Below are positions 1-64,000 of a stretch of DNA of 64,000 bases, piece after piece; within the stretch, counting starts at the first letter, position 1, and each line of letters begins with the position of its first letter. The stretch covers positions 124,001-188,000 of the forward strand of contig NZ_LVYD01000049.1 in assembly GCF_002077945.1 (NCBI RefSeq), given 5' to 3'. The position numbers were made by a program, and so were the translations under genes. This stretch comes from Niastella vici. GTDB lineage: Bacteria > Bacteroidota > Bacteroidia > Chitinophagales > Chitinophagaceae. A model generated the notes under the pieces. It was not told the DNA's origin, made no database searches, and saw only the letters and a program-made list of their open reading frames with translations.

Positions 1-793
1 AGATGGTGGTGAGCAGGTTGTATTCACCCGTCCAGTCGTCTTTTGGGTTTAATTCCATCACGATCACTTTCAGGTTGGGGAATCTTTTATTCACCGGCAA
101 CAAACCGTAATCACCTTCTTTAAAACGGCTGTTCCAGTCTGGGGCTTTTTTGAGGTTGTTGATGATCTGGGCGCAGGAAGTGTAGCGGTTGTTGCGCGAA
201 GCGCGGCCGTTCAGGCTTTCAAAATCCATATACCCGTCGGTAATGATGAAAAGGGTGTTTTGCGCATCCTTTTCCAGGTCATCCTGCAGGTCTTCATTAA
301 AATACTTCCAGATGTCGGCGCCCGCATAAGAAGTGCTGTTATTGCTGATCACTGCTTTTTTATAGATCTGCGGCAACAGGGTGTTGAAGTTCTTTTCTGT
401 TTCTTCCAGCATCTTGGCCTTTTGTTCGGGCTGGGCCGAGGCCAGTTGCAGACGCAGGTTGCCGGCCATGTCATACACCTCGTTCGATGTAGTTCGCTGT
501 GGAGCTACCATCAGCTTCAGTTTATCATTAACGGTGAAGTATAACCTGGTGGGATCTTTTGCGTTCAGCTTTGATTTAAAAGCGGCGTAGATCGATTGAA
601 TGACCTGTATATCCTTTGGAACCTGTTGCTGGTTGTTAGCAAGGATGCGGTCGCTCAAATCGAGCAACATGATATAATTGTCTTTAGGCGGTGCGGAGCC
701 ATCTTTCTTGGCGTCCTTCACTGCCTCTTCGATTTCATTGCAGCCTGCCAGTGCCCAGGCGCACATGATTGTGATGATGAGGTAACGTGCCAT
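1..793 (-). CDS. vWA-like lipoprotein (3' end beyond window)
   Basis: The reading frame is open from an ATG at 793 to the left edge, so the C-terminus is missing. The N-terminus MARYLIITIMCAWALAGC is a lipoprotein signal peptide with lipobox LAGC, so the product is probably anchored in an envelope membrane. The next part resembles a von Willebrand factor A fold: a hydrophobic strand ending in LLDLSDR near residue 45 stands where the MIDAS motif DxSxS is expected, and LFIITDGYMDF near residue 180 matches the later ITDG strand. The second MIDAS serine is replaced by Arg, so metal binding may be altered. The gene lies about 30 bases downstream of the membrane/coiled-coil gene on the same strand and is probably cotranscribed with it. 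The fold call rests on motif reading; no specific function is recognised. Confidence 0.7.
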   Translation of the reverse strand, partial: MARYLIITIMCAWALAGCNEIEEAVKDAKKDGSAPPKDNYIMLLDLSDRILANNQQQVPKDIQVIQSIYAAFKSKLNAKDPTRLYFTVNDKLKLMVAPQRTTSNEVYDMAGNLRLQLASAQPEQKAKMLEETEKNFNTLLPQIYKKAVISNNSTSYAGADIWKYFNEDLQDDLEKDAQNTLFIITDGYMDFESLNGRASRNNRYTSCAQIINNLKKAPDWNSRFKEGDYGLLPVNKRFPNLKVIVMELNPKDDWTGEYNLLTTI

Positions 794-823
794 AACTCAA
801 GGATAAAGAAACCTATTAAAAAA

Positions 824-1390
824 TTATTTGAAATAAGACTCCTGGAACTCTTTCAGCTCTTTAATATAGGCGTCGGTCCTTTCGTTGATGAGCTTGATCT
901 GCTCTTCTCCTTTTTCGCGCCCGTATAAAGTAGCCAGGTAACCGTTCCAGCCGTCTCTGAAATAATTAATGTTCTTTTCAATAGCATCAACCGGCAGAAC
1001 CAGTCGGTCTTTTTCCTTGCTCAGGTCTTCCGCTCGTTGGGTTATCTGTTGCAGCTCCGTTTCATATAACATCCGTTTTTCTTCCAGTTGAAGGATCTCA
1101 TCCTGTAAACGATGTATACGTTTGTAGCGCAATTTCAGCTGGTTGCGTTTGCCCCATTCCATCTGCATTAAATAATACACAGAACTCCAGATGGCAAACA
1201 CGCCAAAACCCAAAAACAGCACCAGGTAAAAGCGTGAATCGCCGAATACCGGTACTATAAGCGTTTTAAATTCATCCCGGTTCAACTTGATCAGGATCTC
1301 ATTCACCGCGGTATGAACCTGAAGAGCGAGCAAAATGTCGCCAATAAAGACCAGGCTTAGCAATCCCCAAACAACTTTCTTGTATTTCAT
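824..1390 (-). CDS. Membrane coiled-coil protein, 3' fragment of a probably frameshifted gene
   Basis: As written this is 188 aa from ATG at 1390. It has a hydrophobic N-terminal segment (VVWGLLSLVFIGDILLALQV), a second one near residues 50-72 (FYLVLFLGFGVFAIWSSVYYL) and then a long charged coiled coil rich in Glu, Lys and Leu to about residue 125. The bases just upstream, 1391-1455, are also open in this frame and encode another hydrophobic stretch (PLIVFPTIFFALGTSIHLF). That stretch joins the upstream gene if a single base is added at the G run 1456-1461. I therefore think this is the C-terminal part of one 417-aa protein. Function is unknown; its lipoprotein neighbour suggests an envelope complex. 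Confidence 0.65.
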   Translation of the reverse strand: MKYKKVVWGLLSLVFIGDILLALQVHTAVNEILIKLNRDEFKTLIVPVFGDSRFYLVLFLGFGVFAIWSSVYYLMQMEWGKRNQLKLRYKRIHRLQDEILQLEEKRMLYETELQQITQRAEDLSKEKDRLVLPVDAIEKNINYFRDGWNGYLATLYGREKGEEQIKLINERTDAYIKELKEFQESYFK

Positions 1391-1452
1391 TCCTCTTTCG
1401 GAGAACAGATGGATCGATGTTCCCAGAGCAAAGAAAATAGTGGGGAATACGA

Positions 1453-2076
1453 TCAGGGGGGGTAATTAATGATAAGATAGACCAGTCTTCGAAGGCTGGG
1501 TAACAATTGTATGTTTAGCCTTCCTTCCTGGAAAAGGGTCATTGGATCTACACCATTCAACGCAAAATCTGCTACACTCATGTAAAAGTATAACAAGTAA
1601 AACGAAAGTGCAACTAAAAGGAACAATAAAAATAAAAAAGTGCCCCAACTGAAGCTGTTATATTGCATCTGCTGGCCGGGCGACCGAACATTATTTATCT
1701 CATCTAATTGATTCTTAAGCAAATTGATCTCAGCCTGTTTGGCCGGTACCAATCCCTTCGTTATATCGCGGCTGTTATGAATTTCATCGGCTTTGCTCCT
1801 GAACTCGTAATATTTCTCGAGTAAACCTTCGATCTGCTTCTGGATGCGGCCCTTGAGCTCTTCGGTTTTAGGAAGTAATCGTAGGGAGTCCTGCTCAGAT
1901 AGAATGGAACCGCTTCGTACTTTGTTCAACAGACCTTTATATGCTTCAATGCCTCCTTTATAAGTACCGGCCTGTTCAACGCCGTAAGCTCGCATGTCTT
2001 TTACGACAATGTTCGACAGATCAGGCATATGATACCTGTTGCTGTCAGCTAGTCTTGATTTGCCTGAAATGATCAC
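1453..2076 (-). CDS. Membrane protein, 5' fragment of a probably frameshifted gene
   Basis: This 207-aa frame starts at ATG 2076 and stops at TGA (1453-1455) directly after six C on the coding strand. Residues 1-130 are charged and probably helical (SILSEQDSLRLLPKTEELK, then LEKYYEFRSKADEIHNSRD). A strong membrane segment follows (GTFLFLLFLLVALSFYLLYF), then a soluble loop, and the end breaks off inside a new hydrophobic run (LVYLIINYPP). A protein ending in the middle of a membrane segment next to a second fragment that begins in one is the classic picture of a broken frame. No family is recognised. Transcription probably starts in 2077-2225 and also serves the two downstream genes. Confidence 0.65.
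   Translation of the reverse strand: MIISGKSRLADSNRYHMPDLSNIVVKDMRAYGVEQAGTYKGGIEAYKGLLNKVRSGSILSEQDSLRLLPKTEELKGRIQKQIEGLLEKYYEFRSKADEIHNSRDITKGLVPAKQAEINLLKNQLDEINNVRSPGQQMQYNSFSWGTFLFLLFLLVALSFYLLYFYMSVADFALNGVDPMTLFQEGRLNIQLLPSLRRLVYLIINYPP
1456..1461 (-). other. Homopolymer tract at probable frameshift site
   Basis: Six consecutive G on the plus strand (six C in the coding sense) sit immediately before the stop codon of the upstream fragment. Adding one C makes the frame run without interruption from 2076 to 824, giving 1254 bases or 418 codons including the stop. It may be a sequencing error, a true mutation, slippage during expression, or a phase-variable tract. Confidence 0.6.
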
Positions 2077-2252
2077 TGATTAACGGTGTGTTTTGAGGGT
2101 TATAGCTTCCAAATTTAATTTATTGTGTTGTTCAAATATTAGTATGTGCACACCCTGTGGATAAAAGCAGGCCGGGTTTGGGAATCGATTGCATAATATT
2201 TTGTGGGTCAGTGTTTTGACCGTTAGTGGCCTTTTCGTTAATTATAAACCAG

Positions 2253-2260
2253 TACCTTCG
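2253..2260 (+). promoter_or_regulatory. Possible -7 element of pruA
   Basis: TACCTTCG resembles the Bacteroidota -7 consensus TAnnTTTG and lies 22 bases before the pruA ATG. No convincing TTTG -33 box is seen at the right distance; the nearest is TTTT/TTTC around 2232. Position and short leader make it plausible only. Confidence 0.3.
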
Positions 2261-2282
2261 CAGCCTCAAAAACACATGCATT

Positions 2283-3914
2283 ATGGAATTCGGCTATTTT
2301 CATTATCCACTGCCGGCAAACGAACCTGTATTATCGTATGCACCCGGGTCGCCCGAAAAAAAGCGGCTTAAGGAAGTGCTCAAACAATTAAAACAGGAAC
2401 AGGCTGATGTACCTATGTATATTGGCGGACTGGAAGTGCGCACCAACAAAAAAGAAACCATTCACCCGCCTCATGAAATAAAACATGTACTGGGGCATTA
2501 TCATACCGGTGAAGAAAAGCACGTGAAGCAGGCCATTGAAGCGGCACTGGCTGCCCGTGAAAGCTGGGCCGCTATGAGCTGGGAAAGCCGGGCTCATATA
2601 TTCCTGAAAGCCGCCGATCTTATAGCTACGAAGTACCGCCCCTACATGAACGGTACTACCATGCTGGGCCAAAGCAAGAACGCTTACCAGGCTGAAATCG
2701 ACAGCGCCTGTGAGCTCATCGACTTCCTGCGTTTCAATGTTCATTTCCTCAGCGAAATATACCGTCAGCAACCTGTAAGCGCTGCCGGTGTGCATAACAG
2801 AATGGAGTATCGCCCGCTCGAAGGTTTTGTGCTGGCTGTTACCCCTTTCAACTTCACCGCTATTGGTGGTAACCTGCCCACTTCGGCTGCCATGTGTGGT
2901 AATGTAGTGGTATGGAAACCGGCCCACACGCAGGTATACTCTGCACAAATGTTCATGCGTATTTTAAAAGAAGCCGGGTTGCCCGATGGCGTTATAAATC
3001 TTATTTACGTTGATGGACCCGCGTTAGGTAAGGTGTGCTTCAGTCATCCCGATTTTGCCGGCGTGCATTTCACCGGTTCTACGGGCGTGTTCAATACCAT
3101 GTGGGAAACCATTGGAAGTAACATGCACAACTACCGCAGCTATCCGCGTATAGTAGGGGAAACAGGTGGAAAGGATTTTGTACTCGCACATAAAAGTGCT
3201 GATGTTGATCTACTGGTAACAGCTTTGTTACGCGGCGCCTTTGAATTTCAGGGACAGAAATGTTCGGCCGCATCACGCGCTTACATTCCATCGAACCTGG
3301 CTGAAGACGTAAAGAAAAAACTGATCGCCGGTATCGAAAGCTTCACCATGGGTTCGGTAGAGAACTTCAGCAATTTCATCAATGCGGTGATCGATGAAAA
3401 AAGTTTCGATAAAATTGAAGCGTATATCGAAAAAGCAAAGAACGATCCCAAAGCGGTAATATGGGCTGGTGGTAAATGCGATAAAACGGAAGGTTATTTT
3501 ATTCAGCCAACCGTTATTGAGGCCAAAGATCCCCTGTACGTTACCATGTGCGAAGAGATCTTCGGACCCGTGTTAACGGTGTATGTATACAATGCCGACA
3601 AGTTTGAAGATACGCTGGAGCTGGTGAACAAAACCTCCCCTTATGCCTTAACAGGATCGATCATAGCCCACGACAGGGCAGCGGTTGAACAGGCAACGGT
3701 TAAACTGCGCCATGCGGCCGGTAATTTTTATATCAATGACAAGCCAACCGGCGCCGTTGTTGGGCAACAACCTTTTGGCGGGGCCCGTGCCAGTGGCACC
3801 AACGACAAGGCAGGTTCAATACTCAACCTGTATCGCTGGCTCAGTGCAAGAACCATCAAGGAAACTTTTAATGCCCCGGTCGATTACCGCTATCCGTTCA
3901 TGGGAGAAGAATAG
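2283..3914 (+). CDS. pruA: L-glutamate gamma-semialdehyde dehydrogenase (1-pyrroline-5-carboxylate dehydrogenase)
   Basis: The 543-aa product belongs to the aldehyde dehydrogenase superfamily, P5CDH branch, which oxidises glutamate-5-semialdehyde to glutamate with NAD+ in the second step of proline catabolism. Visible marks are the NAD-binding region with HFTGSTGVF, the general-base motif GETGGKD, the catalytic cysteine in GQKCSAASR, and EEIFGPVLTVYVY near the C-terminus. Length and order fit the single-domain P5CDH family. I chose ATG 2283 (MEFGYFHYPLP) because the open frame upstream starts only with GTG at 2226, that start would overlap the likely promoter, and the added residues do not look like P5CDH. 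No proline dehydrogenase gene is nearby. Confidence 0.93.
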   Translation: MEFGYFHYPLPANEPVLSYAPGSPEKKRLKEVLKQLKQEQADVPMYIGGLEVRTNKKETIHPPHEIKHVLGHYHTGEEKHVKQAIEAALAARESWAAMSWESRAHIFLKAADLIATKYRPYMNGTTMLGQSKNAYQAEIDSACELIDFLRFNVHFLSEIYRQQPVSAAGVHNRMEYRPLEGFVLAVTPFNFTAIGGNLPTSAAMCGNVVVWKPAHTQVYSAQMFMRILKEAGLPDGVINLIYVDGPALGKVCFSHPDFAGVHFTGSTGVFNTMWETIGSNMHNYRSYPRIVGETGGKDFVLAHKSADVDLLVTALLRGAFEFQGQKCSAASRAYIPSNLAEDVKKKLIAGIESFTMGSVENFSNFINAVIDEKSFDKIEAYIEKAKNDPKAVIWAGGKCDKTEGYFIQPTVIEAKDPLYVTMCEEIFGPVLTVYVYNADKFEDTLELVNKTSPYALTGSIIAHDRAAVEQATVKLRHAAGNFYINDKPTGAVVGQQPFGGARASGTNDKAGSILNLYRWLSARTIKETFNAPVDYRYPFMGEE

Positions 3915-4009
3915 TTATTAAGTGCTTCCTTCAAAGTTTTTCAGTTCATGCCCGTCGCTTTAAACTATCAAACTTTGAACTTGATTTTTAGTTACTGAAT
4001 TTTCATTAT

Positions 4010-4048
4010 AAAAAAAGAGGCTTCTTTATAACAGGAAGCCTCTTTTTT
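4010..4048. terminator. Bidirectional intrinsic terminator
   Basis: An 8-bp stem GAGGCTTC/GAAGCCTC with a 10-base loop is flanked by an A run on the left and a T run on the right. It can stop both pruA and the convergent outer-membrane protein gene. Confidence 0.85.
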
Positions 4049-4070
4049 ATTGAAATTGTTTTACGTACAG

Positions 4071-4631
4071 TTATTTCTTCTTCATTTTACCACAGGGCCC
4101 TAAATGAACCTGGAAACCAATGCTAAGACCGAAGTTGTTTGCGCGGTCGCCGGCAGCATTTTCGTGCAGTTTTCCACCGTATGAATTATAATATAAAGCG
4201 AACTCAAGACCGGTATTGGGCGAAAGGAATAAAACGGGGCCAGCCATTATCTGGTAGTAGTTGCCTTTTAACTTGGTTGAACCATATTTCTCCTGACCGA
4301 AGCCATACGAGGCATCAGCAAATACATTCAACTTTTCAGCACCGGGCAAAAAGTAATAGCGTAAAAAAGGCGCAATGCCATATGTAACATAAGCGTCATC
4401 GGCACCTTTTTGTTTTGATCTTGAAAAATTGAGGCGTAAACCACCGGCAAAATTATTTATGAAAAAGTACCCAATGTTGGGGCTTACATTAAAGGTGAAC
4501 ACCTTATCGCTTCCCTGTTTATAAGCATTAAAACCGGCGTTACCACCGGCGAGGATCTGGCCCTGATTGATTTGGGCGAAAATTGAACTGGCAGTAACAA
4601 GTAATAAAGCAGCAAGCAGTAGTTTTTTCAT
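4071..4631 (-). CDS. Outer-membrane beta-barrel protein
   Basis: This is a 186-aa protein with a clear signal peptide, MKKLLLAALLLVTASSIFAQ, followed by alternating hydrophobic and polar strands with many Gly, Tyr and Phe (FNVSPNIGYFFINNFAGGL, YGIAPFLRYYFLPG, GLEFALYYNSYGG). This is the pattern of small OmpA/OmpX-like eight-stranded barrels (the OMP_b-brl family) common in Bacteroidota. The frame is open upstream to 4697, but the ATG at 4629-4631 directly precedes the signal peptide and is the better start. The mature protein ends in a short basic tail (GPCGKMKKK), unusual because many barrels end in an aromatic residue. Substrate or partner is not visible. Confidence 0.8.
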   Translation of the reverse strand: MKKLLLAALLLVTASSIFAQINQGQILAGGNAGFNAYKQGSDKVFTFNVSPNIGYFFINNFAGGLRLNFSRSKQKGADDAYVTYGIAPFLRYYFLPGAEKLNVFADASYGFGQEKYGSTKLKGNYYQIMAGPVLFLSPNTGLEFALYYNSYGGKLHENAAGDRANNFGLSIGFQVHLGPCGKMKKK

Positions 4632-5037
4632 TGTTTTAGTTTTACAAGTTGTGATAGGTTTTTTAACGGTCGCGAAAATAGAGGCCTCGGATATCAAAAA
4701 AAATTAATGTTCAACTATTTATGATTGTGATCAGGATGTTAAAATTTTTATTGATTAAACTCAATATTTATAGCCCGGTTAGCGTTTAGGGTACGTAAAG
4801 GACAAAATCAGACAAAGCCTTGTTGCATCCTGTAGCCAATACATGACGGCTCAGGTCATGTTAAAGGATGAAGGCGTTTCCAGGGAATATATATTATAAA
4901 GGTTTTGCTTAATGACGGTGTTTTAATGAAAGAACACCGGTAGGGGATGGCATTGTTAAAATGGCGAATGTTAGTAGTGGTTATTGGTTAAATTAACATT
5001 TCATCCCAAAAATTATTCAATTCATAGCGGATAGTAT

Positions 5038-5068
5038 TTTGTGTAATAACTTAGGTGTTATACATTTG
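5038..5068 (+). promoter_or_regulatory. Canonical Bacteroidota promoter
   Basis: TTTG at 5038-5041 and TACATTTG at 5061-5068 are separated by 19 bases, a full match to the TTTG-N19-21-TAnnTTTG housekeeping promoter of Bacteroidota. The start should be near 5074, giving a leader of about 100 nt before the TM2 gene. The remaining 4698-5037 shows no gene. Confidence 0.8.
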
Positions 5069-5110
5069 TTAATATACCTTATGCTATTGGAATAACGCCG
5101 AAATCCAAAA

Positions 5111-5179
5111 ATGACAGGCGGAGGATTGCTGAAAATCCTGAAGAGTAGGCACCAAAAACCCTTCAATCAATTATCATGA
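5111..5179 (+). CDS. Possible 22-codon upstream ORF
   Basis: ATG at 5111 opens a 22-codon frame (MTGGGLLKILK...) inside the leader of the TM2 gene. Its TGA stop (5177-5179) overlaps the ATG of that gene (5176-5178), the geometry of translational coupling. Nothing else supports it; it could be chance. Confidence 0.25.
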   Translation: MTGGGLLKILKSRHQKPFNQLS

Positions 5180-5664
5180 TGAAATGTTTAAAAGCATTAT
5201 CTGTTCTCTCTGTTCTCGCGATTTCATTTGTTCTTCTTACCTCTGCAGTACCTGCAGGTGACAATGCTGAAAAGCCTACAAAAATGCAACAGGCTACTTT
5301 AGCATTGGACAAAGCTTCTGCTGATGGTAAAGTTACCTATCAGGAAATTAAAAGTATAGCTGAAGACCTGAAGGGTAGCAAACTGTCTTTGAAAGAGAAA
5401 ATTGCTCTGAAATTATTCGGCAAAAAGATTGCTGAAAAAGCCACTTCTGCTCCAATGGGTGGTAAATCACAAGTTATTGCCTTGATCCTGGTATTGCTTG
5501 TAGGTGGATTAGGTATTCACCGTTTTTACCTGGGCTACACCTGGCAAGGTATTGTTCAATTGCTGACTTTTGGTGGTTGCGGTATCTGGGCCATTATCGA
5601 TTTGATCCGCATCATCACTGGCGATCTGAAACCAAAAGATGGCGAGTACGAAACTACCCTCTAA
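5176..5664 (+). CDS. TM2 domain-containing protein with signal peptide
   Basis: The 162-aa protein has an N-terminal export signal (ALSVLSVLAISFVLLTSAVPA), a charged middle part (residues about 30-95) and a C-terminal TM2 domain. That domain has two membrane helices joined by a short turn, with the hallmark GGLGIHRFYLGYTWQGI followed by GGCGIWAIIDLIRI. TM2 proteins are widespread in Bacteroidota and their role is poorly known. The start is ATG 5176; a second ATG follows at once at 5179. A strong canonical promoter and a long leader precede it, and a hairpin terminator follows, so it is probably transcribed alone with some read-through to the DUF2752 gene. Confidence 0.85.
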   Translation: MMKCLKALSVLSVLAISFVLLTSAVPAGDNAEKPTKMQQATLALDKASADGKVTYQEIKSIAEDLKGSKLSLKEKIALKLFGKKIAEKATSAPMGGKSQVIALILVLLVGGLGIHRFYLGYTWQGIVQLLTFGGCGIWAIIDLIRIITGDLKPKDGEYETTL

Positions 5665-5678
5665 TTAATTAATGAGAA

Positions 5679-5709
5679 AGGTTCCGGTGTTTTCACTGGA
5701 GCCTTTTTC
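5679..5709 (+). terminator. Intrinsic terminator
   Basis: An 11-bp stem AGGTTCCGGTG/CACTGGAGCCT (with two G-U pairs in RNA) and a TTTT loop is followed by TTTTTC. It ends the TM2 transcript. Confidence 0.75.
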
Positions 5710-5724
5710 TTTTCACCATTCCAC

Positions 5725-6063
5725 ATGAATTTCCGCTACTACTTTACGATAGCCAAGCTGGCGTTGATTGTTATCACTCCCATAGTGTTGTTATGTTTGC
5801 CAGGCGATTATTTTGATCACGGCGGCATATCCCTTTGTGTGTCGAAATTGTTGTTCCATCAGGAATGTCCAGCCTGTGGTATGACGAGGGCCTGCCAGCA
5901 CCTCATTCATTTCCAGTTTGAGGAAGCTTTCTCCTATAATATGATGTCGTTTATTGTCCTGCCTTTATTAGGTGTTGTATGGATACAATGGGGATTGAAG
6001 GAGTACAAGATCTTTAAAGCGCTTAATAAGAAAAGAGCTTCCTTAGCGGCAGGAGTGGCTTAA
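5725..6063 (+). CDS. DUF2752 family membrane protein
   Basis: This 112-aa protein has a hydrophobic first helix (LALIVITPIVLLCLPG), the family signature CPACGMTRACQHLI around residues 49-62, and a second helix (MMSFIVLPLLGVVWIQWG). The Cys-Pro-x-Cys-Gly-x-Thr-Arg motif identifies DUF2752, a family often found next to TM2 proteins in Bacteroidota; function is unknown. It starts 60 bases after the TM2 gene, beyond the terminator. The region after it (6064-6272) is pyrimidine-rich and holds heptamer repeats. Confidence 0.85.
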   Translation: MNFRYYFTIAKLALIVITPIVLLCLPGDYFDHGGISLCVSKLLFHQECPACGMTRACQHLIHFQFEEAFSYNMMSFIVLPLLGVVWIQWGLKEYKIFKALNKKRASLAAGVA

Positions 6064-6166
6064 AAGCAGGGGAAAGGAAATAGGAAGATCTCCTGTTTCC
6101 GGAACTCCCATGTAGCTTCAGCCTGTTTCCCAACTTTTCATTCTTTTTTCTTTATTTGTATTTCCT

Positions 6167-6196
6167 CTTACCTCATACTTCTTACTTCTTACTTCC
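6167..6196. repeat. Heptamer tandem repeat (TTACTTC type)
   Basis: Seven-base units CTCTTAC, CTCATAC, TTCTTAC, TTCTTAC, TTCCAAT run in exact 7-base phase just upstream of pyrR. The same word family is seen at 26231-26259. Confidence 0.6.
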
Positions 6197-6272
6197 AATC
6201 CCTTTCCCCTCATTAACTTTCTTCCTTCTACTAACTTACTTTTTCCTAATTTGGCCCTTCAAAATATTTTCG

Positions 6273-6794
6273 GTGAAGACGATTTTAAATGAACAGCAAC
6301 TGGCCATTATAATCCGGCGGCTTAGTCACCAGGTACTGGAGAATAATATCAATCTCGATAATACGGTTTTTATAGGCATTCAGCCCAGAGGCATTTTTGT
6401 GTCAGATCAAATGATCCAGGTGATCAGGCAGCTCGCTTCGCCCGAAAAAGTGCAGTATGGCAGGCTGGATATCACTTTTTACCGCGACGATGTGCGCAAT
6501 AACATTCATGTACCCAATCAAACCGATATTCCCTTCAGCGTAGAAAATAAGAACGTGGTGCTCATCGATGACGTATTGTACACGGGCCGTACCATCAGGG
6601 CCGCCCTGGATGCCCTGCTCGATTTTGGCCGGCCCGCCAAAGTAGAGCTGTGTGTGCTTATCGACCGCCGTTTTAGCCGGGAATTGCCTATTCAGCCCGA
6701 TTATACCGGCCGGTCAATTGACTCCATCGTGTCGCAAAAAGTAAAGGTTTTCTGGAAAGAACGCGATGGGAAAGAAGAAGTTGTGCTTTTATAA
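6273..6794 (+). CDS. pyrR: PyrR-like uracil phosphoribosyltransferase / pyr regulator
   Basis: The 173-aa product belongs to the phosphoribosyltransferase family and matches PyrR: an N-terminal TILNEQQLAIIIRRLSHQ, a GIQPRGIF segment, TFYRDDVR, and the PRPP-binding loop VVLIDDVLYTGRTIRAALDAL near residues 94-114. PyrR converts uracil and PRPP to UMP and in Bacillus binds pyr mRNA. I use GTG 6273 as start because the open frame upstream to 6156 consists of pyrimidine-repeat translation rich in Phe, Leu and Pro. pyrB follows 81 bases downstream, which fits a pyr regulatory role, but I see no PyrR-type attenuator hairpin between them, so RNA-binding function is only inferred. Confidence 0.85.
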   Translation: MKTILNEQQLAIIIRRLSHQVLENNINLDNTVFIGIQPRGIFVSDQMIQVIRQLASPEKVQYGRLDITFYRDDVRNNIHVPNQTDIPFSVENKNVVLIDDVLYTGRTIRAALDALLDFGRPAKVELCVLIDRRFSRELPIQPDYTGRSIDSIVSQKVKVFWKERDGKEEVVLL

Positions 6795-6875
6795 GTTTCT
6801 GATTTGTAACGCGCCCGCGCGCAAGAAAAAGTAACAGACAACTAATTTATTTTTCCCTTAATTTCGCTGCTTGAA

Positions 6876-7808
6876 ATGCAACTTTCAGTTAAACATCTGC
6901 TCGGTATACGGGATCTCACCCGTCAGGACATTCAGATTATTTTAGATACTGCCACTCAATTCAAGGAAGTTTTACAACGGCCTGTCAAGAAAGTTCCTTC
7001 TTTACGGGATGTAACCATCGTGAATTTATTTTTCGAGAATTCAACCCGTACCAGGATCTCTTTTGAACTGGCTGAAAAACGCCTGAGTGCAGATTCCATT
7101 AATTTTACGGCCAGCGCTTCTTCCGTGTCAAAGGGGGAGACCCTGCTGGATACCGTGAATAATATTTTGTCAATGAAAGTAGATATGGTGGTAATGCGGC
7201 ACAGTGCCAGCGGCGCCCCCCACTTTCTGGCAAAACATATTCCGGCCGCTATCGTAAATGCAGGGGATGGCATCAATGAACACCCCACACAGGGTTTGCT
7301 CGATGCGTTCTCCATGCGCGAGAAACTGGGCCGGCTCGAAGGCCTTAAAGTGGCCATCATTGGCGATATTATGCATTCGCGGGTGGCCATGAGCAATATT
7401 TATCTGCTTAAGAAAATGGGGGCCGAAGTAACAGTGGCAGGGCCGCCAACACTTATTCCCAAATACATTCAGGAAGCTTTTGATATCAGGGTTGAATACA
7501 ACCTGAAAAAGGCCCTGCAATGGTGCGATGTGGCCAATGTACTGCGCATTCAGCTCGAAAGGCAGAACCAGGTATTGTTCTCCTCACTGCGCGAGTACAG
7601 CCTGGCCTACGGCATCAATAAACAGCTGCTCGACAGCCTCGATAAAAAGATCGTGATCATGCACCCCGGACCCATTAACAGGGGCGTGGAACTCGACAGC
7701 GATGCAGCCGACAGCAACCAGAGCATCATTTTACAACAGGTAGAAAACGGGGTGGCAGTGCGTATGGCGGTATTGTACCTGCTATCGGGCGGACGGGAAT
7801 TGAGTTAG
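6876..7808 (+). CDS. pyrB: Aspartate carbamoyltransferase catalytic subunit
   Basis: The 310-aa protein condenses aspartate with carbamoyl phosphate in the committed step of pyrimidine synthesis. Carbamoyl-phosphate binding residues are visible in FFENSTRTRISFELA (residues about 52-66), with further motifs SKGETLLDT, HPTQGLLDAF and the C-terminal MHPGPINRGVELD. Length is typical of catalytic chains. No pyrI regulatory subunit is adjacent. The gene follows pyrR and precedes coaD on the same strand; a TAATTTCG element at 6859-6866 could be its own -7 box. A heptamer-repeat hairpin begins 3 bases after the stop codon. Confidence 0.95.
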   Translation: MQLSVKHLLGIRDLTRQDIQIILDTATQFKEVLQRPVKKVPSLRDVTIVNLFFENSTRTRISFELAEKRLSADSINFTASASSVSKGETLLDTVNNILSMKVDMVVMRHSASGAPHFLAKHIPAAIVNAGDGINEHPTQGLLDAFSMREKLGRLEGLKVAIIGDIMHSRVAMSNIYLLKKMGAEVTVAGPPTLIPKYIQEAFDIRVEYNLKKALQWCDVANVLRIQLERQNQVLFSSLREYSLAYGINKQLLDSLDKKIVIMHPGPINRGVELDSDAADSNQSIILQQVENGVAVRMAVLYLLSGGRELS

Positions 7809-7810
7809 TT

Positions 7811-7863
7811 TCAGGTTACAGGTTTCAAGGAATACCTGTAACATGCAACCTGAAACCTGTAAC
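7811..7863. repeat. Heptamer repeat hairpin (CAGGTTA/CCTGTAA type)
   Basis: The left arm reads CAGGTTA, CAGGTTT, CAAGG; the right arm reads CCTGTAA, CATGCAA, CCTGAAA, CCTGTAA. Both arms keep a 7-base period and are complementary, so they can form a hairpin around AATA. Related words occur at 33191-33262 and 56033-56091. Confidence 0.7.
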
Positions 7864-7920
7864 GGTTTCTTATGAACTGAAAAGTATCTCTCTTTCAATC
7901 ACGTACTTTAATATTAACGC

Positions 7921-8385
7921 ATGCAACGCATAGCTTTATTTCCCGGCACCTTTGACCCCATTACCATTGGTCATCTGGATATTATTCACCGCGCGCTTCC
8001 TTTATTCGACAAGCTGGTGATCGGTATCGGGCGTAATGCCAATAAATCGGCCATGTTCACTGAAGAACAGCGGATGAAATGGATCAAGGAGATCTTCCGG
8101 GATAATCCCAAAGTTGGCGTAGCCGTGTATGAAGGACTAACAGTAGAATGTTGCCGAAGGGTAGGCGCCAATTTCATTGTACGGGGCATTCGGTATGTAA
8201 ACGATTTTGAATACGAAAAGGCTATTGCCGATATGAACCGGAGCCTCGATAAAGATATAGAGACCGTTTTTCTCACCTGTTTACCTCAATATACTTCTGT
8301 AGCCTCCACCCTGGTGAGGGATGTTATACGCAATGGCGGCGATGCCCGGCAGTTTTTGCCCGATGCGGTAGCAAAAGACATTTAG
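7921..8385 (+). CDS. coaD: Phosphopantetheine adenylyltransferase
   Basis: The 154-aa protein transfers AMP from ATP to 4'-phosphopantetheine, the penultimate step of coenzyme A synthesis. It shows the nucleotidyltransferase signature GTFDPITIGHLDIIHRA (T/HxGH motif, residues 9-25), the central RGIRYVNDFEYE and the C-terminal TSVASTLVRDVI, all diagnostic of bacterial CoaD. Length is close to the usual 160 aa. The gene lies 112 bases after pyrB behind a repeat hairpin, so it may have its own promoter. It is followed by an octamer-repeat gap. Confidence 0.95.
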   Translation: MQRIALFPGTFDPITIGHLDIIHRALPLFDKLVIGIGRNANKSAMFTEEQRMKWIKEIFRDNPKVGVAVYEGLTVECCRRVGANFIVRGIRYVNDFEYEKAIADMNRSLDKDIETVFLTCLPQYTSVASTLVRDVIRNGGDARQFLPDAVAKDI

Positions 8386-8390
8386 AAACA

Positions 8391-8467
8391 GTTAGTAAGT
8401 TCTTAAGTTTGTAAGTCTATTGAAGTTTCCTAATTGAACTAACGAACTCAATAACAAACAAACAAAC
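8391..8467. repeat. Octamer-phase repeat arms
   Basis: The left arm reads TTAGTAAG, TTCTTAAG, TTTGTAAG, then TCTATTGAAG. The right arm is GAACTAAC, GAACTCAA, TAACAAAC, AAACAAAC. The period is about 8 and the arms are roughly complementary. It resembles the 7-base repeats elsewhere in the window and fills the whole gap between coaD and the thioesterase gene. Confidence 0.5.
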
Positions 8468-8472
8468 TTAAA

Positions 8473-8901
8473 ATGATCTGGCATAAAAAAGACCTTCAAC
8501 TGCAGGAGATCCTTCTCCTGGGCAAGGGCACTATGGGCGAGTTTTTAGGCATTGAGTTCACCGGGGTTGGACCTGATTTTATAAAGGGTATTATGCCGGT
8601 TGATGCCCGTACAAAGCAGCCCTATGGCTTGCTGCATGGCGGGGCTTCCTGCGTACTGGCCGAAACCCTGGGCAGTGTGGCTTCGGCACTGGTGATCGAT
8701 CAGGAGAAGTTCATTTGCGTGGGGCTTGAGATCAATGCCAATCATATTCGCGGGGTACGCGAGGGCAGGGTAACGGGTATAGCCACACCGTTGCACATAG
8801 GCGCCACCACCCATGTGTGGGATATAAAGATCCATGATGAACGCGAAAAATTAGTGTGTGTAAGCCGGTTGACCGTAGCCATTCTCAAAAAGCCTCAGTA
8901 A
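8473..8901 (+). CDS. PaaI-type hotdog-fold thioesterase
   Basis: The 142-aa protein has the hotdog acyl-CoA thioesterase layout of the PaaI/YbgC/MenI group. The conserved YGLLHGGASCVLAETLGSVAS (residues about 52-72) carries the helix with the Gly-Gly pair and the likely catalytic Glu. The strand regions ICVGLEINANHIRGVREG and TTHVWDIKIHDEREKLVCVSR follow. Such enzymes hydrolyse acyl-CoA thioesters; the size and HGG pattern fit MenI-like 1,4-dihydroxy-2-naphthoyl-CoA or aromatic acyl-CoA hydrolases, but the substrate cannot be read from sequence. Its stop codon overlaps the convergent NUDIX gene by 7 bases. Confidence 0.85.
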   Translation: MIWHKKDLQLQEILLLGKGTMGEFLGIEFTGVGPDFIKGIMPVDARTKQPYGLLHGGASCVLAETLGSVASALVIDQEKFICVGLEINANHIRGVREGRVTGIATPLHIGATTHVWDIKIHDEREKLVCVSRLTVAILKKPQ

Positions 8902-9518
8902 CCTGCAGTTTTCAATACATCAATAATAGCCGGAAAGGTATTAGAAACATACTTTTGAAGGTCATTGGGCGCGGCCCATTCTATCTGGGTTATTTGCTCA
9001 ATAGTTTGCGGTGTTAAGGCCTGTTTTTTAGGGGCCGATAACAGGTACCAGGCCGATTCTTTCAGAATATGATGGCCGCTTTCATCGTAGGTATGCCAGG
9101 TGGTTACCAGGTGTTTCTTTAGTTGTACTTTCTGTAATCCGGTTTCTTCCTGTATTTCGCGCACGGCGCAATCTTCCAGTGTTTCTCCCTCATCGAGTTT
9201 ACCCTTTGGCAGGTCCCATTTTCCCCGGCGAAAGATGAACAATAGCTCGCCGGCCTCGTTAATAACCAGTCCGCCCGCCGCCTTTACCAGGATGAACTTT
9301 TTCCAGAATGCTTTCTTAAGCTCCTCTATATTGTTATGCAGGTAAATACCGGCGTGCACTTTTTCCTGCCGCATTTCGTGGATCATGGAATTGATGCCCC
9401 CATGCGAAAACTCGTCAATAAGCACTGCATCATCATGGTGGGCATAGGGTTCAATTTCGGCAGTAATGGAATCGGTCAGGAACAGTGGTTTGTCGTTAAA
9501 GTATATCTTTATGTGCAT
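8895..9518 (-). CDS. NUDIX hydrolase
   Basis: The 207-aa protein has a NUDIX box at about residues 114-136: GKLDEGETLEDCAVREIQEETGL matches GX5EX7REUXEEXGU completely once its two halves are read together, with the pyrophosphate-cleaving Glu residues present. An extra N-terminal part of about 95 aa (IYFNDKPLFLTDSITAEIE, then HDDAVLIDEFSHGG) precedes the NUDIX domain, a layout seen in Bacteroidota. The substrate, probably a nucleoside diphosphate derivative, is unknown. It is convergent with the thioesterase gene (7-base overlap) and divergent from pyrE, with 62 bases between the two starts. Confidence 0.88.
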   Translation of the reverse strand: MHIKIYFNDKPLFLTDSITAEIEPYAHHDDAVLIDEFSHGGINSMIHEMRQEKVHAGIYLHNNIEELKKAFWKKFILVKAAGGLVINEAGELLFIFRRGKWDLPKGKLDEGETLEDCAVREIQEETGLQKVQLKKHLVTTWHTYDESGHHILKESAWYLLSAPKKQALTPQTIEQITQIEWAAPNDLQKYVSNTFPAIIDVLKTAGY

Positions 9519-9580
9519 AACTTATTTTCAGTTTTCAGGTAGCAAAGACCAATTTCGCCGCAAATAACTTAATCAATAAT

Positions 9581-10216
9581 ATGTCTTCGAACGAAAAGGC
9601 TGTAGCCGAAAAGTTATTACAAAGTAATGCTATTAAATTAAATCCCGAGCAACCCTTTACCTGGGCTTCGGGTTGGAAAAGCCCCATTTATTGCGATAAC
9701 CGCCGGGTATTATCGTTCCCTTTTATCCGTGATTTCATCAAATCTGAGATGTGCAATGTGGTGTTTCAGGAGTTTCCCGATGCCGATTTACTGGCCGGGG
9801 TAGCCACCGCCGGCATTCCCTGGGGAGCTATGGCCGCCGACCAGTTGAAACTTCCTTATATATATGTTCGTCCAAAACCCAAGGAGCATGGATTGGGTAA
9901 CCAGATCGAAGGGTATTATACCGCCGGGCAAAAAGTGGTGGTGATCGAGGACCTGATCTCAACCGGAAAAAGCAGCTTGCAGGTGGTTGATGTGGTAAAA
10001 GCAGCCGGGTTGGAAGTGATGGGAATGGTGTCGATTTTCACGTATGGTTTCCCGGTGGCAACCGAAGCTTTTGCAAAAGCGGGGGTGCCCTATATCTCCC
10101 TTACCAACTATGGAACGCTCATTGAGCTGGCGGTGGAAAAGGGAATAGTGTCGGCCAACCAGCAGGAAATTTTAATGAACTGGCGTAAAGACCCGGCAGG
10201 CTGGACGGGAAAATAA
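9581..10216 (+). CDS. pyrE: Orotate phosphoribosyltransferase
   Basis: The 211-aa protein makes orotidine 5'-phosphate from orotate and PRPP in pyrimidine synthesis. Signs are the N-terminal WASGWKSPIYCDNR, the loop LLAGVATAGIPWGAMAADQL, the Lys-containing segment YVRPKPKEHGLGNQIEG of the flexible catalytic loop, and the PRPP motif VVVIEDLISTGKSSLQVV. Length is standard. With pyrR and pyrB only 2-3 kb away this is a loose pyrimidine neighbourhood rather than one operon, since the NUDIX gene on the other strand intervenes. Confidence 0.95.
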   Translation: MSSNEKAVAEKLLQSNAIKLNPEQPFTWASGWKSPIYCDNRRVLSFPFIRDFIKSEMCNVVFQEFPDADLLAGVATAGIPWGAMAADQLKLPYIYVRPKPKEHGLGNQIEGYYTAGQKVVVIEDLISTGKSSLQVVDVVKAAGLEVMGMVSIFTYGFPVATEAFAKAGVPYISLTNYGTLIELAVEKGIVSANQQEILMNWRKDPAGWTGK

Positions 10217-10320
10217 TACTCCCGGCCCCCTTATAGGTGGAGGGAAATACCAATTCCGAAGGCCGGTCCCCAATTTTTGAACAAATTCGATATTTAATAA
10301 ATAGCCATATTTCAATAAAA

Positions 10321-10348
10321 AAATCCGCTCTTTTGAGCGGATTTTTTT
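10321..10348. terminator. Bidirectional intrinsic terminator
   Basis: A 10-bp stem AAATCCGCTC/GAGCGGATTT with a TTTT loop is flanked by A and T runs. It lies between pyrE and the convergent heavy-metal domain gene and can end both. Confidence 0.85.
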
Positions 10349-10372
10349 ATATCTAATTATTTTTAATAAATA

Positions 10373-10729
10373 CTACATGCCGCCGCCGTCTTCGGTCTTT
10401 TTGCAGCATTTCGGCAGCTTCTTATACGCTTCAGCATCAGCCTTCACATCATCGGCATCATAACCTGAATTGGCAATGGCAGCCTTGATATTTTCTGCAT
10501 TCGTACGCTCAGTATAGAACGTAACTTTTGTAACATGATGCTTGTAATCCACGTTTGCTTTCTGAATTCCATCTTCGCGTTTCAGGTAATCTTCGATGCG
10601 TTTTTTGCAACTTTCGCATTGAACGGTAGGGGTCTGAATGGTGACTGTCTGGATCCCCTTTTTTACCTGGGCTGAACCGAAGGTGGTAATTCCAATAATG
10701 GCAATAGCCAGTAAAAGTAATTTCTTCAT
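10373..10729 (-). CDS. Secreted heavy-metal-associated (HMA) domain protein
   Basis: This 118-aa protein has a signal peptide (MKKLLLLAIAIIGITTFGSAQ) followed by an HMA ferredoxin-like domain. The metal-binding motif here is CESCKKR (CxxC, residues about 38-44), then VDYKHHVTKVTFY and IKAAIANSGYDADDV. A Cys pair sits in the tail (KCCKKTEDGGG). Such periplasmic metallochaperone-like proteins bind Cu+ or similar soft metals; the exact metal is not shown. No copper ATPase or regulator is adjacent. It appears monocistronic, with the shared terminator directly after it. Confidence 0.85.
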   Translation of the reverse strand: MKKLLLLAIAIIGITTFGSAQVKKGIQTVTIQTPTVQCESCKKRIEDYLKREDGIQKANVDYKHHVTKVTFYTERTNAENIKAAIANSGYDADDVKADAEAYKKLPKCCKKTEDGGGM

Positions 10730-11503
10730 ACCACTTGTTTTTTCAAATGTAATTATTTCGGGTCATCATTTTCGTTAATTTTTTGCCAGCGGTAAACCAT
10801 ATATATTACCTGCCCGGTTGCCCGAAAAATGGGTTGTGCGAAAGGTGATTTTACGATCATTCATAATTCGCGACGAATGCCACACCGGTCAAAAAATGGC
10901 GCGATTTTATCATTTTGGGGCGTCCATTTTTTTCAGTCAAACTGGCATGGATGGGTGAAATGGTGAATGGTCAATGGTGAATGGGGAATCGGAAAACAGG
11001 TAGCGTAAATCAATCTGCCAGCTGCCGAATTGATCCTGAATCGATCCTGGCCATGCCCTAAATAATCGGTAATCGCCAATTCAAATTGACCATTGACCAT
11101 TCACCATTGACCTGGCAACCGGTGCCTGGCAACTATCGGTTTTCAGTAAAACCGGTGGTTCAAATTCCGCAAAATTCAAAAAAATTGTTCCGCCGTTTTT
11201 TTGATCGCTGGTTGTACTTTTTCTTAAGGTCGTCAATTTTGGGGGTAGGATGGGAAGAAATTTCAGTCAACCCGGTCACCGGTTTTTTGAAATTTGCTGG
11301 TGTGGGAGTGACTTCATTTAAGGACACATTTTGGGCCGGTCCTCAAAAAAGGTTGCATTGAGTAAAAATTTTTTTAGAAAAATTTTGGGCTGGAACCGGG
11401 CTTCCGGAATCCGGAAAAACGAGAACCGGGATTTTATCAGTCGCCGGTTTTTCCAAAAAATGGAATTTTATTTTTTGGGCAGGAAGCCGGTTTTGCCGGC
11501 CGC
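10730..11503. other. Gene-free region with heptamer repeat
   Basis: I find no convincing gene in this 774-base gap. It contains a two-armed heptamer repeat (10952-11112), followed by low-complexity sequence with many T runs and CCGG words (for example GGAACCGGGCTTCCGGAA). The open frame at 11086-11361 starts inside the repeat and shows no coding character. Confidence 0.6.
10952..11112. repeat. Heptamer repeat arms (AATGGTG/TTCACCA type)
   Basis: The left arm near 10957-10992 runs AATGGTG, AATGGTC, AATGGTG, AATGGGG, AATCGG. The right arm near 11085-11112 runs TTGACCA, TTGACCA, TTCACCA, TTGACC. Both keep a 7-base period and are mutually complementary across about 95 bases. The same words recur at 26163-26180 and 30676-30705. 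Confidence 0.7.
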
Positions 11504-11953
11504 CTAAAACTGGATTTTCTGCATGCCTTCGTACCGGATGGGCCAATTTATAAACAGACCGCCGCGGCCGATTTTTGCACTTCCATTCAATTTAATAAAT
11601 ACACTATCGCTACCCGACGCCAGGGTTTTCAGCAACCCGATCGCCGTATTATTCATGTTCACTTTCAGGACCACCGGCAACAAAAAGGTATCTTTTTTCG
11701 GGATCTGGATGGCCGTGTCGAGCATCGTTTTTCCGAAAAAATTATTGTTGACATATACATCCACCGCCGCCCCTTTCATGGTCACCGGGTACTTGTTCGG
11801 ATTATAATATTCTACATCGGCTCCCACCGTCGACTCCTTCAACCCGAATTGCAGCACTTTGAAATTTCGAACCCCCAGGTAATCGAACCCGGTCGGCTTT
11901 GCACAGGCTACCGCCAAAAGGGGTAGGAGCAACCACCCTGTCTTTTTTCGCAT
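11504..11953 (-). CDS. LEA type 2 family lipoprotein
   Basis: The 149-aa protein starts with a lipoprotein signal (MRKKTGWLLLPLLAVAC). The body resembles the LEA14/WHy domain: alternating beta strands with STVGADVEYYNPNKYPVTM, which is the conserved N-P-N region, then DVYVNNNFFGKTMLD and FLLPVVLKVNMNN. Bacterial LEA_2 lipoproteins are common in Bacteroidota, without a settled role. ATG 11953 is preferred to the upstream start at 12001 because it directly precedes the signal peptide. It seems monocistronic in a gene-poor area. Confidence 0.75.
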   Translation of the reverse strand: MRKKTGWLLLPLLAVACAKPTGFDYLGVRNFKVLQFGLKESTVGADVEYYNPNKYPVTMKGAAVDVYVNNNFFGKTMLDTAIQIPKKDTFLLPVVLKVNMNNTAIGLLKTLASGSDSVFIKLNGSAKIGRGGLFINWPIRYEGMQKIQF

Positions 11954-12247
11954 GTCATTGATTTTATGGGCACAATGTAGCGGATAAATTTCTCCGGCCA
12001 AAAAACTGGTCGTACTTTAGGATTTTCTTTGCTAATGTTTTTAGATTTAGCCGCCTTTAAATTGAAAAAAATGCCGAAAAAAGACTACCAGAATTTTTAG
12101 TAATTGTTATTTAAAGTAAAATTTTAATTATCAAGTAAATTACCGGTTTTTATTGAATTTAAAATTTCAAGTTTTTGATAGTCAAAATGATAGATTTTCA
12201 CGCAATTTTGGCCAATCTTAAACAAAATTCGGAAAAAGTTAAAGTTT

Positions 12248-12871
12248 ATGAAGTTAATAGTTGAAAGTCAATACTTTCCGCCTGTTACCTTATTTAAAAA
12301 GTCAATAGAGTTTTTAAATATAGAATTTGATATATATGAACCCTGGCGAAAAATGAGTTTCAGGAACCGTTGTGTGGTGGTTGGGTCGCACGGGCCCATT
12401 AATTTGAGCATTCCGGTGCTGGAGGGCCGGGAACAGAAAAAGTTGATGAAGGAGGTGGTGATCGATAATCGCAAACCCTGGCAATCGCAACATTGGAAAA
12501 CCATCACTTCCTGTTACAACCGGTCGCCCTGGTTCAGTTTTTATGAACCGGAGTTGGCGGGGTTGTACCGGCAGCCGGTTGAGCTGTTGCACGACTGGAA
12601 CCGGATCTGTTTTGAGTGGGTGACCGGGAAATTGGGACTGACTTTACATGTTGATTATTTGGAATGTGTTCCTGATGGTTTGGCCGGTCAGATGGTGGTG
12701 GATTGGCGGAACAAACTGACCCCGAAAACGCTTCAGGAAGATGGTGCAAACCCGGTTATTTATCACCAGGTTTTTGAAGATCGCATAGGGTTTATTCCTC
12801 ATTTGTCGGTGCTTGACCTTTTGTTCTGTGAGGGGAAAAACGCCCGGCGAATACTGTCGGCCAAAGGATAA
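12248..12871 (+). CDS. WbqC family protein
   Basis: The 207-aa protein resembles the WbqC-like family, named after a gene in O-antigen clusters. Typical parts are the N-terminal VESQYFPPVTLFKKS, the strand CVVVGSHGPINLSIPV, and WQSQHWKTITSCYNRSPWF near residue 80, followed by a hydrophobic-aromatic central part. WbqC proteins are thought to act in amino-sugar or lipopolysaccharide-related acyl transfer; biochemical proof is thin. The start is ATG 12248. It stands alone, with a 247-base AT-rich upstream region (12001-12247) where I see no clear promoter. Confidence 0.8.
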   Translation: MKLIVESQYFPPVTLFKKSIEFLNIEFDIYEPWRKMSFRNRCVVVGSHGPINLSIPVLEGREQKKLMKEVVIDNRKPWQSQHWKTITSCYNRSPWFSFYEPELAGLYRQPVELLHDWNRICFEWVTGKLGLTLHVDYLECVPDGLAGQMVVDWRNKLTPKTLQEDGANPVIYHQVFEDRIGFIPHLSVLDLLFCEGKNARRILSAKG

Positions 12872-14091
12872 AAACCAGGTTTTTGAAAATATTTTCCAAA
12901 TTATGGAAATGGGAAAAATGCGGTTTTTTTGGCTTTTGAGGTTTTCAAATTGAATGATCAGCGGAACGGGCGGCCAACTTTTTTATATTTTGTTTTACTC
13001 TTTTATGATTTTGTTGCAGCAACTTTAGATGTTTCGATGTCTAGCAAAATATCAGTTAGTCATATACTTGGGTGTGCAGATTTTTTAAACGGGCAAATGC
13101 GGAGGCTGGTTGTACTGGGAGCCCGGTTTTTACAGGAACGGTTAATGGACTAACCCCTGATTTTGGACAGTGATCTGGCGATTAAATGTAGAGCACTTTC
13201 TCCCCGGAAATGATAAAAGAGGAGACCACAGATAAAAGTTTTTCAGGCCAAAGCAGGCCAACCTTTTTTGGTAATGTCTGCGTAACCAATACCAACTGCG
13301 AACAACAAATCCCGCCTAAGGCGGGATTTTGTTTTGTATTAAGTTGTCACATTTATCCCTTTTTGAGGTTACTAACCGCTTCTTTTTGATGCTTTTCCAA
13401 CTGTCATATCGTCATTTATTTCAGGCGCCTGCCTCGTCGCCGGTCATTCTTTTACTGCCGGCAAATGGCAATTTTCTGGATAAGTATTTGGCTTTATTAC
13501 TTGCTTAGTAATTTTCCGTTCGTAGCTTTAGCCCGTGATTTTGTTGTCTTTAATCCGGTCCGATTGGAAACAGGAAGGTGATATTCCAGCCAATCGCCTC
13601 CCAACCAACTTTATCCAATGCACATGATTCAGTCCCGTATATCCTGCCTTGTAAAGGCCGGTCAAAATCCTTAAAAGGGATTTAGGGGTCGCGAAAACCA
13701 AGTGATCTTGTTGATCGGCCTTGCAGGATGTCTTTTCCCGGGCGGCCTGTTTTCCGCAAAAACACACCCTAAAAATTTGCAATTTTTGCAAACTGCGGCT
13801 TTCTACTCTTGCCATGTTTTGTAAAATATACCCCGGGTTTAATGACTTTTCTTTCTGCCCCCGGGCCGAAAAATAACCTGCAATAGATTACCTTTTTCCA
13901 GTTTGGTGAGCTGGCCGGCAGGTGCTCTCTGGCGTTCCAATTCATTTTTTGTACGTGCGGTGCCTCTGTTAAGTTGAGTCTTTCTGCCATCCTCTGGGGG
14001 CTGAATCGAAATGATTTCCAGTTTATAAAAAATATGTATTTGTAGTTTTAATATATAACTTAGGATTAATATTTCAGTCTCCCATAGCCAC
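12872..14091. other. Gene-poor region
   Basis: About 1.2 kb without a supportable gene. Short open frames (12929-13153 plus; 13528-13815, 13769-13990 and 13839-14093 minus) have no signal peptides, motifs or Bacteroidota-like composition. The only clear structure is the hairpin at 13307-13334. The stretch may contain decayed genes. Confidence 0.55.
13307..13334. terminator. Hairpin, probable terminator
   Basis: A 9-bp perfect stem AATCCCGCC/GGCGGGATT with TAA loop is followed by TTGTTTTG. It resembles the CCCGCC-type palindromes common in intergenic DNA of this group. No gene ends directly upstream. Confidence 0.55.
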
Positions 14092-14119
14092 AAAAAAATC
14101 CCCGGCAGCTACCGGGGGA
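14092..14119 (-). terminator. Terminator of the blaR1-like gene
   Basis: On the minus strand a stem TCCCCCGG/CCGGGGA is followed by seven T (A run 14092-14098 on the plus strand). It lies 24 bases after the stop codon of the M56 peptidase gene. Confidence 0.8.
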
Positions 14120-14142
14120 TGGAAATATATATATCTGATTTC

Positions 14143-16005
14143 TTAAATATGAACGATCTTCTTTCTCTTACCTGACTTTGTGGTGGTACCCTGATTTTGC
14201 TTGTCTTCCTCCATTTTCTTCAGCATTTCGCGTTGGGCTAAACGGTCAATCAGGATCTGTTGCTGGGCTCTTTTTATTCTTTCCTGCTGTGCCGTACGGT
14301 CGCGTTGGTAGTTACCTAACCGAACCACAAAGGCGTCCTGTTGCATTTTTTCGGCTTGTACCTTTGCTTCTTCCATGACCTGGTTGGTTTCGGCATTCAG
14401 CTTTTTCCAGTCAACCTGTTGCATTGCCTTTTCCATTTCCTGCTGTATCTGCTCAATATTAATTTTCATTCCCTGGGCTTTTAAAACCATTTCCACCTTC
14501 TTCCAGTTCATCTGTTGCAATGCCTGCATTGATTTTTCCATGGCTTCTTTGGCCTTTATATCGTCAGCAGTCATCACATAATATTTGGGCAGGGTAGTGT
14601 CTTCCAGGGGTTGAAAGTAAAAGCTGCTTCCGGGTACATAGGGGTAAACCTGCTGGGCAAGGGGCGGCAGGGTAGCCGGGGTATTCTCGGGTAAAGAATA
14701 ATCCAGGGCCTCCACATTATTTACATAGCCCTCAGTTTCCTGCGGCAGCTCTTCCAGGCGTTTGTTAAGGGCAGCCAGTCTGGCTTCGGTGGTGAGCTCA
14801 ATGAGCTGCGCCAGTTTTTTATAGGCATCTTTCCCCTGGGGACAGTTATTTTCAGGCGTTTCTTCCTCCGCAGGTTCTCCGGTCTTTGTAATCGAAGTCA
14901 CACCATTTACGGTGGTTTTGGCTACTGCCGGGGTGAAAAAGGTTTGCGGGGTTTCAACCGATGCCAGCGGCTGAACGCTTACCGCATCCAGTTTTTTGAT
15001 GATGACATTGCCTGGGTTAAACCAGCCAATAAAACCGATAAGCAGGGTAGAAAGGAGGTAGGCAACCAGTTTTTGACTGAAGGGATTGCTTACGGGTTCA
15101 TTGCCGAGGATGCGCTTTACGCGGTTCAGCAAAAAGTATTTGTCTTTACCAGTGGCGGCCAGGGTGAGCGCACAGGTATCAATGCGGTTTTGTTCAAGGG
15201 TAAGCAGGGCCCGGGCATAGCTTTGCGGTTCGTAACAGAATTGCAGCACTATGTCGTCGCAGCAATTTTCGCGCTCCTTGCGAATAATATCGGTCAACAG
15301 GCGGGCAAACGGGTTAAAGAACAGGATCACATCCACACAGGCTATCAGCAGGTTTACCAGGTAATCGTTGCGGCGAATGTGGTTCAGTTCATGCAAAATG
15401 ATGGCTTCGGCCTGTTTCAGCGACAGGTGGTTCACCGCTGCTATGGGTAATAAAATAACCGGTTTAAAAATACCAAAGGTTACCGGGGTATCAACCATCG
15501 ACGACAGCCAGATCTGCACTTTCTTGTTGATACTCATTTGTTGTACTGCCTGTTGCAGAAATATGCGCCATTCGGGATCGGCTTTTTGCAAACCAGTGGT
15601 AAACAGTTGTTGCGTATGCCTGTATTGAAAATAAAATCGAATGAACAGGAAGGCCGCCGCCAGTAAATAGATCAGCGATAAGAAGGGCAGCGCCGGTTCA
15701 AACCAATGCGCAATAAGGCCTGGTATGGAACCGGTGGCAGGGGCGGAGGCGTTCTCAATATATACGGTTATTACCTGCGGGCCGCTGGCAGCTTTATACA
15801 GGTTGATCACCAGGGTGATCAAAAACCAGAGCGAGCCGCCGGCCAGTGATAAAAGGGCAATTGCATGTCGTTGACGGGATAGCAATTTCTTTCCATTCAT
15901 GGTAAGCCCCATATACACTAGCCACAACAACGCCATTTGCCATAAGCTGTTCAGTAATGCCCATCCCAACGCTTTAAGAAAAGCCGATTGGTACAACAAG
16001 TTCAT
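14143..16005 (-). CDS. BlaR1/MecR1-type M56 family peptidase (sensor protease)
   Basis: The 620-aa membrane protein has N-terminal membrane helices (residues 1-120) and a gluzincin zinc motif HELNH at about residues 205-209 in AIILHELNHIRRNDYL, with ENCCDDIVLQFC downstream as the usual third ligand region. In BlaR1/MecR1 such a protease is activated by an external signal and inactivates the BlaI repressor. The gene follows the BlaI-like gene by 8 bases, which supports that pairing. After the last helix (about residue 315) there is no penicillin-binding domain; instead a long Gln/Lys/Met-rich helical tail contains repeated words QQMNWKKVE and QQVDWKKLN. The signal sensed is therefore probably not a beta-lactam in the classical way. 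Confidence 0.85.
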   Translation of the reverse strand: MNLLYQSAFLKALGWALLNSLWQMALLWLVYMGLTMNGKKLLSRQRHAIALLSLAGGSLWFLITLVINLYKAASGPQVITVYIENASAPATGSIPGLIAHWFEPALPFLSLIYLLAAAFLFIRFYFQYRHTQQLFTTGLQKADPEWRIFLQQAVQQMSINKKVQIWLSSMVDTPVTFGIFKPVILLPIAAVNHLSLKQAEAIILHELNHIRRNDYLVNLLIACVDVILFFNPFARLLTDIIRKERENCCDDIVLQFCYEPQSYARALLTLEQNRIDTCALTLAATGKDKYFLLNRVKRILGNEPVSNPFSQKLVAYLLSTLLIGFIGWFNPGNVIIKKLDAVSVQPLASVETPQTFFTPAVAKTTVNGVTSITKTGEPAEEETPENNCPQGKDAYKKLAQLIELTTEARLAALNKRLEELPQETEGYVNNVEALDYSLPENTPATLPPLAQQVYPYVPGSSFYFQPLEDTTLPKYYVMTADDIKAKEAMEKSMQALQQMNWKKVEMVLKAQGMKINIEQIQQEMEKAMQQVDWKKLNAETNQVMEEAKVQAEKMQQDAFVVRLGNYQRDRTAQQERIKRAQQQILIDRLAQREMLKKMEEDKQNQGTTTKSGKRKKIVHI

Positions 16006-16013
16006 TGATTACA

Positions 16014-16397
16014 TTATTGTTTTTTCAGGTTGTCGAGAATTTTCTGGATCTCTTCCAGCTCTTCGGCCGATGCCTTGTGATTACCCAGGGCTTGCATAAC
16101 CAGCTCTCCGGGCGAACCGCCGAACAGGGTATCGATCATTTTGTTCAAAAGGTGCTTTTGGGTTTTTTCTTTGCTTACTGCGGCCTGGTAAATATGGGTT
16201 TTGATGGAATCGTCCCGTTTTACCAGTCCTTTTTCATGCATGATCTGCATCAGTTTAAGGGTGGTAGTGTAGCCTGCTTCTTTGGTTGCCAGCAACTCTT
16301 CATGCACCTCGCGTACACTGGCATTTCCCTTTTTCCATAAGATCTGCAGGATCTCCAGCTCACTTTCTGTGGGTTTTATAGTCTTAGTAGTAGCCAT
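16014..16397 (-). CDS. BlaI/MecI family transcriptional repressor
   Basis: The 127-aa protein is a typical BlaI/MecI winged-helix repressor. The N-terminal PTESELEILQILWKKGNASV leads into the DNA-recognition region EELLATKEAGYTTTLKLMQIMHEKGLV (shown here as part of residues 30-58), and a C-terminal dimerisation part (LLNKMIDTLFGGSPGELVM) follows. Family members bind palindromic operators as dimers and are cleaved or released through the partner M56 protease, encoded next in the same transcript. Two 16-bp palindromes lie 25-81 bases before its start, which suggests autoregulation of the pair. Confidence 0.9.
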   Translation of the reverse strand: MATTKTIKPTESELEILQILWKKGNASVREVHEELLATKEAGYTTTLKLMQIMHEKGLVKRDDSIKTHIYQAAVSKEKTQKHLLNKMIDTLFGGSPGELVMQALGNHKASAEELEEIQKILDNLKKQ

Positions 16398-16421
16398 ATT
16401 GGAACAACATTTATCACAAAA

Positions 16422-16437
16422 TACGACAAATTTCGTA
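16422..16437. promoter_or_regulatory. Candidate BlaI-type operator 1
   Basis: TACGACAAATTTCGTA has 5-bp inverted arms TACGA/TCGTA. It resembles the known BlaI/MecI box TACTACAnATGTAGTA and lies 25 bases upstream of the repressor start. Confidence 0.6.
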
Positions 16438-16462
16438 AGGTTTTGTTAAACAATTTAAATAA

Positions 16463-16478
16463 CACGAAGAATTTCGTG
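16463..16478. promoter_or_regulatory. Candidate BlaI-type operator 2
   Basis: CACGAAGAATTTCGTG has 6-bp arms CACGAA/TTCGTG. It shares 13 of 16 positions with operator 1, and its centre is 41 bases away, about four helical turns, so two repressor dimers could sit on the same DNA face. Confidence 0.6.
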
Positions 16479-16688
16479 GAATTAATATCGATGGGTGGTT
16501 GCAGGGGATGATGAAGCGGCGAGGGGCGCAAGTGCTACCTGAATGGGTGTCAGCTTACCTGGGTATAGCCTGCGTATTGGATGGAAATACACTGGGGCTG
16601 GTCATGCAGGAGTAGCCTTCCTGTAGCATCTCTGTAGGGGCCGGGTACAGTACTCAGGCTATAGACCTTCCATTACGCTACTGTACAG

Positions 16689-17570
16689 CTAGCTGGCGGA
16701 GGCCGGAGGCGGCTGTTCTTCTTTCATCTCCTTCACCGTCTTGCTACTTCCATCATGGCTCCAGCCGGGCGGGCGAAACAGGTAATTGATGCCGTGGCGC
16801 ACCGAGCGGGAGCGCCAGGCCTGCCCAAACATGGCGCCCCATTCTTTAAAAGCTATGCGAACGGGATTATACGTTTCAATATTTTTCGTGAGGCCATAAA
16901 CCGGTCGTTCCTCTTCGGGCTGAAAAGTGCCGAATAACCGGTCCCAGATGATGAGTACGCCGCCATGGTTCTTATCGAGGTATTTCAGGTTGCTGCCATG
17001 ATGCACCCGGTGGTGCGATGGGGTGTTAAAAATATATTCAATGAGGCGGGGCAGCAGGTGAATGGCTTCGGTATGTATCCAGAACTGGTAAATAAGGCTG
17101 ATCTGTTGCATCAGCATCACCACAATGGGATGAAACCCCACCAGGGGCATCCACATCCAGAAAATAAAGGCGCCGGTGAGGTTGCCCGTCCAGGTTTGGC
17201 GCAGGGCGGTGCTCAGGTTATAATGTTGCGAGCTATGGTGCACTACGTGCGAAGCCCAGAACCAGCGCATATTGTGCGATACATAATGAAACCAGTAATA
17301 CGAGAGATCGTCGGCGAAGAAGGCCAGTAACCACATCCACCAGGCGAAGGGGAAGGTAAACAGCCGCACCTGGTACACCAGCGTAAAGGCGCCTAATACA
17401 ACTAACTTAGCCAGGAAACCCGATATCACATTGCCGATGCCCATGGCCAGGCTGCTGAAGGTGTCTTTTACCGTATAGAGTTCCCTGTGTTCCTTCCAGG
17501 AAAACCAGGCCTCCAGCAACAGCAATACAACAAAACCGGGTATTGCAAAATATAGGATCTCGGGCGCCAT
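16689..17570 (-). CDS. Sterol desaturase / fatty acid hydroxylase family protein
   Basis: The 293-aa integral membrane protein carries the histidine clusters of the di-iron fatty-acid hydroxylase superfamily: WFHYVSH, then HVVHHSSQHYN and later HHRVHHG. Hydrophobic helices flank them. Such enzymes hydroxylate or desaturate sterols, carotenoids or fatty acids with O2; the substrate is not deducible. I place the start at ATG 17570 (MAPEILYF); two codons upstream there is only a TTG. A perfect -7 element TACTTTTG lies 31 bases upstream on the minus strand. The 16479-16688 gap behind it contains nothing recognisable. Confidence 0.85.
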   Translation of the reverse strand: MAPEILYFAIPGFVVLLLLEAWFSWKEHRELYTVKDTFSSLAMGIGNVISGFLAKLVVLGAFTLVYQVRLFTFPFAWWMWLLAFFADDLSYYWFHYVSHNMRWFWASHVVHHSSQHYNLSTALRQTWTGNLTGAFIFWMWMPLVGFHPIVVMLMQQISLIYQFWIHTEAIHLLPRLIEYIFNTPSHHRVHHGSNLKYLDKNHGGVLIIWDRLFGTFQPEEERPVYGLTKNIETYNPVRIAFKEWGAMFGQAWRSRSVRHGINYLFRPPGWSHDGSSKTVKEMKEEQPPPASAS

Positions 17571-17600
17571 AGGCAAGACGTTTAATGGAGCAATTGACTA

Positions 17601-17608
17601 CAAAAGTA
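17601..17608 (-). promoter_or_regulatory. -7 element of the sterol desaturase gene
   Basis: Minus-strand TACTTTTG is a full match to TAnnTTTG, at a suitable distance from the ATG at 17570. No good -33 TTTG is seen; ATTG occurs at a short spacing of 15. Confidence 0.5.
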
Positions 17609-17740
17609 GATTTTTTTCTACATCAATATTCGCCAACCCCGTTGTAATGCAATACGTACAATGGTATAATTGATGTAATTGAATCGTTGGGGCTTATATT
17701 GCATTAACTGTCATCACTTTTACCCCAACCGGCGTGAATT

Positions 17741-19543
17741 ATGAAGATATGGTTTCGTTATATTATTTGTTTCTGTTATTTAAGTGCCCTGTTTTGCAGG
17801 GCGCAAGGTCAGGATAGCACCAGGAAAAAAATGTCGGTTAGTTCCCTGGCCAGGGATCTATACCATAGTTTTATGGTTACAGAAACAAAAACCCAGGACT
17901 CTACTTTTTTTCAACGAAGTGAAGCAGGTTTTCAGCCTTTTACAGGAAAAGTGATCCGTAATATTATAATCCGTAATCTATCCTTTGGCGAAAATGTGGA
18001 TGATACTTCTTCGGGCATCATAAATTCGCTTGCAAGGGTGGCCGACAGGCTGCAAACGAACACGAAGGATTGGGCCGTAAGAGAATTATTGTTTGTGAAA
18101 AAGGGGCAATTGGTAAATCCTTATCAGCTGGCGGATAATGAACGTTTTTTACGTGATCAGAACTTCATCAAGGATGCCCGCATCGTGGTTCGCCTGGTGA
18201 CTACCGATTCGGTTGATCTGTATGTTCGGTTGCGCGATGTATTTAGCTGGGGCGCTGAAATACAAACCTCGGGTATCAACGATTTCAAAGGTTCTGTATA
18301 TGACGCCAATTTCCTGGGTATGGGACAACGGATACAGTATACCATGCTGTATGATCATAACCGCCATCCACTCGTTGGGTCGCAGGTCTTATATCGCAAA
18401 ACAAGTATCGGCAGGTCGTTTATCAATGTAACAGCATCCTATACCAACATTAACACCGGCGCTTTTCCCGGAAGTGAAAATGAAACGGCCTGGGACCTCA
18501 AGCTTGAACGCCCCTTGTATTCGCCCAATGCCCACGTGGCAGGTGGTTTGGAGTTAAGCACAAACCGCAGCATCAACGTATTCGACAAACCGTTGACCCA
18601 GTTCAGCGATTATAAATACCAGTTAAGTGATGTTTGGGTGGGTTATAACATTGGCGTGTACAAACAACAGGCGCAGGGAGAAGACAGCCGCCGCCGCCGT
18701 TTTGTATCGCTACGCTATTTTAATCAGCATTTTATGCAGCCGCCGAAGCTCGATACATTCGATCCGCGGTTTGCCAATAGGCGATACGTGCTGGCGCAGT
18801 TCAACTGGTATATGATCAACTTTTACCGCACCAACTATATTTATGGTTTTGGGCGAACAGAAGATATTCCGGTTGGTATGATGCGTAAGGTAACTATTGG
18901 CCCCTCAACGGTCGATAGCCTGCGGCGGTTATATATAGGGTGGGAGTTCGATCACTGGCTGGTTGACAAATATGCTAATTACTGGAATTATACGATGGCA
19001 TTGGGCACCAATTTGTATAAAAAGCAATGGCAGGATAACACAGCCTTGTTAGATGTTTCATGGTTCAGCCGGTTGTTTGAATACCCAAGGTTTAAATTCA
19101 GGCAGTTTGCCAATGTGAGTTATGCCGGTATCTATAACAGGCTTGTGAATGAGCCCTTGTATGTAAACAATGAATTGGGACTGTCGGGGTTTAGTACCGA
19201 CAGCGTAAGGGCCAATCACCGTATTTCTGTGGGCACAGAGACCAATTTGTATACGAAGTGGAGTATCCTGGGTTTCAAGATCGGATTTTTAGGTTTTGCA
19301 AAGGCAACGCTTATGTCGCCGCAACAAACCGGTATTTACCAGGGCGGGTTTTTCCCGGCCTTTGGCGCTGGCATTCGTACCCGAAATGAGAACCTCATCT
19401 TTGGTACTATTGAAGCCCGCTTTACCTGGTTTCCGCGAACGTTATACGATGTAAATAATATAACGCTTACTGTGGGTAGTAACCTGCGGGTGAAATTTTC
19501 AGGTACGTTTGTGCAGGCGCCGTCGTTTGCGCCGGTGAGGTAA
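17741..19543 (+). CDS. Omp85/BamA-like outer-membrane barrel protein with POTRA-like part
   Basis: The 600-aa protein has a signal peptide (FCYLSALFCRAQGQ). A segment with POTRA-like features follows (GKVIRNIIIRNLSFGENV, then AVRELLFVKKGQLVNPYQLADNERFLRD and IKDARIVVRLVTTDSVDLYVRL, given here in pieces). The second half, from about residue 170, consists of alternating strands with many aromatic residues, as in a beta barrel. The pattern of one or more POTRA units and a C-terminal barrel fits the Omp85 superfamily of outer-membrane insertases and surface lipid or protein transporters. The end SFAPVR lacks the usual terminal aromatic, so it may be a divergent member. It is transcribed alone. 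Confidence 0.75.
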   Translation: MKIWFRYIICFCYLSALFCRAQGQDSTRKKMSVSSLARDLYHSFMVTETKTQDSTFFQRSEAGFQPFTGKVIRNIIIRNLSFGENVDDTSSGIINSLARVADRLQTNTKDWAVRELLFVKKGQLVNPYQLADNERFLRDQNFIKDARIVVRLVTTDSVDLYVRLRDVFSWGAEIQTSGINDFKGSVYDANFLGMGQRIQYTMLYDHNRHPLVGSQVLYRKTSIGRSFINVTASYTNINTGAFPGSENETAWDLKLERPLYSPNAHVAGGLELSTNRSINVFDKPLTQFSDYKYQLSDVWVGYNIGVYKQQAQGEDSRRRRFVSLRYFNQHFMQPPKLDTFDPRFANRRYVLAQFNWYMINFYRTNYIYGFGRTEDIPVGMMRKVTIGPSTVDSLRRLYIGWEFDHWLVDKYANYWNYTMALGTNLYKKQWQDNTALLDVSWFSRLFEYPRFKFRQFANVSYAGIYNRLVNEPLYVNNELGLSGFSTDSVRANHRISVGTETNLYTKWSILGFKIGFLGFAKATLMSPQQTGIYQGGFFPAFGAGIRTRNENLIFGTIEARFTWFPRTLYDVNNITLTVGSNLRVKFSGTFVQAPSFAPVR

Positions 19544-19670
19544 GTGTTTTCGATTAGCGCTTTTGATTATGAAGAAGCTTATGTGAATTAGTAAGCCGAC
19601 AAATTTTAAGTGTAAACATTTATGGTAGGGGAGACAATTAAAGTAATCAGGGTTAAGTGGGAAGGGCTAT

Positions 19671-19705
19671 AAAAAAAAGGGTCCCCGATGTAGAAACATG
19701 GGGAC
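19671..19705 (-). terminator. Terminator of hppA
   Basis: Minus-strand stem GTCCCCATG/CATCGGGGAC (with a small mismatch) is followed by a run of T (A run 19671-19678 on plus). It lies about 90 bases after the hppA stop codon. Confidence 0.75.
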
Positions 19706-19793
19706 GTTGGTATTTGGTATGATATAGTGCCTTAAGTTGTTACTCCAAAGATAATGTCGTTGTTTGAATATTTTAGGAATTTTTTTGTAATTC

Positions 19794-22046
19794 TTATTTG
19801 AGCTTTTTTTCTATAGTATAAGTATTTGTCACATCACGGTTATGGTCAGGTATTACAGTTTTCTGTTGTGTATGAACAGTTTGCGTATTACCGTTACCAT
19901 GCAGCTGGGCCAGCGTTGGCGCTATAACCAGCGATACAATCGACATTAACTTGATCAGGATATTCATTGATGGGCCTGAAGTATCTTTAAACGGATCACC
20001 TACGGTATCACCGGTTACAGACGCTTTATGCGGCTCACTTTTTTTGTAATAGATCTGACCATTGATCTCAACACCTTTCTCAAATGATTTCTTGGCGTTA
20101 TCCCAGGCGCCACCGGCGTTGTTCTGGAACATACCCATCAATACACCGCTAACGGTAGCACCGGCCAGGAAACCACCTAATGCTTCGGGGCCTAACAGGA
20201 AACCAATGATAAGCGGGGAAGCGATGGCAATAAAGCCAGGCAGCATCATTTTCTTGATTGAGGCATCGGTAGAAATGGCAACGCATTTATCATATTCGGG
20301 TTTGCCTTTTCCTTCCATAATACCGGGAATGGTTTTGAACTGTCGACGCACTTCTTCTACCATGGCCATGGCTGCCTGCCCCACCGCGCGTATAGCCAGT
20401 GAAGAGAAGATGAAGGGGATCATACCACCTACAAACAGGGCGGCCAGTACATCGGCTTTGTAAATATTGATACCCGGAATTTTTGCTACTCCAACAAATG
20501 CAGCAAACAGGGCCAGCGCTGTTAAGGCGGCAGAAGCGATCGCAAATCCTTTACCGGTAGCTGCGGTAGTGTTACCTACTGCATCCAGTACGTCGGTCTT
20601 TTCGCGCACTTCTTTGGGCAGTTCGCTCATTTCGGCAATACCACCGGCGTTATCGGCAATAGGACCGAAAGCGTCGATGGCCAGTTGCATAGCGGTGGTG
20701 GCCATCATGCCGGCAGCGGCGATACCTACACCATACAAACCGGCGCATTGGTAAGAACCCCAAATGCCACCAGCCAGTACCAGAATAGGCAACAGGGTTG
20801 ATTCCATACCTACTGCCAAACCACCAATAACGTTGGTTGCATGGCCGGTACCTGATTGACGCACGATGCTTAACACCGGGCGTTTGCCCATGGCTGTATA
20901 ATATTCAGTGATGATACTCATTAAAGTTCCCACTACCAGGCCCACGACAATAGCGCCGAGGATGCCTTCGCGGGTGAATGTTTTGGCGCCTTCTATGAGC
21001 GTACCATTTGCCATATCACGAACCAGGTGGAACTCGCCTTCGGGCAGTATCCAGAACACCAGGCCGATAGAGGCAATGGCAGTAAGGATGATAGAACCCC
21101 AGTTACCCATGTTCAGCGCTTTTTGCACGGTGCTGGTATTAACACCGGCCGTTTCGCTGATGCGTACAAAGAAGGTCCCAATGATAGAAAATATGATACC
21201 TGCCGCGGCGATCAGCATAGGCAATAATATCAATGAATAACCACTGAACCTGTCTGCTACAACAGCTTCCCGTCCCAGTACCATGGTGGCTAATACAGTG
21301 GCTACATAAGAACCAAACAGGTCGGCGCCCATACCGGCTACGTCGCCCACGTTATCACCCACATTGTCGGCAATGGTAGCAGGGTTGCGTGGATCGTCTT
21401 CCGGAATACCGGCTTCTACTTTACCAACCAGGTCGGCGCCTACGTCGGCAGCTTTGGTATAAATACCGCCACCTACACGGGCAAACAGGGCAATAGATTC
21501 AGCACCCAGTGAAAAGCCGGTAAGCACTTCAATGGTCCTGATCATTTCTGGCGAATCAACCCCTGCGTCAGGAGCGAACAGCATTTTCAGGATGATAAAC
21601 AAACTGCCTAAGCCCAATACCGCCAAACCGGCCACACCCAAACCCATTACAGAGCCGCCGGTAAAAGATACCGCCAGTGCTTTGCTTAAGCTGGTACGGG
21701 CTGCATGCGCGGTGCGTACATTGGCTTTGGTGGCCACACGCATACCAATATAACCGGCAGTAGCGCTGAATACTGCACCAAAGACAAAAGCAATGGCAAT
21801 TGCCCAGTGAGAGTCAGGATTAGCCATGGCCATTACGCCAAGCAAAATGGCTACTATCACAACGAAGTAACCCAGAATTTTCCATTCGGCCCGTAAAAAG
21901 GCCATTGCACCTTGTGCTATGTATGTGCTGATTTCTTTCATGCGGTCGGAACCCGCGTCTTGTTTGGAAACCCAATTGAATTTGATGAAAGTATACAGCA
22001 AGCCGACGATGCCCATGAGTGGCACCAGATAGAACAGTTTGTCCAT
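19794..22046 (-). CDS. hppA: Membrane-bound ion-translocating pyrophosphatase
   Basis: The 750-aa protein with about 16 membrane helices couples pyrophosphate hydrolysis to H+ or Na+ transport. The substrate-binding loop is seen as [20 protein letters not shown] followed by [19 protein letters not shown] around residues 205-235. [10 protein letters not shown] near residue 490 carries Ala where K+-independent enzymes have Lys, which by family knowledge points to the K+-dependent subtype. The C-terminus is about 35 aa longer than the last helix, with a polar tail ([12 protein letters not shown]). It has its own promoter and terminator. H+ versus Na+ specificity is not decided here. Confidence 0.95.
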
Positions 22047-22082
22047 AGTTTTGATCTTGTTCTCTTGATTTTACAGAGTGGG

Positions 22083-22114
22083 CAAAAATAGGGGAAAACG
22101 GCTTAAAATTAAAA
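22083..22114 (-). promoter_or_regulatory. Promoter of hppA
   Basis: On the minus strand TATTTTTG (22083-22090) matches TAnnTTTG, and a TTTT -33 box (22111-22114) stands 20 bases upstream. The start of transcription should be about 30 bases before the ATG. Confidence 0.6.
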
Positions 22115-22262
22115 CAGTTCTGGGTTTCAGCGGATTCTGTGGTCGCGGTTTTGGGGGTGTTTTGCAGGGGTGGGGAAAAGCTGTTACAAAAAAGGTCCGA
22201 TGCAATAAATTTATTGCTTATGACCCGGGGCGCAAGGCCGGGGTTAAAGGTACAATGTACAA

Positions 22263-22297
22263 TAAAAAGGCTGCCCCGGCAAATACCGGAGCAGCCT
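22263..22297 (-). terminator. Terminator of the AsmA-like gene
   Basis: Minus-strand stem AGGCTGCTCCGG/CCGGGGCAGCCT with a TATTTG loop is followed by TTTTTATTG. It lies 19 bases after the stop codon. Confidence 0.85.
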
Positions 22298-22315
22298 CAA
22301 TTATGGTGAAAGTTG

Positions 22316-25300
22316 TTAATTCTTTTTGAACAATCCTTTCAAGATGTTTTTGCCTTTATCTACAGCCTCCTGTTTAATATCCCTTTTCGAACTGTCTTTG
22401 GTATTCGTACTATCCTTTTGTCCTAACAACTGTTTTGCGATCTGATTCTTTACTTCCTGCTTCACTTCGTCCTTCACCTGGTTCTTTACCGCTTGCAGGG
22501 AATCCCTTGCGGCGGCTTTTTTAGCTTCTACCAGCTCTTTGGCCTGGTCTTTCATCTCATCGGCCAGGCTGCTTCCTGAACCCGAAAGGTCGGTCTTTAC
22601 AGTGGGGTTGGTGATTGAACCGCCCATGTTCACCTTGAAGCTGATGACATCGCTCACTTTTACGGGAATGCCTTTGCTGTTGGCCTGGGCGGCAAGGTTG
22701 TTCACCAGGGCATTGGCTTTGTTCCCCAGTTTTTCGCGCGGCACTTTCATGTTGATCACATAATCGATCGACTGATCGAGCCCATGTTTGCCGCCAATTT
22801 CCATATCCATGTCCTGCACTTTTACGTGGAAAGGTTTTACAAACACTTTTCCATCGGCCACATCAAAATAACTTTTCACATCTTTCAGCGTGATCTGTTT
22901 CAGGCTCGAAACATCCAGCGCAGATGCCAGTTTTTCCAACGGTGCAAATTTGTTCAGCACGCCTTCCAGCAATAACAGCGAGCCGTTGCCGGTAATGCTG
23001 CTGAGGTCGGGCATCATGGTTTCACCCAGCTTGCCGGTCATGGTGAGCTTTGAGGTTAATTTACCTGCAATGAACTGACCAATAGGCATCAGCTTCTGAA
23101 AGGTATTATAGGCAAAGAAAGATTTTTGAATGTCGAGGTTCTGTACGTCATAGGTAAGCGAAATATCGGGTTTCTTTTTGCTTACTTTGGTAGAGTAGGA
23201 GCCACCGAGTGCAATGGTTCCGTCCAGGGCCTGCATTTTTATATCTTTCATGGTAACGGTCTCGTCCTTTATGCCGAGCGTACCGCTGATGTTATTGTAA
23301 TCGACCTTGTCGTAATGCACACTGCCTGCTTTGGCATTAAGTGTGAGGTTCAGGTTTTTGGGAACGGCGAAAGGCGCGCTGGCTGCGGGGGTAGAACCGG
23401 CGGCGGCCGTGTCTTTGGCGGCGGGTGCAGGGGTAGCAGTAGCCGTAGAAGTTCCCATTAATTTATTCAGGTCTACTTTATCGGCCGATACGTTCAGTAC
23501 TCCTGAAAGGGTTTCATCTTTCAATGCATACCCTATTAAGTTATCGAAGCTGCCGTTGGCGTTAAAATTGGTGCCCTGGAAATTACCGGTAACATCGTTC
23601 ACCGTAACATTTTTGGGGTTAAAGGTGAGCTGGGTATTTTTCAGGTTAACACCATCGGGATAATCTTTCGATTTATAGCTCACATTGGAAACCTGTACGG
23701 TGCCGGCAGTTTGAATGGCATCGTACTGGCTTTTATCGATTGATGATTTTTTACCCTTTACCGATACATTGGCATTCAGGTTGCCTGCCAGTGATGTGCC
23801 GGGCTCGAATTTATAGAACTGCGCTATATTGGCCAGGTTGAATGTGCCTTTGGCGGTTCCGTCAAAATACGGATCAGAAGCCAGTGTTTTGAGCAGCAGG
23901 GTAAGGTCAACCACATCTTTGCCGATCTCGGCATGGGCGGCAGGTATTGTGATCACTGCATGATCGGCCATTGCATCGGGCGCTTCAAAATTTATTCGTG
24001 CGCTGGTGTTCTGTATGGGCGCCGGGAAATCTTTCGATGCATAATACAGGTTTTTGATGTCGATATATCCTTTGGCTGTAAATTCTCCGGGTTGTTGTTT
24101 TTGTACTACGGCCAAACTGCCTTTTGCCTGTACATCGGCATCAACGGTGCCGCTGATTTTGGTACCGGGCAACTTTACAAACTGGGTAATGCCGGCCAGG
24201 TCGAGCTTGCCCTTGGCAGCCGCATCGATGTACCGGGCGGTCATGGGTTTTTGGAACAGTACATGGAAATCGAAAGGATCGTTGCCAAATTCAATATGAC
24301 CTTTGAGAAGATTTATAACTGTATTATCGGTTGCCCCATCATGATTAAAGGCATTTAACTGTATGTTGATGTTTTTAACAGGTTTCGGCAGATCGGGATA
24401 CTGGAAGAAACCATCCTGTATATCCAGTGTAACATTGTAGGCCGGCATTTGGGTGCTGCTGTAGGTGCCTTTTACAGAACCATTGAAGGAGGCTTTACCG
24501 CTTGTTTTAATTTTTTCAAAGTCTGTCTGGTATACAGCGGGTATCAATGACAGAATGCTTTTAAAGTCGTTTGAAGGTGTTTTAAAGCTGATATCCATAT
24601 TGTAGGTGCTGTCGTTCACCAGCTGAATAAAACCTTCTGTTGCCAGTTTTAAATCGTTCAGGGCTATTTCGTCGGTCTTCCAGGTGTATTTGCTGTTTTT
24701 GGCATCCACTTCCACATCGAGGTCAATACCCGTTTTTGTTCTGTTGAGATAGGGAATGCCACCATAGATAAACGTTATGGCATCGGCCTTTGTATTGGTT
24801 TTGAGGGTGAACAGGTCGCTGGTAAAATCACCGCTGCCTTCGTGGGTGAAATTAACGAGCTCGGTGCTCATTCCGGTGCTGGCATCATCGTACAGAACAT
24901 ATGCATTGTTGATGGCATAGTGCTGCAGGTTCATTTGAAAAGGCGATGAGGCAGCTGTATCAGTGTTGGGTGTGGCGGCAGCGGTATCGGGTTTGGCGAT
25001 GTCCCAGTTTGCTTTCCCTTCTTTGTTAACCAGGGCATGAATACGCGGTTCATCGATATTAACCGAATAAATTTTCATATTCTTGCCGCCGATTACGCTG
25101 AACAGGTTTACGGCCACATCGATCTCCTTCGCGCTGATGAGGGTATCTTTGGCGAATTGGTCGGTGCCTATTACCTGCAGGTTTTCGAGCGTTACAGAAA
25201 CTCTGGGGAAATGACGGAAAAAGGAGAGGTTGAGGTCTTTAAAATCTACATGGGCATTTATGTTCTTGTTGATCTGTTCCTTGGCTATGGCTATTATCTT

Positions 25301-25387
25301 GCCTTTGAATATAAAAGGGGCCACAAACAGGATAACGATCAGCACGGCCAGGGAAATGCCAGTGATCTTTGCGATTTTCTTGAGCAT
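22316..25387 (-). CDS. AsmA family protein
   Basis: The 1023-aa protein begins with one membrane helix (ISLAVLIVILFVAPFIF) and continues as a very long beta-rich periplasmic part. AsmA/YhdP-like proteins form a bridge-like groove thought to carry phospholipids between the inner and outer membranes. The N-terminal HFPRVSVTLENLQVIG and the C-terminal AsmA_2-like stretch with FHVKVQDMDMEIGGKHGLD are typical. A low-complexity Ala/Pro/Thr segment (about residues 650-690) and a Lys/Gln-rich coiled tail (VKDEVKQEVKNQIAKQLLG) are seen. It is monocistronic. Confidence 0.85.
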   Translation of the reverse strand: MLKKIAKITGISLAVLIVILFVAPFIFKGKIIAIAKEQINKNINAHVDFKDLNLSFFRHFPRVSVTLENLQVIGTDQFAKDTLISAKEIDVAVNLFSVIGGKNMKIYSVNIDEPRIHALVNKEGKANWDIAKPDTAAATPNTDTAASSPFQMNLQHYAINNAYVLYDDASTGMSTELVNFTHEGSGDFTSDLFTLKTNTKADAITFIYGGIPYLNRTKTGIDLDVEVDAKNSKYTWKTDEIALNDLKLATEGFIQLVNDSTYNMDISFKTPSNDFKSILSLIPAVYQTDFEKIKTSGKASFNGSVKGTYSSTQMPAYNVTLDIQDGFFQYPDLPKPVKNINIQLNAFNHDGATDNTVINLLKGHIEFGNDPFDFHVLFQKPMTARYIDAAAKGKLDLAGITQFVKLPGTKISGTVDADVQAKGSLAVVQKQQPGEFTAKGYIDIKNLYYASKDFPAPIQNTSARINFEAPDAMADHAVITIPAAHAEIGKDVVDLTLLLKTLASDPYFDGTAKGTFNLANIAQFYKFEPGTSLAGNLNANVSVKGKKSSIDKSQYDAIQTAGTVQVSNVSYKSKDYPDGVNLKNTQLTFNPKNVTVNDVTGNFQGTNFNANGSFDNLIGYALKDETLSGVLNVSADKVDLNKLMGTSTATATPAPAAKDTAAAGSTPAASAPFAVPKNLNLTLNAKAGSVHYDKVDYNNISGTLGIKDETVTMKDIKMQALDGTIALGGSYSTKVSKKKPDISLTYDVQNLDIQKSFFAYNTFQKLMPIGQFIAGKLTSKLTMTGKLGETMMPDLSSITGNGSLLLLEGVLNKFAPLEKLASALDVSSLKQITLKDVKSYFDVADGKVFVKPFHVKVQDMDMEIGGKHGLDQSIDYVINMKVPREKLGNKANALVNNLAAQANSKGIPVKVSDVISFKVNMGGSITNPTVKTDLSGSGSSLADEMKDQAKELVEAKKAAARDSLQAVKNQVKDEVKQEVKNQIAKQLLGQKDSTNTKDSSKRDIKQEAVDKGKNILKGLFKKN

Positions 25388-25509
25388 AGGTAATTGGTTT
25401 ACTTGCTTTTATCTGAAATGTGAAGATAGGTCAAGTAATTTAATTCTCTAAGTAGAGTTTTTATTAATAATTACAGGGTTCACCCTTAAATATATCAAAT
25501 TATTGTAAA

Positions 25510-26106
25510 ATGACTCCTGAAAGACGTGCCCGCCTGCTGGCAGTATTAAATAAGCGGCAATGTGATTTAACGGTGGTGCTGGAGAATGTTTTTGATCCGC
25601 ATAATATTTCAGCGGTAATGCGTACCTGTGATGCGGTTGGCGTACAGGAAGTATATGTGTTGAACACAAAAATTCCGCGGCATAAGAAATGGGGCGCCAA
25701 AAGCAGCAGCAGCGCTGCCAAATGGCTGAGTGTATACCAGTTCACCGATGCGGAAGCCTGTTTTTCGGCCTTGCGGCAGAAATATGATAAGATCTTAACG
25801 ACCCATTTAAGCAGTGACGCCGTTAATTTGTACGATATTGATTTCACCGGCCGTATTGCGCTGGTATTCGGCAATGAGCATTCGGGTGTGAGTGATGAAA
25901 TAAGGGCGATGGCCGATGGTAATTTTATTATTCCACAGGTGGGCATTATTAAATCGCTGAACATTTCCGTTGCCTGTGCGGTTACTTTGTATGAGGCACA
26001 ACGGCAAAAGAAATTGGCAGGGCATTATGATACCTGCCGTATACCGGAGCCACAATTGACCGGGTTATTGGAGAAATGGGGATTTGAGGAAGAAATAGAG
26101 AAATAG
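25510..26106 (+). CDS. trmH: tRNA (guanosine-2'-O)-methyltransferase, TrmH family
   Basis: The 198-aa SpoU/TrmH-type SPOUT methyltransferase starts with TPERRARLLAVLNKRQCD, the short N-terminal part typical of TrmH (Gm18 enzyme). It then shows VVLENVFDPHNISAVMRTCDAVG (here in part), motif 2 ALVFGNEHSGVSDE and motif 3 IPQVGIIKSLNISVACAV, which together form the knotted SAM site. The C-terminal helix with LTGLLEKWGFEE completes the family pattern. Assignment to tRNA G18 is by similarity to TrmH rather than to the rRNA enzyme RlmB; moderate certainty for the exact target. Confidence 0.85.
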   Translation: MTPERRARLLAVLNKRQCDLTVVLENVFDPHNISAVMRTCDAVGVQEVYVLNTKIPRHKKWGAKSSSSAAKWLSVYQFTDAEACFSALRQKYDKILTTHLSSDAVNLYDIDFTGRIALVFGNEHSGVSDEIRAMADGNFIIPQVGIIKSLNISVACAVTLYEAQRQKKLAGHYDTCRIPEPQLTGLLEKWGFEEEIEK

Positions 26107-26162
26107 GATGTAGGAGGTAAGAAGTAGAAAATTGCCAATGCCGATTTCACAACTGGTTCATG

Positions 26163-26180
26163 CGAGCCAAAGTATTCACC
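26163..26180. repeat. Heptamer repeat fragment (TTCACCA type)
   Basis: Units TTCACCA, TTGACCA, TTCACAA run in 7-base phase in the gap between trmH and the thioredoxin-like gene. They are the same words as in 11085-11112. Confidence 0.6.
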
Positions 26181-26215
26181 ATTGACCATTCACAATTTAA
26201 AACACAAAAGCATCC

Positions 26216-26704
26216 ATGAAAGTCTTATATCTTACTTCATACTTCATTCTTCTTACTTCAATGGGCTTCTCCCAAACTATCAAAAAAGTGAAAGTGACCG
26301 AAGTGGAAGACTACATTAAGAACAGCGATCATCCTATTGTGCTGAATTGCTGGGCTACCTGGTGTGCGCCCTGTGTTGAGGAAATCCCTTATTTTATGGA
26401 AACGGTAAAAAAGTACAGCGATCAAAAAGTTGAATTGCTGCTGGTAAGCCTTGATCTGCCAAAATCATATCCCACCCAAATACAGGCGCTGATAAAGAAA
26501 AAGAATTTCGAAGCCACTTACTTCTGGCTGAACGAAACCAATGCCGATTATTTTTGTCCGAAGATAGATCCCAAATGGGATGGCACGCTGCCTTCTACCT
26601 TATTTGTAAATACAAAGACCGGTTACCGTAAATTTTTTGGCCGTCCCATGACCGATAGACAAATTGAATTGGAAGTGGGCAGGTTAACCGGATTGAAACA
26701 ATAA
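26216..26704 (+). CDS. Thioredoxin-like (TlpA/ResA-type) secreted disulfide reductase
   Basis: The 162-aa protein has an N-terminal signal (MKVLYLTSYFILLTSMGFSQ) and a thioredoxin fold with active site WATWCAPCVEEIPYF near residues 45-59. Such periplasmic TlpA/ResA-like proteins reduce disulfides, for example in cytochrome c maturation or in envelope redox defence. An insertion with FEATYFWLNETNADYF and the conserved cis-Pro region TLPSTLFV are seen. The bases encoding the signal peptide (26231-26259) are a heptamer tandem repeat, so part of this N-terminus seems to derive from repeat DNA. Confidence 0.88.
   Translation: MKVLYLTSYFILLTSMGFSQTIKKVKVTEVEDYIKNSDHPIVLNCWATWCAPCVEEIPYFMETVKKYSDQKVELLLVSLDLPKSYPTQIQALIKKKNFEATYFWLNETNADYFCPKIDPKWDGTLPSTLFVNTKTGYRKFFGRPMTDRQIELEVGRLTGLKQ
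26231..26259. repeat. Heptamer repeat inside a signal-peptide coding region
   Basis: CTTACTT, CATACTT, CATTCTT, CTTACTT follow each other in exact 7-base phase and encode residues of the hydrophobic core of the signal peptide. The opposing words GTAAGAAGTAG occur at about 26116-26126. Confidence 0.65.
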
Positions 26705-26707
26705 TAT

Positions 26708-26746
26708 AAAAAAATGCACATTGAGCACGTTTTGCGCAATGTGCAT
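26708..26746 (-). terminator. Terminator of the DUF4142 gene
   Basis: A 10-bp perfect stem ATGCACATTG/CAATGTGCAT with a 13-base loop has an A run on its left, that is, a T run in the minus-strand sense. It may also stop the convergent thioredoxin gene. Confidence 0.75.
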
Positions 26747-26769
26747 GAATATATCAAAAACCAACGCTG

Positions 26770-27381
26770 TTACTTCAGACTTTTGTTTATTGCTTTTGCT
26801 GAATCAAGATGCCGCCTGAGTGTAGGTAATTTTTGCGATGCAAATGTTTTTACATCAGGATCGGTGCCATTCTCTGCAACTTTTTCAAATGCTTTAATAT
26901 CATCCTGGTGGTCATCGACCATCATTTTAATATAAGCTTTGTCGAACTCGGCGCCATTCTTCTTGCTAAGGTCATCGTAATGATCTTTGTGTTTTCCCAT
27001 GTCGGCGGGGGGCGTTACATTTTTCTGACGGCAAATGGCTTTCAGATCATCGTTGACAGCTGAATGATCACGAACCATCATTTCGCCAAAATTCTTCACA
27101 CGCTGGCTCATGGCTTTTTCCTGTGCCAGTTTTCCCAATTCAACCTCCATCATACCACCCATGGCGGCTTCATCAATAAAATTATGTGTTTTGTCATCAA
27201 CGGTACTTTGTGCAGCCCGGGACTCTTCGGTGGTCTTGTTACGATCCGTGGCCGTTTTGTCTGGCGCCTGGTTTATTGATCCTACTGAATCGTTGTTTAT
27301 AGTCTTATTCGACGACGGGCTTTGACAGGCAAACAGGGCCATAGCACAAACTGTAATAGAAGAGAAAATTGTTTTTTTCAT
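26770..27381 (-). CDS. DUF4142 domain lipoprotein
   Basis: The 203-aa protein has a lipoprotein signal (MKKTIFSSITVCAMALFAC) and a Ser/Asn/Thr-rich linker. A helical DUF4142 domain (residues about 65-200) follows, with AAMGGMMEVELGKLAQEKAM, FGEMMVRDHSAVNDDLK and AYIKMMVDDHQDDIKAFEK. The paired RDHS and DDHQDD histidine/acid motifs are usual for this ferritin-like four-helix family; function is unknown. It is flanked by a thioredoxin-like gene on one side and a redoxin-like gene on the other, but the gaps suggest separate units. Confidence 0.85.
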   Translation of the reverse strand: MKKTIFSSITVCAMALFACQSPSSNKTINNDSVGSINQAPDKTATDRNKTTEESRAAQSTVDDKTHNFIDEAAMGGMMEVELGKLAQEKAMSQRVKNFGEMMVRDHSAVNDDLKAICRQKNVTPPADMGKHKDHYDDLSKKNGAEFDKAYIKMMVDDHQDDIKAFEKVAENGTDPDVKTFASQKLPTLRRHLDSAKAINKSLK

Positions 27382-27728
27382 CTGAATATTATTTTTGGTG
27401 TTTTATAAGTAGCCGGTGGGGTTCATTAGCGGGTCGATCCTATAGCAGCATTTATTGTGCCCTGCCCGGCTTTGTCGTTATAATGATAATAATCATGGAG
27501 GGTATAGATAACACATTGCCGGTTGTGGGGAGTAATTTCAACAGGGGAGAGAAGGGTGGTTTAAATGCGGCAACATTAAAGTTAAACGCAGAAGGTATAT
27601 ACAACTTTAGATTTCCGGCCTTTCGCCTTCAGCCCTCCCCATGCTGCCTTTCGCGTTCCGCAAAAAATAAAACCACCTGCCTTGCGACAGATGGTTTGTA
27701 CAGATTTTAAAAACGGGACTTATTGGTG
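27382..27728. other. Intergenic region without recognised feature
   Basis: About 350 bases with no supportable gene. A weak inverted repeat AACCA...TGGTT sits near 27670-27695. The plus-strand open frame covering much of the stretch has no coding signs. Confidence 0.5.
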
Positions 27729-28334
27729 TTATGAAATTCTCTTAATTGAACAACCAACCGATCTGGATTGCTTCACTGATACTTCTTTGCCGGCCAGCTC
27801 TTCATTGATCGCTTCTTTTAAATGGTTCCGCTTTACACTGGCTGCATCGGAAGGACTGTCATCAATTGCTCCATGATAGATCAGTTTTCCTTCTTTATTG
27901 AACAGATAACATTCCGGTGTACGATTGGCGCCAAACGCATCGGCCAACTCATTGTTCTTATCTGCTGCATAGTACCAGCTGTATCCCTGCGCCTTCGCAT
28001 ATTCCTGCATGGCACTCAATGACTCTGAACCCGAACGGTTGGCTTCATTAGAATTTAATAAAACCACACCAATACTTTTTTTTGTGGCAAACTGGCAGAT
28101 TTCTTTAGTACGGGCCTGATTGTTGATCACCACAGGGCAGGTATTACAACTAAACATTACCAGCAAGCCGTTTTCTTTTATCGCATCCTTAAGCGTTATC
28201 TCTTTGCCGGAAATATCTTTTAACTTATTGTCTGCTTTTGGAACATTGGCCCCCAATGGTAATGGGTCTTTCATAGTAAACGATAAAAACACCATTGCGG
28301 GCAACAGCAATAAGCTGATGAATGTTTTTTTCAT
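27729..28334 (-). CDS. Secreted redoxin / thioredoxin-like protein
   Basis: The 201-aa protein has a signal peptide (MKKTFISLLLLPAMVFLSF). A redoxin/AhpC-TSA type fold follows, with the active-site-like motif MFSCNTCPVVINNQ (CxxC, residues about 55-70) and the cis-Pro-containing region RTPECYLFNKEGKLIYHGAIDD. The CNTCP form is typical of a group of Bacteroidota thioredoxin-like proteins of uncertain substrate. An extra Cys occurs near the C-terminus (VGCSIK). The upstream gap 28335-28581 holds no gene. Confidence 0.8.
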   Translation of the reverse strand: MKKTFISLLLLPAMVFLSFTMKDPLPLGANVPKADNKLKDISGKEITLKDAIKENGLLVMFSCNTCPVVINNQARTKEICQFATKKSIGVVLLNSNEANRSGSESLSAMQEYAKAQGYSWYYAADKNNELADAFGANRTPECYLFNKEGKLIYHGAIDDSPSDAASVKRNHLKEAINEELAGKEVSVKQSRSVGCSIKRIS

Positions 28335-28581
28335 CTGACATTTTTATTTTATTGTTATAAACAGGGCCGGAGGGAAATTCACCTGTATAAAACTTTCACC
28401 GTACTGTATCATTTCATGAAAGCTTTACGTGCAGCACTTTCATCGCAGCAGGTCGATATGGTAAACAGCTATGCAAAGTTTACTAAAAAATGATGGTTTT
28501 ACCTAGTTATTTCTTGGCTATCGGGTTTAAAATTTTATTAAAAAATGGGGAATAATTTTAATGTGAAGGAAGCGGACTGCA

Positions 28582-29562
28582 TTACACGCGGTCATGAAAA
28601 ATGAGGTCGTCGCTGGTATTGCTATGCAGTTGTTTCTGCCTTTCGAGACTCATGGCCTTTATGGAGTGGATGCTTACATTGAGCTCATACCCAATAAGCA
28701 GCACCAGTGAGTTGATGTAAATGATGATCATTAATACAATGACGGTACCAATGGAGCCATACAGGGCATTGTATTTTCCAAAGTTGTTTACAAATATGGA
28801 AAAGCCCAGGGTGGTGAGAATGCTTAAAAAGGTGGCCAGTATAGAGCCGGGTGATATCAGCTTCCAGCGTTTTTGAATGGCCGGCGCATATTTGTAAATA
28901 AATGCGATGGCATAAAAGATGAGGCTTACGAGGAACAACCACCTGAAGATACCGATAACGGTCAATACAAATTCACTTCTGATACCCAGCATTTTTAACA
29001 CGGCGCCCTGCAGTATCAACAATAACACGCAGGCCAGTATAAGGCCCATGATGATCACTGTGAGCTTGATGGCCACCAGGCGGGTATTCAACCCCGTTCT
29101 TTTTTCAAAGCCTATATAATTCTTGTTAAAGGAACGCATGAGGCCCATCATACCGTTTGAGGCAAAAAATATCAACAACAAAAAGCCGAACGACAACAGG
29201 GCAATATGATCTTCTTTAAAGAAGCTGTCGACAAAACTGATGATGCCTTTGTTATAATTATCGGCCGGTATAATATCGCGGATGATGGAGTGCAGCTGGC
29301 GCTTTACCTGTCCTTTTCGGATAAACGGCAAATTGGGTATCAATGTGAACAGGAACAAACAGGAGGGGGGTATCGACATAATAAAGTTATACGATACGGC
29401 CGAAGCTCTTTCGGTTAACCCAACGCGGCGCACCTGTTCTTTAAAGAATATAATAACGTCGTAGAGCGGTACCCCATCAAAGCCGGGTAAAACGATCTTC
29501 TTGCTTTTTTCTGATAAAAAGCGGAAAGGGGGTGAGTTTGATATAATGCGTTCTACGTTCAT
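28582..29562 (-). CDS. YihY/BrkB family membrane protein
   Basis: The 326-aa protein has about six membrane helices and the family signature with LTERASAVSYNFIMSIPPSC (residues about 52-71), a GMMGLMRSFNKNY segment and the C-terminal ALYGSIGTVIVLMIIIYINS followed by LIGYELN. YihY/BrkB proteins are widespread inner-membrane proteins, formerly annotated as RNase BN, whose role is unclear. Its ATG overlaps the stop codon of mltG by four bases (ATGA), so the two are translationally coupled. Confidence 0.88.
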   Translation of the reverse strand: MNVERIISNSPPFRFLSEKSKKIVLPGFDGVPLYDVIIFFKEQVRRVGLTERASAVSYNFIMSIPPSCLFLFTLIPNLPFIRKGQVKRQLHSIIRDIIPADNYNKGIISFVDSFFKEDHIALLSFGFLLLIFFASNGMMGLMRSFNKNYIGFEKRTGLNTRLVAIKLTVIIMGLILACVLLLILQGAVLKMLGIRSEFVLTVIGIFRWLFLVSLIFYAIAFIYKYAPAIQKRWKLISPGSILATFLSILTTLGFSIFVNNFGKYNALYGSIGTVIVLMIIIYINSLVLLIGYELNVSIHSIKAMSLERQKQLHSNTSDDLIFHDRV

Positions 29563-30605
29563 TTATGCTTTGCTGCACTGTCTTTTGCTGCTCTTATCGC
29601 TTGTTGTACATTCTGGGCATTGCGGAAATCATTAGCCACTTTCACATGCTGGTCAAACGTTTCGCTGAACACATGGTGACCCGAAAAATCACTTTTTGCC
29701 ACAAAATAGAAATAATTTGTTTGTGCCGGTTGTAAAACTGCGTCGAGGGTTTGCAAAGATGGTGTGCAAATAGGTCCAGGGGGCAAGCCGGTATTTCTGT
29801 ATGTATTATAGGGTGATTCTACCTCGGTGTGTTTCTCGTAAATACGTTTTAAGGTAAAGTCCTTCAGGGCAAATTTTACGGTAGGGTCAGCCTGCAGCCG
29901 CATGCCTTTGTGTAGCCGGTTCAGGTATACACTGGCTATAGTATCTTTTTCAGAGAGCGCCTGGGTTTCTTCCTCTACAATGGACGCCAGCGTATAGGCC
30001 TGTAGGGGTGTAAGACCCAGTTTACGCGCCTCATCGCGCCGGGCATCTGTCCATACCTTTTTGTATTCGCCATAAAATTTATCGAATATGGTGCCTAAAG
30101 AGGCATTCCAGAAAAAAGTATAGGTGTTGGGATAGATCATAGCTATCACCGTATTGCTATCGAACCCGAATGGTTGCAGTGAATCGGCAAAATAGGCAAC
30201 CACATCCATTGAATCTATTTCCATTTTACGGCCCAGAAAACCGGCCAGGTTTTCTTTGGTGCGCAGCTTGGTGATAATCAACTTTACCGGCGCCTGGGTG
30301 CCGTTACGCAACAACCGCGTAATATCCATCAGGCTCATCCCGTTTTTAAGCTCATACCGGCCGGCTTTTATTTTTTCCGGAACATCGAGCCGGGTAGCTA
30401 ACAGATCGAGCATGGCCGTATTATTTACCAGGTTGCTGTCGCGGAATGTTTGTAAAACTTCGGGCCAGGTGGCATGGCCGGTGCGTATATAGAGGTATTT
30501 CGATTTTTCGGAGAATGCAGTGTTGGCTGTAAAAAATAACCAGCCAGCCAGGGTGGCTGCCAGCACGGCTATAATCAGAACGCTTATGACCAGTTTTCGG
30601 AACAT
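29559..30605 (-). CDS. mltG: Endolytic murein transglycosylase
   Basis: The 348-aa protein has one N-terminal membrane helix (LVISVLIIAVLAATLAGWLFF) and the YceG-like domain of MltG, which cuts nascent glycan strands and helps end peptidoglycan chain growth. Visible marks are TVIAMIYPNTYTFFW, the catalytic-Glu region YTLASIVEEETQALSEKD, the SVYLNRLHKGMRLQADPTV motif and SPYNTYRNTGLPPGPICTP near residue 275. All are conserved in the family. It is the first gene of a two-gene unit with the BrkB gene. Confidence 0.93.
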   Translation of the reverse strand: MFRKLVISVLIIAVLAATLAGWLFFTANTAFSEKSKYLYIRTGHATWPEVLQTFRDSNLVNNTAMLDLLATRLDVPEKIKAGRYELKNGMSLMDITRLLRNGTQAPVKLIITKLRTKENLAGFLGRKMEIDSMDVVAYFADSLQPFGFDSNTVIAMIYPNTYTFFWNASLGTIFDKFYGEYKKVWTDARRDEARKLGLTPLQAYTLASIVEEETQALSEKDTIASVYLNRLHKGMRLQADPTVKFALKDFTLKRIYEKHTEVESPYNTYRNTGLPPGPICTPSLQTLDAVLQPAQTNYFYFVAKSDFSGHHVFSETFDQHVKVANDFRNAQNVQQAIRAAKDSAAKHK

Positions 30606-30675
30606 GGGATATAGATTAATTTTTTTTCATCTATTGCTTCTTTTCCAATCTGTAGTGTGCAAGAATTGTGCTAAT

Positions 30676-30705
30676 CGTGAATGGTGAATGGTCGATGGTC
30701 AATGG
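30676..30705. repeat. Heptamer repeat (GTGAATG type)
   Basis: Units GTGAATG, GTGAATG, GTCGATG, GTCAATG run in 7-base phase. A weak complementary arm (TTCACCTTCACC) stands near 30755-30770. It lies between mltG and the secG terminator. Confidence 0.6.
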
Positions 30706-30777
30706 GCCTCCGAATTTTGAGTTTCGCTATTATTTTCGGCTGCACAGTCGTGAACTATTCACCTTCACCAAAATACA

Positions 30778-30809
30778 ATAAAAAACCCTGCCCATAAAAT
30801 GACAGGGTT
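30778..30809 (-). terminator. Terminator of secG
   Basis: Minus-strand stem AACCCTG/CAGGGTT with a 12-base loop is followed by a T run (A run at 30778-30785 on plus). Confidence 0.75.
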
Positions 30810-30835
30810 CAGCTATTTTTTTATAATATATTATA

Positions 30836-31165
30836 TTATTTGCCTGCGGGCGGTGTATTCTGTAAAGGTGAACCGCTGTTAGGAGCGGGGGCTGTAGCGC
30901 CAGGTTTGGCATTGATAACCTCATGGCTGCTGCTTTTGCCTTCGGGAATGAAAACGGCTGAGCACAAACACAGCAGGGCAATAGCGATGGCCATAACCCA
31001 GGTACCTTTTTCCAGCACATCGGTGGTTTGCTTTACGCCCATGAACTGGCTGTTGAATCCGGCGATGCTACCAGATAATCCGCCGCCTTTGGGGTTTTGG
31101 ATCAGGATAAACAAACCGATTGCGATACTTGCTACTATTATGAGTGCCAGAAACAAAATGATCAT
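30836..31165 (-). CDS. secG: Preprotein translocase subunit SecG
   Basis: The 109-aa protein has two membrane helices, MIILFLALIIVASIAIGLFI and WVMAIAIALLCLCSAVFI, joined by the conserved QNPKGGGLSGSIAG loop. This is the SecG pattern; the subunit assists SecYE-SecA in protein export. The C-terminal tail is rich in Ala, Pro, Gly and Asn, as in other Bacteroidota SecG. It starts 1 base after the stop codon of the 505-aa protein upstream and shares its transcript. The order secG, lptE, sigma-54 activator, miaB is, as far as I know, a recurring Bacteroidota neighbourhood. Confidence 0.9.
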   Translation of the reverse strand: MIILFLALIIVASIAIGLFILIQNPKGGGLSGSIAGFNSQFMGVKQTTDVLEKGTWVMAIAIALLCLCSAVFIPEGKSSSHEVINAKPGATAPAPNSGSPLQNTPPAGK

Positions 31166-31166
31166 G

Positions 31167-32684
31167 TCACAGTGCTTTTAATTGTTCAATTCTGCCCGCA
31201 AAATAAGGGCTTTTGGCGGGATTAAGCAAACTTAATTTCTCGTATACCCGTATTGCTTTGTCGGCATGTCCCTGTTTGGCCCAAACTTCGGCCATGGCCT
31301 CGGTAAGCACCTCTTTTTCCTCTACCGAATGTTCGGCTATACGTTGTATACTTTGGTTGGTAACCTCGTCTAATGAAGTGTTCGATTCAATTGGTCCAAT
31401 GCGTTTCATGCTGCGCAACCAGTCGGTAAAGCTTTTAAGCTGTTTGCCGAGCTTGTCCCTGTTGTAATCTTCCTGCATCAGCTTTATGCCCTGAGAGGCA
31501 AAATAGTCGATGGTGTGGTACGATTCAAAGATCGGTTCGCCCAGGTCAATGGTAACTTTTTCGGGCTGCATAACGGGTGGGGGCGTTGATTGCAGCGGCT
31601 GGGTTTGAACCGTTTGCGGTTCAGCCGGCATTGCCGGCCGTTCGGCGGTATTGTCAACCACTTCTTCAGCCGTAGCGGGTTGTTCGGTTTCGGCGGTAAT
31701 GGCCGGTCCTGTTGCAGCAACAGGTTCAATGGCTTGCTCAACCTGTTGATTGTCAGTAGTTGGCGCCGTAGGGGCTGTTTCTGCCGTTACTTCAACCGCG
31801 GGAACAATATCGTCTATATCTTCAATATTGGTATCCGCCGAATCCACCGCGGGTACTATATCGTCTACTTCTTCTTTAACTGTATTTATATCAACCATTT
31901 CAGCCGGCACTTCCACGGCTGCAACAATTTCGTCCCGCTCTTCATTGACTACTGCTGCGGGTGCGGCGGGTGTCAATACTTCTTCCGTAATGCTTACCGC
32001 ATTTACCGCAGCTTCCGCAGGTTTACTTTCTTCTGCCAGCTGGCTTAACTCTGCAATGGCTACGGTGGAAGCTGTTTCTGTGGCTATGGGTGTTTCGGTA
32101 ACTGCAGGCGTTTCTGCTGCCTGTTCGGCCGCAGCGGCTGTTTTTTCAACCAGCGAACCGTCCTCATTTACCTGCAGGCTGTCGCTATGTTCTTCGGTAA
32201 CTGGTTCCTCAGGAACGGCAGAGGGGGGTTCGGCGGCCAGGGGTTGAACTGGTTGTTCGGCTGGTTCCTCATGGCTGGCAGCCGGCGTTTGTATGGCTGG
32301 TTCTTCTTCTTTCTTTTCTTCGGGTTGGGGGGTGGCTGGTAATGAAGTAATGATAGTGGGCGCCGTTTTGGGCATTTGTACCACTATCCTGAAACCTGGT
32401 TGTTGCGCCGGCTCTTCTGCTTTCGCCGCCAGGGCAGGGGCTTCCTCTTTCTGATCTAATTGCCAGCGCAGCCATAATGCATTATGAAAGTACAGCGAAG
32501 CCTGCTCGCCCTGTTCATAATGATTATACGAACCGGTGTCCTTCAGCTTTTTGGCATAAAGGAACTGGCCTACGGCGGCATAGGGATACTCGTCAGTGAA
32601 CTGTTTCAGCTCCTGTACAGTTACCTGCTCAAAAGAGTCTTTATCAAAAAGATGTTTTACCAGTGTTTGAATGTGATATTGCAT
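31167..32684 (-). CDS. Large acidic linker protein with TPR-like C-terminus
   Basis: The 505-aa protein has a structured N-terminus (residues 1-85, with DEYPYAAVGQFLYAKKLKD) and a long Ala/Pro/Glu/Thr/Val-rich low-complexity middle (about 90-370). In that middle, motifs of the type DDIVPAV recur (DEIVAAVEVPAE, DDIVPAVDSAD, DDIVPAVEVTAE). The C-terminus is helical and TPR-like, with HADKAIRVYEKLSLLNPAKS. No signal peptide is seen, so it is probably cytoplasmic. The position between lptE and secG suggests an envelope-related job, but no function is recognised. Related proteins at this locus in other Bacteroidota are annotated as tetratricopeptide or hypothetical. Confidence 0.8.
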   Translation of the reverse strand: MQYHIQTLVKHLFDKDSFEQVTVQELKQFTDEYPYAAVGQFLYAKKLKDTGSYNHYEQGEQASLYFHNALWLRWQLDQKEEAPALAAKAEEPAQQPGFRIVVQMPKTAPTIITSLPATPQPEEKKEEEPAIQTPAASHEEPAEQPVQPLAAEPPSAVPEEPVTEEHSDSLQVNEDGSLVEKTAAAAEQAAETPAVTETPIATETASTVAIAELSQLAEESKPAEAAVNAVSITEEVLTPAAPAAVVNEERDEIVAAVEVPAEMVDINTVKEEVDDIVPAVDSADTNIEDIDDIVPAVEVTAETAPTAPTTDNQQVEQAIEPVAATGPAITAETEQPATAEEVVDNTAERPAMPAEPQTVQTQPLQSTPPPVMQPEKVTIDLGEPIFESYHTIDYFASQGIKLMQEDYNRDKLGKQLKSFTDWLRSMKRIGPIESNTSLDEVTNQSIQRIAEHSVEEKEVLTEAMAEVWAKQGHADKAIRVYEKLSLLNPAKSPYFAGRIEQLKAL

Positions 32685-32693
32685 GTAACCAGC

Positions 32694-33293
32694 TTACCAG
32701 TTTGAAAAAATACGATTGAAAATTTCATCCACCACCTGTTTAACGATGGTTTCAGTTAGCTGCGCCTCAGCCTGCGTAAGGGTGAGGCTTGCCGAATAAT
32801 CGAAGTTACGGGAAACATCGGCTTCAAAGTTCTTTGACTGGTCAAGGTTGTTCCTAAAATTTATATGCACAGTTACGGTAAGGCGCTGGGTGGCGGCAGT
32901 TTGGTTCGAAATACCCGATGTTGTTACATTGTATCCGGTGATCTGGCCACTGATATCGTAATGGGCATCGTCGGATTGCACACCGGTAAGCCGGGTTTGG
33001 CCGGTGATCTTCTGCCTTAATTTATCGGTTAACTGCGGGCTTAGCTGAGGATTGATGTAGCGGGCCCGGTTCTCGATATAATTTACTCTAAAGGTCTTTA
33101 CTTCTTTAGGAATGGAACCAATGTCTTTAAACGTATAGCATCCTGCAAACAGGAGCGCTACAGGCAACAGACAACAGGCAATAAGAATTGCAGGTTTCAG
33201 GTTCCAGGTTCCAGGGTTTTGGCCCCTGTAACTTGTAACTTGTAACCTGTAACCTGTAACTTCTACTTTCAATATCTTACTCTTTAATATCAT
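32694..33293 (-). CDS. lptE: LptE-family LPS-assembly lipoprotein
   Basis: The mature part begins at the lipobox LLFAGC, followed by YTFKDIGSIPKEVKTFRVNY, NPQLSPQLTDKLRQKI and SDDAHYDISGQITGYNV, the Bacteroidota LptE pattern. LptE forms the outer-membrane LPS translocon with LptD. The start is uncertain: ATG 33293 overlaps the end of the upstream regulator gene by 17 bases and gives a 34-residue polar extension before the hydrophobic signal (AILIACCLLPVALLF). That extension is encoded by heptamer repeats (33191-33262). No other ATG exists before the lipobox, so a TTG start or a repeat-derived long n-region must be considered. Confidence 0.8.
   Translation of the reverse strand: MILKSKILKVEVTGYRLQVTSYRGQNPGTWNLKPAILIACCLLPVALLFAGCYTFKDIGSIPKEVKTFRVNYIENRARYINPQLSPQLTDKLRQKITGQTRLTGVQSDDAHYDISGQITGYNVTTSGISNQTAATQRLTVTVHINFRNNLDQSKNFEADVSRNFDYSASLTLTQAEAQLTETIVKQVVDEIFNRIFSNW
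33162..33262. repeat. Heptamer repeats inside the lptE 5' end
   Basis: From 33162 run AGGCAAC, AGACAAC, AGGCAAT. From 33191 run CAGGTTT, CAGGTTC, CAGGTTC; after a GGCC centre come CCTGTAA, CTTGTAA, CTTGTAA, CCTGTAA, CCTGTAA. Two word types with the same 7-base period adjoin and the second forms a hairpin. All of it is translated if lptE starts at 33293. Confidence 0.75.
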
Positions 33294-34521
33294 ATTCCTT
33301 TAATTTTCTGTAGAGCGTCCTTTCACTGATACCCAGGTCCAGCGCAGCGTCCTTACGTTTGCCTTTATGTTTTTTAAGCGCTTTTTCAATCAGTTCTTTT
33401 TCTTTATCCATTATGTTGAGCGATTCATCCACCTCTTCATGGTGATGAATGTCGTCATTGTCGTGGTGGATCATCACCTGTTGTGTGGGGCCGGGCCCAA
33501 CGGGTTGCACATAGGCGGCCGGTAACAGGTCCTTTGTTTTCAGTTCGTTGATCAGCGATTGGTTCTGTACCGTGGCGCCCGGGTTCTGCAAAATGTCGAC
33601 AAACATTTTTTTGAGCTCGGTCACGTCTTTCTTCATATCGAAAAAGAGCTTGTACAATATTTCCCGTTCGTTGGCAAACTCGTGGCCGTTGGCTACGGGG
33701 TTACCGCTTGAATGGGCCAGCACTGGCAGGCGGTTTACATCGCGATTAGGTAAAAAGCGTCTCAGCTCATTGGCCGAAACCAGTTTATCAGATGCCAGTA
33801 CAGAGATCTGTTCTGCAATATTCTTTAATTCACGCACATTACCGGGCCAGGGATAATTAATTAACACATCTTTTGCCTCCTCATCGAGCTGTACCGGGGT
33901 GGTCTTATAGCGTTCTGCAAAATCAACACAAAACCTTCTGAACAGGAGGGGAATGTCTTCGGTACGGTCGCGCAGGGCGGGCACCCTGATGGGCACCGTG
34001 CTTAACCGGTAATAAAGATCTTCCCTGAACTTGCCATTTTGCGTGAAGGTGAGCAGGTCTTTATTGGTGGCGGCAATTACCCGAACGTCGGTCTTTTGAA
34101 CTTTGGAAGAACCCACGCGAATGAACTCCCCGGTTTCCAGCACCCGCAGCAGGCGGGCTTGTGTGCCAAGGGGCATTTCGCCAATTTCATCAAGGAAAAT
34201 GGTACCGCCGTTCACCGTTTCAAAATAACCTTTGCGGGCATCTACCGCGCCGGTAAAAGAACCTTTTTCATGACCAAACAGCTCCGAGTCAATGGTGCCT
34301 TCGGGAATGGCGCCGCAGTTCACCGCAATAAAAGGATTGTGTTTGCGTGCCGATAGTGCATGAATGATCATTGAAAATGCTTCCTTACCTACGCCGCTTT
34401 CTCCGGCAATTAACACGGTAAGGTCGGTATTGCTCACCTGTGCAGCTACCTGCAGGGCAAAGTTCAATGCCGGCGAGTTACCGATAATTGCGAACCTGTT
34501 TTTGATACTTTGAATATCCAC
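33277..34521 (-). CDS. Sigma-54-dependent transcriptional activator (no receiver domain)
   Basis: The 414-aa protein is an AAA+ enhancer-binding protein that starts almost directly with the ATPase domain. Walker A is GESGVGKEAFSM (residues about 40-51), the sigma-54 contact loop is GSFTGAVD, Walker B is GGTIFLDEIGEMP and the arginine-finger region is GKFREDLYYRLSTVPI. A linker with HHDNDDIHHHEEVDE and a Fis-type helix-turn-helix (KDAALDLGISERTLYRKL) end it. It has no receiver or GAF domain, so it may be active by default or controlled by partners. The stop codon overlaps the start of lptE. Confidence 0.92.
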   Translation of the reverse strand: MDIQSIKNRFAIIGNSPALNFALQVAAQVSNTDLTVLIAGESGVGKEAFSMIIHALSARKHNPFIAVNCGAIPEGTIDSELFGHEKGSFTGAVDARKGYFETVNGGTIFLDEIGEMPLGTQARLLRVLETGEFIRVGSSKVQKTDVRVIAATNKDLLTFTQNGKFREDLYYRLSTVPIRVPALRDRTEDIPLLFRRFCVDFAERYKTTPVQLDEEAKDVLINYPWPGNVRELKNIAEQISVLASDKLVSANELRRFLPNRDVNRLPVLAHSSGNPVANGHEFANEREILYKLFFDMKKDVTELKKMFVDILQNPGATVQNQSLINELKTKDLLPAAYVQPVGPGPTQQVMIHHDNDDIHHHEEVDESLNIMDKEKELIEKALKKHKGKRKDAALDLGISERTLYRKLKEYDIKE

Positions 34522-34857
34522 GTTTCTACTAATTTTTTTCAGATACCCCCTGCGGTTATCAGCGATAATTTTGCATGAAGGTGATCCGGATTATTTTTAA
34601 TCGGGGCAATGCCCCGGCTGTAATGTTTTAACAAATGCCCTTTTGTAGTTAAGGGTTGGTTCAACTTATTGTTGAACGCCGGCAGTTTCAGTCGCTGCAA
34701 CCTGGCGAATGGTTGAAACTATGGCTCTTTCAACTGGTTTGAAAGAGGACGCTGATTGTAATTAGCGGGTTGCTTATGTATTATTATTTATACTGGTCTG
34801 TTTCTTTATGGGTCTCCTTTTTCTTTTGATGAATGCCTGCCTGTTATATATCCTGTC
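34522..34857. other. Intergenic region between the regulator and miaB
   Basis: A 336-base gap without a known gene. It holds a plus-strand TAATTTTG -7-like word near 34565, several short inverted repeats (GGGGCAATGCCCC near 34603, TTCAACTTATTGTTGAA near 34661) and a 17-codon hydrophobic frame at 34776-34829 of doubtful meaning. Confidence 0.5.
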
Positions 34858-36285
34858 TTATGGTTCTATTTTTCCTAATAATGTAGCGCCGGTGCAATCA
34901 TATACCTTAACCATTACGTAATTGCCTTTGTTCAGCGGGTAATTTTCTTTTGGAAAAACCACTACTTTATTCTGGCTGTTACGTCCCATCCAGTCCTGGT
35001 CGCTTTTCTTACTGTTTCCTTCGATCAACACTTTAAATGTTTTACCAACGTCGTGCTGGTTGCTTTCACGGCTCAGCGCATTTTGCAGTTTCACGATCTC
35101 GTCGAGCCGCTTTTTCTTCACTTCCTCGGGCACATCATCTTTATACCGACGGGCAGCCAGGGTTCCCGGGCGCTCGCTGTAGAAGAACATATAGCTCATA
35201 TCATATTTGCTGTGCCGCATAATGTTGAGCGTGTCCTGATGATCTTCTTCTGTTTCGGTACAAAAACCGGCAATAATATCGGAGCTTATACCGCAATCGG
35301 GTATTATTTCGCGTATACGATCTACCTTGGCCATATACCATTCGCGGGTATACGTTCGGTTCATCAATTGCAATACACGGGAAGAACCGCTTTGCACCGG
35401 CAGGTGAATGTAATTACAGATGTTCTCATACTTCGCCATGGTGTACAGTACATCGTCGGTAATATCTTTCGGGTGCGAAGTGGAGAAGCGAACGCGTAGG
35501 GAAGGATCGATCAGCGCCACCATTTCGAGCAGGTTGGCAAAGTTGACCGGCTTTCCTGTTTCTATATTTTCAGGCACCCAGTAATAGCTGTCGACATTTT
35601 GTCCCAGCAGGGTTACTTCTTTATATCCGTTATTCAACAGATCGGTGCATTCCTTTAAAATTGAATGTGGGTCGCGGCTGCGTTCGCGGCCCCGGGTAAA
35701 GGGCACTACGCAGAATGCGCACATATTATTACAACCCCGCATAATGCTTACAAAGCCCGACACGCCATTGCTGTCGAGGCGAACGGGGGAGATGTCGGCA
35801 TAGGTTTCTTCGCGGCTCAGCAACACATTCACTGCTTTTTGACCGGTTTCGGCTTCTGCAATAAGGCCGGGCAGGGCGCGATAGGCGTCGGGGCCTACGA
35901 CTATGTCGACCAGCTTTTCTTCTTCCAGGAATTTGGCTTTCAGCCTTTCCGCCATACAACCCAGAACGCCAATGAGGGCGCCGGGATTGTTCTTTTTAAC
36001 GGTGCGCAGGTCGCTCAGGCGTTTGCGCACGGTTTGTTCGGCTTTTTCGCGAATGGAGCAGGTATTGATCAGAATTAGGTCGGCTTCCTCGAAATTGCGG
36101 GTAGCGCCAAATCCGTTCTCATTTAAAATGGAGGCAACGATCTCGCTGTCTGAAAAATTCATCTGACAGCCATAGCTTTCGATATAGAATTTTTTATTAT
36201 ATGCAGTAGGGTCATTTACAAAGGGAGCATAGGCTTCTCCCTGCCGGTTTTCCTCGTGCATCGTATGATTCATCCGCTCTAACAT
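34858..36285 (-). CDS. miaB: tRNA-2-methylthio-N6-dimethylallyladenosine synthase
   Basis: The 475-aa radical SAM methylthiotransferase adds the methylthio group to i6A37 of tRNAs. It shows the N-terminal cluster domain ([15 protein letters not shown]), the radical SAM motif [18 protein letters not shown] near residue 185, [25 protein letters not shown] and [16 protein letters not shown]-terminal TRAM domain ([18 protein letters not shown]) follows. The open frame extends to 36354, but a good -7 element at 36309-36316 puts the transcription start downstream of that codon. I therefore prefer ATG 36285 (or 36273). Confidence 0.93.
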
Positions 36286-36308
36286 CAACAATTCAGTTTT
36301 TGGGATGG

Positions 36309-36316
36309 CAAAGATA
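36309..36316 (-). promoter_or_regulatory. -7 element of miaB
   Basis: Minus-strand TATCTTTG fully matches TAnnTTTG. It lies 24 bases before ATG 36285. No TTTG is seen at the -33 position. Confidence 0.5.
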
Positions 36317-36355
36317 GCCAAAAAAGGGTAAAAATGACAGGTTGACACCCTCAAC

Positions 36356-36373
36356 CTCCGCCGGCTGGCGGAG
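36356..36373. repeat. Palindrome CTCCGCC/GGCGGAG
   Basis: An 18-base perfect inverted repeat with GGCT loop stands upstream of miaB. It resembles the GC-rich REP-like palindromes seen elsewhere in this window. Confidence 0.5.
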
Positions 36374-36442
36374 AGCCTGTACTATTGCTGGTTGACGGTT
36401 ACCGGAATGGTAAATGGCCATAGCCTGCGCGGCGGGGAAATT

Positions 36443-36482
36443 GCCGGATGCCAGCCCGACTTGTCGGGGATAGCCGGATGCC
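36443..36482. repeat. REP-like palindrome flanked by 10-bp direct repeats
   Basis: CCCGAC/GTCGGG (36455-36468) is flanked on both sides by the identical decamer GCCGGATGCC, at 36443-36452 and 36473-36482. The same palindrome core forms the terminator at 39964-39987. Confidence 0.5.
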
Positions 36483-36483
36483 G

Positions 36484-36518
36484 AAAAAAACGGTTGCCGT
36501 TTTACAACAGCAACCGTT
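36484..36518 (-). terminator. Terminator of the DNRLRE protein gene
   Basis: Minus-strand stem AACGGTTGC/GCAACCGTT with a 12-base loop is followed by seven T (A run 36484-36490 on plus). It lies 25 bases after the stop codon. Confidence 0.85.
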
Positions 36519-36543
36519 AAAAGGAAGGGATGAAGGCCAAAAT

Positions 36544-37557
36544 TTATTGAGAAATAATAAAAGGATTGGCCGTTTTACTATTTCCCTGTTTTACTACCAG
36601 CACTGCCATTTTGTTTTTGAGCAGCTGGCTATCCAGGTTGATCGTTTTGGTATGCTTACCTTTTGTTCCATCTACTTCCAGCACTTTTAAGACAGCACCG
36701 TCAATAGAAACGATCTCAACATACGTTTTTCCATCCTGGTTCAATGCATAATCAACCGTAATGTTTCCTGCTGACAAATTGCTTTTTACGAGTGCTGAAA
36801 CATTGCTTTGAACATTGTCGTCTTTACCCAGTACATCAGGCGTAAATATTTGCGATTGCTGTGTACCTCTTCTTGCTGTTGAGTCAGAGCAGAAATTCAG
36901 GCCAAGTCTTAGTTTGGGCCGTCTTGTTGCATCAGCATAGTCGCTGCTGGCAAAAATGAGCGATCTGTAAGTGCTTTCGGTTTGCAGCCGTATTAAAAAG
37001 CCATAGCGACTGGCGGGTGGCTGATTAATAATGTCCTGAAGCAGGGTTGTAATATTCAGATCGATTACATCATAATTGAACTGCACTCCGTTTGAACCGG
37101 GCAGGGTAACCTGGTTGGTTGTGGTTGAAGCAGGCTGTGTATTCCAGGTTACGGTATTTTCATCCCATGAACTGGTAACCCGTTGAACATAACAAGCATT
37201 GGTGCCGTAATTACCCTGGGGAGCGGTTAATGAGGAAGGCTTACCATATAACGAAAGGTAGGCATAGGTCACTACCGTTCCCTGTGGTATCAGCTGCAGA
37301 TCGGTAAAGTCAATAAGCGCCCGGCACGATCCAACGGAACCGTTGAACGTCCAGGTAAAAGGAACCATTTCATCATATGTACCGTAATTTGAATTACCGG
37401 CACTGGGATTATTGGTAATATAATTTACATGGGTATCTTTTCCGTGACAGGCATTGGGTTGAAAGGTCATTTCAGTTTGGGTAACCTGGCTAAAAGCGCT
37501 GGTGCCAACCAGGAATGCGCATGCTGATTGCAGAAATAAAAAGTTGATTTTTTTCAT
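36544..37557 (-). CDS. Secreted DNRLRE-domain protein, probable T9SS cargo
   Basis: The 337-aa protein has a signal peptide (MKKINFLFLQSACAFLVGTSAFSQ). A DNRLRE-type beta-sandwich domain follows (residues about 30-230), with GSCRALIDFTDLQLIPQGT, VTSSWDENTVTWNTQPA and GFLIRLQTESTYRSLIFAS. The last 75 residues resemble a type A sorting domain of the type IX secretion system: NITVDYALNQDGKTYVEIVS, a hinge, then KGKHTKTINLDSQLLKNKM and a final hydrophobic strand. This would place it on the cell surface or in the medium. The start is ATG 37557, just before the signal peptide. A long, strongly structured upstream region suggests regulated expression. Confidence 0.8.
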   Translation of the reverse strand: MKKINFLFLQSACAFLVGTSAFSQVTQTEMTFQPNACHGKDTHVNYITNNPSAGNSNYGTYDEMVPFTWTFNGSVGSCRALIDFTDLQLIPQGTVVTYAYLSLYGKPSSLTAPQGNYGTNACYVQRVTSSWDENTVTWNTQPASTTTNQVTLPGSNGVQFNYDVIDLNITTLLQDIINQPPASRYGFLIRLQTESTYRSLIFASSDYADATRRPKLRLGLNFCSDSTARRGTQQSQIFTPDVLGKDDNVQSNVSALVKSNLSAGNITVDYALNQDGKTYVEIVSIDGAVLKVLEVDGTKGKHTKTINLDSQLLKNKMAVLVVKQGNSKTANPFIISQ

Positions 37558-37820
37558 AAAATAAATGTGGTTTGTTTTGAAAATGTTCAATTGGTAAGTG
37601 ATACGTTTATTGGTTACTGCTTTGTCTTTCTTCAATAATGAAATGGTTTAATGGTTATAAATCGGGCATATTACCTCGTGCAACACCAATAGAATGCCCT
37701 AACTGCCAGGTGTTGTTTTTCCTGCAGAAAAAATGAGTTTATAATGTTGTTATTGTTGTCCTGCGCCGGGATGGTACAGGGCCAGACAAGAAGGTATTTG
37801 TCTTTTAACAGGTTGAGATC

Positions 37821-37841
37821 GTATAGTTATATAACGTATAC
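37821..37841. promoter_or_regulatory. 21-bp dyad operator candidate 1
   Basis: GTATA and TATAC outer arms enclose the perfect palindrome GTTATATAAC. It is identical in 19 of 21 positions to the element at 37862-37882. Confidence 0.5.
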
Positions 37842-37861
37842 ATTACCAGTACACGAATATA

Positions 37862-37882
37862 GTATAGGTATATAACGTTTAC
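37862..37882. promoter_or_regulatory. 21-bp dyad operator candidate 2
   Basis: GTATAGGTATATAACG followed by TTTAC repeats element 1 exactly 41 bases later, about four helical turns, so bound dimers would face the same side. It lies about 300 bases upstream of the DNRLRE gene. Confidence 0.5.
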
Positions 37883-37937
37883 AAATAAATGATTTATGAA
37901 ATCGTTATGTTAAAGAAGTGCTGTTGTGCATTATTTT

Positions 37938-37998
37938 CAATAAGCGTGCACATTTGGGCGATAGGCGTGTAGATTTTGCAATAGGCGTGTAAATAAAA
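37938..37998. repeat. Three 20-21-base direct repeats
   Basis: CAATAAGCGTGCACATTTGG (37938), CGATAGGCGTGTAGATTTTG (37959) and CAATAGGCGTGTAAATAAAA (37979) are degenerate copies at 21- and 20-base spacing, two helical turns. They end just before the stop codon of the methyltransferase gene. Confidence 0.6.
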
Positions 37999-38005
37999 AA
38001 AATAA

Positions 38006-38857
38006 TTATTTCCCAAACAAAACATATCCATACGTCTTGTTCGCCAATTCGCGGGCTTTTTGGGGAAAGAGTTTGATGAAGAGGTTCAGCGGGAATTTTA
38101 CCGGGGGCAATTTGCGGCCGATGCGGTCGCCTTCATCGATCACATGAATATTTTCATGCACCTTCCAGCCATGGCTGCTAAAAAATGCGATCGGGTTTTC
38201 TACATTGAATTGCAGGGGTGCTTTGCTGAGCATTTTTTTCAGCTCGGGAGCCCGCCGGTGTCGGCGCAGGCCACCATGGTAATCTGTTATCCAGTAGTAA
38301 AAGGTGGGCACTTCAAAAATACCCTTTGATAGTTGGGCGCCCTGTTCATTGGTTAAATAGCCCACTACGCCTTCGGTGATAATAAGGGCCCGTTTGGCTT
38401 CAGCACCCAGTTGTGTAAACAGGGCTGTTCTTTCGGGGTCGTTGCTGAGGTCAGCAGCCAGGCGTTGCAGATGACAGGCTGGTTTCTCGTTTTCGAGCAG
38501 TTTATTTTTATAATCGATCATGTGGGGAAAATCAACTTCAACCCAACGAAGGTTAACCGGCAGGGGCATGCGATAAGGCCGGGTATCGAGACCGGCGCCT
38601 AAATTTATTACAGTATCAATGCCCCTTTCAATGGCTATATTGATCAGCCGGTCAATACCGGTTGTACGGGTAACCATGGCAAATGACATATGATCTTTAA
38701 TAGGCGTGGCTGCTACCATTTGAAAACCCCGTTCACCGGCCAGTTTACGCGCCAGCGGATCTTTAAACACGGCATCGGGCCGTTCAGATTCCAACGCCCT
38801 GTATGCGGCGATCCATAACGCTGTATCAGAAACGTTATTGATGAGCTGGTCCTGCAT
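38006..38857 (-). CDS. Class I SAM-dependent methyltransferase (LCM/PPM-like family)
   Basis: The 283-aa protein belongs to the leucine carboxyl methyltransferase-like family. Marks are SDTALWIAAYRALESERPDA, FKDPLARKLAG, motif I VINLGAGLDTRPYRMP (residues about 86-101), WVEVDFPHMIDYKNKLL, and ITEGVVGYLTNEQGAQL. These bacterial proteins methylate small molecules or polyketide-like carboxylates; the substrate is unknown. The gene is alone between a structured intergenic region and a hypothetical gene 78 bases upstream. The start is ATG 38857. Confidence 0.85.
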   Translation of the reverse strand: MQDQLINNVSDTALWIAAYRALESERPDAVFKDPLARKLAGERGFQMVAATPIKDHMSFAMVTRTTGIDRLINIAIERGIDTVINLGAGLDTRPYRMPLPVNLRWVEVDFPHMIDYKNKLLENEKPACHLQRLAADLSNDPERTALFTQLGAEAKRALIITEGVVGYLTNEQGAQLSKGIFEVPTFYYWITDYHGGLRRHRRAPELKKMLSKAPLQFNVENPIAFFSSHGWKVHENIHVIDEGDRIGRKLPPVKFPLNLFIKLFPQKARELANKTYGYVLFGK

Positions 38858-38935
38858 AACGGTTGTTCTTTACTGATATATCTGGTGTTCTTACTATAAA
38901 TATAATGAAATTTTTGCAGGAGTGGTGGGTGTATT

Positions 38936-39352
38936 TTATAGCGGCTGTATATCAGGGGCCATCCATTGTTTTCTTGCTGCCTCGCTCATTAGCAATTCGC
39001 GGCTATAATATTTGAACGGAAAATCTTTCTGTAAAAACTCCTGTTGCCAAAGCCCTTCCAGCTTACTTTCAAAGGGCTTGCTGGTATTGGTTTGCAATAC
39101 GTAGTTAACAATAACCCTGGTGTAAAACAAGGTAATGGTTTCATGATAGCCTGAGTGACCGGTATTTTGCCCGCCAACGCTTACATTGTATTTTTTTATT
39201 CCTTCTTTGATTGATTCAAGGGCCAGCGGTAACGGTAGCTGGCAGCAATACCAAAGCGCCATTACAAAATGGGCTTCATGCGTCCATTTTTCTTTAGGCA
39301 GGGTCCCATTTTCAAATTGATTGACCAATTCTTTTGCTTCAGTTGGTGTCAT
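38936..39352 (-). CDS. Conserved hypothetical protein
   Basis: I do not recognise the family of this 138-aa protein. It is soluble and mostly helical, with a His-containing motif WTHEAHFVMALWYCCQLP in the N-terminal half and GHSGYHETITLFYTRVI in the middle. The three conserved-looking His residues could bind a metal, but this is only a guess. It lies one base after the stop codon of the Lrp-type regulator and is certainly cotranscribed with it, which suggests control by, or a role linked to, that regulator. Confidence 0.75.
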   Translation of the reverse strand: MTPTEAKELVNQFENGTLPKEKWTHEAHFVMALWYCCQLPLPLALESIKEGIKKYNVSVGGQNTGHSGYHETITLFYTRVIVNYVLQTNTSKPFESKLEGLWQQEFLQKDFPFKYYSRELLMSEAARKQWMAPDIQPL

Positions 39353-39353
39353 C

Positions 39354-39800
39354 TTAAAAGTTTTTTACGTTCACTTCTTCTTTATAGGTGTTCAAGATGA
39401 TGGTGGTGTTGGTGCGGGTAACTGCTTTGATGTTCTTTATCTTTTTTACCAGCAGCTCTTCCAGGGCTGCAGTATCTTTTACCAGCACTTTCAGCAGCAG
39501 ATCGTAATCGCCGGCAACGTGGTGGCATTCGAGCACTTCGTTTAAGGCAACGATGTTTTCTTTTACCGATCCGGCTTTGGTATGATCGATCCATACCTGA
39601 ATAAATGCCAGCAATTGCAGATCTATTTGCTTGCGGTTTACCTGTATGGTGTACTTATCGATATACCCCGATTTATCGAGTTTGCGCAATCGTTCTGTTA
39701 CTGCAGGCAGCGATAGATTTATTTTGCGGGCTATATCGGCACCGGTAATGCGGGCGTTTTCTACCAGTAACTGAAGTATTTTACTGTCATAACGGTCCAT
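39354..39800 (-). CDS. Lrp/AsnC family transcriptional regulator
   Basis: The 148-aa protein has the N-terminal winged helix of Lrp/AsnC proteins (SKILQLLVENARITGADIAR, then INLSLPAVTERLRKLDKSGY) and the C-terminal ligand-binding RAM domain (LLAFIQVWIDHTKAGS, HHVAGDYDLLLKVLVKD). Such regulators sense amino acids and control their metabolism. The next gene in the transcript is the hypothetical 138-aa protein. The likely promoter is TAATTTTG at 39820-39827, minus strand, giving a short leader. Confidence 0.92.
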   Translation of the reverse strand: MDRYDSKILQLLVENARITGADIARKINLSLPAVTERLRKLDKSGYIDKYTIQVNRKQIDLQLLAFIQVWIDHTKAGSVKENIVALNEVLECHHVAGDYDLLLKVLVKDTAALEELLVKKIKNIKAVTRTNTTIILNTYKEEVNVKNF

Positions 39801-39819
39801 ATACGTTTATTATTTACCC

Positions 39820-39827
39820 CAAAATTA
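39820..39827 (-). promoter_or_regulatory. -7 element of the Lrp-type gene
   Basis: Minus-strand TAATTTTG is a full TAnnTTTG match, 20 bases before the ATG. A -33 box is not evident. Confidence 0.5.
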
Positions 39828-39963
39828 GCCTTTGTCTTTATTTAATTTACGGGAGATAACAAAATGCCAGTGACTATTAAGGAAGAGGATGAGAATTCCT
39901 TATAATGGCTTGGGGAGGTGGCCTGGTTGAACTAAACAGGTGGCGATGATGAAAGGGAAAACA

Positions 39964-39987
39964 AAAGTCCCGACATGTCGGGACTTT
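39964..39987. terminator. Palindromic terminator of tRNA-Gly
   Basis: A perfect 24-base palindrome with arms AAAGTCCCGACA/TGTCGGGACTTT stands directly at the 3' side of the tRNA gene. The core CCCGAC/GTCGGG is also found at 36455-36468. Confidence 0.7.
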
Positions 39988-39988
39988 G

Positions 39989-40061
39989 AGCGGAAGACGA
40001 GAATCGAACCCGCGACCCTTAGCTTGGGAAGCTAATGCTCTACCAGCTGAGCTACTTCCGC
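39989..40061 (-). tRNA. tRNA-Gly(CCC)
   Basis: The minus strand folds into a cloverleaf. The acceptor stem is GCGGAAG/CTTCCGC, the D arm contains AGCTCAGCTGGTAGAGC, the anticodon arm TTAGC-TTCCCAA-GCTAA gives anticodon CCC, and the T arm is GCGGGTTCGAATCTCGT. The discriminator is T and CCA is not encoded. Confidence 0.93.
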
Positions 40062-40114
40062 GTTTCTGCAACTAAGTTATAAAAAAATCAATTCCAATAC
40101 GCACCATTCAAAAA

Positions 40115-41461
40115 TTACCACAACGGCTTCGCCTGGTAATAATCCAGGATCTTCGTACGAAGTACATAATCATAGCGGGCAATAATGAGATTTGCATTGG
40201 CCTGGTCGTAGTTGTTTTTGGCTATGAAATAATCCACTGAGGTGGAAGCGCCTGCATTGTACCGTACATCGGCAGCCCTAAACGATTCGGCATATGCCGC
40301 TACCTGTTCTACCAGTGCCTGGTACCTGTTCTTCGCTGCCGTTAAATTAAAATAATCTTTCTCAATGACCTGCTTTAATTGTATTTGCTGGGTTTTCGCT
40401 GTAAACTCAGCACTTTTCAGGTTAATTTTTGCCAGGGAGATCTGGTTGCGGTAACGGAAATTATTAAAGATGGGTATGCTGATGCCTACACCTACATACG
40501 TACGGTAATTATTGCTAAGCTGGTCGTAGTAAGCAATTTTTTTCTGGGCCGTATCCCGCGAAGCGCTGGAATAGGGGGTATAAAAACCGGCTCCCAAACC
40601 TACAACCGGGAATAAATTACCCCGTGCTGCCTGTACCGCCTTCTCTGCACTTTTGGTGCGCAGCTCTGCTGCCTTGATAGTAGCCAGTTGTTGCAGGGCG
40701 ATATTGAAAATGCTGTCGGGTGTGTTACCATAATTCATTTCTACCTGGTCGGCTGTCAGCCGCTCCACTTCCAGGTCTTTGCTATAGGGAACATTCATCA
40801 ACTGCGACAGCGAAAGGCGGGCGGCATCGAGGTCGTTCTGACTTCTTATAATAGTCACTTTGTTGCTGGCCAGCAATCCTTTCATATCTGACAGGTCACT
40901 TGGTTTTATGGCGCCTTCCTGGTTCATCAATTCCAGCCGCTCTACCTGTTTGCGGGTTACCTCTGCCTGATCCTGCGCCTGCTTCAACAGATCGGTATTG
41001 GTGAGTATTTGCAAATAGGCCAGTACAACGTTCAGCATCAGCTGATCTTTACTTTGCTGCAGCTCCATTTTACTGGCTTCATAAGCGTATTGTGAACTTT
41101 TCAACGTATTCAATAACCGCAAACCATTGAACAGGGTTACATTACCCGAGAGTGAATAACTGCCCGATGTTTGTTGCTGGTTAACATAGCCGTTGGTGCT
41201 AAGGTCAATACTCCGGCCCTGGTTAAGCGTATGGTCTATTTCTCCGCTGATATTGGGTAACAGGTTGGCCTTCGATTGCCGCCAGGTAATGGCTGCCTGT
41301 TCCATGCTGAGATCGCTTTGCTTAACATCGAGATTATTGTTAATAGCTGTTTGTACGCATTCCTGCAGTGATAATGGACGACCGGTGATCAATTGCGACC
41401 GGCCATCCATATACATCATCATGGCTATGCTCCCTAATATGAATATTTTTCTAATTAACAT
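40115..41461 (-). CDS. TolC family outer-membrane efflux protein
   Basis: The 448-aa protein has an N-terminal signal region (IFILGSIAMMMYMDGRSQ). The two OEP repeats of TolC channels follow, with long helical hairpins (SLQECVQTAINNNLDVKQSD at residues about 31-50; AYLQILTNTDLLKQAQDQAE; and in repeat 2 SIPIFNNFRYRNQISLAKIN). It would form the outer-membrane duct of a tripartite exporter. It is the last gene of the export locus, 15 bases after the second ABC ATPase, and so probably works with the HlyD-type adaptor and permeases encoded upstream. Confidence 0.92.
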   Translation of the reverse strand: MLIRKIFILGSIAMMMYMDGRSQLITGRPLSLQECVQTAINNNLDVKQSDLSMEQAAITWRQSKANLLPNISGEIDHTLNQGRSIDLSTNGYVNQQQTSGSYSLSGNVTLFNGLRLLNTLKSSQYAYEASKMELQQSKDQLMLNVVLAYLQILTNTDLLKQAQDQAEVTRKQVERLELMNQEGAIKPSDLSDMKGLLASNKVTIIRSQNDLDAARLSLSQLMNVPYSKDLEVERLTADQVEMNYGNTPDSIFNIALQQLATIKAAELRTKSAEKAVQAARGNLFPVVGLGAGFYTPYSSASRDTAQKKIAYYDQLSNNYRTYVGVGISIPIFNNFRYRNQISLAKINLKSAEFTAKTQQIQLKQVIEKDYFNLTAAKNRYQALVEQVAAYAESFRAADVRYNAGASTSVDYFIAKNNYDQANANLIIARYDYVLRTKILDYYQAKPLW

Positions 41462-41476
41462 TCTTATGTTCTTGTA

Positions 41477-42142
41477 TTAATTGTTCTCAATCCTTCCATC
41501 CAGCAAATTGATGATATGCGAACCGTAGGCTGCATTTTTTTCTGAATGGGTCACCTGTATAATGGTTACGCCTTCTTTATTCAGTTGTTTGAACAGGTCC
41601 ATGATCTCTTCTCCCTGTTTTGAATTCAGGTTACCGGTAGGTTCATCGGCCAGCAACAGGTTGGGTTTGGCGATCAGTGCGCGAGCAATACCAACCAGTT
41701 GTTGCTGCCCGCCCGAAAGCTGGGTAGGGAAGAGGTCTTTTTTGCCAACGATATTAAACCGGTCGATCATATCAGCCACCATGGCTTTGCGCTCCCCCGA
41801 TTTTATGTTCTGGTAAATGAGTGGCGTTTCAATATTCTCATACACCGTGAGCTCATCGATGAGGTGATAAGCCTGGAAAACAAAACCAACATGTTGTTTA
41901 TAGATCTGCGAGCGTTGTTTTTCTTTCAGGGTATGAACCGCCTGGTCCATAAAAAAATATTCGCCTTCCGAGGCGTCGTCGAGCATACCCAGAATATGCA
42001 GCAGGGTCGATTTACCCGAACCGGATGGCCCCATAATGGAAACAAATTCCCCTTCTTTGATGGTCAGATTAATATCTTTTAAAATAAATGTTGGTTTACC
42101 GCCTACCTGGTACCATTTTGAGATGTGCTTCAGTTCAATCAT
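41477..42142 (-). CDS. ABC transporter ATPase, LolD/MacB type (copy 2)
   Basis: The 221-aa ATPase has Walker [16 protein letters not shown] (residues about 39-53), the Q-loop region [19 protein letters not shown], the signature [17 protein letters not shown], Walker [20 protein letters not shown] and the switch His in [11 protein letters not shown]. The [10 protein letters not shown] and [12 protein letters not shown] stretches are typical of MacB/LolD-like ATPases that drive FtsX-type permeases by mechanotransmission. One position is noteworthy: the signature reads QQQLVG where the first ATPase has the usual QQQRVA. It forms a separate unit with TolC, preceded by a 395-base regulatory gap. 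Confidence 0.92.
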
Positions 42143-42278
42143 TGTTTGTTATTTATTGGTGCTTGTCAATGGTCATCTTAAACTGCCTGCTGACCGGGTA
42201 TACTCCCAATACATGCCAGTTTATAGATGTATGATTTGCAATATACTATAAGAGAATTGGATAAAAGTGAGTTCGTTT

Positions 42279-42311
42279 CCGATACAGAAACTGTCCGGTT
42301 TTGATACAGTG
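42279..42311. promoter_or_regulatory. Composite 33-bp motif, copy A
   Basis: Reading on plus: CC, two bases, TACA, five bases, TGT, one base, then CGGTTTTGATACA and a final TG after one base. The same layout with 25 of 33 identical bases is found at 57469-57501. It lies about 140 bases before the ATPase start, a typical distance for a sigma-54 activator site. Confidence 0.55.
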
Positions 42312-42408
42312 GGCAGGGGTGAAGGGGAAAAAGAAATTGGATGTACCAAAAGTAAACGACGGGCCTGAGAGCCACTTAAACGAATACCGGGCTCCATCAG
42401 GTACCCGA

Positions 42409-42445
42409 ATAAAAAGAGGCTGCATCAACTTTGATACAACCTCTT
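42409..42445 (-). terminator. Terminator behind permease 5
   Basis: Minus-strand stem AAGAGG...CCTCTT with inner pairs ATCAA/TGAT is followed by TTTTTATTC. It separates the permease run from the ATPase-TolC unit. Confidence 0.75.
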
Positions 42446-42494
42446 CCTGTATTAATTCTTCAGATATGATCTTTATTCATTACGCAAACTCTTC

Positions 42495-42513
42495 ATCCCG
42501 CTGTTAGCGGGAT
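42495..42513. repeat. 3' hairpin of permease genes, copy 1
   Basis: ATCCCGC/GCGGGAT stem with a 5-base loop, about 25 bases after the stop codon of permease 5. It is nearly identical to 50126-50143 and 52653-52671. Confidence 0.65.
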
Positions 42514-42537
42514 CTCCGCATAAGCTTTACCAAAAAA

Positions 42538-44964
42538 TTACTCATTTTTTAAAGCTGCGACCGGGTTAGCAATGGCGGCTTTTATCGTTTGAAAACTTAC
42601 GGTAACCACCGCTATCAATGCGGCCAGTGCGCCGGCCATTACGAATACCCACCAGCTGATATTGGTACGGTAGGCAAAGTCCTGCAACCAGGTATGCATC
42701 ACCCACCAGGCCAGCGGAAAGGCAATAAGGGCTGCAATGACAACCAGTTTCAGAAAATCTTTCGACAGCATGGCCGTAATGTGGCTTACCGTAGCGCCCA
42801 GCACTTTTCGAATGCCGATCTCTTTGGTGCGCTGCTCTGCTGCATAAGCGGCCAATCCGAACAAACCCAGGCAGGCAATTAAAATGGCCAGGGCCGAAAA
42901 GGAAATGGCAATGATGCCCATCCGTTGTTCAGTACGGTATATATTATTGAAGTCTTCGTTCATGAAGGAATAGTTAAACGGCTCGCCCGGCACCATGGCT
43001 TTGTATTTTCTTTCAATTTGCGCCACCAGGCGATGGATATCGGTGCTATGTACGCGCAGGGCTATATTCCCCGGATGTTGTCCTAATAATAACGACAGGG
43101 GCGTTACCTGTTGCCGTAAGCTGCTGAAATTAAAATTCTTTACAATGCCAATTATATGCAGGGTACTTACATTTTTGGGGTTGTTCAGGTCGGAGATAAA
43201 ATACAGGTTTTTCCCAATGGGGTCGCTAAAGCCATACATCTTTGCGGCCACCTCGTTAATGATGATGCCCGAAGAATCTGTTGGAAATTCTTTAGAAAAA
43301 TTCCTTCCGGCTACCAGCTCCATACCCAGGGTTGGGATATATTGATCATCTACATCCCAGGTTTGCATCGATACGGCATTTTTCTGATCAAGCGTAGGAT
43401 CAGCAAACACGGGGTTATCATTTCGCCAGCCATTCGTAGGTAAGTAATCGGCTATGGTAGCATTTTCAACGCCGGGAAATTTTACCACTTCATCCCGGAA
43501 AGTTTTTGCCTGGCTGCCCAATGGGTGGGTGTTATGGATCACCAACACCTGCTCGCGGTTAAAACCTGGTTTATGCGATTGAATATAATGCAATTGTTTA
43601 TAGATCACCATAGTGGCAATAATGAGCACAATGGAGATCGCAAACTGGAACACGACGAGCCCGCTGCGTAACCAGCTTGTTTTAAAACCTGCAGCCAGCT
43701 TGCCTTTGATCACCTGTATGGGTTTGAAAGCCGATAAATAAAAAGCAGGATAGCTGCCCGCCAGCAAACCGGTGATCAATACCAATAATACCAGTACAGG
43801 TAACAACCAGGGATCAACGAGCAAATTCAGTTTGATGTCTTTTGCCGCCAGCTGGTTAAAGTAGGGGAGCATGGTCCAGGCCAGCACCAGGGCCAGCAAC
43901 ATGGCCATACTGCTGATGAGCAGGCTTTCGGTAAGGAATTGTTTTACCAGGTTGGCTTTTAAAGAACCCAGTACTTTTCGTACACCCACTTCCCGGGCGC
44001 GGTTAGCCGAACGGGCGGTTGACAGGTTCATGAAGTTAACGCAGGCGATCAGCAGAATAAAGAAAGCGATGGCCGAGAAAATATATACATACTGAATATC
44101 GCTGTTGGCGCGCAATTCGGCCTCTTTATTTGAATACAGGTGAATGCTGGTAAGCGGGGTTAAGTGATGCTTTTCATAATTCCCGCTTTTTTTAAACTCG
44201 TCCATATTGATCGACATATACTGCATCACCTGCGGACCAATATATTTTTCAACCAGCGCATCAAATTGCGCTTCGAGCTGTTTTGGATCGGCGCCTTCCT
44301 TTAATAGAATATAGGTGTTGAAGTTATTGCTTAACCAGTTGTTAGCCCGGCTTTCGGCCCGGGTTGATAAGGAAACGAAGAAATCGTAATTGAAATGCGA
44401 TTGGGATGGAACATCTTTTATAACGCCGGTGATGGTATAATGTTCATGGTTATTAATAAGGAGGCTTCGGCCCGCTGCCTGTGTGGTGTTGAAGTATTTA
44501 CGGGCTATTGTTTCGGTGATCACAACACTGTTAGGCTCGCGCAGGGCCGTTTGCGGATCGCCATCGAGCATGGGCAGCGTAAATACATCGAACAGGGTTG
44601 AATCGGCATACACCACATGTTCTTCCTGAACATTTTCAGCACCCTTTTTTATAAGCAGGCCACCGGCACTGCGGAACCGCACATACTGTTCTACCTGCGG
44701 ATAATCTTTTTTCAGCGTTGGGCCCATGGGGTCGGTCGCTGTGGCCAGCACAAAATGATTGCCGCCAAATTTTATGTCGGCATCCACCCGGTAAATACGG
44801 TCGGCTTTTTTATTGTAACGGTCATAACCAAGCTCATCGAGCACAAACAGCATAATGAGCAAACAGGTGGCCAGTCCAATAGCCAGCCCTATTATATTGA
44901 TGGCCGAGAAACCCTTGCTTTTCCAAAGGTTCCTAAAGGCAATTTTAAGATAGTTCTTTAACAT
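42538..44964 (-). CDS. ABC transporter permease, double FtsX/MacB_PCD type (permease 5)
   Basis: The 808-aa permease contains two MacB-like halves. It starts with a membrane helix (FSAINIIGLAIGLATCLLIML), has a periplasmic core (about 45-270), three helices with the FtsX signature VNFMNLSTARSANRAREVGVRK (written here in part; residues about 305-326), a second helix and core (about 430-690), and a final FtsX triplet with RTKEIGIRKVLGATVSHI near residue 725. It ends in ANPVAALKNE. Such proteins, with a LolD-like ATPase, pull or push substrates in the periplasm. It is the last of five similar genes and has the same 3' hairpin as permeases 1 and 2. Confidence 0.93.
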   Translation of the reverse strand: MLKNYLKIAFRNLWKSKGFSAINIIGLAIGLATCLLIMLFVLDELGYDRYNKKADRIYRVDADIKFGGNHFVLATATDPMGPTLKKDYPQVEQYVRFRSAGGLLIKKGAENVQEEHVVYADSTLFDVFTLPMLDGDPQTALREPNSVVITETIARKYFNTTQAAGRSLLINNHEHYTITGVIKDVPSQSHFNYDFFVSLSTRAESRANNWLSNNFNTYILLKEGADPKQLEAQFDALVEKYIGPQVMQYMSINMDEFKKSGNYEKHHLTPLTSIHLYSNKEAELRANSDIQYVYIFSAIAFFILLIACVNFMNLSTARSANRAREVGVRKVLGSLKANLVKQFLTESLLISSMAMLLALVLAWTMLPYFNQLAAKDIKLNLLVDPWLLPVLVLLVLITGLLAGSYPAFYLSAFKPIQVIKGKLAAGFKTSWLRSGLVVFQFAISIVLIIATMVIYKQLHYIQSHKPGFNREQVLVIHNTHPLGSQAKTFRDEVVKFPGVENATIADYLPTNGWRNDNPVFADPTLDQKNAVSMQTWDVDDQYIPTLGMELVAGRNFSKEFPTDSSGIIINEVAAKMYGFSDPIGKNLYFISDLNNPKNVSTLHIIGIVKNFNFSSLRQQVTPLSLLLGQHPGNIALRVHSTDIHRLVAQIERKYKAMVPGEPFNYSFMNEDFNNIYRTEQRMGIIAISFSALAILIACLGLFGLAAYAAEQRTKEIGIRKVLGATVSHITAMLSKDFLKLVVIAALIAFPLAWWVMHTWLQDFAYRTNISWWVFVMAGALAALIAVVTVSFQTIKAAIANPVAALKNE

Positions 44965-45001
44965 ACGCTTATTCTTGGTTGTTACATTTATAGGTTATAT
45001 T

Positions 45002-45117
45002 CTGTTACCAGTTGCCCGTTCCCGGTTTCCGGGTATTAATTTTCGGGCAGTCCGACTTTTGGCAGAAAGCCATAAAATTTATGGTCCCGGTAACCGGTAT
45101 CTGGTAACAGGTAACTG
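45002..45117. repeat. Heptamer repeat arms (TGTTACC/GGTAACA type)
   Basis: The left arm is TGTTACC, AGTTGCC, CGTTCCC, GGTTTCC (45003-45030). The right arm is CGGTAAC, CGGTATC, TGGTAAC, AGGTAAC (about 45088-45115). Both keep the 7-base period and are complementary. It fills the gap between permeases 4 and 5. Confidence 0.7.
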
Positions 45118-47529
45118 TCATTCGCTTCTCAATGCTTTCACCGGGTTCGCCAGCGAAGCCCTTATAGCTTTATAACCCACCGTTATCCATGCAATCAGTA
45201 TGGAACCGGTAATGGCAACTATAAAGAACCAGCCGCTCAGTGATATACGATATACAAAATTATTCAGCCAGGTATGCATCATATACCAGGCAACAGGTAC
45301 GGCAATAAAGAAGGAGATGATGATCAAAATGGTGAATTCTTTTGAGAACAGTTTCAGCAGGCTGGCCACCGAAGCGCCCAGCACTTTTCGAATACCTACT
45401 TCTTTTGTTTTTTGCACGGCCATAAACGAAACCAGTCCATACAAACCTAAACAGGAAATAAAAATGGCAAGCCCGGCGAATATCTTATACAGCAATGACA
45501 ACTGTTCTTCCTGCTGATAAAATTTCGCAATATCTTCATCAAAGAAGGAAGGGGCAAACGCGTAGTCGGGGTAGAACTGTGCCCATATTTTTTGAATGGC
45601 TTCGCGGGTATGCGGCAGTTGATGGGTGCGTAACTTGATGGCCGTAAGGAATTGAAAGCTTTTATTGCTCGTGATCATCAACGGCTTTATTTCTTCCCGC
45701 AGTGAATTGGTCTTGAAATCCTGCATTACACCCACAATGGGCAGCCATTTGTTGCGGCCCATTCGAATTTCTTTACCAATGGCATCGTTGGCATTCTTTA
45801 TACCCAGTTTCTTCAGCAAGGTTTCATTAACCATGGCTTCGCGGCTGGTATCGCATTCGGCAGCAGCCTGGCCGGCTATAAGATGAACCCCAAACGTTTT
45901 GATATAATCTGCATCAGCAAACTTCAGCGTAACCTGAAATTTTTCATCGGGCTGGTGGTTGTAAGCAAAATTCGAAGACCAGGTATTGTCGGAAGAAGGT
46001 GCATCGCTGTTGAAACTTACCGATTGCACGCCCGGCACCTGTAACAATTGTTGTTTAAAGGCCATCTGTTTCGACTGAATAAGGCTGTCGCCATTACTGC
46101 TCAATACCAGTACGCCTTCCTTGTTAACGCCGAGGTCGGCTTTGCTGATAAAGTTCATTTGGCTAACTGCTACAGCCGTTGCAATGATGAGCACTTGTGA
46201 AATGGTAAACTGCATCACCACTAATCCTCTTCGTAACGATACTCCCCGTACGCTGGCCGATACCATTTTGTTCTTCAATGCCGTAATGGGGTTGAACTTC
46301 GACAACACAAAAGAAGGATACAAACCAGCCAGTAATATAACAACCAAACCCATAGCCAGCATCATGCCCATTGTTTTGGGCGTGAACAGGGTGAGCGGTT
46401 CCTTTATGCTCGCGATATGTTTTATATAAGGTAATACTATCCAGGCAATACCCATAGCCAAAATAACCGACAGGCAAACGATCACCGCAGTTTCGCTCAT
46501 GATCTGTGCAAACAGCTGACTGCGGTTACTGCCCAGCACTTTTCGGATGCCCACTTCTCTTGACCGGTTTACCGACAATGCCGTTGACAGGTTGATGAAG
46601 TTTACACAGGCCATCAAAATGATGAACAGGCCTATGAGCGATAAGGTAAGCAGGGTGGTTTTACTGGTTACATGATCGCCAAGCGTTTCAAAGCGGCGGT
46701 CGAAATGAATAGTGCCCAGCGGTTGCAGAAAATTCCTTTTTACCGAATTGGTCTGCATTACATCATAGTGGCGTTTGCTGAATTGTAACAGGGCTTTATC
46801 GATGTCGGCCGCTTTGGCAGCCGGCGATAGCAGGGCAAATACATTAAAGTTGCTGCTGGTGGTGTTCCAGTTGTCAGCATGATTATACGCACTGCCATAT
46901 TGTTTCAGGGTTTCATAAGAAACCAGCACTGACAGGGGAAGGTCGGTATTGGCCGGAACATTTTTCAGGATCCCGCTTACTTTCAGCGTTATGGCGTTAT
47001 CGAGCACCATCGTTTTGCCCATGGCCTGTTGCCAGTTGCCAAAATACGTGGTGGCGGTTCTTTCATCAAGCACTATATTGTTGGGATCTTTTAACGCATC
47101 GGCGCCACCGACCAGCCAGTCGTAATGAAATATGTTGAAGATCTCCGGCTCAATGAAAAAGATGCCTGATTTCAGAATGAATTTGTTGCCCGTTGCATTA
47201 CCGGCTGATGGTACGGTGACCTGACTGCCATATATTGATTTCAGCGCGCCGAATTGTATGTTGGGAAGATCGGTGCGCAACGCTTTCAATGCAGCCACCG
47301 GTACACCTGAGTTATACGTGATGTCCTTATCAAATTTATCCTGCGTAACCACCCGGTATATGCGGTCATAATTGGGTTGAAACCTATCGTAGCTCATTTC
47401 GTATTGCACTACGATAAACAGGAGTAAACTGGCCGCTATACCTATCGACAGGCCGGTTATATTGATGAGCGAAAAAGCCTTGTTGCGAATAATGCTTCGC
47501 CAGGCGGTTTTGAAATAATTTTTAAACAT
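45118..47529 (-). CDS. ABC transporter permease, double FtsX/MacB_PCD type (permease 4)
   Basis: The 803-aa protein has the same two-halves layout as its neighbours. The first helix is FSLINITGLSIGIAASLLLFI and the first FtsX block has NLSTALSVNRSREVGIRKVL (residues about 318-337). The second periplasmic core follows, and the last block has KTKEVGIRKVLGASVASLL near residue 715. It ends in ANPVKALRSE, closer to permease 3 (ANPVKSLRTE) than to the ALKNE-ending copies 1, 2 and 5, and it lacks their 3' hairpin. This points to two subgroups among the five. It is part of a single minus-strand run from the HlyD-type gene onward. Confidence 0.92.
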   Translation of the reverse strand: MFKNYFKTAWRSIIRNKAFSLINITGLSIGIAASLLLFIVVQYEMSYDRFQPNYDRIYRVVTQDKFDKDITYNSGVPVAALKALRTDLPNIQFGALKSIYGSQVTVPSAGNATGNKFILKSGIFFIEPEIFNIFHYDWLVGGADALKDPNNIVLDERTATTYFGNWQQAMGKTMVLDNAITLKVSGILKNVPANTDLPLSVLVSYETLKQYGSAYNHADNWNTTSSNFNVFALLSPAAKAADIDKALLQFSKRHYDVMQTNSVKRNFLQPLGTIHFDRRFETLGDHVTSKTTLLTLSLIGLFIILMACVNFINLSTALSVNRSREVGIRKVLGSNRSQLFAQIMSETAVIVCLSVILAMGIAWIVLPYIKHIASIKEPLTLFTPKTMGMMLAMGLVVILLAGLYPSFVLSKFNPITALKNKMVSASVRGVSLRRGLVVMQFTISQVLIIATAVAVSQMNFISKADLGVNKEGVLVLSSNGDSLIQSKQMAFKQQLLQVPGVQSVSFNSDAPSSDNTWSSNFAYNHQPDEKFQVTLKFADADYIKTFGVHLIAGQAAAECDTSREAMVNETLLKKLGIKNANDAIGKEIRMGRNKWLPIVGVMQDFKTNSLREEIKPLMITSNKSFQFLTAIKLRTHQLPHTREAIQKIWAQFYPDYAFAPSFFDEDIAKFYQQEEQLSLLYKIFAGLAIFISCLGLYGLVSFMAVQKTKEVGIRKVLGASVASLLKLFSKEFTILIIISFFIAVPVAWYMMHTWLNNFVYRISLSGWFFIVAITGSILIAWITVGYKAIRASLANPVKALRSE

Positions 47530-47587
47530 ATGAAAAACAGGTTTCTTCAGTTTATGATTGTTTCATTTGCCTTTCATAGGGCCTTCG

Positions 47588-47666
47588 TGAAACGGCAAAC
47601 GGCAAACGTGAAAGAAGACCGCGGTTACGGTTTTACGTTTCACGTTTCACTTTTCACGTTTCACGA
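47588..47666. repeat. Heptamer repeat arms (AAACGGC/TTTCACG type)
   Basis: The left arm is AAACGGC, AAACGGC, AAACGTG, AAAG. The right arm is TTTCACG, TTTCACT, TTTCACG, TTTCACG. Period 7 with complementary arms, in the gap between permeases 3 and 4. Confidence 0.7.
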
Positions 47667-47667
47667 T

Positions 47668-50061
47668 TTATTCGGTTCGCAAGCTCTTTACCGGGTTGGC
47701 CACTGCTGCCCTGAAGGCCTGCACACTGATTGTTATAATGGCTATCAGCAGTGCCAATATGCCGGCAACGGCGAATATCCACCAGCTTATTTGGGTACGG
47801 TAAGCAAAATCATTGAGCCATTTATGCATAAAATACCAGGCAACCGGCGAGGCAATAAAGAAGGAAATGATCACCAGCTTCAAAAACTCTTTTGATAACA
47901 GGTTGATGATATTTGATACAGATGCGCCCATTACTTTTCTGATGCCTATTTCGCGGGTACGTTGCATAGTGCTGTACGATGCCAGTCCCAGCAAACCCAG
48001 GCAGGAAATAAAGATGGCCAGGGCGGCAAAGTTCAGGAACAAGCGGCCAAAGCGTTCTTCACTGCGGTATTGCCGGTCAAAGAATTCATCGAGGAAATAA
48101 TAGCTGAAAGGCCGGTTAGGGATGCTGGTTTTAAATTGTTTTTCAATGTCAGCAATGGTACCCTTTATACCTGCCTGGTTCACCTTAACTGATATTAAAC
48201 CCATGCGGGGCCATTCCATACGCAGGCACAATGGTTTAATGGGGTTCTGCAGTGATTTATAATGAAAGTCTTTTATCACCCCAACGATCTTTCCTTCACG
48301 GCCCCATTGTTTAAACCGTTTGCCAATGGCCTGGTCGGGCGAACGATAGCCAAGCGTACGCACGGCTGCTTCGTTCAGGATCAACGCCTGGGTGGTATCT
48401 GTTTTAAATTCCCTGTTATAAGGCCGGCCTGCCGCCATTTTTATATTGTAAAGGGGAATGTAATCGAAATCCACAAAGTACACATCGAGGTTGGTGATCT
48501 GCAGATCCCCTTTAATATTCTCCACTTCTGAATAAGCGCCCGCGTAGCCACTGCCCGGCACGCTGCCCGATAAGGAAACCGCTTTTACGTTTGGTAAACG
48601 CGAAATTGCCTGTTTCAAAGCCTCCCTGTTCTTATCCTCGTTTGTATCAATTACCAGTACCTGGTCTTTATTAAAGCCCAGGCTCTGGTTGCGCATATAA
48701 CGCATTTGCGAATACACAATGATAGTGCCTATGATCAATGCGGTAGATATGGCAAATTGTGAAATAACAAGGGTTTTGCGCAGGGTGGCCCCGCGCGAAC
48801 TGGTTGCATAGCGGCCTTTCAACACTTCTATGGGGTTAAAAGACGATAATATAAATGCCGGGTAAATGCCTGCAAGCAAACCTATTACAAGGGAGGTTGC
48901 TAAGATCAGTAACAGCAAACCGGGATTTTCAAATATGCCTTTGCTGATGGTTTTACCGGCCAGTTCATTGAATGCAGGCAAAAGCAACGCTGCCAGGCCC
49001 AGAGTTAACAGGAACGCTATTAAACAAATGATCACCGATTCACCGATGAACTGCCGGGCCAGTTGGCCTTTTATAGCCCCGGCTACTTTCCGTATCCCAA
49101 CTTCCTTAGCCCTTTCCGATGCCCTTGCTGTGGTAAGGTTAATGAAGTTAATACAGGCGATAATGAGGATAAATGCAGCTATGATAGAAAAAATATAAAC
49201 ATTTTTAATATTCCCCGACGACTTACTGCTCCCTAAATCCCCACGGGTTGAATGCAGGTACACATCTTTCAATTTTTCTAACAACACAGTAGGATACATC
49301 TGGATCTGTTTCATCTCTTCTCCATTCCACTTTTCCAGAAAAGCTGGAAACTTCTTTTGCAGGGCCTGTGCGTTAGTGCCTGGCTTAAGCAGTAAATACG
49401 CATAAGGACCATAATTGCCCCACTGGTTATCGAGGTCTTTCGCCCATTCAGCTGTTAAGGTGCACATTGATAATACTACATCGCTTTTTATCTGCGAGTT
49501 TTCAGGCATATCTTTCATTATGCCTGTTACTGTGGCCGGTACCGCCCCGCCCGTTATCAATAGGGTTTTACCAAACGCATCGTCTTTCCCGAAATATTTT
49601 TTAGCTGCTGTTTCCGATAGTACTACGCTAAAGGGGTGTATTAATGCAGTACGTACATCTCCCCTGATCAACCGGAAATTAAATATTTGAAAGAATGCTG
49701 AATCGGCCCATATGGCGCCTTCTTCCATGAATTTAATATCGTCTTTTCTAAACAATACATTGTCAGGGTTCACGCGGGTATATGCTTCCACTTCAGGAAA
49801 ATCGAGCTTTGCGTGAGGGGCAACCGGCCAGGCCGGACCACTGGTAGGAATTAGTTCTGTAGGTGTTTTCAGGTCTGTTACGATCCGGTATATACGATCG
49901 GCTTTTGTATGAAAAGAATCATAGCTTAATTCAAAGCGTACATACAGGAAGATCAGTAAACAGGCCGTCATGCCTACGGCTAATCCCATGATATTGATAA
50001 AGGAGAATACCCGGTGGCGCCACAGGTTTCGAAATGCGATCTTGAAATAGTTCTTTAACAT
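47668..50061 (-). CDS. ABC transporter permease, double FtsX/MacB_PCD type (permease 3)
   Basis: The 797-aa permease shows an N-terminal helix (FSFINIMGLAVGMTACLLIFL), a periplasmic core and a first FtsX block with NLTTARASERAKEVGIRKVA (residues about 308-327). A second helix (TLVISQFAISTALIIGTIIV), a second core and a last block with RTREIGIRKVMGASVSNII near residue 710 follow. All parts expected for an active MacB-like permease are there. The C-terminus ANPVKSLRTE groups it with permease 4. Its stop codon follows directly on a TTTCACG repeat arm, only one base away, so the repeat borders the coding region. Confidence 0.92.
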   Translation of the reverse strand: MLKNYFKIAFRNLWRHRVFSFINIMGLAVGMTACLLIFLYVRFELSYDSFHTKADRIYRIVTDLKTPTELIPTSGPAWPVAPHAKLDFPEVEAYTRVNPDNVLFRKDDIKFMEEGAIWADSAFFQIFNFRLIRGDVRTALIHPFSVVLSETAAKKYFGKDDAFGKTLLITGGAVPATVTGIMKDMPENSQIKSDVVLSMCTLTAEWAKDLDNQWGNYGPYAYLLLKPGTNAQALQKKFPAFLEKWNGEEMKQIQMYPTVLLEKLKDVYLHSTRGDLGSSKSSGNIKNVYIFSIIAAFILIIACINFINLTTARASERAKEVGIRKVAGAIKGQLARQFIGESVIICLIAFLLTLGLAALLLPAFNELAGKTISKGIFENPGLLLLILATSLVIGLLAGIYPAFILSSFNPIEVLKGRYATSSRGATLRKTLVISQFAISTALIIGTIIVYSQMRYMRNQSLGFNKDQVLVIDTNEDKNREALKQAISRLPNVKAVSLSGSVPGSGYAGAYSEVENIKGDLQITNLDVYFVDFDYIPLYNIKMAAGRPYNREFKTDTTQALILNEAAVRTLGYRSPDQAIGKRFKQWGREGKIVGVIKDFHYKSLQNPIKPLCLRMEWPRMGLISVKVNQAGIKGTIADIEKQFKTSIPNRPFSYYFLDEFFDRQYRSEERFGRLFLNFAALAIFISCLGLLGLASYSTMQRTREIGIRKVMGASVSNIINLLSKEFLKLVIISFFIASPVAWYFMHKWLNDFAYRTQISWWIFAVAGILALLIAIITISVQAFRAAVANPVKSLRTE

Positions 50062-50125
50062 GGCTTTATTGTTAACTATTATTCTCTAATTGACTGGTTG
50101 TTTTATTCCCGTTCTCCAACTCTTT

Positions 50126-50143
50126 ATCCCGCTATTCGCGGAA
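50126..50143. repeat. 3' hairpin of permease genes, copy 2
   Basis: ATCCCGC...GCGGAA, a slightly broken version of the ATCCCGC/GCGGGAT hairpin, lies about 30 bases after the stop codon of permease 2. Flanking bases between the hairpin and the stop codon are also conserved. Confidence 0.6.
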
Positions 50144-50170
50144 CCTCCTCATAAGGTTTCCCCAAAAAAA

Positions 50171-52588
50171 TCACTCATTTTTTAAAGCTACGACCGGGTT
50201 GGCCAGCGCCGCCCTTACTGCCTGAAAACTGATGGTAGTAACGGCAACAAGTATGGCAAAAAAGCCGGTGAGGGCAAATACCCACCAGGTAATATTGATA
50301 CGCCAGGCATATGCCTGCAACCAGTTGTGCATGCAATACCAGGCGAGGGGAGAGGCGATCACCAGGGCTACCGCTATCAGCTTTATAAAATCTTTTGACA
50401 ACAACCCCACCACCTGGCTTACTGTGGCGCCCATTACTTTTCTTATGCCGATCTCTTTGGTGCGGTTAATGGCCGTTAACGCTGCCAGCCCAAACAAACC
50501 CAAACAGGCCAGGAAAATGGAAATGCCGCCAGCCCAACCTGCAATGGCGCTCCAGCGTTCTTCCGATCTGTAAAACGCATCGAACTTTTCATCTACAAAG
50601 CTGTACTCGAATGGCGCATCGGGCACCAGCTGTTTCCAGGTATTGTTGAGCAGCGCCAGTTTGGTAGCGGGGTCTCCGGCTGTGAGCCGTACAAAAAAAC
50701 GGGAAGCATTTAAATTGGCCGGGCGGTAAAATAGCTGCGGCCTAACCGCCCGCGTAAGGTCTTCAAAGTTGAAATCGTGCGCCACGCCAATGATCGTTTG
50801 TGGCTTTCTTCCATTTCCTTTTCCTTCAACCAATTGTTTACCCAATGCATCTGTTATGGTGGTGCCCAGTACATCACGTACCAATGCTTCATTTACAATA
50901 ATGGCGTTCGTACTGTCTGAGGCAAGGGCGGCATTAAAATTCCGTCCGGCTATTATTTGCATGCCCATCGCATTCAAAAAATTATAATCGCCGGGGTATT
51001 CAATAACGCCTGTCACTTCGCCCTTGTAATTACGATATCCCCGGCCCATTTGGCCTTCGTTTGAACCCAGTCCCATTTCAGCTGCCGTTACGCTTACAAT
51101 GCCGGTATTTGATTCAATGGCCTGTTTATACAGGGGATATATTTTTTTTGAATCGATGCTTCCGGTATTGATCATCACCACGTTCTCTTTATTAAAACCG
51201 ATATTCTTTGACCGCATGAACGATAGCTGCTGTAAAATGATGATGGTTGAAATGATCAATCCTATCGAAAGCACAAATTGTAAGGTTACCAGGGAACGGG
51301 TGAACAGGTTGGAGCCGCCCACACGTATTTTGCTTTTCAGCACTTCTACCGGTTTAAATGCCGATAGCACCAGGGCAGGATAACTGCCGGCCAGCAAGCC
51401 TGCCAATACTGTTAAACCGGTCAACAGCCAGCAGAGTTCGGGGAAACGGGTGAGTGAAAAGTGCAGCTCGCGATCGGCGAGCTGATTGAACAGCGGCAAC
51501 AGCGTATAGGCCAGTACCAGTCCGGCAACGGCCGAGAACACACTAAGCAGCAGCGATTCTGCCAAAAATTGTCCCATCAATTGTTTGCGCTGGCTGCCCA
51601 TTACTTTTCTTAACCCGATCTCTTTGGCCCGCCCTGCCGAGCGGCCAATAGCGAGGGTGGTGAAATTAATACAGGCTATTATCAAAACGGCGGCGGCAAT
51701 GGTGATCAGTATCCAGATGTTCCGGGGATTATTACCTCCTTCTACCTGCGGGTTCATATGAATATCACGCAGCGGTTGTAAGCGAAAGCTCGCCTGCACG
51801 GCCTCCTTTTCTTTTTTAGCTTTTGGCCGTTCATCGGGCAAATATTTTAGCCTGAATAACGCCAGTCGTTTGCGTTCACCGGCCAGGCGGCTGCCGGGTT
51901 TCAATTGCACGAACGCTTCCATGCCAATGGTCATATGCCAGTTATTGCTGCTTTCCTGCACCATGGTCGTTTGGGCAAAATGCTCAAAATTGCACAGGAT
52001 ATTAAACTGTACCGATGAGTTGGCAGGTATGTTTTCTGCAACGCCGCTGATCGTAAAAGGTTCAAACGCCGTATCGGTCTTTATCTCGAGCGCTTTTCCA
52101 ACTACATTGGTGGTGCCAAATAATTGCAGGGCTTTTTCTTTCGTAAGTACAATATGCCGGGGATCCTGCAACACAGTCTGGCTATTGCCATACAAAAGGG
52201 GAAAGGAAAATACATGAAAGATATCTTTATCGGCAAAGGTGATAGAGGTATGAAAAACATTGTTATTTACCCGGGCCAAACAACCTGTTCCTCTCATGCG
52301 TACGGCATACTCCACATCGGGAAAATCTTTTTTCATAGCCGGGGCAACAGGCGTACATACCGAGCCGCTTCCACCGGCTTCGCGGCCTTCGCCTTCCCAC
52401 CATTCAACAATGCGGTATATGCGGTTGGCATTTGTATGAAACCGGTCGTAGCTGAATTCATTCACTGCATACAACAGGAACAAACTAAAGCAGGCAATGC
52501 CTATTGACAGTCCGGATATATTTATAACCGTCAACACTTTTTGTTGCGCGAGGTTGCGAAGGGCGATCTTGATATAGTGTTTAAGCAT
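50171..52588 (-). CDS. ABC transporter permease, double FtsX/MacB_PCD type (permease 2)
   Basis: The 805-aa permease begins with KVLTVINISGLSIGIACFSL as first helix, carries a first FtsX block with TTLAIGRSAGRAKEIGLRKV (residues about 318-337), a second helix (VTLQFVLSIGLIISTIIIL), and a final block with RTKEIGIRKVMGATVSQVV near residue 720. It ends in ANPVVALKNE. The first periplasmic core has a Cys pair region (GSVCTPVAP ... GTGCLARV) not obvious in the other copies, possibly a disulfide. It shares the 3' conserved hairpin with permeases 1 and 5, which suggests a duplicated unit including downstream DNA. Confidence 0.92.
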   Translation of the reverse strand: MLKHYIKIALRNLAQQKVLTVINISGLSIGIACFSLFLLYAVNEFSYDRFHTNANRIYRIVEWWEGEGREAGGSGSVCTPVAPAMKKDFPDVEYAVRMRGTGCLARVNNNVFHTSITFADKDIFHVFSFPLLYGNSQTVLQDPRHIVLTKEKALQLFGTTNVVGKALEIKTDTAFEPFTISGVAENIPANSSVQFNILCNFEHFAQTTMVQESSNNWHMTIGMEAFVQLKPGSRLAGERKRLALFRLKYLPDERPKAKKEKEAVQASFRLQPLRDIHMNPQVEGGNNPRNIWILITIAAAVLIIACINFTTLAIGRSAGRAKEIGLRKVMGSQRKQLMGQFLAESLLLSVFSAVAGLVLAYTLLPLFNQLADRELHFSLTRFPELCWLLTGLTVLAGLLAGSYPALVLSAFKPVEVLKSKIRVGGSNLFTRSLVTLQFVLSIGLIISTIIILQQLSFMRSKNIGFNKENVVMINTGSIDSKKIYPLYKQAIESNTGIVSVTAAEMGLGSNEGQMGRGYRNYKGEVTGVIEYPGDYNFLNAMGMQIIAGRNFNAALASDSTNAIIVNEALVRDVLGTTITDALGKQLVEGKGNGRKPQTIIGVAHDFNFEDLTRAVRPQLFYRPANLNASRFFVRLTAGDPATKLALLNNTWKQLVPDAPFEYSFVDEKFDAFYRSEERWSAIAGWAGGISIFLACLGLFGLAALTAINRTKEIGIRKVMGATVSQVVGLLSKDFIKLIAVALVIASPLAWYCMHNWLQAYAWRINITWWVFALTGFFAILVAVTTISFQAVRAALANPVVALKNE

Positions 52589-52652
52589 CTCCTTGTATTT
52601 ATTGCTGGTTTTTTTACAGGAACGGGTTCCTTACCCGCTGTGCAGGGGCTTC

Positions 52653-52671
52653 ATCCCGCTATTCGCGGGAT
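52653..52671. repeat. 3' hairpin of permease genes, copy 3
   Basis: Perfect ATCCCGC/GCGGGAT stem with TATTC loop, about 25 bases after the stop codon of permease 1, with the same spacing as copies 1 and 2. Confidence 0.65.
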
Positions 52672-52696
52672 CTCCGTATAAGGTTTACCCGAAAAA

Positions 52697-55117
52697 TCAC
52701 TCATTTTTTAAAGCTACGACCGGGTTGGCCAGCGCCGCCCTGATCGCTTGTACACTCACCGTAAGCAAGGCGATCAACATAGCGATGCCTGCGGCCACAA
52801 TAAACATCCAGGCGGTCAAATGTACCCGGTAAGCAAAGTCGAGCAGCCATTGGTGCATGATCCAGTACGATAAGGGAAATGCGATGATACAGGCAATGAG
52901 CACCAGTTTTATAAATTGTTTCGATAACATACCGGTGACCTGGGTTACACTGGCGCCAAGCACTTTGCGGATGCCTATTTCCCGGGCCCGTTGTTGGGCC
53001 GTATAGGTGGCCAGGCCAAACAAACCCATACAGGCAACCAGTATGGTCAATAAGGTAAAGATGTTCAGTATGCGGCTGGTGGTTTGTTCTGCTTTATAAG
53101 TTTTATTATATAATTCGTCCATGAACGACCAGGCAAAAGGTTCTTCCGGATTAAAAGCGGCCCATTGTTGTTTCATAGTGTTGAGCAGGCCGCTGATGTC
53201 GTTGGTTTTTACTTTTACGATCAAACCGGTTTCAGGGTGCAATACCATCAACAGCGGTGTAATGGCTTCGTGCAACGATTTGAAATGGAAATCCTTTACC
53301 ACGCCAATAACCGTATAAACTGCGTTGAGCCCGTGGTCTGAATTTTCCCTGATAATTCTTTTACCAATGGCATCATTGCCCCAGCCAAAAGCCCGGGCTG
53401 CGGTTTCATTAATGAGCATGGCCTGCGAATCGGTTGGCATCGATGGGGAGAAGTTTCTGCCCACCGCCATTTGCATACCCATGGTAGCGATATACCGCTC
53501 GTCGATCTTGTATTCCAGCGTTTTCATAAGCTGGTTTTGCTGTCCCTCAGGGTATGCCAGTGCGTTATTGTTAAAGCTGGGACCGGCAGGTTTGTAGCCT
53601 GAGATGGTCACATTTTCAATACGCGGGTCGTTCAATAGCTGGTCCCTGAACACCCGTTCATTTTTTCCCAGCGACCAGGTGTTATTGAGTACCAGTAACT
53701 GGTCTTTATTATAACCTAACCTGGTGTTTTGAATAAATTTCATTTGTTCGTATACCACAATGGTGCCGGTGATCAAACAAATGGCTATCAGGAACTGGAA
53801 GACGATCAACCCGCTTCTGAAATTATAGGTGTTGATGGATGTAGTGAACTTACCTTTCAGCGTGGTTATAGGATTGAAAGAAGATAAAAAGAATGCAGGG
53901 TACAATCCGGCGAGTACGCTTACCAGTATACCCAGGCCGGTGAGGCTGAGCACTGGTTTCAGCTGGAAATTAAAAGAAAGAGCTTTACCACTGAGCTCAT
54001 TGAATACGGGCAGGGCCATTTGAACCAGTACAGCCGAAATGCATAGCGCCAGCCCGGTGATGAGCACCGACTCTAACAGGAATTGTTTTACCAGGTCCTG
54101 TTTGCGCGAACCCATTACTTTTCTTACGCCTACTTCTTTGGCGCGTTTGGCGGCGCCGGCGGTAGAAAGATTTATAAAATTGATGCAGGCGATCAGTAAC
54201 ATGAACAACGCAATGGCACTGAAAATATATACATACCGTAGATCGCCACCGGGCTCAAATTCAGAGCTGGAATCTCCATGCAGGTGAATACGGGTCAGGG
54301 GTTGCAATGCAAACCCCAGTTCATTGCCTTTGTTACGGAATTGAGCCAGGTTAAGGCCCATCGATTGTTGTATCTGCGGCCCCATGTATTTCTCCACCAT
54401 GCCCGGCATTTTGGCTTCCAGTTTTTTATAATTGTATCCATTCTGCAATACCGCATAGGTAAAATAGTTAGAGGCCATCCAGGTATTGCTGGCTGCTTCG
54501 GGATCACTGGCCATGGAACCAAACAGATCGAAATGAAAATGCGAGTTGGCCGGTATTTTATCAAATACGCCGGTTACGGTAAATGGGGGTGAATTATTGC
54601 TTTTTGTAAAGGGGATCAGTTTACCCATGGGGTTCTCATTGCCAAAATATTTTTGCGCCATTTCTTTGGAAATGACCATGGAGTAGGGGTGCTGCAAGGC
54701 AGTTTTGGGATCGCCCTGTATAAAAGGAATGGTGAAGATGGTAAAGAAGTTGGCATCAACAAAGACCATGGAAGCGTCTGTGAACAATTTCCCATTGATG
54801 AGCACACGCGGATGCCCCAGGGTGCGCAGCCTGGTGGCATCTTTTACCTCGGGATAATCGCTCTGTAAAGCACGGGCCACCGGTGGCATCACATTGCTTT
54901 CATTTATTTTTCCGCCATTGATACTGGCCCTGAAAACGATCCGGTATATGTTGTTTGCATTGGTATTATAGCGGTCGTAGCTCAACTCGTCCTGCACAAA
55001 CAACAGGATGATGAAACAAACCGCCATGCCAATAGACAGGCCCAGGATGTTGATGGCAGAAAAGCTTTTATTACGAAGCAAACTGCGCCAGGCGATCTTT
55101 AGATGATTCCTAAACAT
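52697..55117 (-). CDS. ABC transporter permease, double FtsX/MacB_PCD type (permease 1)
   Basis: The 806-aa permease is the first of the five after the ATPase gene, whose stop codon lies one base before its ATG, so the two are tightly coupled. The N-terminal helix FSAINILGLSIGMAVCFIILL, first FtsX block with NLSTAGAAKRAKEVGVRKVM (residues about 310-329), second helix (LIVFQFLIAICLITGTIVV) and last block with RAREIGIRKVLGASVTQVT (near residue 720) follow the family plan. It ends in ANPVVALKNE. It is the most likely direct partner of ATPase copy 1; the other four permeases would have to share the ATPases or form mixed pairs. Confidence 0.93.
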   Translation of the reverse strand: MFRNHLKIAWRSLLRNKSFSAINILGLSIGMAVCFIILLFVQDELSYDRYNTNANNIYRIVFRASINGGKINESNVMPPVARALQSDYPEVKDATRLRTLGHPRVLINGKLFTDASMVFVDANFFTIFTIPFIQGDPKTALQHPYSMVISKEMAQKYFGNENPMGKLIPFTKSNNSPPFTVTGVFDKIPANSHFHFDLFGSMASDPEAASNTWMASNYFTYAVLQNGYNYKKLEAKMPGMVEKYMGPQIQQSMGLNLAQFRNKGNELGFALQPLTRIHLHGDSSSEFEPGGDLRYVYIFSAIALFMLLIACINFINLSTAGAAKRAKEVGVRKVMGSRKQDLVKQFLLESVLITGLALCISAVLVQMALPVFNELSGKALSFNFQLKPVLSLTGLGILVSVLAGLYPAFFLSSFNPITTLKGKFTTSINTYNFRSGLIVFQFLIAICLITGTIVVYEQMKFIQNTRLGYNKDQLLVLNNTWSLGKNERVFRDQLLNDPRIENVTISGYKPAGPSFNNNALAYPEGQQNQLMKTLEYKIDERYIATMGMQMAVGRNFSPSMPTDSQAMLINETAARAFGWGNDAIGKRIIRENSDHGLNAVYTVIGVVKDFHFKSLHEAITPLLMVLHPETGLIVKVKTNDISGLLNTMKQQWAAFNPEEPFAWSFMDELYNKTYKAEQTTSRILNIFTLLTILVACMGLFGLATYTAQQRAREIGIRKVLGASVTQVTGMLSKQFIKLVLIACIIAFPLSYWIMHQWLLDFAYRVHLTAWMFIVAAGIAMLIALLTVSVQAIRAALANPVVALKNE

Positions 55118-55118
55118 G

Positions 55119-55796
55119 TTATACCATTATGTTCTCCAGTACGGTTTGTCCGTCGAGCATACGAATGATGCGATGGCTGTAACGTGCATCGTGTTCGCTG
55201 TGCGTAACCATTATTATGGTGGTGCCCTGTTCGTTGAGATCGGTGAGCAGGGTCATCACTTCGTTACCATTGCTGCTGTCGAGGTTACCCGTAGGCTCAT
55301 CGGCCAGTATGAGTTTGGGATTATTTACCACAGCCCTCGCCACCGCCACGCGTTGTTGCTGGCCACCGCTCAGTTGTTGGGGGTAGTGGTTGCGGCGGTG
55401 CATGATCTGCATTTTATCAAGCACTTCCTCCACACGCTTTTTACGGTCGCCCGCTTTTACCCCGGTATATATCAGCGGTAATTCTACATTTTCAAACACG
55501 GTGAGCTCATCGATCAGGTTAAAGCTCTGGAAAACGAAACCGATATTGTGCTTGCGCAGATCGGCCCGTTTGCGTTCGTTAAAATGCGCTACTTCAATAT
55601 TGTTGAACAGGAAGCTGCCGTTATCCGGGTCATCGAGCAGTCCCAGGATATTCAATAAAGTAGATTTGCCACATCCCGAAGGGCCCATAATGGCTACAAA
55701 TTCGCCTTCTTTAACATCTATGGAGATTTTGTTCAATGCTACTGTTTCAACCTCTTCTGTGCGATAGATTTTTTCGAGATCCCGGATCTTTATCAT
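55119..55796 (-). CDS. ABC transporter ATPase, LolD/MacB type (copy 1)
   Basis: The 225-aa ATPase has Walker A GPSGCGKSTLLNILG, the Q-loop region IGFVFQSFNLIDELTVFEN, the signature [17 protein letters not shown], Walker [20 protein letters not shown] and IIMVTHSEHDARYS with the switch His. All motifs are intact and typical for MacB/LolD-type exporters. It is about 45% identical by eye to copy 2 at 41477. It lies between the small secreted peptide gene and permease 1, so the order adaptor, peptide, ATPase, permeases is kept on one transcript. Confidence 0.93.
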   Translation of the reverse strand: MIKIRDLEKIYRTEEVETVALNKISIDVKEGEFVAIMGPSGCGKSTLLNILGLLDDPDNGSFLFNNIEVAHFNERKRADLRKHNIGFVFQSFNLIDELTVFENVELPLIYTGVKAGDRKKRVEEVLDKMQIMHRRNHYPQQLSGGQQQRVAVARAVVNNPKLILADEPTGNLDSSNGNEVMTLLTDLNEQGTTIIMVTHSEHDARYSHRIIRMLDGQTVLENIMV

Positions 55797-55825
55797 GTGC
55801 TGTATGGTTTGAATTATAGAGTTAT

Positions 55826-56017
55826 TTAAAAATTATTGAAAAGATGAATGGGCAACAGCTGCACATCATCGATCATCATGGTGACCACTTTAGCCGGTGT
55901 TGTTACGGTAGTGGCCTGTTTGCCTGTACAACCTGTTCCGTTGCAGCACCTGTTGGGCGAAGCCGCCAGGCTGGCGCAGATCAGAATGACGAGTATACAG
56001 ATAAATTTTGGCTTCAT
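55826..56017 (-). CDS. Small Cys-containing secreted peptide
   Basis: This 63-aa product begins with a good signal peptide (MKPKFICILVILICASLAAS). The predicted mature part of about 43 residues starts with SPNRCCNGTGCTGKQATTV and ends in the hydrophobic stretch DDVQLLPIHLFNNF. I recognise no family. Three Cys within seven residues are unusual for a random frame, and the gene fits snugly between the HlyD-type adaptor (80 bases, repeat-filled) and the ATPase (29 bases). It could be an accessory or a cargo peptide of the exporter; it could also be a lipoprotein-like or spurious frame. Confidence 0.55.
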   Translation of the reverse strand: MKPKFICILVILICASLAASPNRCCNGTGCTGKQATTVTTPAKVVTMMIDDVQLLPIHLFNNF

Positions 56018-56032
56018 TTTATAATGTTTGTG

Positions 56033-56091
56033 TTACAGGTTTCAGGTTACAGGTTATAACCCCCTGCAACTTGCAACTTGTAACCTGTAAC
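56033..56091. repeat. Heptamer repeat hairpin (CAGGTTA/CTTGTAA type)
   Basis: TACAGGT, TTCAGGT, TACAGGT on the left; after CCCC come CTTGCAA, CTTGTAA, CCTGTAA on the right. Period 7, arms complementary. Same words as at 7811-7863 and 33191-33262. Confidence 0.7.
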
Positions 56092-56097
56092 AAATTG

Positions 56098-57354
56098 CTA
56101 TTCTTTCTTCAATACCAGTATCTCCATGTTGCCATAGTTCTCGTAGGAGGAAGTAACCACCTTGTCGCCCGGTTTCAATCCTTCCATCACTTCATAGTAA
56201 TCGGGGTTCTGGCGGTTCAGCTGTATGTCCACCCGGTACGCTGTTTTTCCGTCTTCACTTACTTTAAAGATCCAGTTGCCGCCGGTTGTTTGATAAAAAC
56301 CGCCTTTGGGCACCAGTATGGCTTCCGTTTCATCGCTGAGGGCCAGCAATATCTGCAGCGTTTGTCCGCGGCGGATACCCTGTGGCACTTCGCCAACAAA
56401 TTCCATATCAACCTGAAAACGGTTGCTGACTACCTGGGTATACACTTTCTTTATCTTCAGCTTATATTCTTTGTTCGCGAATGTAAACTTTGCGGTTAAC
56501 CCGGTGAACACGTTTGAGATATAATGTTCATCAATATCGGCCCTGATCTTGAAACCTGTGGCCGCGTCTATCTGGCCCAGCCGGGTGCCGGCGCTGATGT
56601 TCTGCCCAATTTCGGCATCAAACGAAGTGAGCTGTCCGCCAATGGGCGCTTTCACTACCAGGTCGCCAACTTTCTTTTTCATGAGGTCGAGCGCCTTTTT
56701 CATATTCAGGTACGATTGCTCCTGTTGCTGCAGTTGAATTTTGTTGGTGGCCGAATCCTGCCGCATAATATCCTCGGTCAGTTTCTTCCGGCGCACCTGG
56801 TACTGGTAGGCATTCTCGGCCTGCAGGTATTCCTGCGAACCGATCACTTTTTGCGCAATCAGTTTTTTATTCAGGTTGTATAAACGTTCTGCTTCTTTCA
56901 GGGCATTATCTACCTCAGCCATCTGGTTCAACCGGGATACGGTATTTTGCTGGGCATTGTTGCGGGCGATCTGCATTTGCGTCAATACGTTGAACACACT
57001 GGTTTCCTGGTTGGCCAGGCTTAATTCCAGGTCGGGGTTGCTGAGGCGTAGGATGGGCTGGCCTTCCTGCATTACGGTGCCGTCTTCAACGAACTTCTGT
57101 TCTACCCGGCCGCCTTCCTGCGCATCGAGATAAATAGAGGTTTGTGGTAATACGATGCCGTTAATGGGTATGGTAACCTGGAAAGGCCCTTTTTTAACTT
57201 CACTAATGGTGATACGTTCGGTATCTACGTTCAGGCGGCTTTTTCCGGCAGTGAAATAGTAACTGGCGCCAATCAGCAGGGCGATCGCTGTAATGCCGGC
57301 GATGGTAAGAATCCGTTTAAAGGTCCATGTCTTTTTTTCAATAACTCTATCCAC
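56098..57354 (-). CDS. HlyD/MacA-type periplasmic adaptor protein
   Basis: The 418-aa membrane fusion protein has one N-terminal helix (ILTIAGITAIALLIGASYYF) and a barrel-sandwich hybrid half-motif (IYLDAQEGGRVEQKFVEDGT). A long coiled-coil hairpin (residues about 105-225) follows, then the second lipoyl half (VKAPIGGQLTSFDAEIGQNI) and beta-barrel and membrane-proximal domains. This is the MacA/HlyD fold that joins the inner-membrane ABC permease with a TolC channel. The start is GTG 57354 (reading MDRVIEKK); no ATG is close. It is the first gene of the main export transcript, divergent from the response regulator gene. Confidence 0.92.
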   Translation of the reverse strand: MDRVIEKKTWTFKRILTIAGITAIALLIGASYYFTAGKSRLNVDTERITISEVKKGPFQVTIPINGIVLPQTSIYLDAQEGGRVEQKFVEDGTVMQEGQPILRLSNPDLELSLANQETSVFNVLTQMQIARNNAQQNTVSRLNQMAEVDNALKEAERLYNLNKKLIAQKVIGSQEYLQAENAYQYQVRRKKLTEDIMRQDSATNKIQLQQQEQSYLNMKKALDLMKKKVGDLVVKAPIGGQLTSFDAEIGQNISAGTRLGQIDAATGFKIRADIDEHYISNVFTGLTAKFTFANKEYKLKIKKVYTQVVSNRFQVDMEFVGEVPQGIRRGQTLQILLALSDETEAILVPKGGFYQTTGGNWIFKVSEDGKTAYRVDIQLNRQNPDYYEVMEGLKPGDKVVTSSYENYGNMEILVLKKE

Positions 57355-57468
57355 TGTATAAATTTTTTAATGTAATCCTGCATACCCTTGCCAATAACAA
57401 TATGCCAGAATATAAGAAGGGTGATTACCAGTTATTTAGACCGTAAATTACTATAATGCTGTTCGCAA

Positions 57469-57501
57469 CCAGTACACCGGGTGTACGGTTTTGATACAAT
57501 G
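57469..57501. promoter_or_regulatory. Composite 33-bp motif, copy B
   Basis: It has the palindrome GTACACCGGGTGTAC followed at once by GGTTTTGATACAATG. Layout and 25 of 33 bases agree with copy A at 42279-42311. It lies about 115 bases before the adaptor gene and about 112 bases before the response regulator gene, so it may serve both. Confidence 0.55.
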
Positions 57502-57612
57502 CCCGAAAAGCCGCATTCTTTCGTAAAAAATTGTTTGCCACGGCTTTGTAATTATGGTATAATTGTAGTTGCGAATGTTGCATCAAACCCTGACATTATT
57601 TATACTAAAGTT

Positions 57613-58971
57613 ATGTTACTGAAGAATGCTACCATACTCGTGATCGATGATGACGTGGATGTACTCACCGCTGTACGGCTGTTGCTGAAAACTGAAGCAA
57701 AAGAAGTAGTGACGGAAAAGAACCCCGAGAATCTGCGCTGGCTATTGTCGAAACAGCAGTTTGATGTAATACTGCTCGATATGAATTTCAATAGTTCCAT
57801 CAATACCGGTAATGAGGGATTGTTCTGGTTGAAGAAAGTGAAAGAATTTAAATCGGAAGCGGCCGTGATCATGATCACCGCATACGGTGATATCGACCTC
57901 GCCGTTCGTTCGCTGAAAGAGGGGGCTGCTGATTTTGTAGTAAAACCCTGGCACAATGAAAAGCTGATCATTACCATTAAAGATGCGCTGAAGAAAAAGG
58001 AAGGCAAAATGGCATCTTTGACCACGCGCAGCATCGATTCTATCATAGGCACCGAATTGCTGGGTGAATCGGAGATCATGGCCGATATCTTTTATAAGAT
58101 CGAAAAAATAGCCCCTACCGATGCCAATATTTTAATACTGGGTGAGAACGGTACCGGTAAAGACCTGATCGCAAAAGCCATACACCAGCAATCATTGCGG
58201 GCCCGGAAAGCCTATGTGAAAGTGGATGTAGGCGCGCTTACAGAAACGCTTTTTGAAAGCGAGCTGTTCGGCCATAAGAAAGGCGCGTTCACCGATGCGC
58301 GGGAAGACAGGGTAGGGCGGTTTGAAGCCGCCAATGGCGGAACCCTTTTCCTGGATGAGATCGGCAATATTTCCCTGCACCAGCAGGCCAAATTATTAAG
58401 TGTACTGCAAAACCGGCAGGTGATCAGGTTGGGGACCAATGACCCCGTACCGGTTGACATTCGCCTTATTTGCGCTACCAATGTACCGTTGACCGAACTG
58501 GCCAATGAAAACCGTTTCCGCAAAGACCTTATCTATCGCATCAATACGGTAGAGATCATGGTTCCGCCCTTACGTAAACGGGGCAATGATATTATACTGC
58601 TGGCAAAATATTTCAGCCAGCTGTACAGCAATAAATACCTGAAACCCGTGATGCAGTTTGATGATAAGGCAATCGAAAAGCTGCTGAATTATCATTTCCC
58701 CGGTAACATCAGGGAGCTGCAATATACCATCGAGCGTGCGGTGATCATGTCAGACGGGAACGATCTGCAGGCCACTGACCTTATATTTTCACCCATTGAA
58801 TCAAACACCACACGTGAAAAGGAACCCGATGAGCTGAACCTGAGCGCTGTTGAAAAAAATACCATCTTGCATGTAATTGAAAAGCACAACGGCAATATTA
58901 CCAGGGCTGCGAAGGAATTGGGACTTACGCGTACGGCGCTGTACCGGAGACTGAGCAAATACGATATCTGA
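57613..58971 (+). CDS. Sigma-54-dependent response regulator (NtrC family)
   Basis: The 452-aa protein has a receiver domain (residues 1-125) with acidic pocket VIDDDVD, phosphoacceptor Asp in VILLDMNF, Thr in MITAYGD and Lys in FVVKPWH. The AAA+ domain has Walker A GENGTGKDLIAKAIH, Walker B GGTLFLDEIGN and NPGNIREL-like FPGNIRELQYTIERA. A Fis-type helix-turn-helix (ITRAAKELGLTRTALYRRL) ends it. The sigma-54 contact loop reads GAFTDA instead of GAFTGA. The start is ATG 57613, directly before the receiver; the upstream 44 codons do not look coding. It is followed by its histidine kinase and divergent from the export genes it probably controls. Confidence 0.93.
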   Translation: MLLKNATILVIDDDVDVLTAVRLLLKTEAKEVVTEKNPENLRWLLSKQQFDVILLDMNFNSSINTGNEGLFWLKKVKEFKSEAAVIMITAYGDIDLAVRSLKEGAADFVVKPWHNEKLIITIKDALKKKEGKMASLTTRSIDSIIGTELLGESEIMADIFYKIEKIAPTDANILILGENGTGKDLIAKAIHQQSLRARKAYVKVDVGALTETLFESELFGHKKGAFTDAREDRVGRFEAANGGTLFLDEIGNISLHQQAKLLSVLQNRQVIRLGTNDPVPVDIRLICATNVPLTELANENRFRKDLIYRINTVEIMVPPLRKRGNDIILLAKYFSQLYSNKYLKPVMQFDDKAIEKLLNYHFPGNIRELQYTIERAVIMSDGNDLQATDLIFSPIESNTTREKEPDELNLSAVEKNTILHVIEKHNGNITRAAKELGLTRTALYRRLSKYDI

Positions 58972-58978
58972 GCGTGAA

Positions 58979-59040
58979 CCAATAGGCAACAGACAATTAG
59001 CAAAAAGTGAATACCAGGCACCCAATAACAAGCACCCAAA
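58979..59040. repeat. Heptamer repeat (AGGCAAC type)
   Basis: AGGCAAC, AGACAAT, TAGCAAA in 7-base phase, then CAGGCACCCAATAAC and AAGCACCCAAAA with a 14-base shift. The AGGCAAC, AGACAA words are the same as at 33162-33180. It lies between the response regulator and kinase genes. Confidence 0.5.
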
Positions 59041-59089
59041 AATTCTCAAAATAATTTTCTTCTCCCTTTAAGGGGCGGGGGTATTAATT

Positions 59090-60433
59090 ATGTTCTATAA
59101 ACGATTTGAATGGCGCATCATTTTCCAGGTGTTATTCCTGTTTATAACCCTGGCCGTTTCCGCATTTCTGCTGGTGAAAGGCTATTATATTTACCTGGTG
59201 GTGATGGTGCCGCTGATCATGTACGCAGTTTATGAGATGTACCGCTTTCAACGAAAGGCGCATTCCGAGCTCGACCAGTTTGTTGAATCGGTGCATTACC
59301 GCGATTTCTCCCGTTATTTCGATGTAAAACATGCCCCGGTTGAATTGCAGCCTTTGCGTAAAGGGTTCAACGAGATCAATTCTACGTTTAAGGTCATCAG
59401 TAAGGAAAAAGAAACACAGTTCCAGTACCTGCAAAAGATATTGGAGCTGGTAGATACCGGCATTTTATCGTTCCGCGAGCATAATGGAGAAGTGGTATGG
59501 ATGAATGAATCGCTGAAGCGGATGCTGCAATTACCGTATCTGAAAACCATTCATTCACTGGCCCGCCGGGATAATGAACTGTACCGCCAGATCACGTTGT
59601 TAAAACCGGGCGAAACAAAGATCGCCACGGCGCATTCCGAAAAAACATCGTTCAAGTTGCTGATGTCTGCCACGGCTTTTCAAACAGATGGCAATAAATT
59701 CAAGCTCATCGCATTTCAGAATGTGAGCGAGGCGTTGGATGAAACAGAATCAAAAGCCTGGCAAAAGCTGTTGAGTGTAATGACGCATGAGATCATGAAT
59801 TCCATTGCGCCTATATCGTCACTGGCCGAAACCCTGAAATACCGGTTGCAGCAGTTTGCGGTGCGGCCCGATGTGGAGTCAGGTTCCATGGACGACCTGG
59901 AATTAGGTATTGATACCATCAAAAGAAGAAGTGAAGGGCTGTTGAAGTTTGCCGAAACCTATCGCAACCTGAACAAGATCACCACACTTAACCTGCAGCA
60001 TGTGTATGTGCGTGATCTGTTCGAGAACCTGCATCACCTGATGCAGCCTACATTGGATCAAAAGAACATTGAGCTGGAAATTGTTTTGAAAGATCCCGAT
60101 CTGCAACTGGATGCCGATACCAACCTGTTGGAGCAGGTGCTCATTAACCTGGTGGTAAATGCCATGGAGGCCGTTAAAGAGCGGTCAGCACCACGAATTA
60201 TATTATCGGCGTATTATGCCAATAATCATAGAACGGTTATCAAAGTGGCCGATAATGGCATTGGCATGCCCGATGAGGTGCTTGATAAAATATTCATTCC
60301 ATTCTTCAGCACCAAGAAAAGCGGCAGTGGTATTGGGCTAAGCCTCTGCAAACAGATCATGATGCTGCACAAGGGTAACATTCAGGTACAGTCGATAGAA
60401 GGGCAGGGTACTGCGTTTATGATGCAGTTTTAG
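59090..60433 (+). CDS. Sensor histidine kinase
   Basis: The 447-aa kinase has two close N-terminal membrane helices (IIFQVLFLFITLAVSAFLLV and IYLVVMVPLIMYAVY) with almost no periplasmic loop, so it probably senses something in the membrane or cytoplasm. A PAS-like part follows (ILELVDTGILSFREHNGEVV), then the HisKA box SVMTHEIMNSIAPISSLAE with the phospho-His near residue 233. The ATPase N box is NLVVNAMEAVKE, G1 is VADNGIGMP and the F/G2 boxes are FIPFFSTKKSGSGIGLSL. It pairs with the sigma-54 response regulator 118 bases upstream on the same strand. Confidence 0.93.
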   Translation: MFYKRFEWRIIFQVLFLFITLAVSAFLLVKGYYIYLVVMVPLIMYAVYEMYRFQRKAHSELDQFVESVHYRDFSRYFDVKHAPVELQPLRKGFNEINSTFKVISKEKETQFQYLQKILELVDTGILSFREHNGEVVWMNESLKRMLQLPYLKTIHSLARRDNELYRQITLLKPGETKIATAHSEKTSFKLLMSATAFQTDGNKFKLIAFQNVSEALDETESKAWQKLLSVMTHEIMNSIAPISSLAETLKYRLQQFAVRPDVESGSMDDLELGIDTIKRRSEGLLKFAETYRNLNKITTLNLQHVYVRDLFENLHHLMQPTLDQKNIELEIVLKDPDLQLDADTNLLEQVLINLVVNAMEAVKERSAPRIILSAYYANNHRTVIKVADNGIGMPDEVLDKIFIPFFSTKKSGSGIGLSLCKQIMMLHKGNIQVQSIEGQGTAFMMQF

Positions 60434-60449
60434 AGCCCGTGATAAAAAT

Positions 60450-60485
60450 AAAAAAGCCATCCCGGTTTTATGGGGGACAGCTTTT
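60450..60485. terminator. Terminator between kinase and protease genes
   Basis: Stem AAAAGC...GCTTTT with inner CATCCC/GGGGGA-type pairing stands between the convergent genes, with an A run on the left. It fits best as terminator of the minus-strand protease gene. Confidence 0.65.
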
Positions 60486-60509
60486 GGTTTTCATAGGAAT
60501 AATACTTTA

Positions 60510-63062
60510 CTATGCTTTCTTTTCTGCATTGAATTTTATGGTGATCCTGTTTTCCAGGTCCTGCAGGTGCAGGCGGGTAGCTTTATCTACTCCGGCTGCG
60601 GTTTGCGCCTGTTTTATCAGTGTCAATAATTGTTTCAGGTTATCGCGCAGCAGAGCAGGAATGTCGCTCCTGTCGTAGTTATAGCCAAAAGGCGCCATCA
60701 ATGTGGAGAGATCGCTTTCATTCAGCTGGTTGAACACCTGTATCAACAACCTGCTTACGTAGGTTTTTTGCAGGCCCCGGCGGTAAGCGTCTACACTTTT
60801 ACCGGCATACAGTTCGGTAAAGATCCCTTTGTTCATGTCCTGCAACATTTCGGCTATCGTGTAGGCTTTATAGTTCTTATCATAATATCCCTGTTCCATC
60901 CATAACATACGGCACAGTCTGTTGCGTACAATGATGTTGGAGATCACGTTTGACTGCAGTTCACCAACTTCTGTAATGAAGTTCACAGAATACTTATCGG
61001 TTATCGCTGTATTGTTTAACCAGGCTGGTGTTACAAACAGGTTACGGATAATAAACTGCATGGCTTCTTTTTGTTTGGTATAAGGAGCGCCGCTGTAAAC
61101 GGGACCTGTTTCAGCGCCTGTTTTTTCGGTTTTTTCAACACTGCCGATAATGTTTACCGCATGGCCCAGGTACATTGCATACTGGCTGTACAGGGTTTTG
61201 AATACATCAAAAGGCTTGTCGAAATCTTCATATGGCTTAACCGACCATTTCATGATATCTGGCATGATCCTTTTCAGGTTCCTGATGCCATACTCGCCGG
61301 CTTTTACGGCATCATCGCCGAGGTCTTCGTTCTGGCAGCGGTAGTCAGTAAAGTTTGTTTCGCTGCCAAACCAAAGGCGGTTATTTTTTGCCAGGCTGTC
61401 TGTTACAATAGTTACCAGCGCTTTTTGCTCATCAAATTCATTGGCAAATTCGGGCCGCCAGGTATATCCCCATTGAATAGCCCAGTTATCGTAATCATTG
61501 ATGCGTGGGAACAGGCCTTTTTCACCAACATGGTCTTCGGGCTGCGCCACGTAATTGAAGCGGGCATAGTCCATAATGGAAGGTGTATGCCCATGCGCTT
61601 CTACCCAGGCTTTATCGCGCAGTTTCTCTACCGGTACAGTGGAGCTGGAGCCAAAGTTGTGCATCAGGCCAAGCGTGTGTCCAACCTCGTGGCTCGAAAC
61701 AAAACGGATGAGGTTGCCCATCAGGGTATCGTTCAAAGGCAAATTCAGTGCGCGTGCATCAACAGCGCCGCATTGGGCCATATACCATTGGTTCAGCAGC
61801 GCCATTACGTTATGGTACCAGAAGATATGGCTTTCGATGATCTCGCCGCTGCGCGGGTCGCTCACACTGGGGCCCATGGCATTGGCTATTACCGAAGGGC
61901 GGTAAATGATGGCGCTATGGGTGGCATCGTCGATGCTCCAGGTGCTGTCTTCTTCGCGGGTAGGTGCTTCGCGGGCGTAAATGGCGTTTTTAAAACCCGC
62001 TTTTTCAAATGCTTTCTGCCAGTCGTTCACCCCCTGTATCAGGTAAGGCACCCATTTTTTCGGTGTAACCGGGTCAATGTAAAACACAATGGGTTTTGCC
62101 GGTTCTACCAGTTCGCCGCGTTTGTATTGCTCAACATCTTCGGGTTTGGGTTCAAGACGCCAGCGTTTCACATAAATTTTATCTGCCACCCCCTGTGGAT
62201 CGGTTTCAAAATCGCGGTGCCCTACGGCGAAATAGCCAACCCGTTTATCGGCCAGCCGGGGTTGCATCGCTTTTTCGGGCAGTAATACCAGTGAGGCATT
62301 CAGCTCTACTGTATAATTGCCGGCCGTTGGGTTCATGCCGGCAGTATACGTTTTTATGGCGCGTACTTCGAGGTTGGTGGAAAAGGCATGTACATAGTCA
62401 ATATAACTGCGGTCGTTTTGCTGGGCGCCCATACCGGCCCGCTCTTTGAATATTTTTTTCTGGAAGTACAGTACTTCATTGTCGCTGTTCAAAAACTCTG
62501 TTACGTCTACTACGGCTGCCGATGAATCGGGTTTGTAAGCGGCAACCGGCCATGCTGCGGCAATCGCCAGCACATTGTTCTTTTGCACGCCCGCGTACAT
62601 GGGTTGCGTACTGTCTTTTTCATATTCCATATAGAACAGGCGGCGCAGGAACAGTTTTCTGCCGGGGCCTTTTTCAAAACGGAATACTGTTTCGCCAATT
62701 TGGTCACCGGCATAACCATTGTTGCCATTACGCATTTCAGCGCTTGCTTTCGATACGCGGCTTACGATCAAAATATCGCGGCCCAACATGTTGTTGGGTA
62801 CTTCAAAATAATATTTGTCATCTTTCTGATGAACGGTTATAAAGCCTTTGCAGGTTTTTGTGCCGGGCGTGATCACGTCCTTATAAGGTTTTATAGCACT
62901 GGCCGGCGGTGGTACCACTGGCGGTTTGCTGGTAGTGTCGGCCGGTTTGCTTTTTGTTGTATCTGTAGCGGCACGGTTGCGATGATGCTGTCCCTGAACA
63001 TGCACGGCCATTAACAAACAACACATGGCCATGATGCTCATTTTACGATTGCTGATAAACAT
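60510..63062 (-). CDS. Zinc-dependent metalloprotease, metzincin-like (DUF5117/DUF5118 type)
   Basis: The 850-aa secreted protein has a signal peptide (MSIMAMCCLLMAVHVQGQ), a Pro/Lys/Thr-rich linker and two N-terminal domains typical of the Bacteroidota DUF5118-DUF5117 proteases. The zinc motif HEVGHTLGLMHNF near residue 460 is HExxHxxGxxH, and SIMDYARF near residue 510 is a Met-turn, which together define a metzincin-like site. I prefer ATG 63062 (MFISNRKMS); the frame extends to 63113 without plausible start context. It lies about 90 bases downstream of the SusD-type gene on the same strand, so its peptide products may be imported by the SusCD pair. Confidence 0.88.
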   Translation of the reverse strand: MFISNRKMSIMAMCCLLMAVHVQGQHHRNRAATDTTKSKPADTTSKPPVVPPPASAIKPYKDVITPGTKTCKGFITVHQKDDKYYFEVPNNMLGRDILIVSRVSKASAEMRNGNNGYAGDQIGETVFRFEKGPGRKLFLRRLFYMEYEKDSTQPMYAGVQKNNVLAIAAAWPVAAYKPDSSAAVVDVTEFLNSDNEVLYFQKKIFKERAGMGAQQNDRSYIDYVHAFSTNLEVRAIKTYTAGMNPTAGNYTVELNASLVLLPEKAMQPRLADKRVGYFAVGHRDFETDPQGVADKIYVKRWRLEPKPEDVEQYKRGELVEPAKPIVFYIDPVTPKKWVPYLIQGVNDWQKAFEKAGFKNAIYAREAPTREEDSTWSIDDATHSAIIYRPSVIANAMGPSVSDPRSGEIIESHIFWYHNVMALLNQWYMAQCGAVDARALNLPLNDTLMGNLIRFVSSHEVGHTLGLMHNFGSSSTVPVEKLRDKAWVEAHGHTPSIMDYARFNYVAQPEDHVGEKGLFPRINDYDNWAIQWGYTWRPEFANEFDEQKALVTIVTDSLAKNNRLWFGSETNFTDYRCQNEDLGDDAVKAGEYGIRNLKRIMPDIMKWSVKPYEDFDKPFDVFKTLYSQYAMYLGHAVNIIGSVEKTEKTGAETGPVYSGAPYTKQKEAMQFIIRNLFVTPAWLNNTAITDKYSVNFITEVGELQSNVISNIIVRNRLCRMLWMEQGYYDKNYKAYTIAEMLQDMNKGIFTELYAGKSVDAYRRGLQKTYVSRLLIQVFNQLNESDLSTLMAPFGYNYDRSDIPALLRDNLKQLLTLIKQAQTAAGVDKATRLHLQDLENRITIKFNAEKKA

Positions 63063-63152
63063 AATGGTATTGGTTAAAATAATCAGGTTAATATTTCCCC
63101 GGCCTCCCCCCAAACGGGGGAAGGTGGGGGAATGGCTATACTTTCCTTTTCC

Positions 63153-64000
63153 TTAGCGGGGGTTCTGTTCTATTTCGGGATTTAATTTGATGTACTTATC
63201 GGCAATGGCAAATACATAACGCGGGCTGCCTGGTTCCAGGGTATAGATAGTGCCTTTGAATGGGCGGCTTACCGTTTTTACAAAATTGTAACCGGGATCT
63301 TTTTGCAGGCGGCGTTGATCGAACCAGCGCATGCCGGTGCCCATCAGCTCTCTTCTTCGTTCGTTGATCACGTGTACCAATGCTTCCTGTGGCGTGGCTG
63401 CTGCCAGATCATAATAACCGGCAGGCGTATATCTTTTTTTGCGCAGCGTATTCAATATGGTAATGGCGTTTGCTGTATTACCGGCGCGGGCTTCGCTTTC
63501 AGCTTTTATCAGCATCATTTCGGGAACACCGGGCCCTGTATAAATACCCTGGTTCACCAGCCGGTGTTTAAAATAACCGCGGTTCACAAAATTAGCGGCG
63601 CCTACCTGCGTGCCGAACCTGGTGAATAAACTAAAGCGCAGGTCAACGGTTGAATCGAACAGGTTGAGTGTTTCATCGCGCAATGGCAGGCTGGCCACAA
63701 ACGACTGGATAGCCTTGGAATAAATGATCTCAGGATCATTGTTTTTAGTAGGGTAGGTGGCCGAAACATACGCGTTCAGATCAATCAGGCTGTTCTTTAA
63801 TTTCAATGCACTATCCGCAAACCGGCCTGCATCGGCAAATTCCCGTTTGTTCAGGTATACCCTGGCCATCATGGAAAATACCGCCGCTTTTGAAGGCGTG
63901 GTATTCACCTCAGGTAAATTGGGCAATTCGGGTAATGCCTCCTGCAGGTCATTCATTATTTGATCATACACTTTTGCTACCGAAGCCCTGCTCAGGCTGG
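63153..64000 (-). CDS. RagB/SusD family outer-membrane nutrient-binding lipoprotein (5' end beyond window)
   Basis: The frame is open from the right edge to the stop at 63153, so only the C-terminal 281 residues are seen. Typical SusD marks are SKAAVFSMMARVYLNKREFA (TPR region), GVPEMMLIKAESEARAGNT, the conserved LVHVINERRRELMGTGMRWF and the C-terminal VFAIADKYIKLNPEIEQNP. SusD proteins cap a SusC-type TonB-dependent channel and bind glycans or peptides. The partner susC should lie just outside the window. The neighbouring protease gene suggests a peptide or protein substrate. Confidence 0.9.
   Translation of the reverse strand, partial: SLSRASVAKVYDQIMNDLQEALPELPNLPEVNTTPSKAAVFSMMARVYLNKREFADAGRFADSALKLKNSLIDLNAYVSATYPTKNNDPEIIYSKAIQSFVASLPLRDETLNLFDSTVDLRFSLFTRFGTQVGAANFVNRGYFKHRLVNQGIYTGPGVPEMMLIKAESEARAGNTANAITILNTLRKKRYTPAGYYDLAAATPQEALVHVINERRRELMGTGMRWFDQRRLQKDPGYNFVKTVSRPFKGTIYTLEPGSPRYVFAIADKYIKLNPEIEQNPR

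Follow-up and report, generated by a model that had tools for sequence, protein, structure and literature searches.

The window, by which we mean the whole 64,000-nucleotide stretch of Niastella vici DNA analysed here, holds intergenic tandem units that keep a 7-base period although their words differ, which raises the question of what kind of element these arrays belong to. The original prediction described a strict 7-base period in at least ten gaps, guessed at an active copying process, and saw a loose likeness to the heptanucleotide STRR repeats of cyanobacteria. This interpretation is partly supported: we find that the arrays are very probably arms belonging to one family of intervening-sequence (IVS) elements, present in the window as gene-less derivatives. 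It had missed the IVP protein family (PF05635), a second period of 8, and the word families common to IVP loci.

Periodic arrays in the window and in its genome

Periodicity was scored in 18-base windows, and matches were counted per lag at thresholds of at least 14, 15, and 16 of 18. Lag 7 gave 12, 8, and 6 sites, respectively, in the window, where all other lags from 4 to 30 gave at most 2 sites at ≥15/18, with the exception of the harmonic 14 (5 sites). The excess that the original prediction expected beyond the window is present: in 884 kb sampled from the 10.06-Mb genome, lag 7 reached ≥15/18 at 45 sites versus 0 in an order-2 Markov simulation (one 400-kb run, scaled). Lags 5, 6, 8, 9, 10, 11, and 13 gave 0–11 sites in the same 884 kb, the 11 being those of period 8 (2.2 simulated). 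Genome-wide, the motif GGTGAATGGTGAATGG has 175 occurrences when 1 mismatch is allowed, and its reversed control has 0. The period-8 class is abundant in relatives: 400 kb of G007 contain 47 sites at ≥15. Calling the period strictly 7 was thus too narrow, because period-8 arrays form a second class.

The predicted intergenic placement was confirmed: 7 of the 90 arrays in the own-genome sample lie within called genes, 1 lies at an edge, and the rest lie in gaps (59 arrays in 91.4 kb of co-directional gaps, 14 in 14.6 kb of convergent gaps, and 9 in 33.8 kb of divergent gaps, where they are scarce). The arrays thus share with STRRs degenerate 7-bp tandem units in mostly intergenic positions, with the period-8 class besides. 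By eye, each word class has a fixed core of ~5–6 bases and 1–2 variable positions, and the word is not free.

Seven of the ten predicted gaps reach at least 15/18 at lag 7 (6167, 10952, 26163, 30676, 33162, 47588, and 56033); among the matches listed, 7811 and 45002 reach 14/18, and 58979 stays below 14. The arrays of the window are as follows:

6166..6195, plus strand: single-armed array of the TTACTTC class, lying in the gap that precedes pyrR; its word is the arm word of the IVP gene at G000:C57:67267 (L080)
7811..7863, plus strand: two-arm palindrome with CAGGTTA/TAACCTG words, directly after the pyrB stop codon (pyrB–coaD gap); lag-7 score 14/18; fold energy −19.8 kcal/mol (z −4.2)
8390..8428, plus strand: period-8 array with AGTTTGTA-like units in the gap that follows coaD, a site absent from the original prediction
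10952..11112, minus strand: two-arm palindrome with AATGGTG/AATGGTC words, arms at ~10952–10989 and 11085–11112; fold z −4.3; word common to IVP locus L113 of congener G005
26107..26197, plus strand: mixed remnants, with GAAGTAG-type units at ~26110–26130 (by eye) and ATTCACC/ATTGACC units at 26174–26197; as a whole, folds no better than shuffles (z 0.0)
26223..26260, plus strand: TTACTTC-class array overlapping the 5' end of ORF 26216..26704
30673..30765, minus strand: palindrome of the AATGGTG class, its right arm decayed; fold z −1.5
33157..33265, minus strand: ACAGGCA array next to a CAGGTTC/CTGTAAC palindrome; fold z −2.95
45002..45117, minus strand: CCGGTTACC-class palindrome whose arms are separated by a ~50-base spacer; lag-7 score 14/18; fold z −5.3; word common to congener IVP loci L115, L117, L118, and L121
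47584..47671, minus strand: AAACGTG/AAACGGC palindrome; fold z −5.2; word that of congener IVP locus L096 (and the related L112)
56030..56093, minus strand: CAGGTTA-class palindrome; fold z −3.5
58979..59040, plus strand: weak degenerate array (AGGCAACAGACAA common with 33.16 kb), below the lag-7 threshold among the matches listed; a 14-base unit is reported by TRF alone

Many arrays form inverted pairs, as their complementary arms had suggested, and the predicted word recurrences at distant loci can be read in the sequence. Of eight stretches of the window that were folded, six have stem-forming ends as in IVSs, with z from −2.95 to −5.25, and the other two give z −1.5 and 0.0. The window copies lie in gaps between protein genes and not inside an rRNA gene. 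No PF05635 ORF was found within the window, and the genome has only two PF05635 matches, both elsewhere.

IVP genes stand between inverted arrays

IVP, or S23p, is the four-helix-bundle "23S rRNA intervening sequence protein" (PF05635). Of the 73 PF05635 rows in the genus, two were second fragments and one was a decayed copy next to L129; the 70 loci left after these were dropped carry the ORF and supplied the flank words with which the arrays were compared, and 68 of them had enough flank. In 10 congeneric genomes, arrays of the same 7- or 8-nt word stand inverted on both sides of 50/68 IVP genes, compared with 0/140 size-matched genes (300–480 bp) and 2/1,220 genes of 240–3,000 bp, control sets that contain no IVP gene. 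Lags 7 and 8 stand out in the IVP flanks, other non-harmonic lags reaching the cut in 0–4/68. The IVP gene follows the sense of the upstream gene in 66/68 and 71/71 cases, and arm polarity is fixed, at 22 to 0 among facing array pairs.

The array–IVP–array anatomy also occurs in other Bacteroidota, cyanobacterial plasmids, Chloroflexota, and Desulfobacterota. We scored 79 of the 80 named IVP relatives: 66 have lag-7 arrays upstream and 66 have them downstream, and inverted matches number 58 versus 2 with the downstream flank shuffled. Of the 14 plasmid loci taken, 12 show lag 7 on the upstream side and 9 on the downstream side. Among the 30 loci that scored best phylum-wide, only 9 upstream and 10 downstream flanks reach 14/18 at this lag. 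The same anatomy is found in one 23S rRNA IVS, that of Azospirillum lipoferum AZO_p2, where the IVP gene and its heptamer arms lie inside the 23S rRNA gene; Rfam placed only this Azospirillum locus (L360), out of ten IVP sequences (seven distinct loci), in LSU rRNA. One query returned no match to a phage IVP. IVP genes seem rarely mobile, since 68/74 pairs at least 60% identical stand at one shared locus. As close IVPs mostly share a locus, protein and word are only weakly correlated when non-orthologous IVPs are compared (r 0.17, with 0.15 as the highest value in 2,000 permutations).

Gene-less arrays share words with IVP flanks

Words were matched at 0.9, the level we report because column-shuffled words often match at 0.7–0.8. 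At this level, 230/299 gene-less arrays match an IVP-flank word versus 57 with column-shuffled words. Sharing is strongest within one genome: 106/299 carry words of their own genome's IVPs, against a permutation mean of 53 with 0/5,000 permutations as high, in tests that are not fully independent because congeners share history. Array density is 11.6 per Mb with an IVP of that class and 3.8 per Mb without. Loose-threshold clustering places all 342 arrays, IVP arms included, in 15 classes, a grouping we set aside given how often shuffled words match at lower levels. Against the explanation, some abundant words lack an exact IVP partner in their genome: none was found for AATGGTG in G000, G006, or G007; in G012, which has 270 AATGGTG matches, an IVP is flanked by AATCGTG, one base off. 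None of the congeners yielded an IVP flanked by CAGGTTA; CCGGTTA is the closest flank word.

The two arms of a locus are coupled, being more alike within a locus than between loci, which holds at one conserved locus too. The changing words of the original prediction are better read as turnover between word families plus coupled arm change than as words varying freely over one fixed period. A 7-base period that closes all frames with stop codons was a weak candidate and was rejected (1.45 frames closed versus 1.22 in shuffled arms).

Origin of the gene-less palindromes

A gene-less palindrome could be a full IVP element whose ORF was lost in place, with nothing mobilised in trans. The pyrR–pyrB gap, which holds array–IVP–array in G002 and a shortened, degraded version in G004, is consistent with such losses, as are several of the 73 genus PF05635 rows that are truncated or have stops. 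That every gene-less palindrome arose in this way is, however, unlikely. Among the matches listed, CCGG-class palindromes at many unrelated gaps share a ~50-base spacer and are 72–82% alike across it, and two copies in G002, set between different flanks, reach 88% identity over 112 bases; therefore, gene-less forms multiplied as units. The copying process that had been guessed at gains support from these similar palindromes in unrelated gaps, although spacer-only comparison found a similar partner for just 4/48 palindromes, with whole-element comparison doing better. No target-site duplication of the kind that MITEs carry was recognised by eye at the dispersed similar palindromes. We do not claim an origin by simple internal deletion of IVP elements, because the spacers, inspected by eye, lack the appearance of two element ends joined together. 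Somewhat less probable than loss of the ORF in place are neutral slippage repeats kept as mRNA hairpins for transcript stability or spacing, with IVP genes hitch-hiking. Coxiella copy number does vary between strains (PMC4990558), excerpts of PMC2670836 propose a role of Nostoc STRRs in stability or translation coupling, and 67 palindromes fold well (median z −4.7), though this set was chosen for inverted arms. Slippage would leave unexplained why 50/68 IVP genes but 2/1,220 control genes are so flanked, the own-genome word match, and the prominence of periods 7 and 8.

REP/BIME-like elements moved by a resident Y1 (RAYT-type) transposase deserve mention, since one 142-aa Y1_Tnp orthologue is present in 10/10 congeners, but we consider them very improbable. 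REP–RAYT palindromes stand on both sides of the Y1 gene, whereas here a heptamer palindrome lies directly upstream in 9/10 genomes, no downstream array is present in the nine genomes examined on that side, and no array adjoins the gene in G009; its sequence also barely varies among species that have different words next to it. Least credible of all, to the point of near dismissal, are ordinary intrinsic terminators. As would be expected of terminators, array density peaks in convergent gaps and is low in divergent ones, but most arrays lie between co-directional genes, T5 at outer palindrome ends shows no excess (7/134 versus 34/423 random intergenic 20-mers), and neither a common 7-base period nor common words are expected of terminators. 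In the pyrB–coaD gap, compared across nine genomes, inverted arrays carry different words per congener and are absent from G005; therefore, neither identical presence at orthologous gaps nor ordinary terminators, the outcomes against which the original prediction had been set, explain the arrays.

A proposed intervening-sequence model

We therefore return to IVS elements. A full element would begin with a 7- or 8-nt word repeated as an array, continue with an IVP ORF of ~120 aa in the sense of the upstream gene, and end with the same array inverted; the window copies would be ORF-less palindromes or single arms in gaps between genes. As published for 23S rRNA IVSs, which RNase III excises with no ligation afterwards, the arms may pair in the transcript into a long stem cut by RNase III, and an element between operon genes could be tolerated because of this cut. 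Units would turn over by slippage, with the arms being homogenised. IVP may also recognise its own word and help copy palindromes in trans, a step for which our confidence falls a little short of even. We consider the whole explanation, from IVS-element identity through to this copying in trans, moderately probable. Among the relatives of IVP is Avd, a protein of diversity-generating retroelements. A Xanthomonas IVP relative is a homopentamer, as cited in PMC4990558.

More tentatively still, IVPs might be specificity factors of widespread mobile palindromes, each reading a 7- or 8-nt word of its own on a single strand or in a folded transcript, keeping both arms of its locus in that word, and copying palindromes that carry it to gaps near gene 3' ends, with several word systems active in parallel per genome. 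The rRNA IVSs, STRRs, Xanthomonas GGGAATC pairs, and Bacteroidota arrays would then be products of one machinery.

Relation to known repeats

In the REP–RAYT system (REPtron), a rarely moving gene stands beside, and apparently serves, many dispersed non-autonomous palindromes. IVP arrays would work in the same way, with a rarely mobile gene and many palindromes, but without a central tyrosine transposase and with arms made of tandem words. Drosophila foldback and Rickettsia palindromic elements likewise have inverted ends of short tandem repeats, with palindromes tolerated in genes; we know of no sequence relation between them and the arrays.

The 23S rRNA IVSs of Coxiella, Leptospira, and Azospirillum share complementary inverted ends, a sense PF05635 ORF, and heptamer units with the proposed elements (Coxiella heptamers from PMC4990558; Azospirillum computed here), whereas the window elements are dispersed between protein genes and carry no ORF. 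In Coxiella, three GACAGAT heptamers, two in some strains, precede the S23p ORF, and the IVS is cut by RNase III in vitro (PMC4990558). Cyanobacterial STRRs, in the excerpted text of PMC2670836, are 7-bp tandem units between genes that form hairpins; they belong to another phylum and use other words, but their likeness to the arrays, noted in the original prediction, is strengthened by cyanobacterial plasmid IVP genes lying between STRR-looking heptamer arrays, a connection not made in the portions of the STRR literature examined. Xanthomonas GGGAATC and Nostoc GGGGATT heptamers are mostly intergenic, the former with close inverted pairs that number 70 in one genome and 75 in another (PMC4692102, in part), as are Beggiatoaceae TAACTGA heptamers (PMC4679880, in part), and the sections consulted discuss them as G-quadruplex or translational sites. 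The same partial literature names no linked gene for the cyanobacterial, Xanthomonas, or Beggiatoaceae repeats.

Our literature search returned no paper linking heptamer arrays to IVP, except for the Coxiella IVS with its GACAGAT heptamers, and PMC4990558 calls the function and origin of rRNA IVSs and S23p/IVP unknown or unclear. Tying rRNA IVSs and IVP to heptamer repeats as one element class gives each an obvious test, for which many dispersed copies and several protein–word pairs per genome are the material. IVP genes between cas genes have been listed among CRISPR-Cas-associated functions (PMC3936711), and the IVS-element reading offers an alternative view of them.

Period-7 arrays in the window and the genome

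Within the window, self-similarity at lag 7 far exceeds that at other lags, and the excess that had been expected beyond it is borne out: in 884 kb of the Niastella vici genome (G000, 10.06 Mb), 45 sites reach at least 15 matches at offset 7 in an 18-base scoring window (15/18), against 0 simulated. Allowing 1 mismatch, GGTGAATGGTGAATGG has 175 matches in G000 against 0 for the reversed control, 6 to 343 in nine congeners (reversed control 0-10), 270 in G012, one other genus of the family, and only 0-9 in each of the remaining 28 genomes searched. The original prediction of a strict 7-base period stands as far as lag 7 is dominant in the window, but 7 is not the sole period, with period 8 likewise enriched, most strongly in Longitalea luteola (G007). 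Of the ten sites first listed, seven reach 15/18 and two reach 14, whereas that at 58979 is weak. Of the 90 arrays in the own-genome sample, 7 are genic, and divergent gaps are poor in arrays.

The window also contains:

8390-8428: an array of period 8 following coaD; this gap is likewise filled by period-8 arrays in several congeners
26216-26260: TTACTTC array overlapping the 5' end of an ORF that we take to be thioredoxin-like; with translation from the ATG at 26216, the array would encode a hydrophobic start, MKVLYLTSYFILLTSMGFSQ, resembling a signal peptide
42538-55117, minus strand: five ORFs of ~800 aa in tandem; palindromes (two inverted arms of one word) occupy two of the four intervening gaps, at 45.0 and 47.6 kb

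Orthologous gaps were compared across nine genomes, with words read by eye. The array class in the pyrB-coaD gap varies by genome (CAGGTTA, CCGGTTA or CAAGGC) and G005 lacks an array, so the identical presence at all orthologous gaps that would have spoken against active copying is not what these nine genomes hold. The pyrR-pyrB gap is a short spacer without an array in six of the nine, a CAGGTT-class palindrome in L. luteola, an array-ORF-array element of 719 bases in G002 and a shortened version of that element in G004.

A gene framed by inverted arrays

The 23S rRNA intervening sequence protein (IVP; PF05635), with 73 rows, is present in 10/10 congeners and was not found in 14 control genomes. 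NCBIfam names 7/7 IVPs tested "four helix bundle protein", Pfam yields bAvd-like matches as well for 2/2 tested, and relatives have solved structures (2gsc, 2rld). We took 70 IVP loci for analysis, 68 of which have sufficient flank. At a threshold of at least 14/18, 41 of these have lag 7 upstream and 39 have it downstream. The corresponding counts are 38 and 29 for its harmonic lag 14, 19 and 17 for lag 8, 2 and 4 for lag 9, and 0-2 for the other lags within 4-15.

IVP genes and control genes, the latter containing no IVP gene, were put through one identical flank test. Arrays lie on both flanks of 58/68 IVP genes, and in 50/68 the same word is inverted across the gene; the corresponding counts are 8/140 and 0/140 for control genes of 300-480 bp, and 45/1,220 and 2/1,220 for those of 240-3,000 bp (300-480 bp set included), the last two being genes of ordinary size in L. 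luteola. The IVP ORF has the same sense as its upstream gene in 66/68 and 71/71 cases (by longest open frame).

Gene-less arrays share the words of IVP flanks

Gene-less arrays were sampled from 884 kb of G000 and 400 kb each of G002, G003, G004 and G007, with IVP arms taken out. An IVP-flank word is matched at 0.9 by 230/299 of them, against 57 with column-shuffled words. The genome's own IVP words are matched by 106/299 (permutation mean 53; 0/5,000 as high) and, at 0.95, by 58 against 29.5 (P 0.0018). The density of an array class is 11.6 per Mb with IVP present and 3.8 without (30 and 60 cells, P = 8e-5), in cells that are not independent because congeners share history. Neighbouring arrays of one word form 35 pairs: 22 are oriented like the arms at IVP loci, 0 are oriented the opposite way and 13 run in the same direction. 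No exact IVP partner for AATGGTG was found in G000, G006 or L. luteola, though the word is abundant there; the flank word of the G012 IVP, in a hemB-hemL-like gap, is AATCGTG, one base off.

Apparently stationary genes and dispersing palindromes

Whole palindromes are found again in unrelated gaps. Among the matches listed, the likeness of CCGG-class palindromes from G000, G002, G004 and L. luteola, spacer included, is 72-82%, and one G002 pair has 88% identity over 112 bases. Of 74 IVP pairs with at least 60% identity, 68 are at a shared locus; the gene therefore seems to be stationary while the palindromes disperse.

The two arms of a locus resemble each other more than arms of different loci: likeness is 0.904 within against 0.739 between at 56 named loci (permutation maximum 0.787), and 0.889 against 0.782 at 39 loci with the same neighbours (0/5,000 permutations as high). 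The latter (L270-L349) keep the IVP element between two constant genes, which we take to be argC- and argD-like, and one copy may therefore have been domesticated. A Y1 transposase orthologue (L231-L240) is present in single copy in 10/10 congeners, always flanked by one and the same pair of genes, presumably DAHP synthase-like and aroB-like; in 9 of these genomes a heptamer palindrome lies upstream of it.

Possible mechanism and precedents

In published cases, 23S intervening sequences (IVSs) are excised by RNase III at the stem of their inverted ends, and the Coxiella IVS carries GACAGAT heptamers whose number varies among strains (PMC4990558). By analogy, intergenic elements in mRNA might be processed like 23S IVSs, by RNase III at the arm stem, and the IVP could act in trans on its own word. 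TAACTGA repeats are described with no mechanism evident (PMC4679880), GGGAATC heptamers as inverted pairs (PMC4692102) and STRR hairpins with function given as not known (PMC2670836), while 18 IVP genes are reported at cas loci (PMC3936711) and uncharacterised IVPs within rRNA insertions of CPR bacteria (PMC11270868). In the open PMC library, which covers a minority of subscription journals and no bioRxiv preprints, no paper connecting IVP with heptamer arrays was found other than for Coxiella, judged by titles, opening lines of abstracts and selected passages.

IVP elements beyond the genus

IVP occurs in 232/296 Bacteroidota genomes, in 36/59 from the phylum to which a Desulfobaccales MAG belongs and in 20/61 from that of an Anaerolineales MAG. 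In a set of 80 named relatives of a single IVP, scores were obtained for 79, with a cut-off of at least 13/18 in flanks of 200 bases. Of these, 66 have lag 7 upstream, 66 have it downstream and 56 have it on both sides; the upstream and downstream counts are 6 and 2 for lag 8 and 9 and 2 for lag 15, and lags 4-6 and 9-13 give only 0-3. The flanks match in inverted orientation in 58 of the 79, a number that drops to 2 when the downstream flank is shuffled. Of 42 plasmid records with an IVP, 14 were chosen from the list top and for variety; 12 of them have lag 7 upstream and 9 have it downstream, while the counts are 3 and 4 for lag 8 and 0-3 for other lags. Azospirillum lipoferum AZO_p2 carries an IVP element with heptamer arms inside a 23S rRNA gene (Rfam LSU, 2,529 bits). 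In a further set of ten IVP sequences, seven of them loci already seen, two Anaerolineales loci pass the array test on both sides, one Desulfobaccales locus passes on both and another downstream only, and an Elusimicrobia locus passes upstream only. Counting against a wide spread of this anatomy, the best 30 Bacteroidota loci of the phylum-wide set attain 14/18 at lag 7 just 9 times upstream and 10 times downstream; at others among the 30, shorter inverted arms are visible by eye.

On cyanobacterial plasmids (L351, L353, L359), the IVP gene lies between cas6 and cas4 at two loci and between cas10 and a cmr3-family gene at one, with arrays on both sides that are 7-base at L351 and L353 and 8-base at L359. 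At L201 (381-3317) and L207 (1058-3316), an IVP element lies within a long DNA methylase ORF, of Eco57I and N6_N4_Mtase type, respectively; the host frame is open throughout the element, and the IVP is read in a different frame of the same strand.
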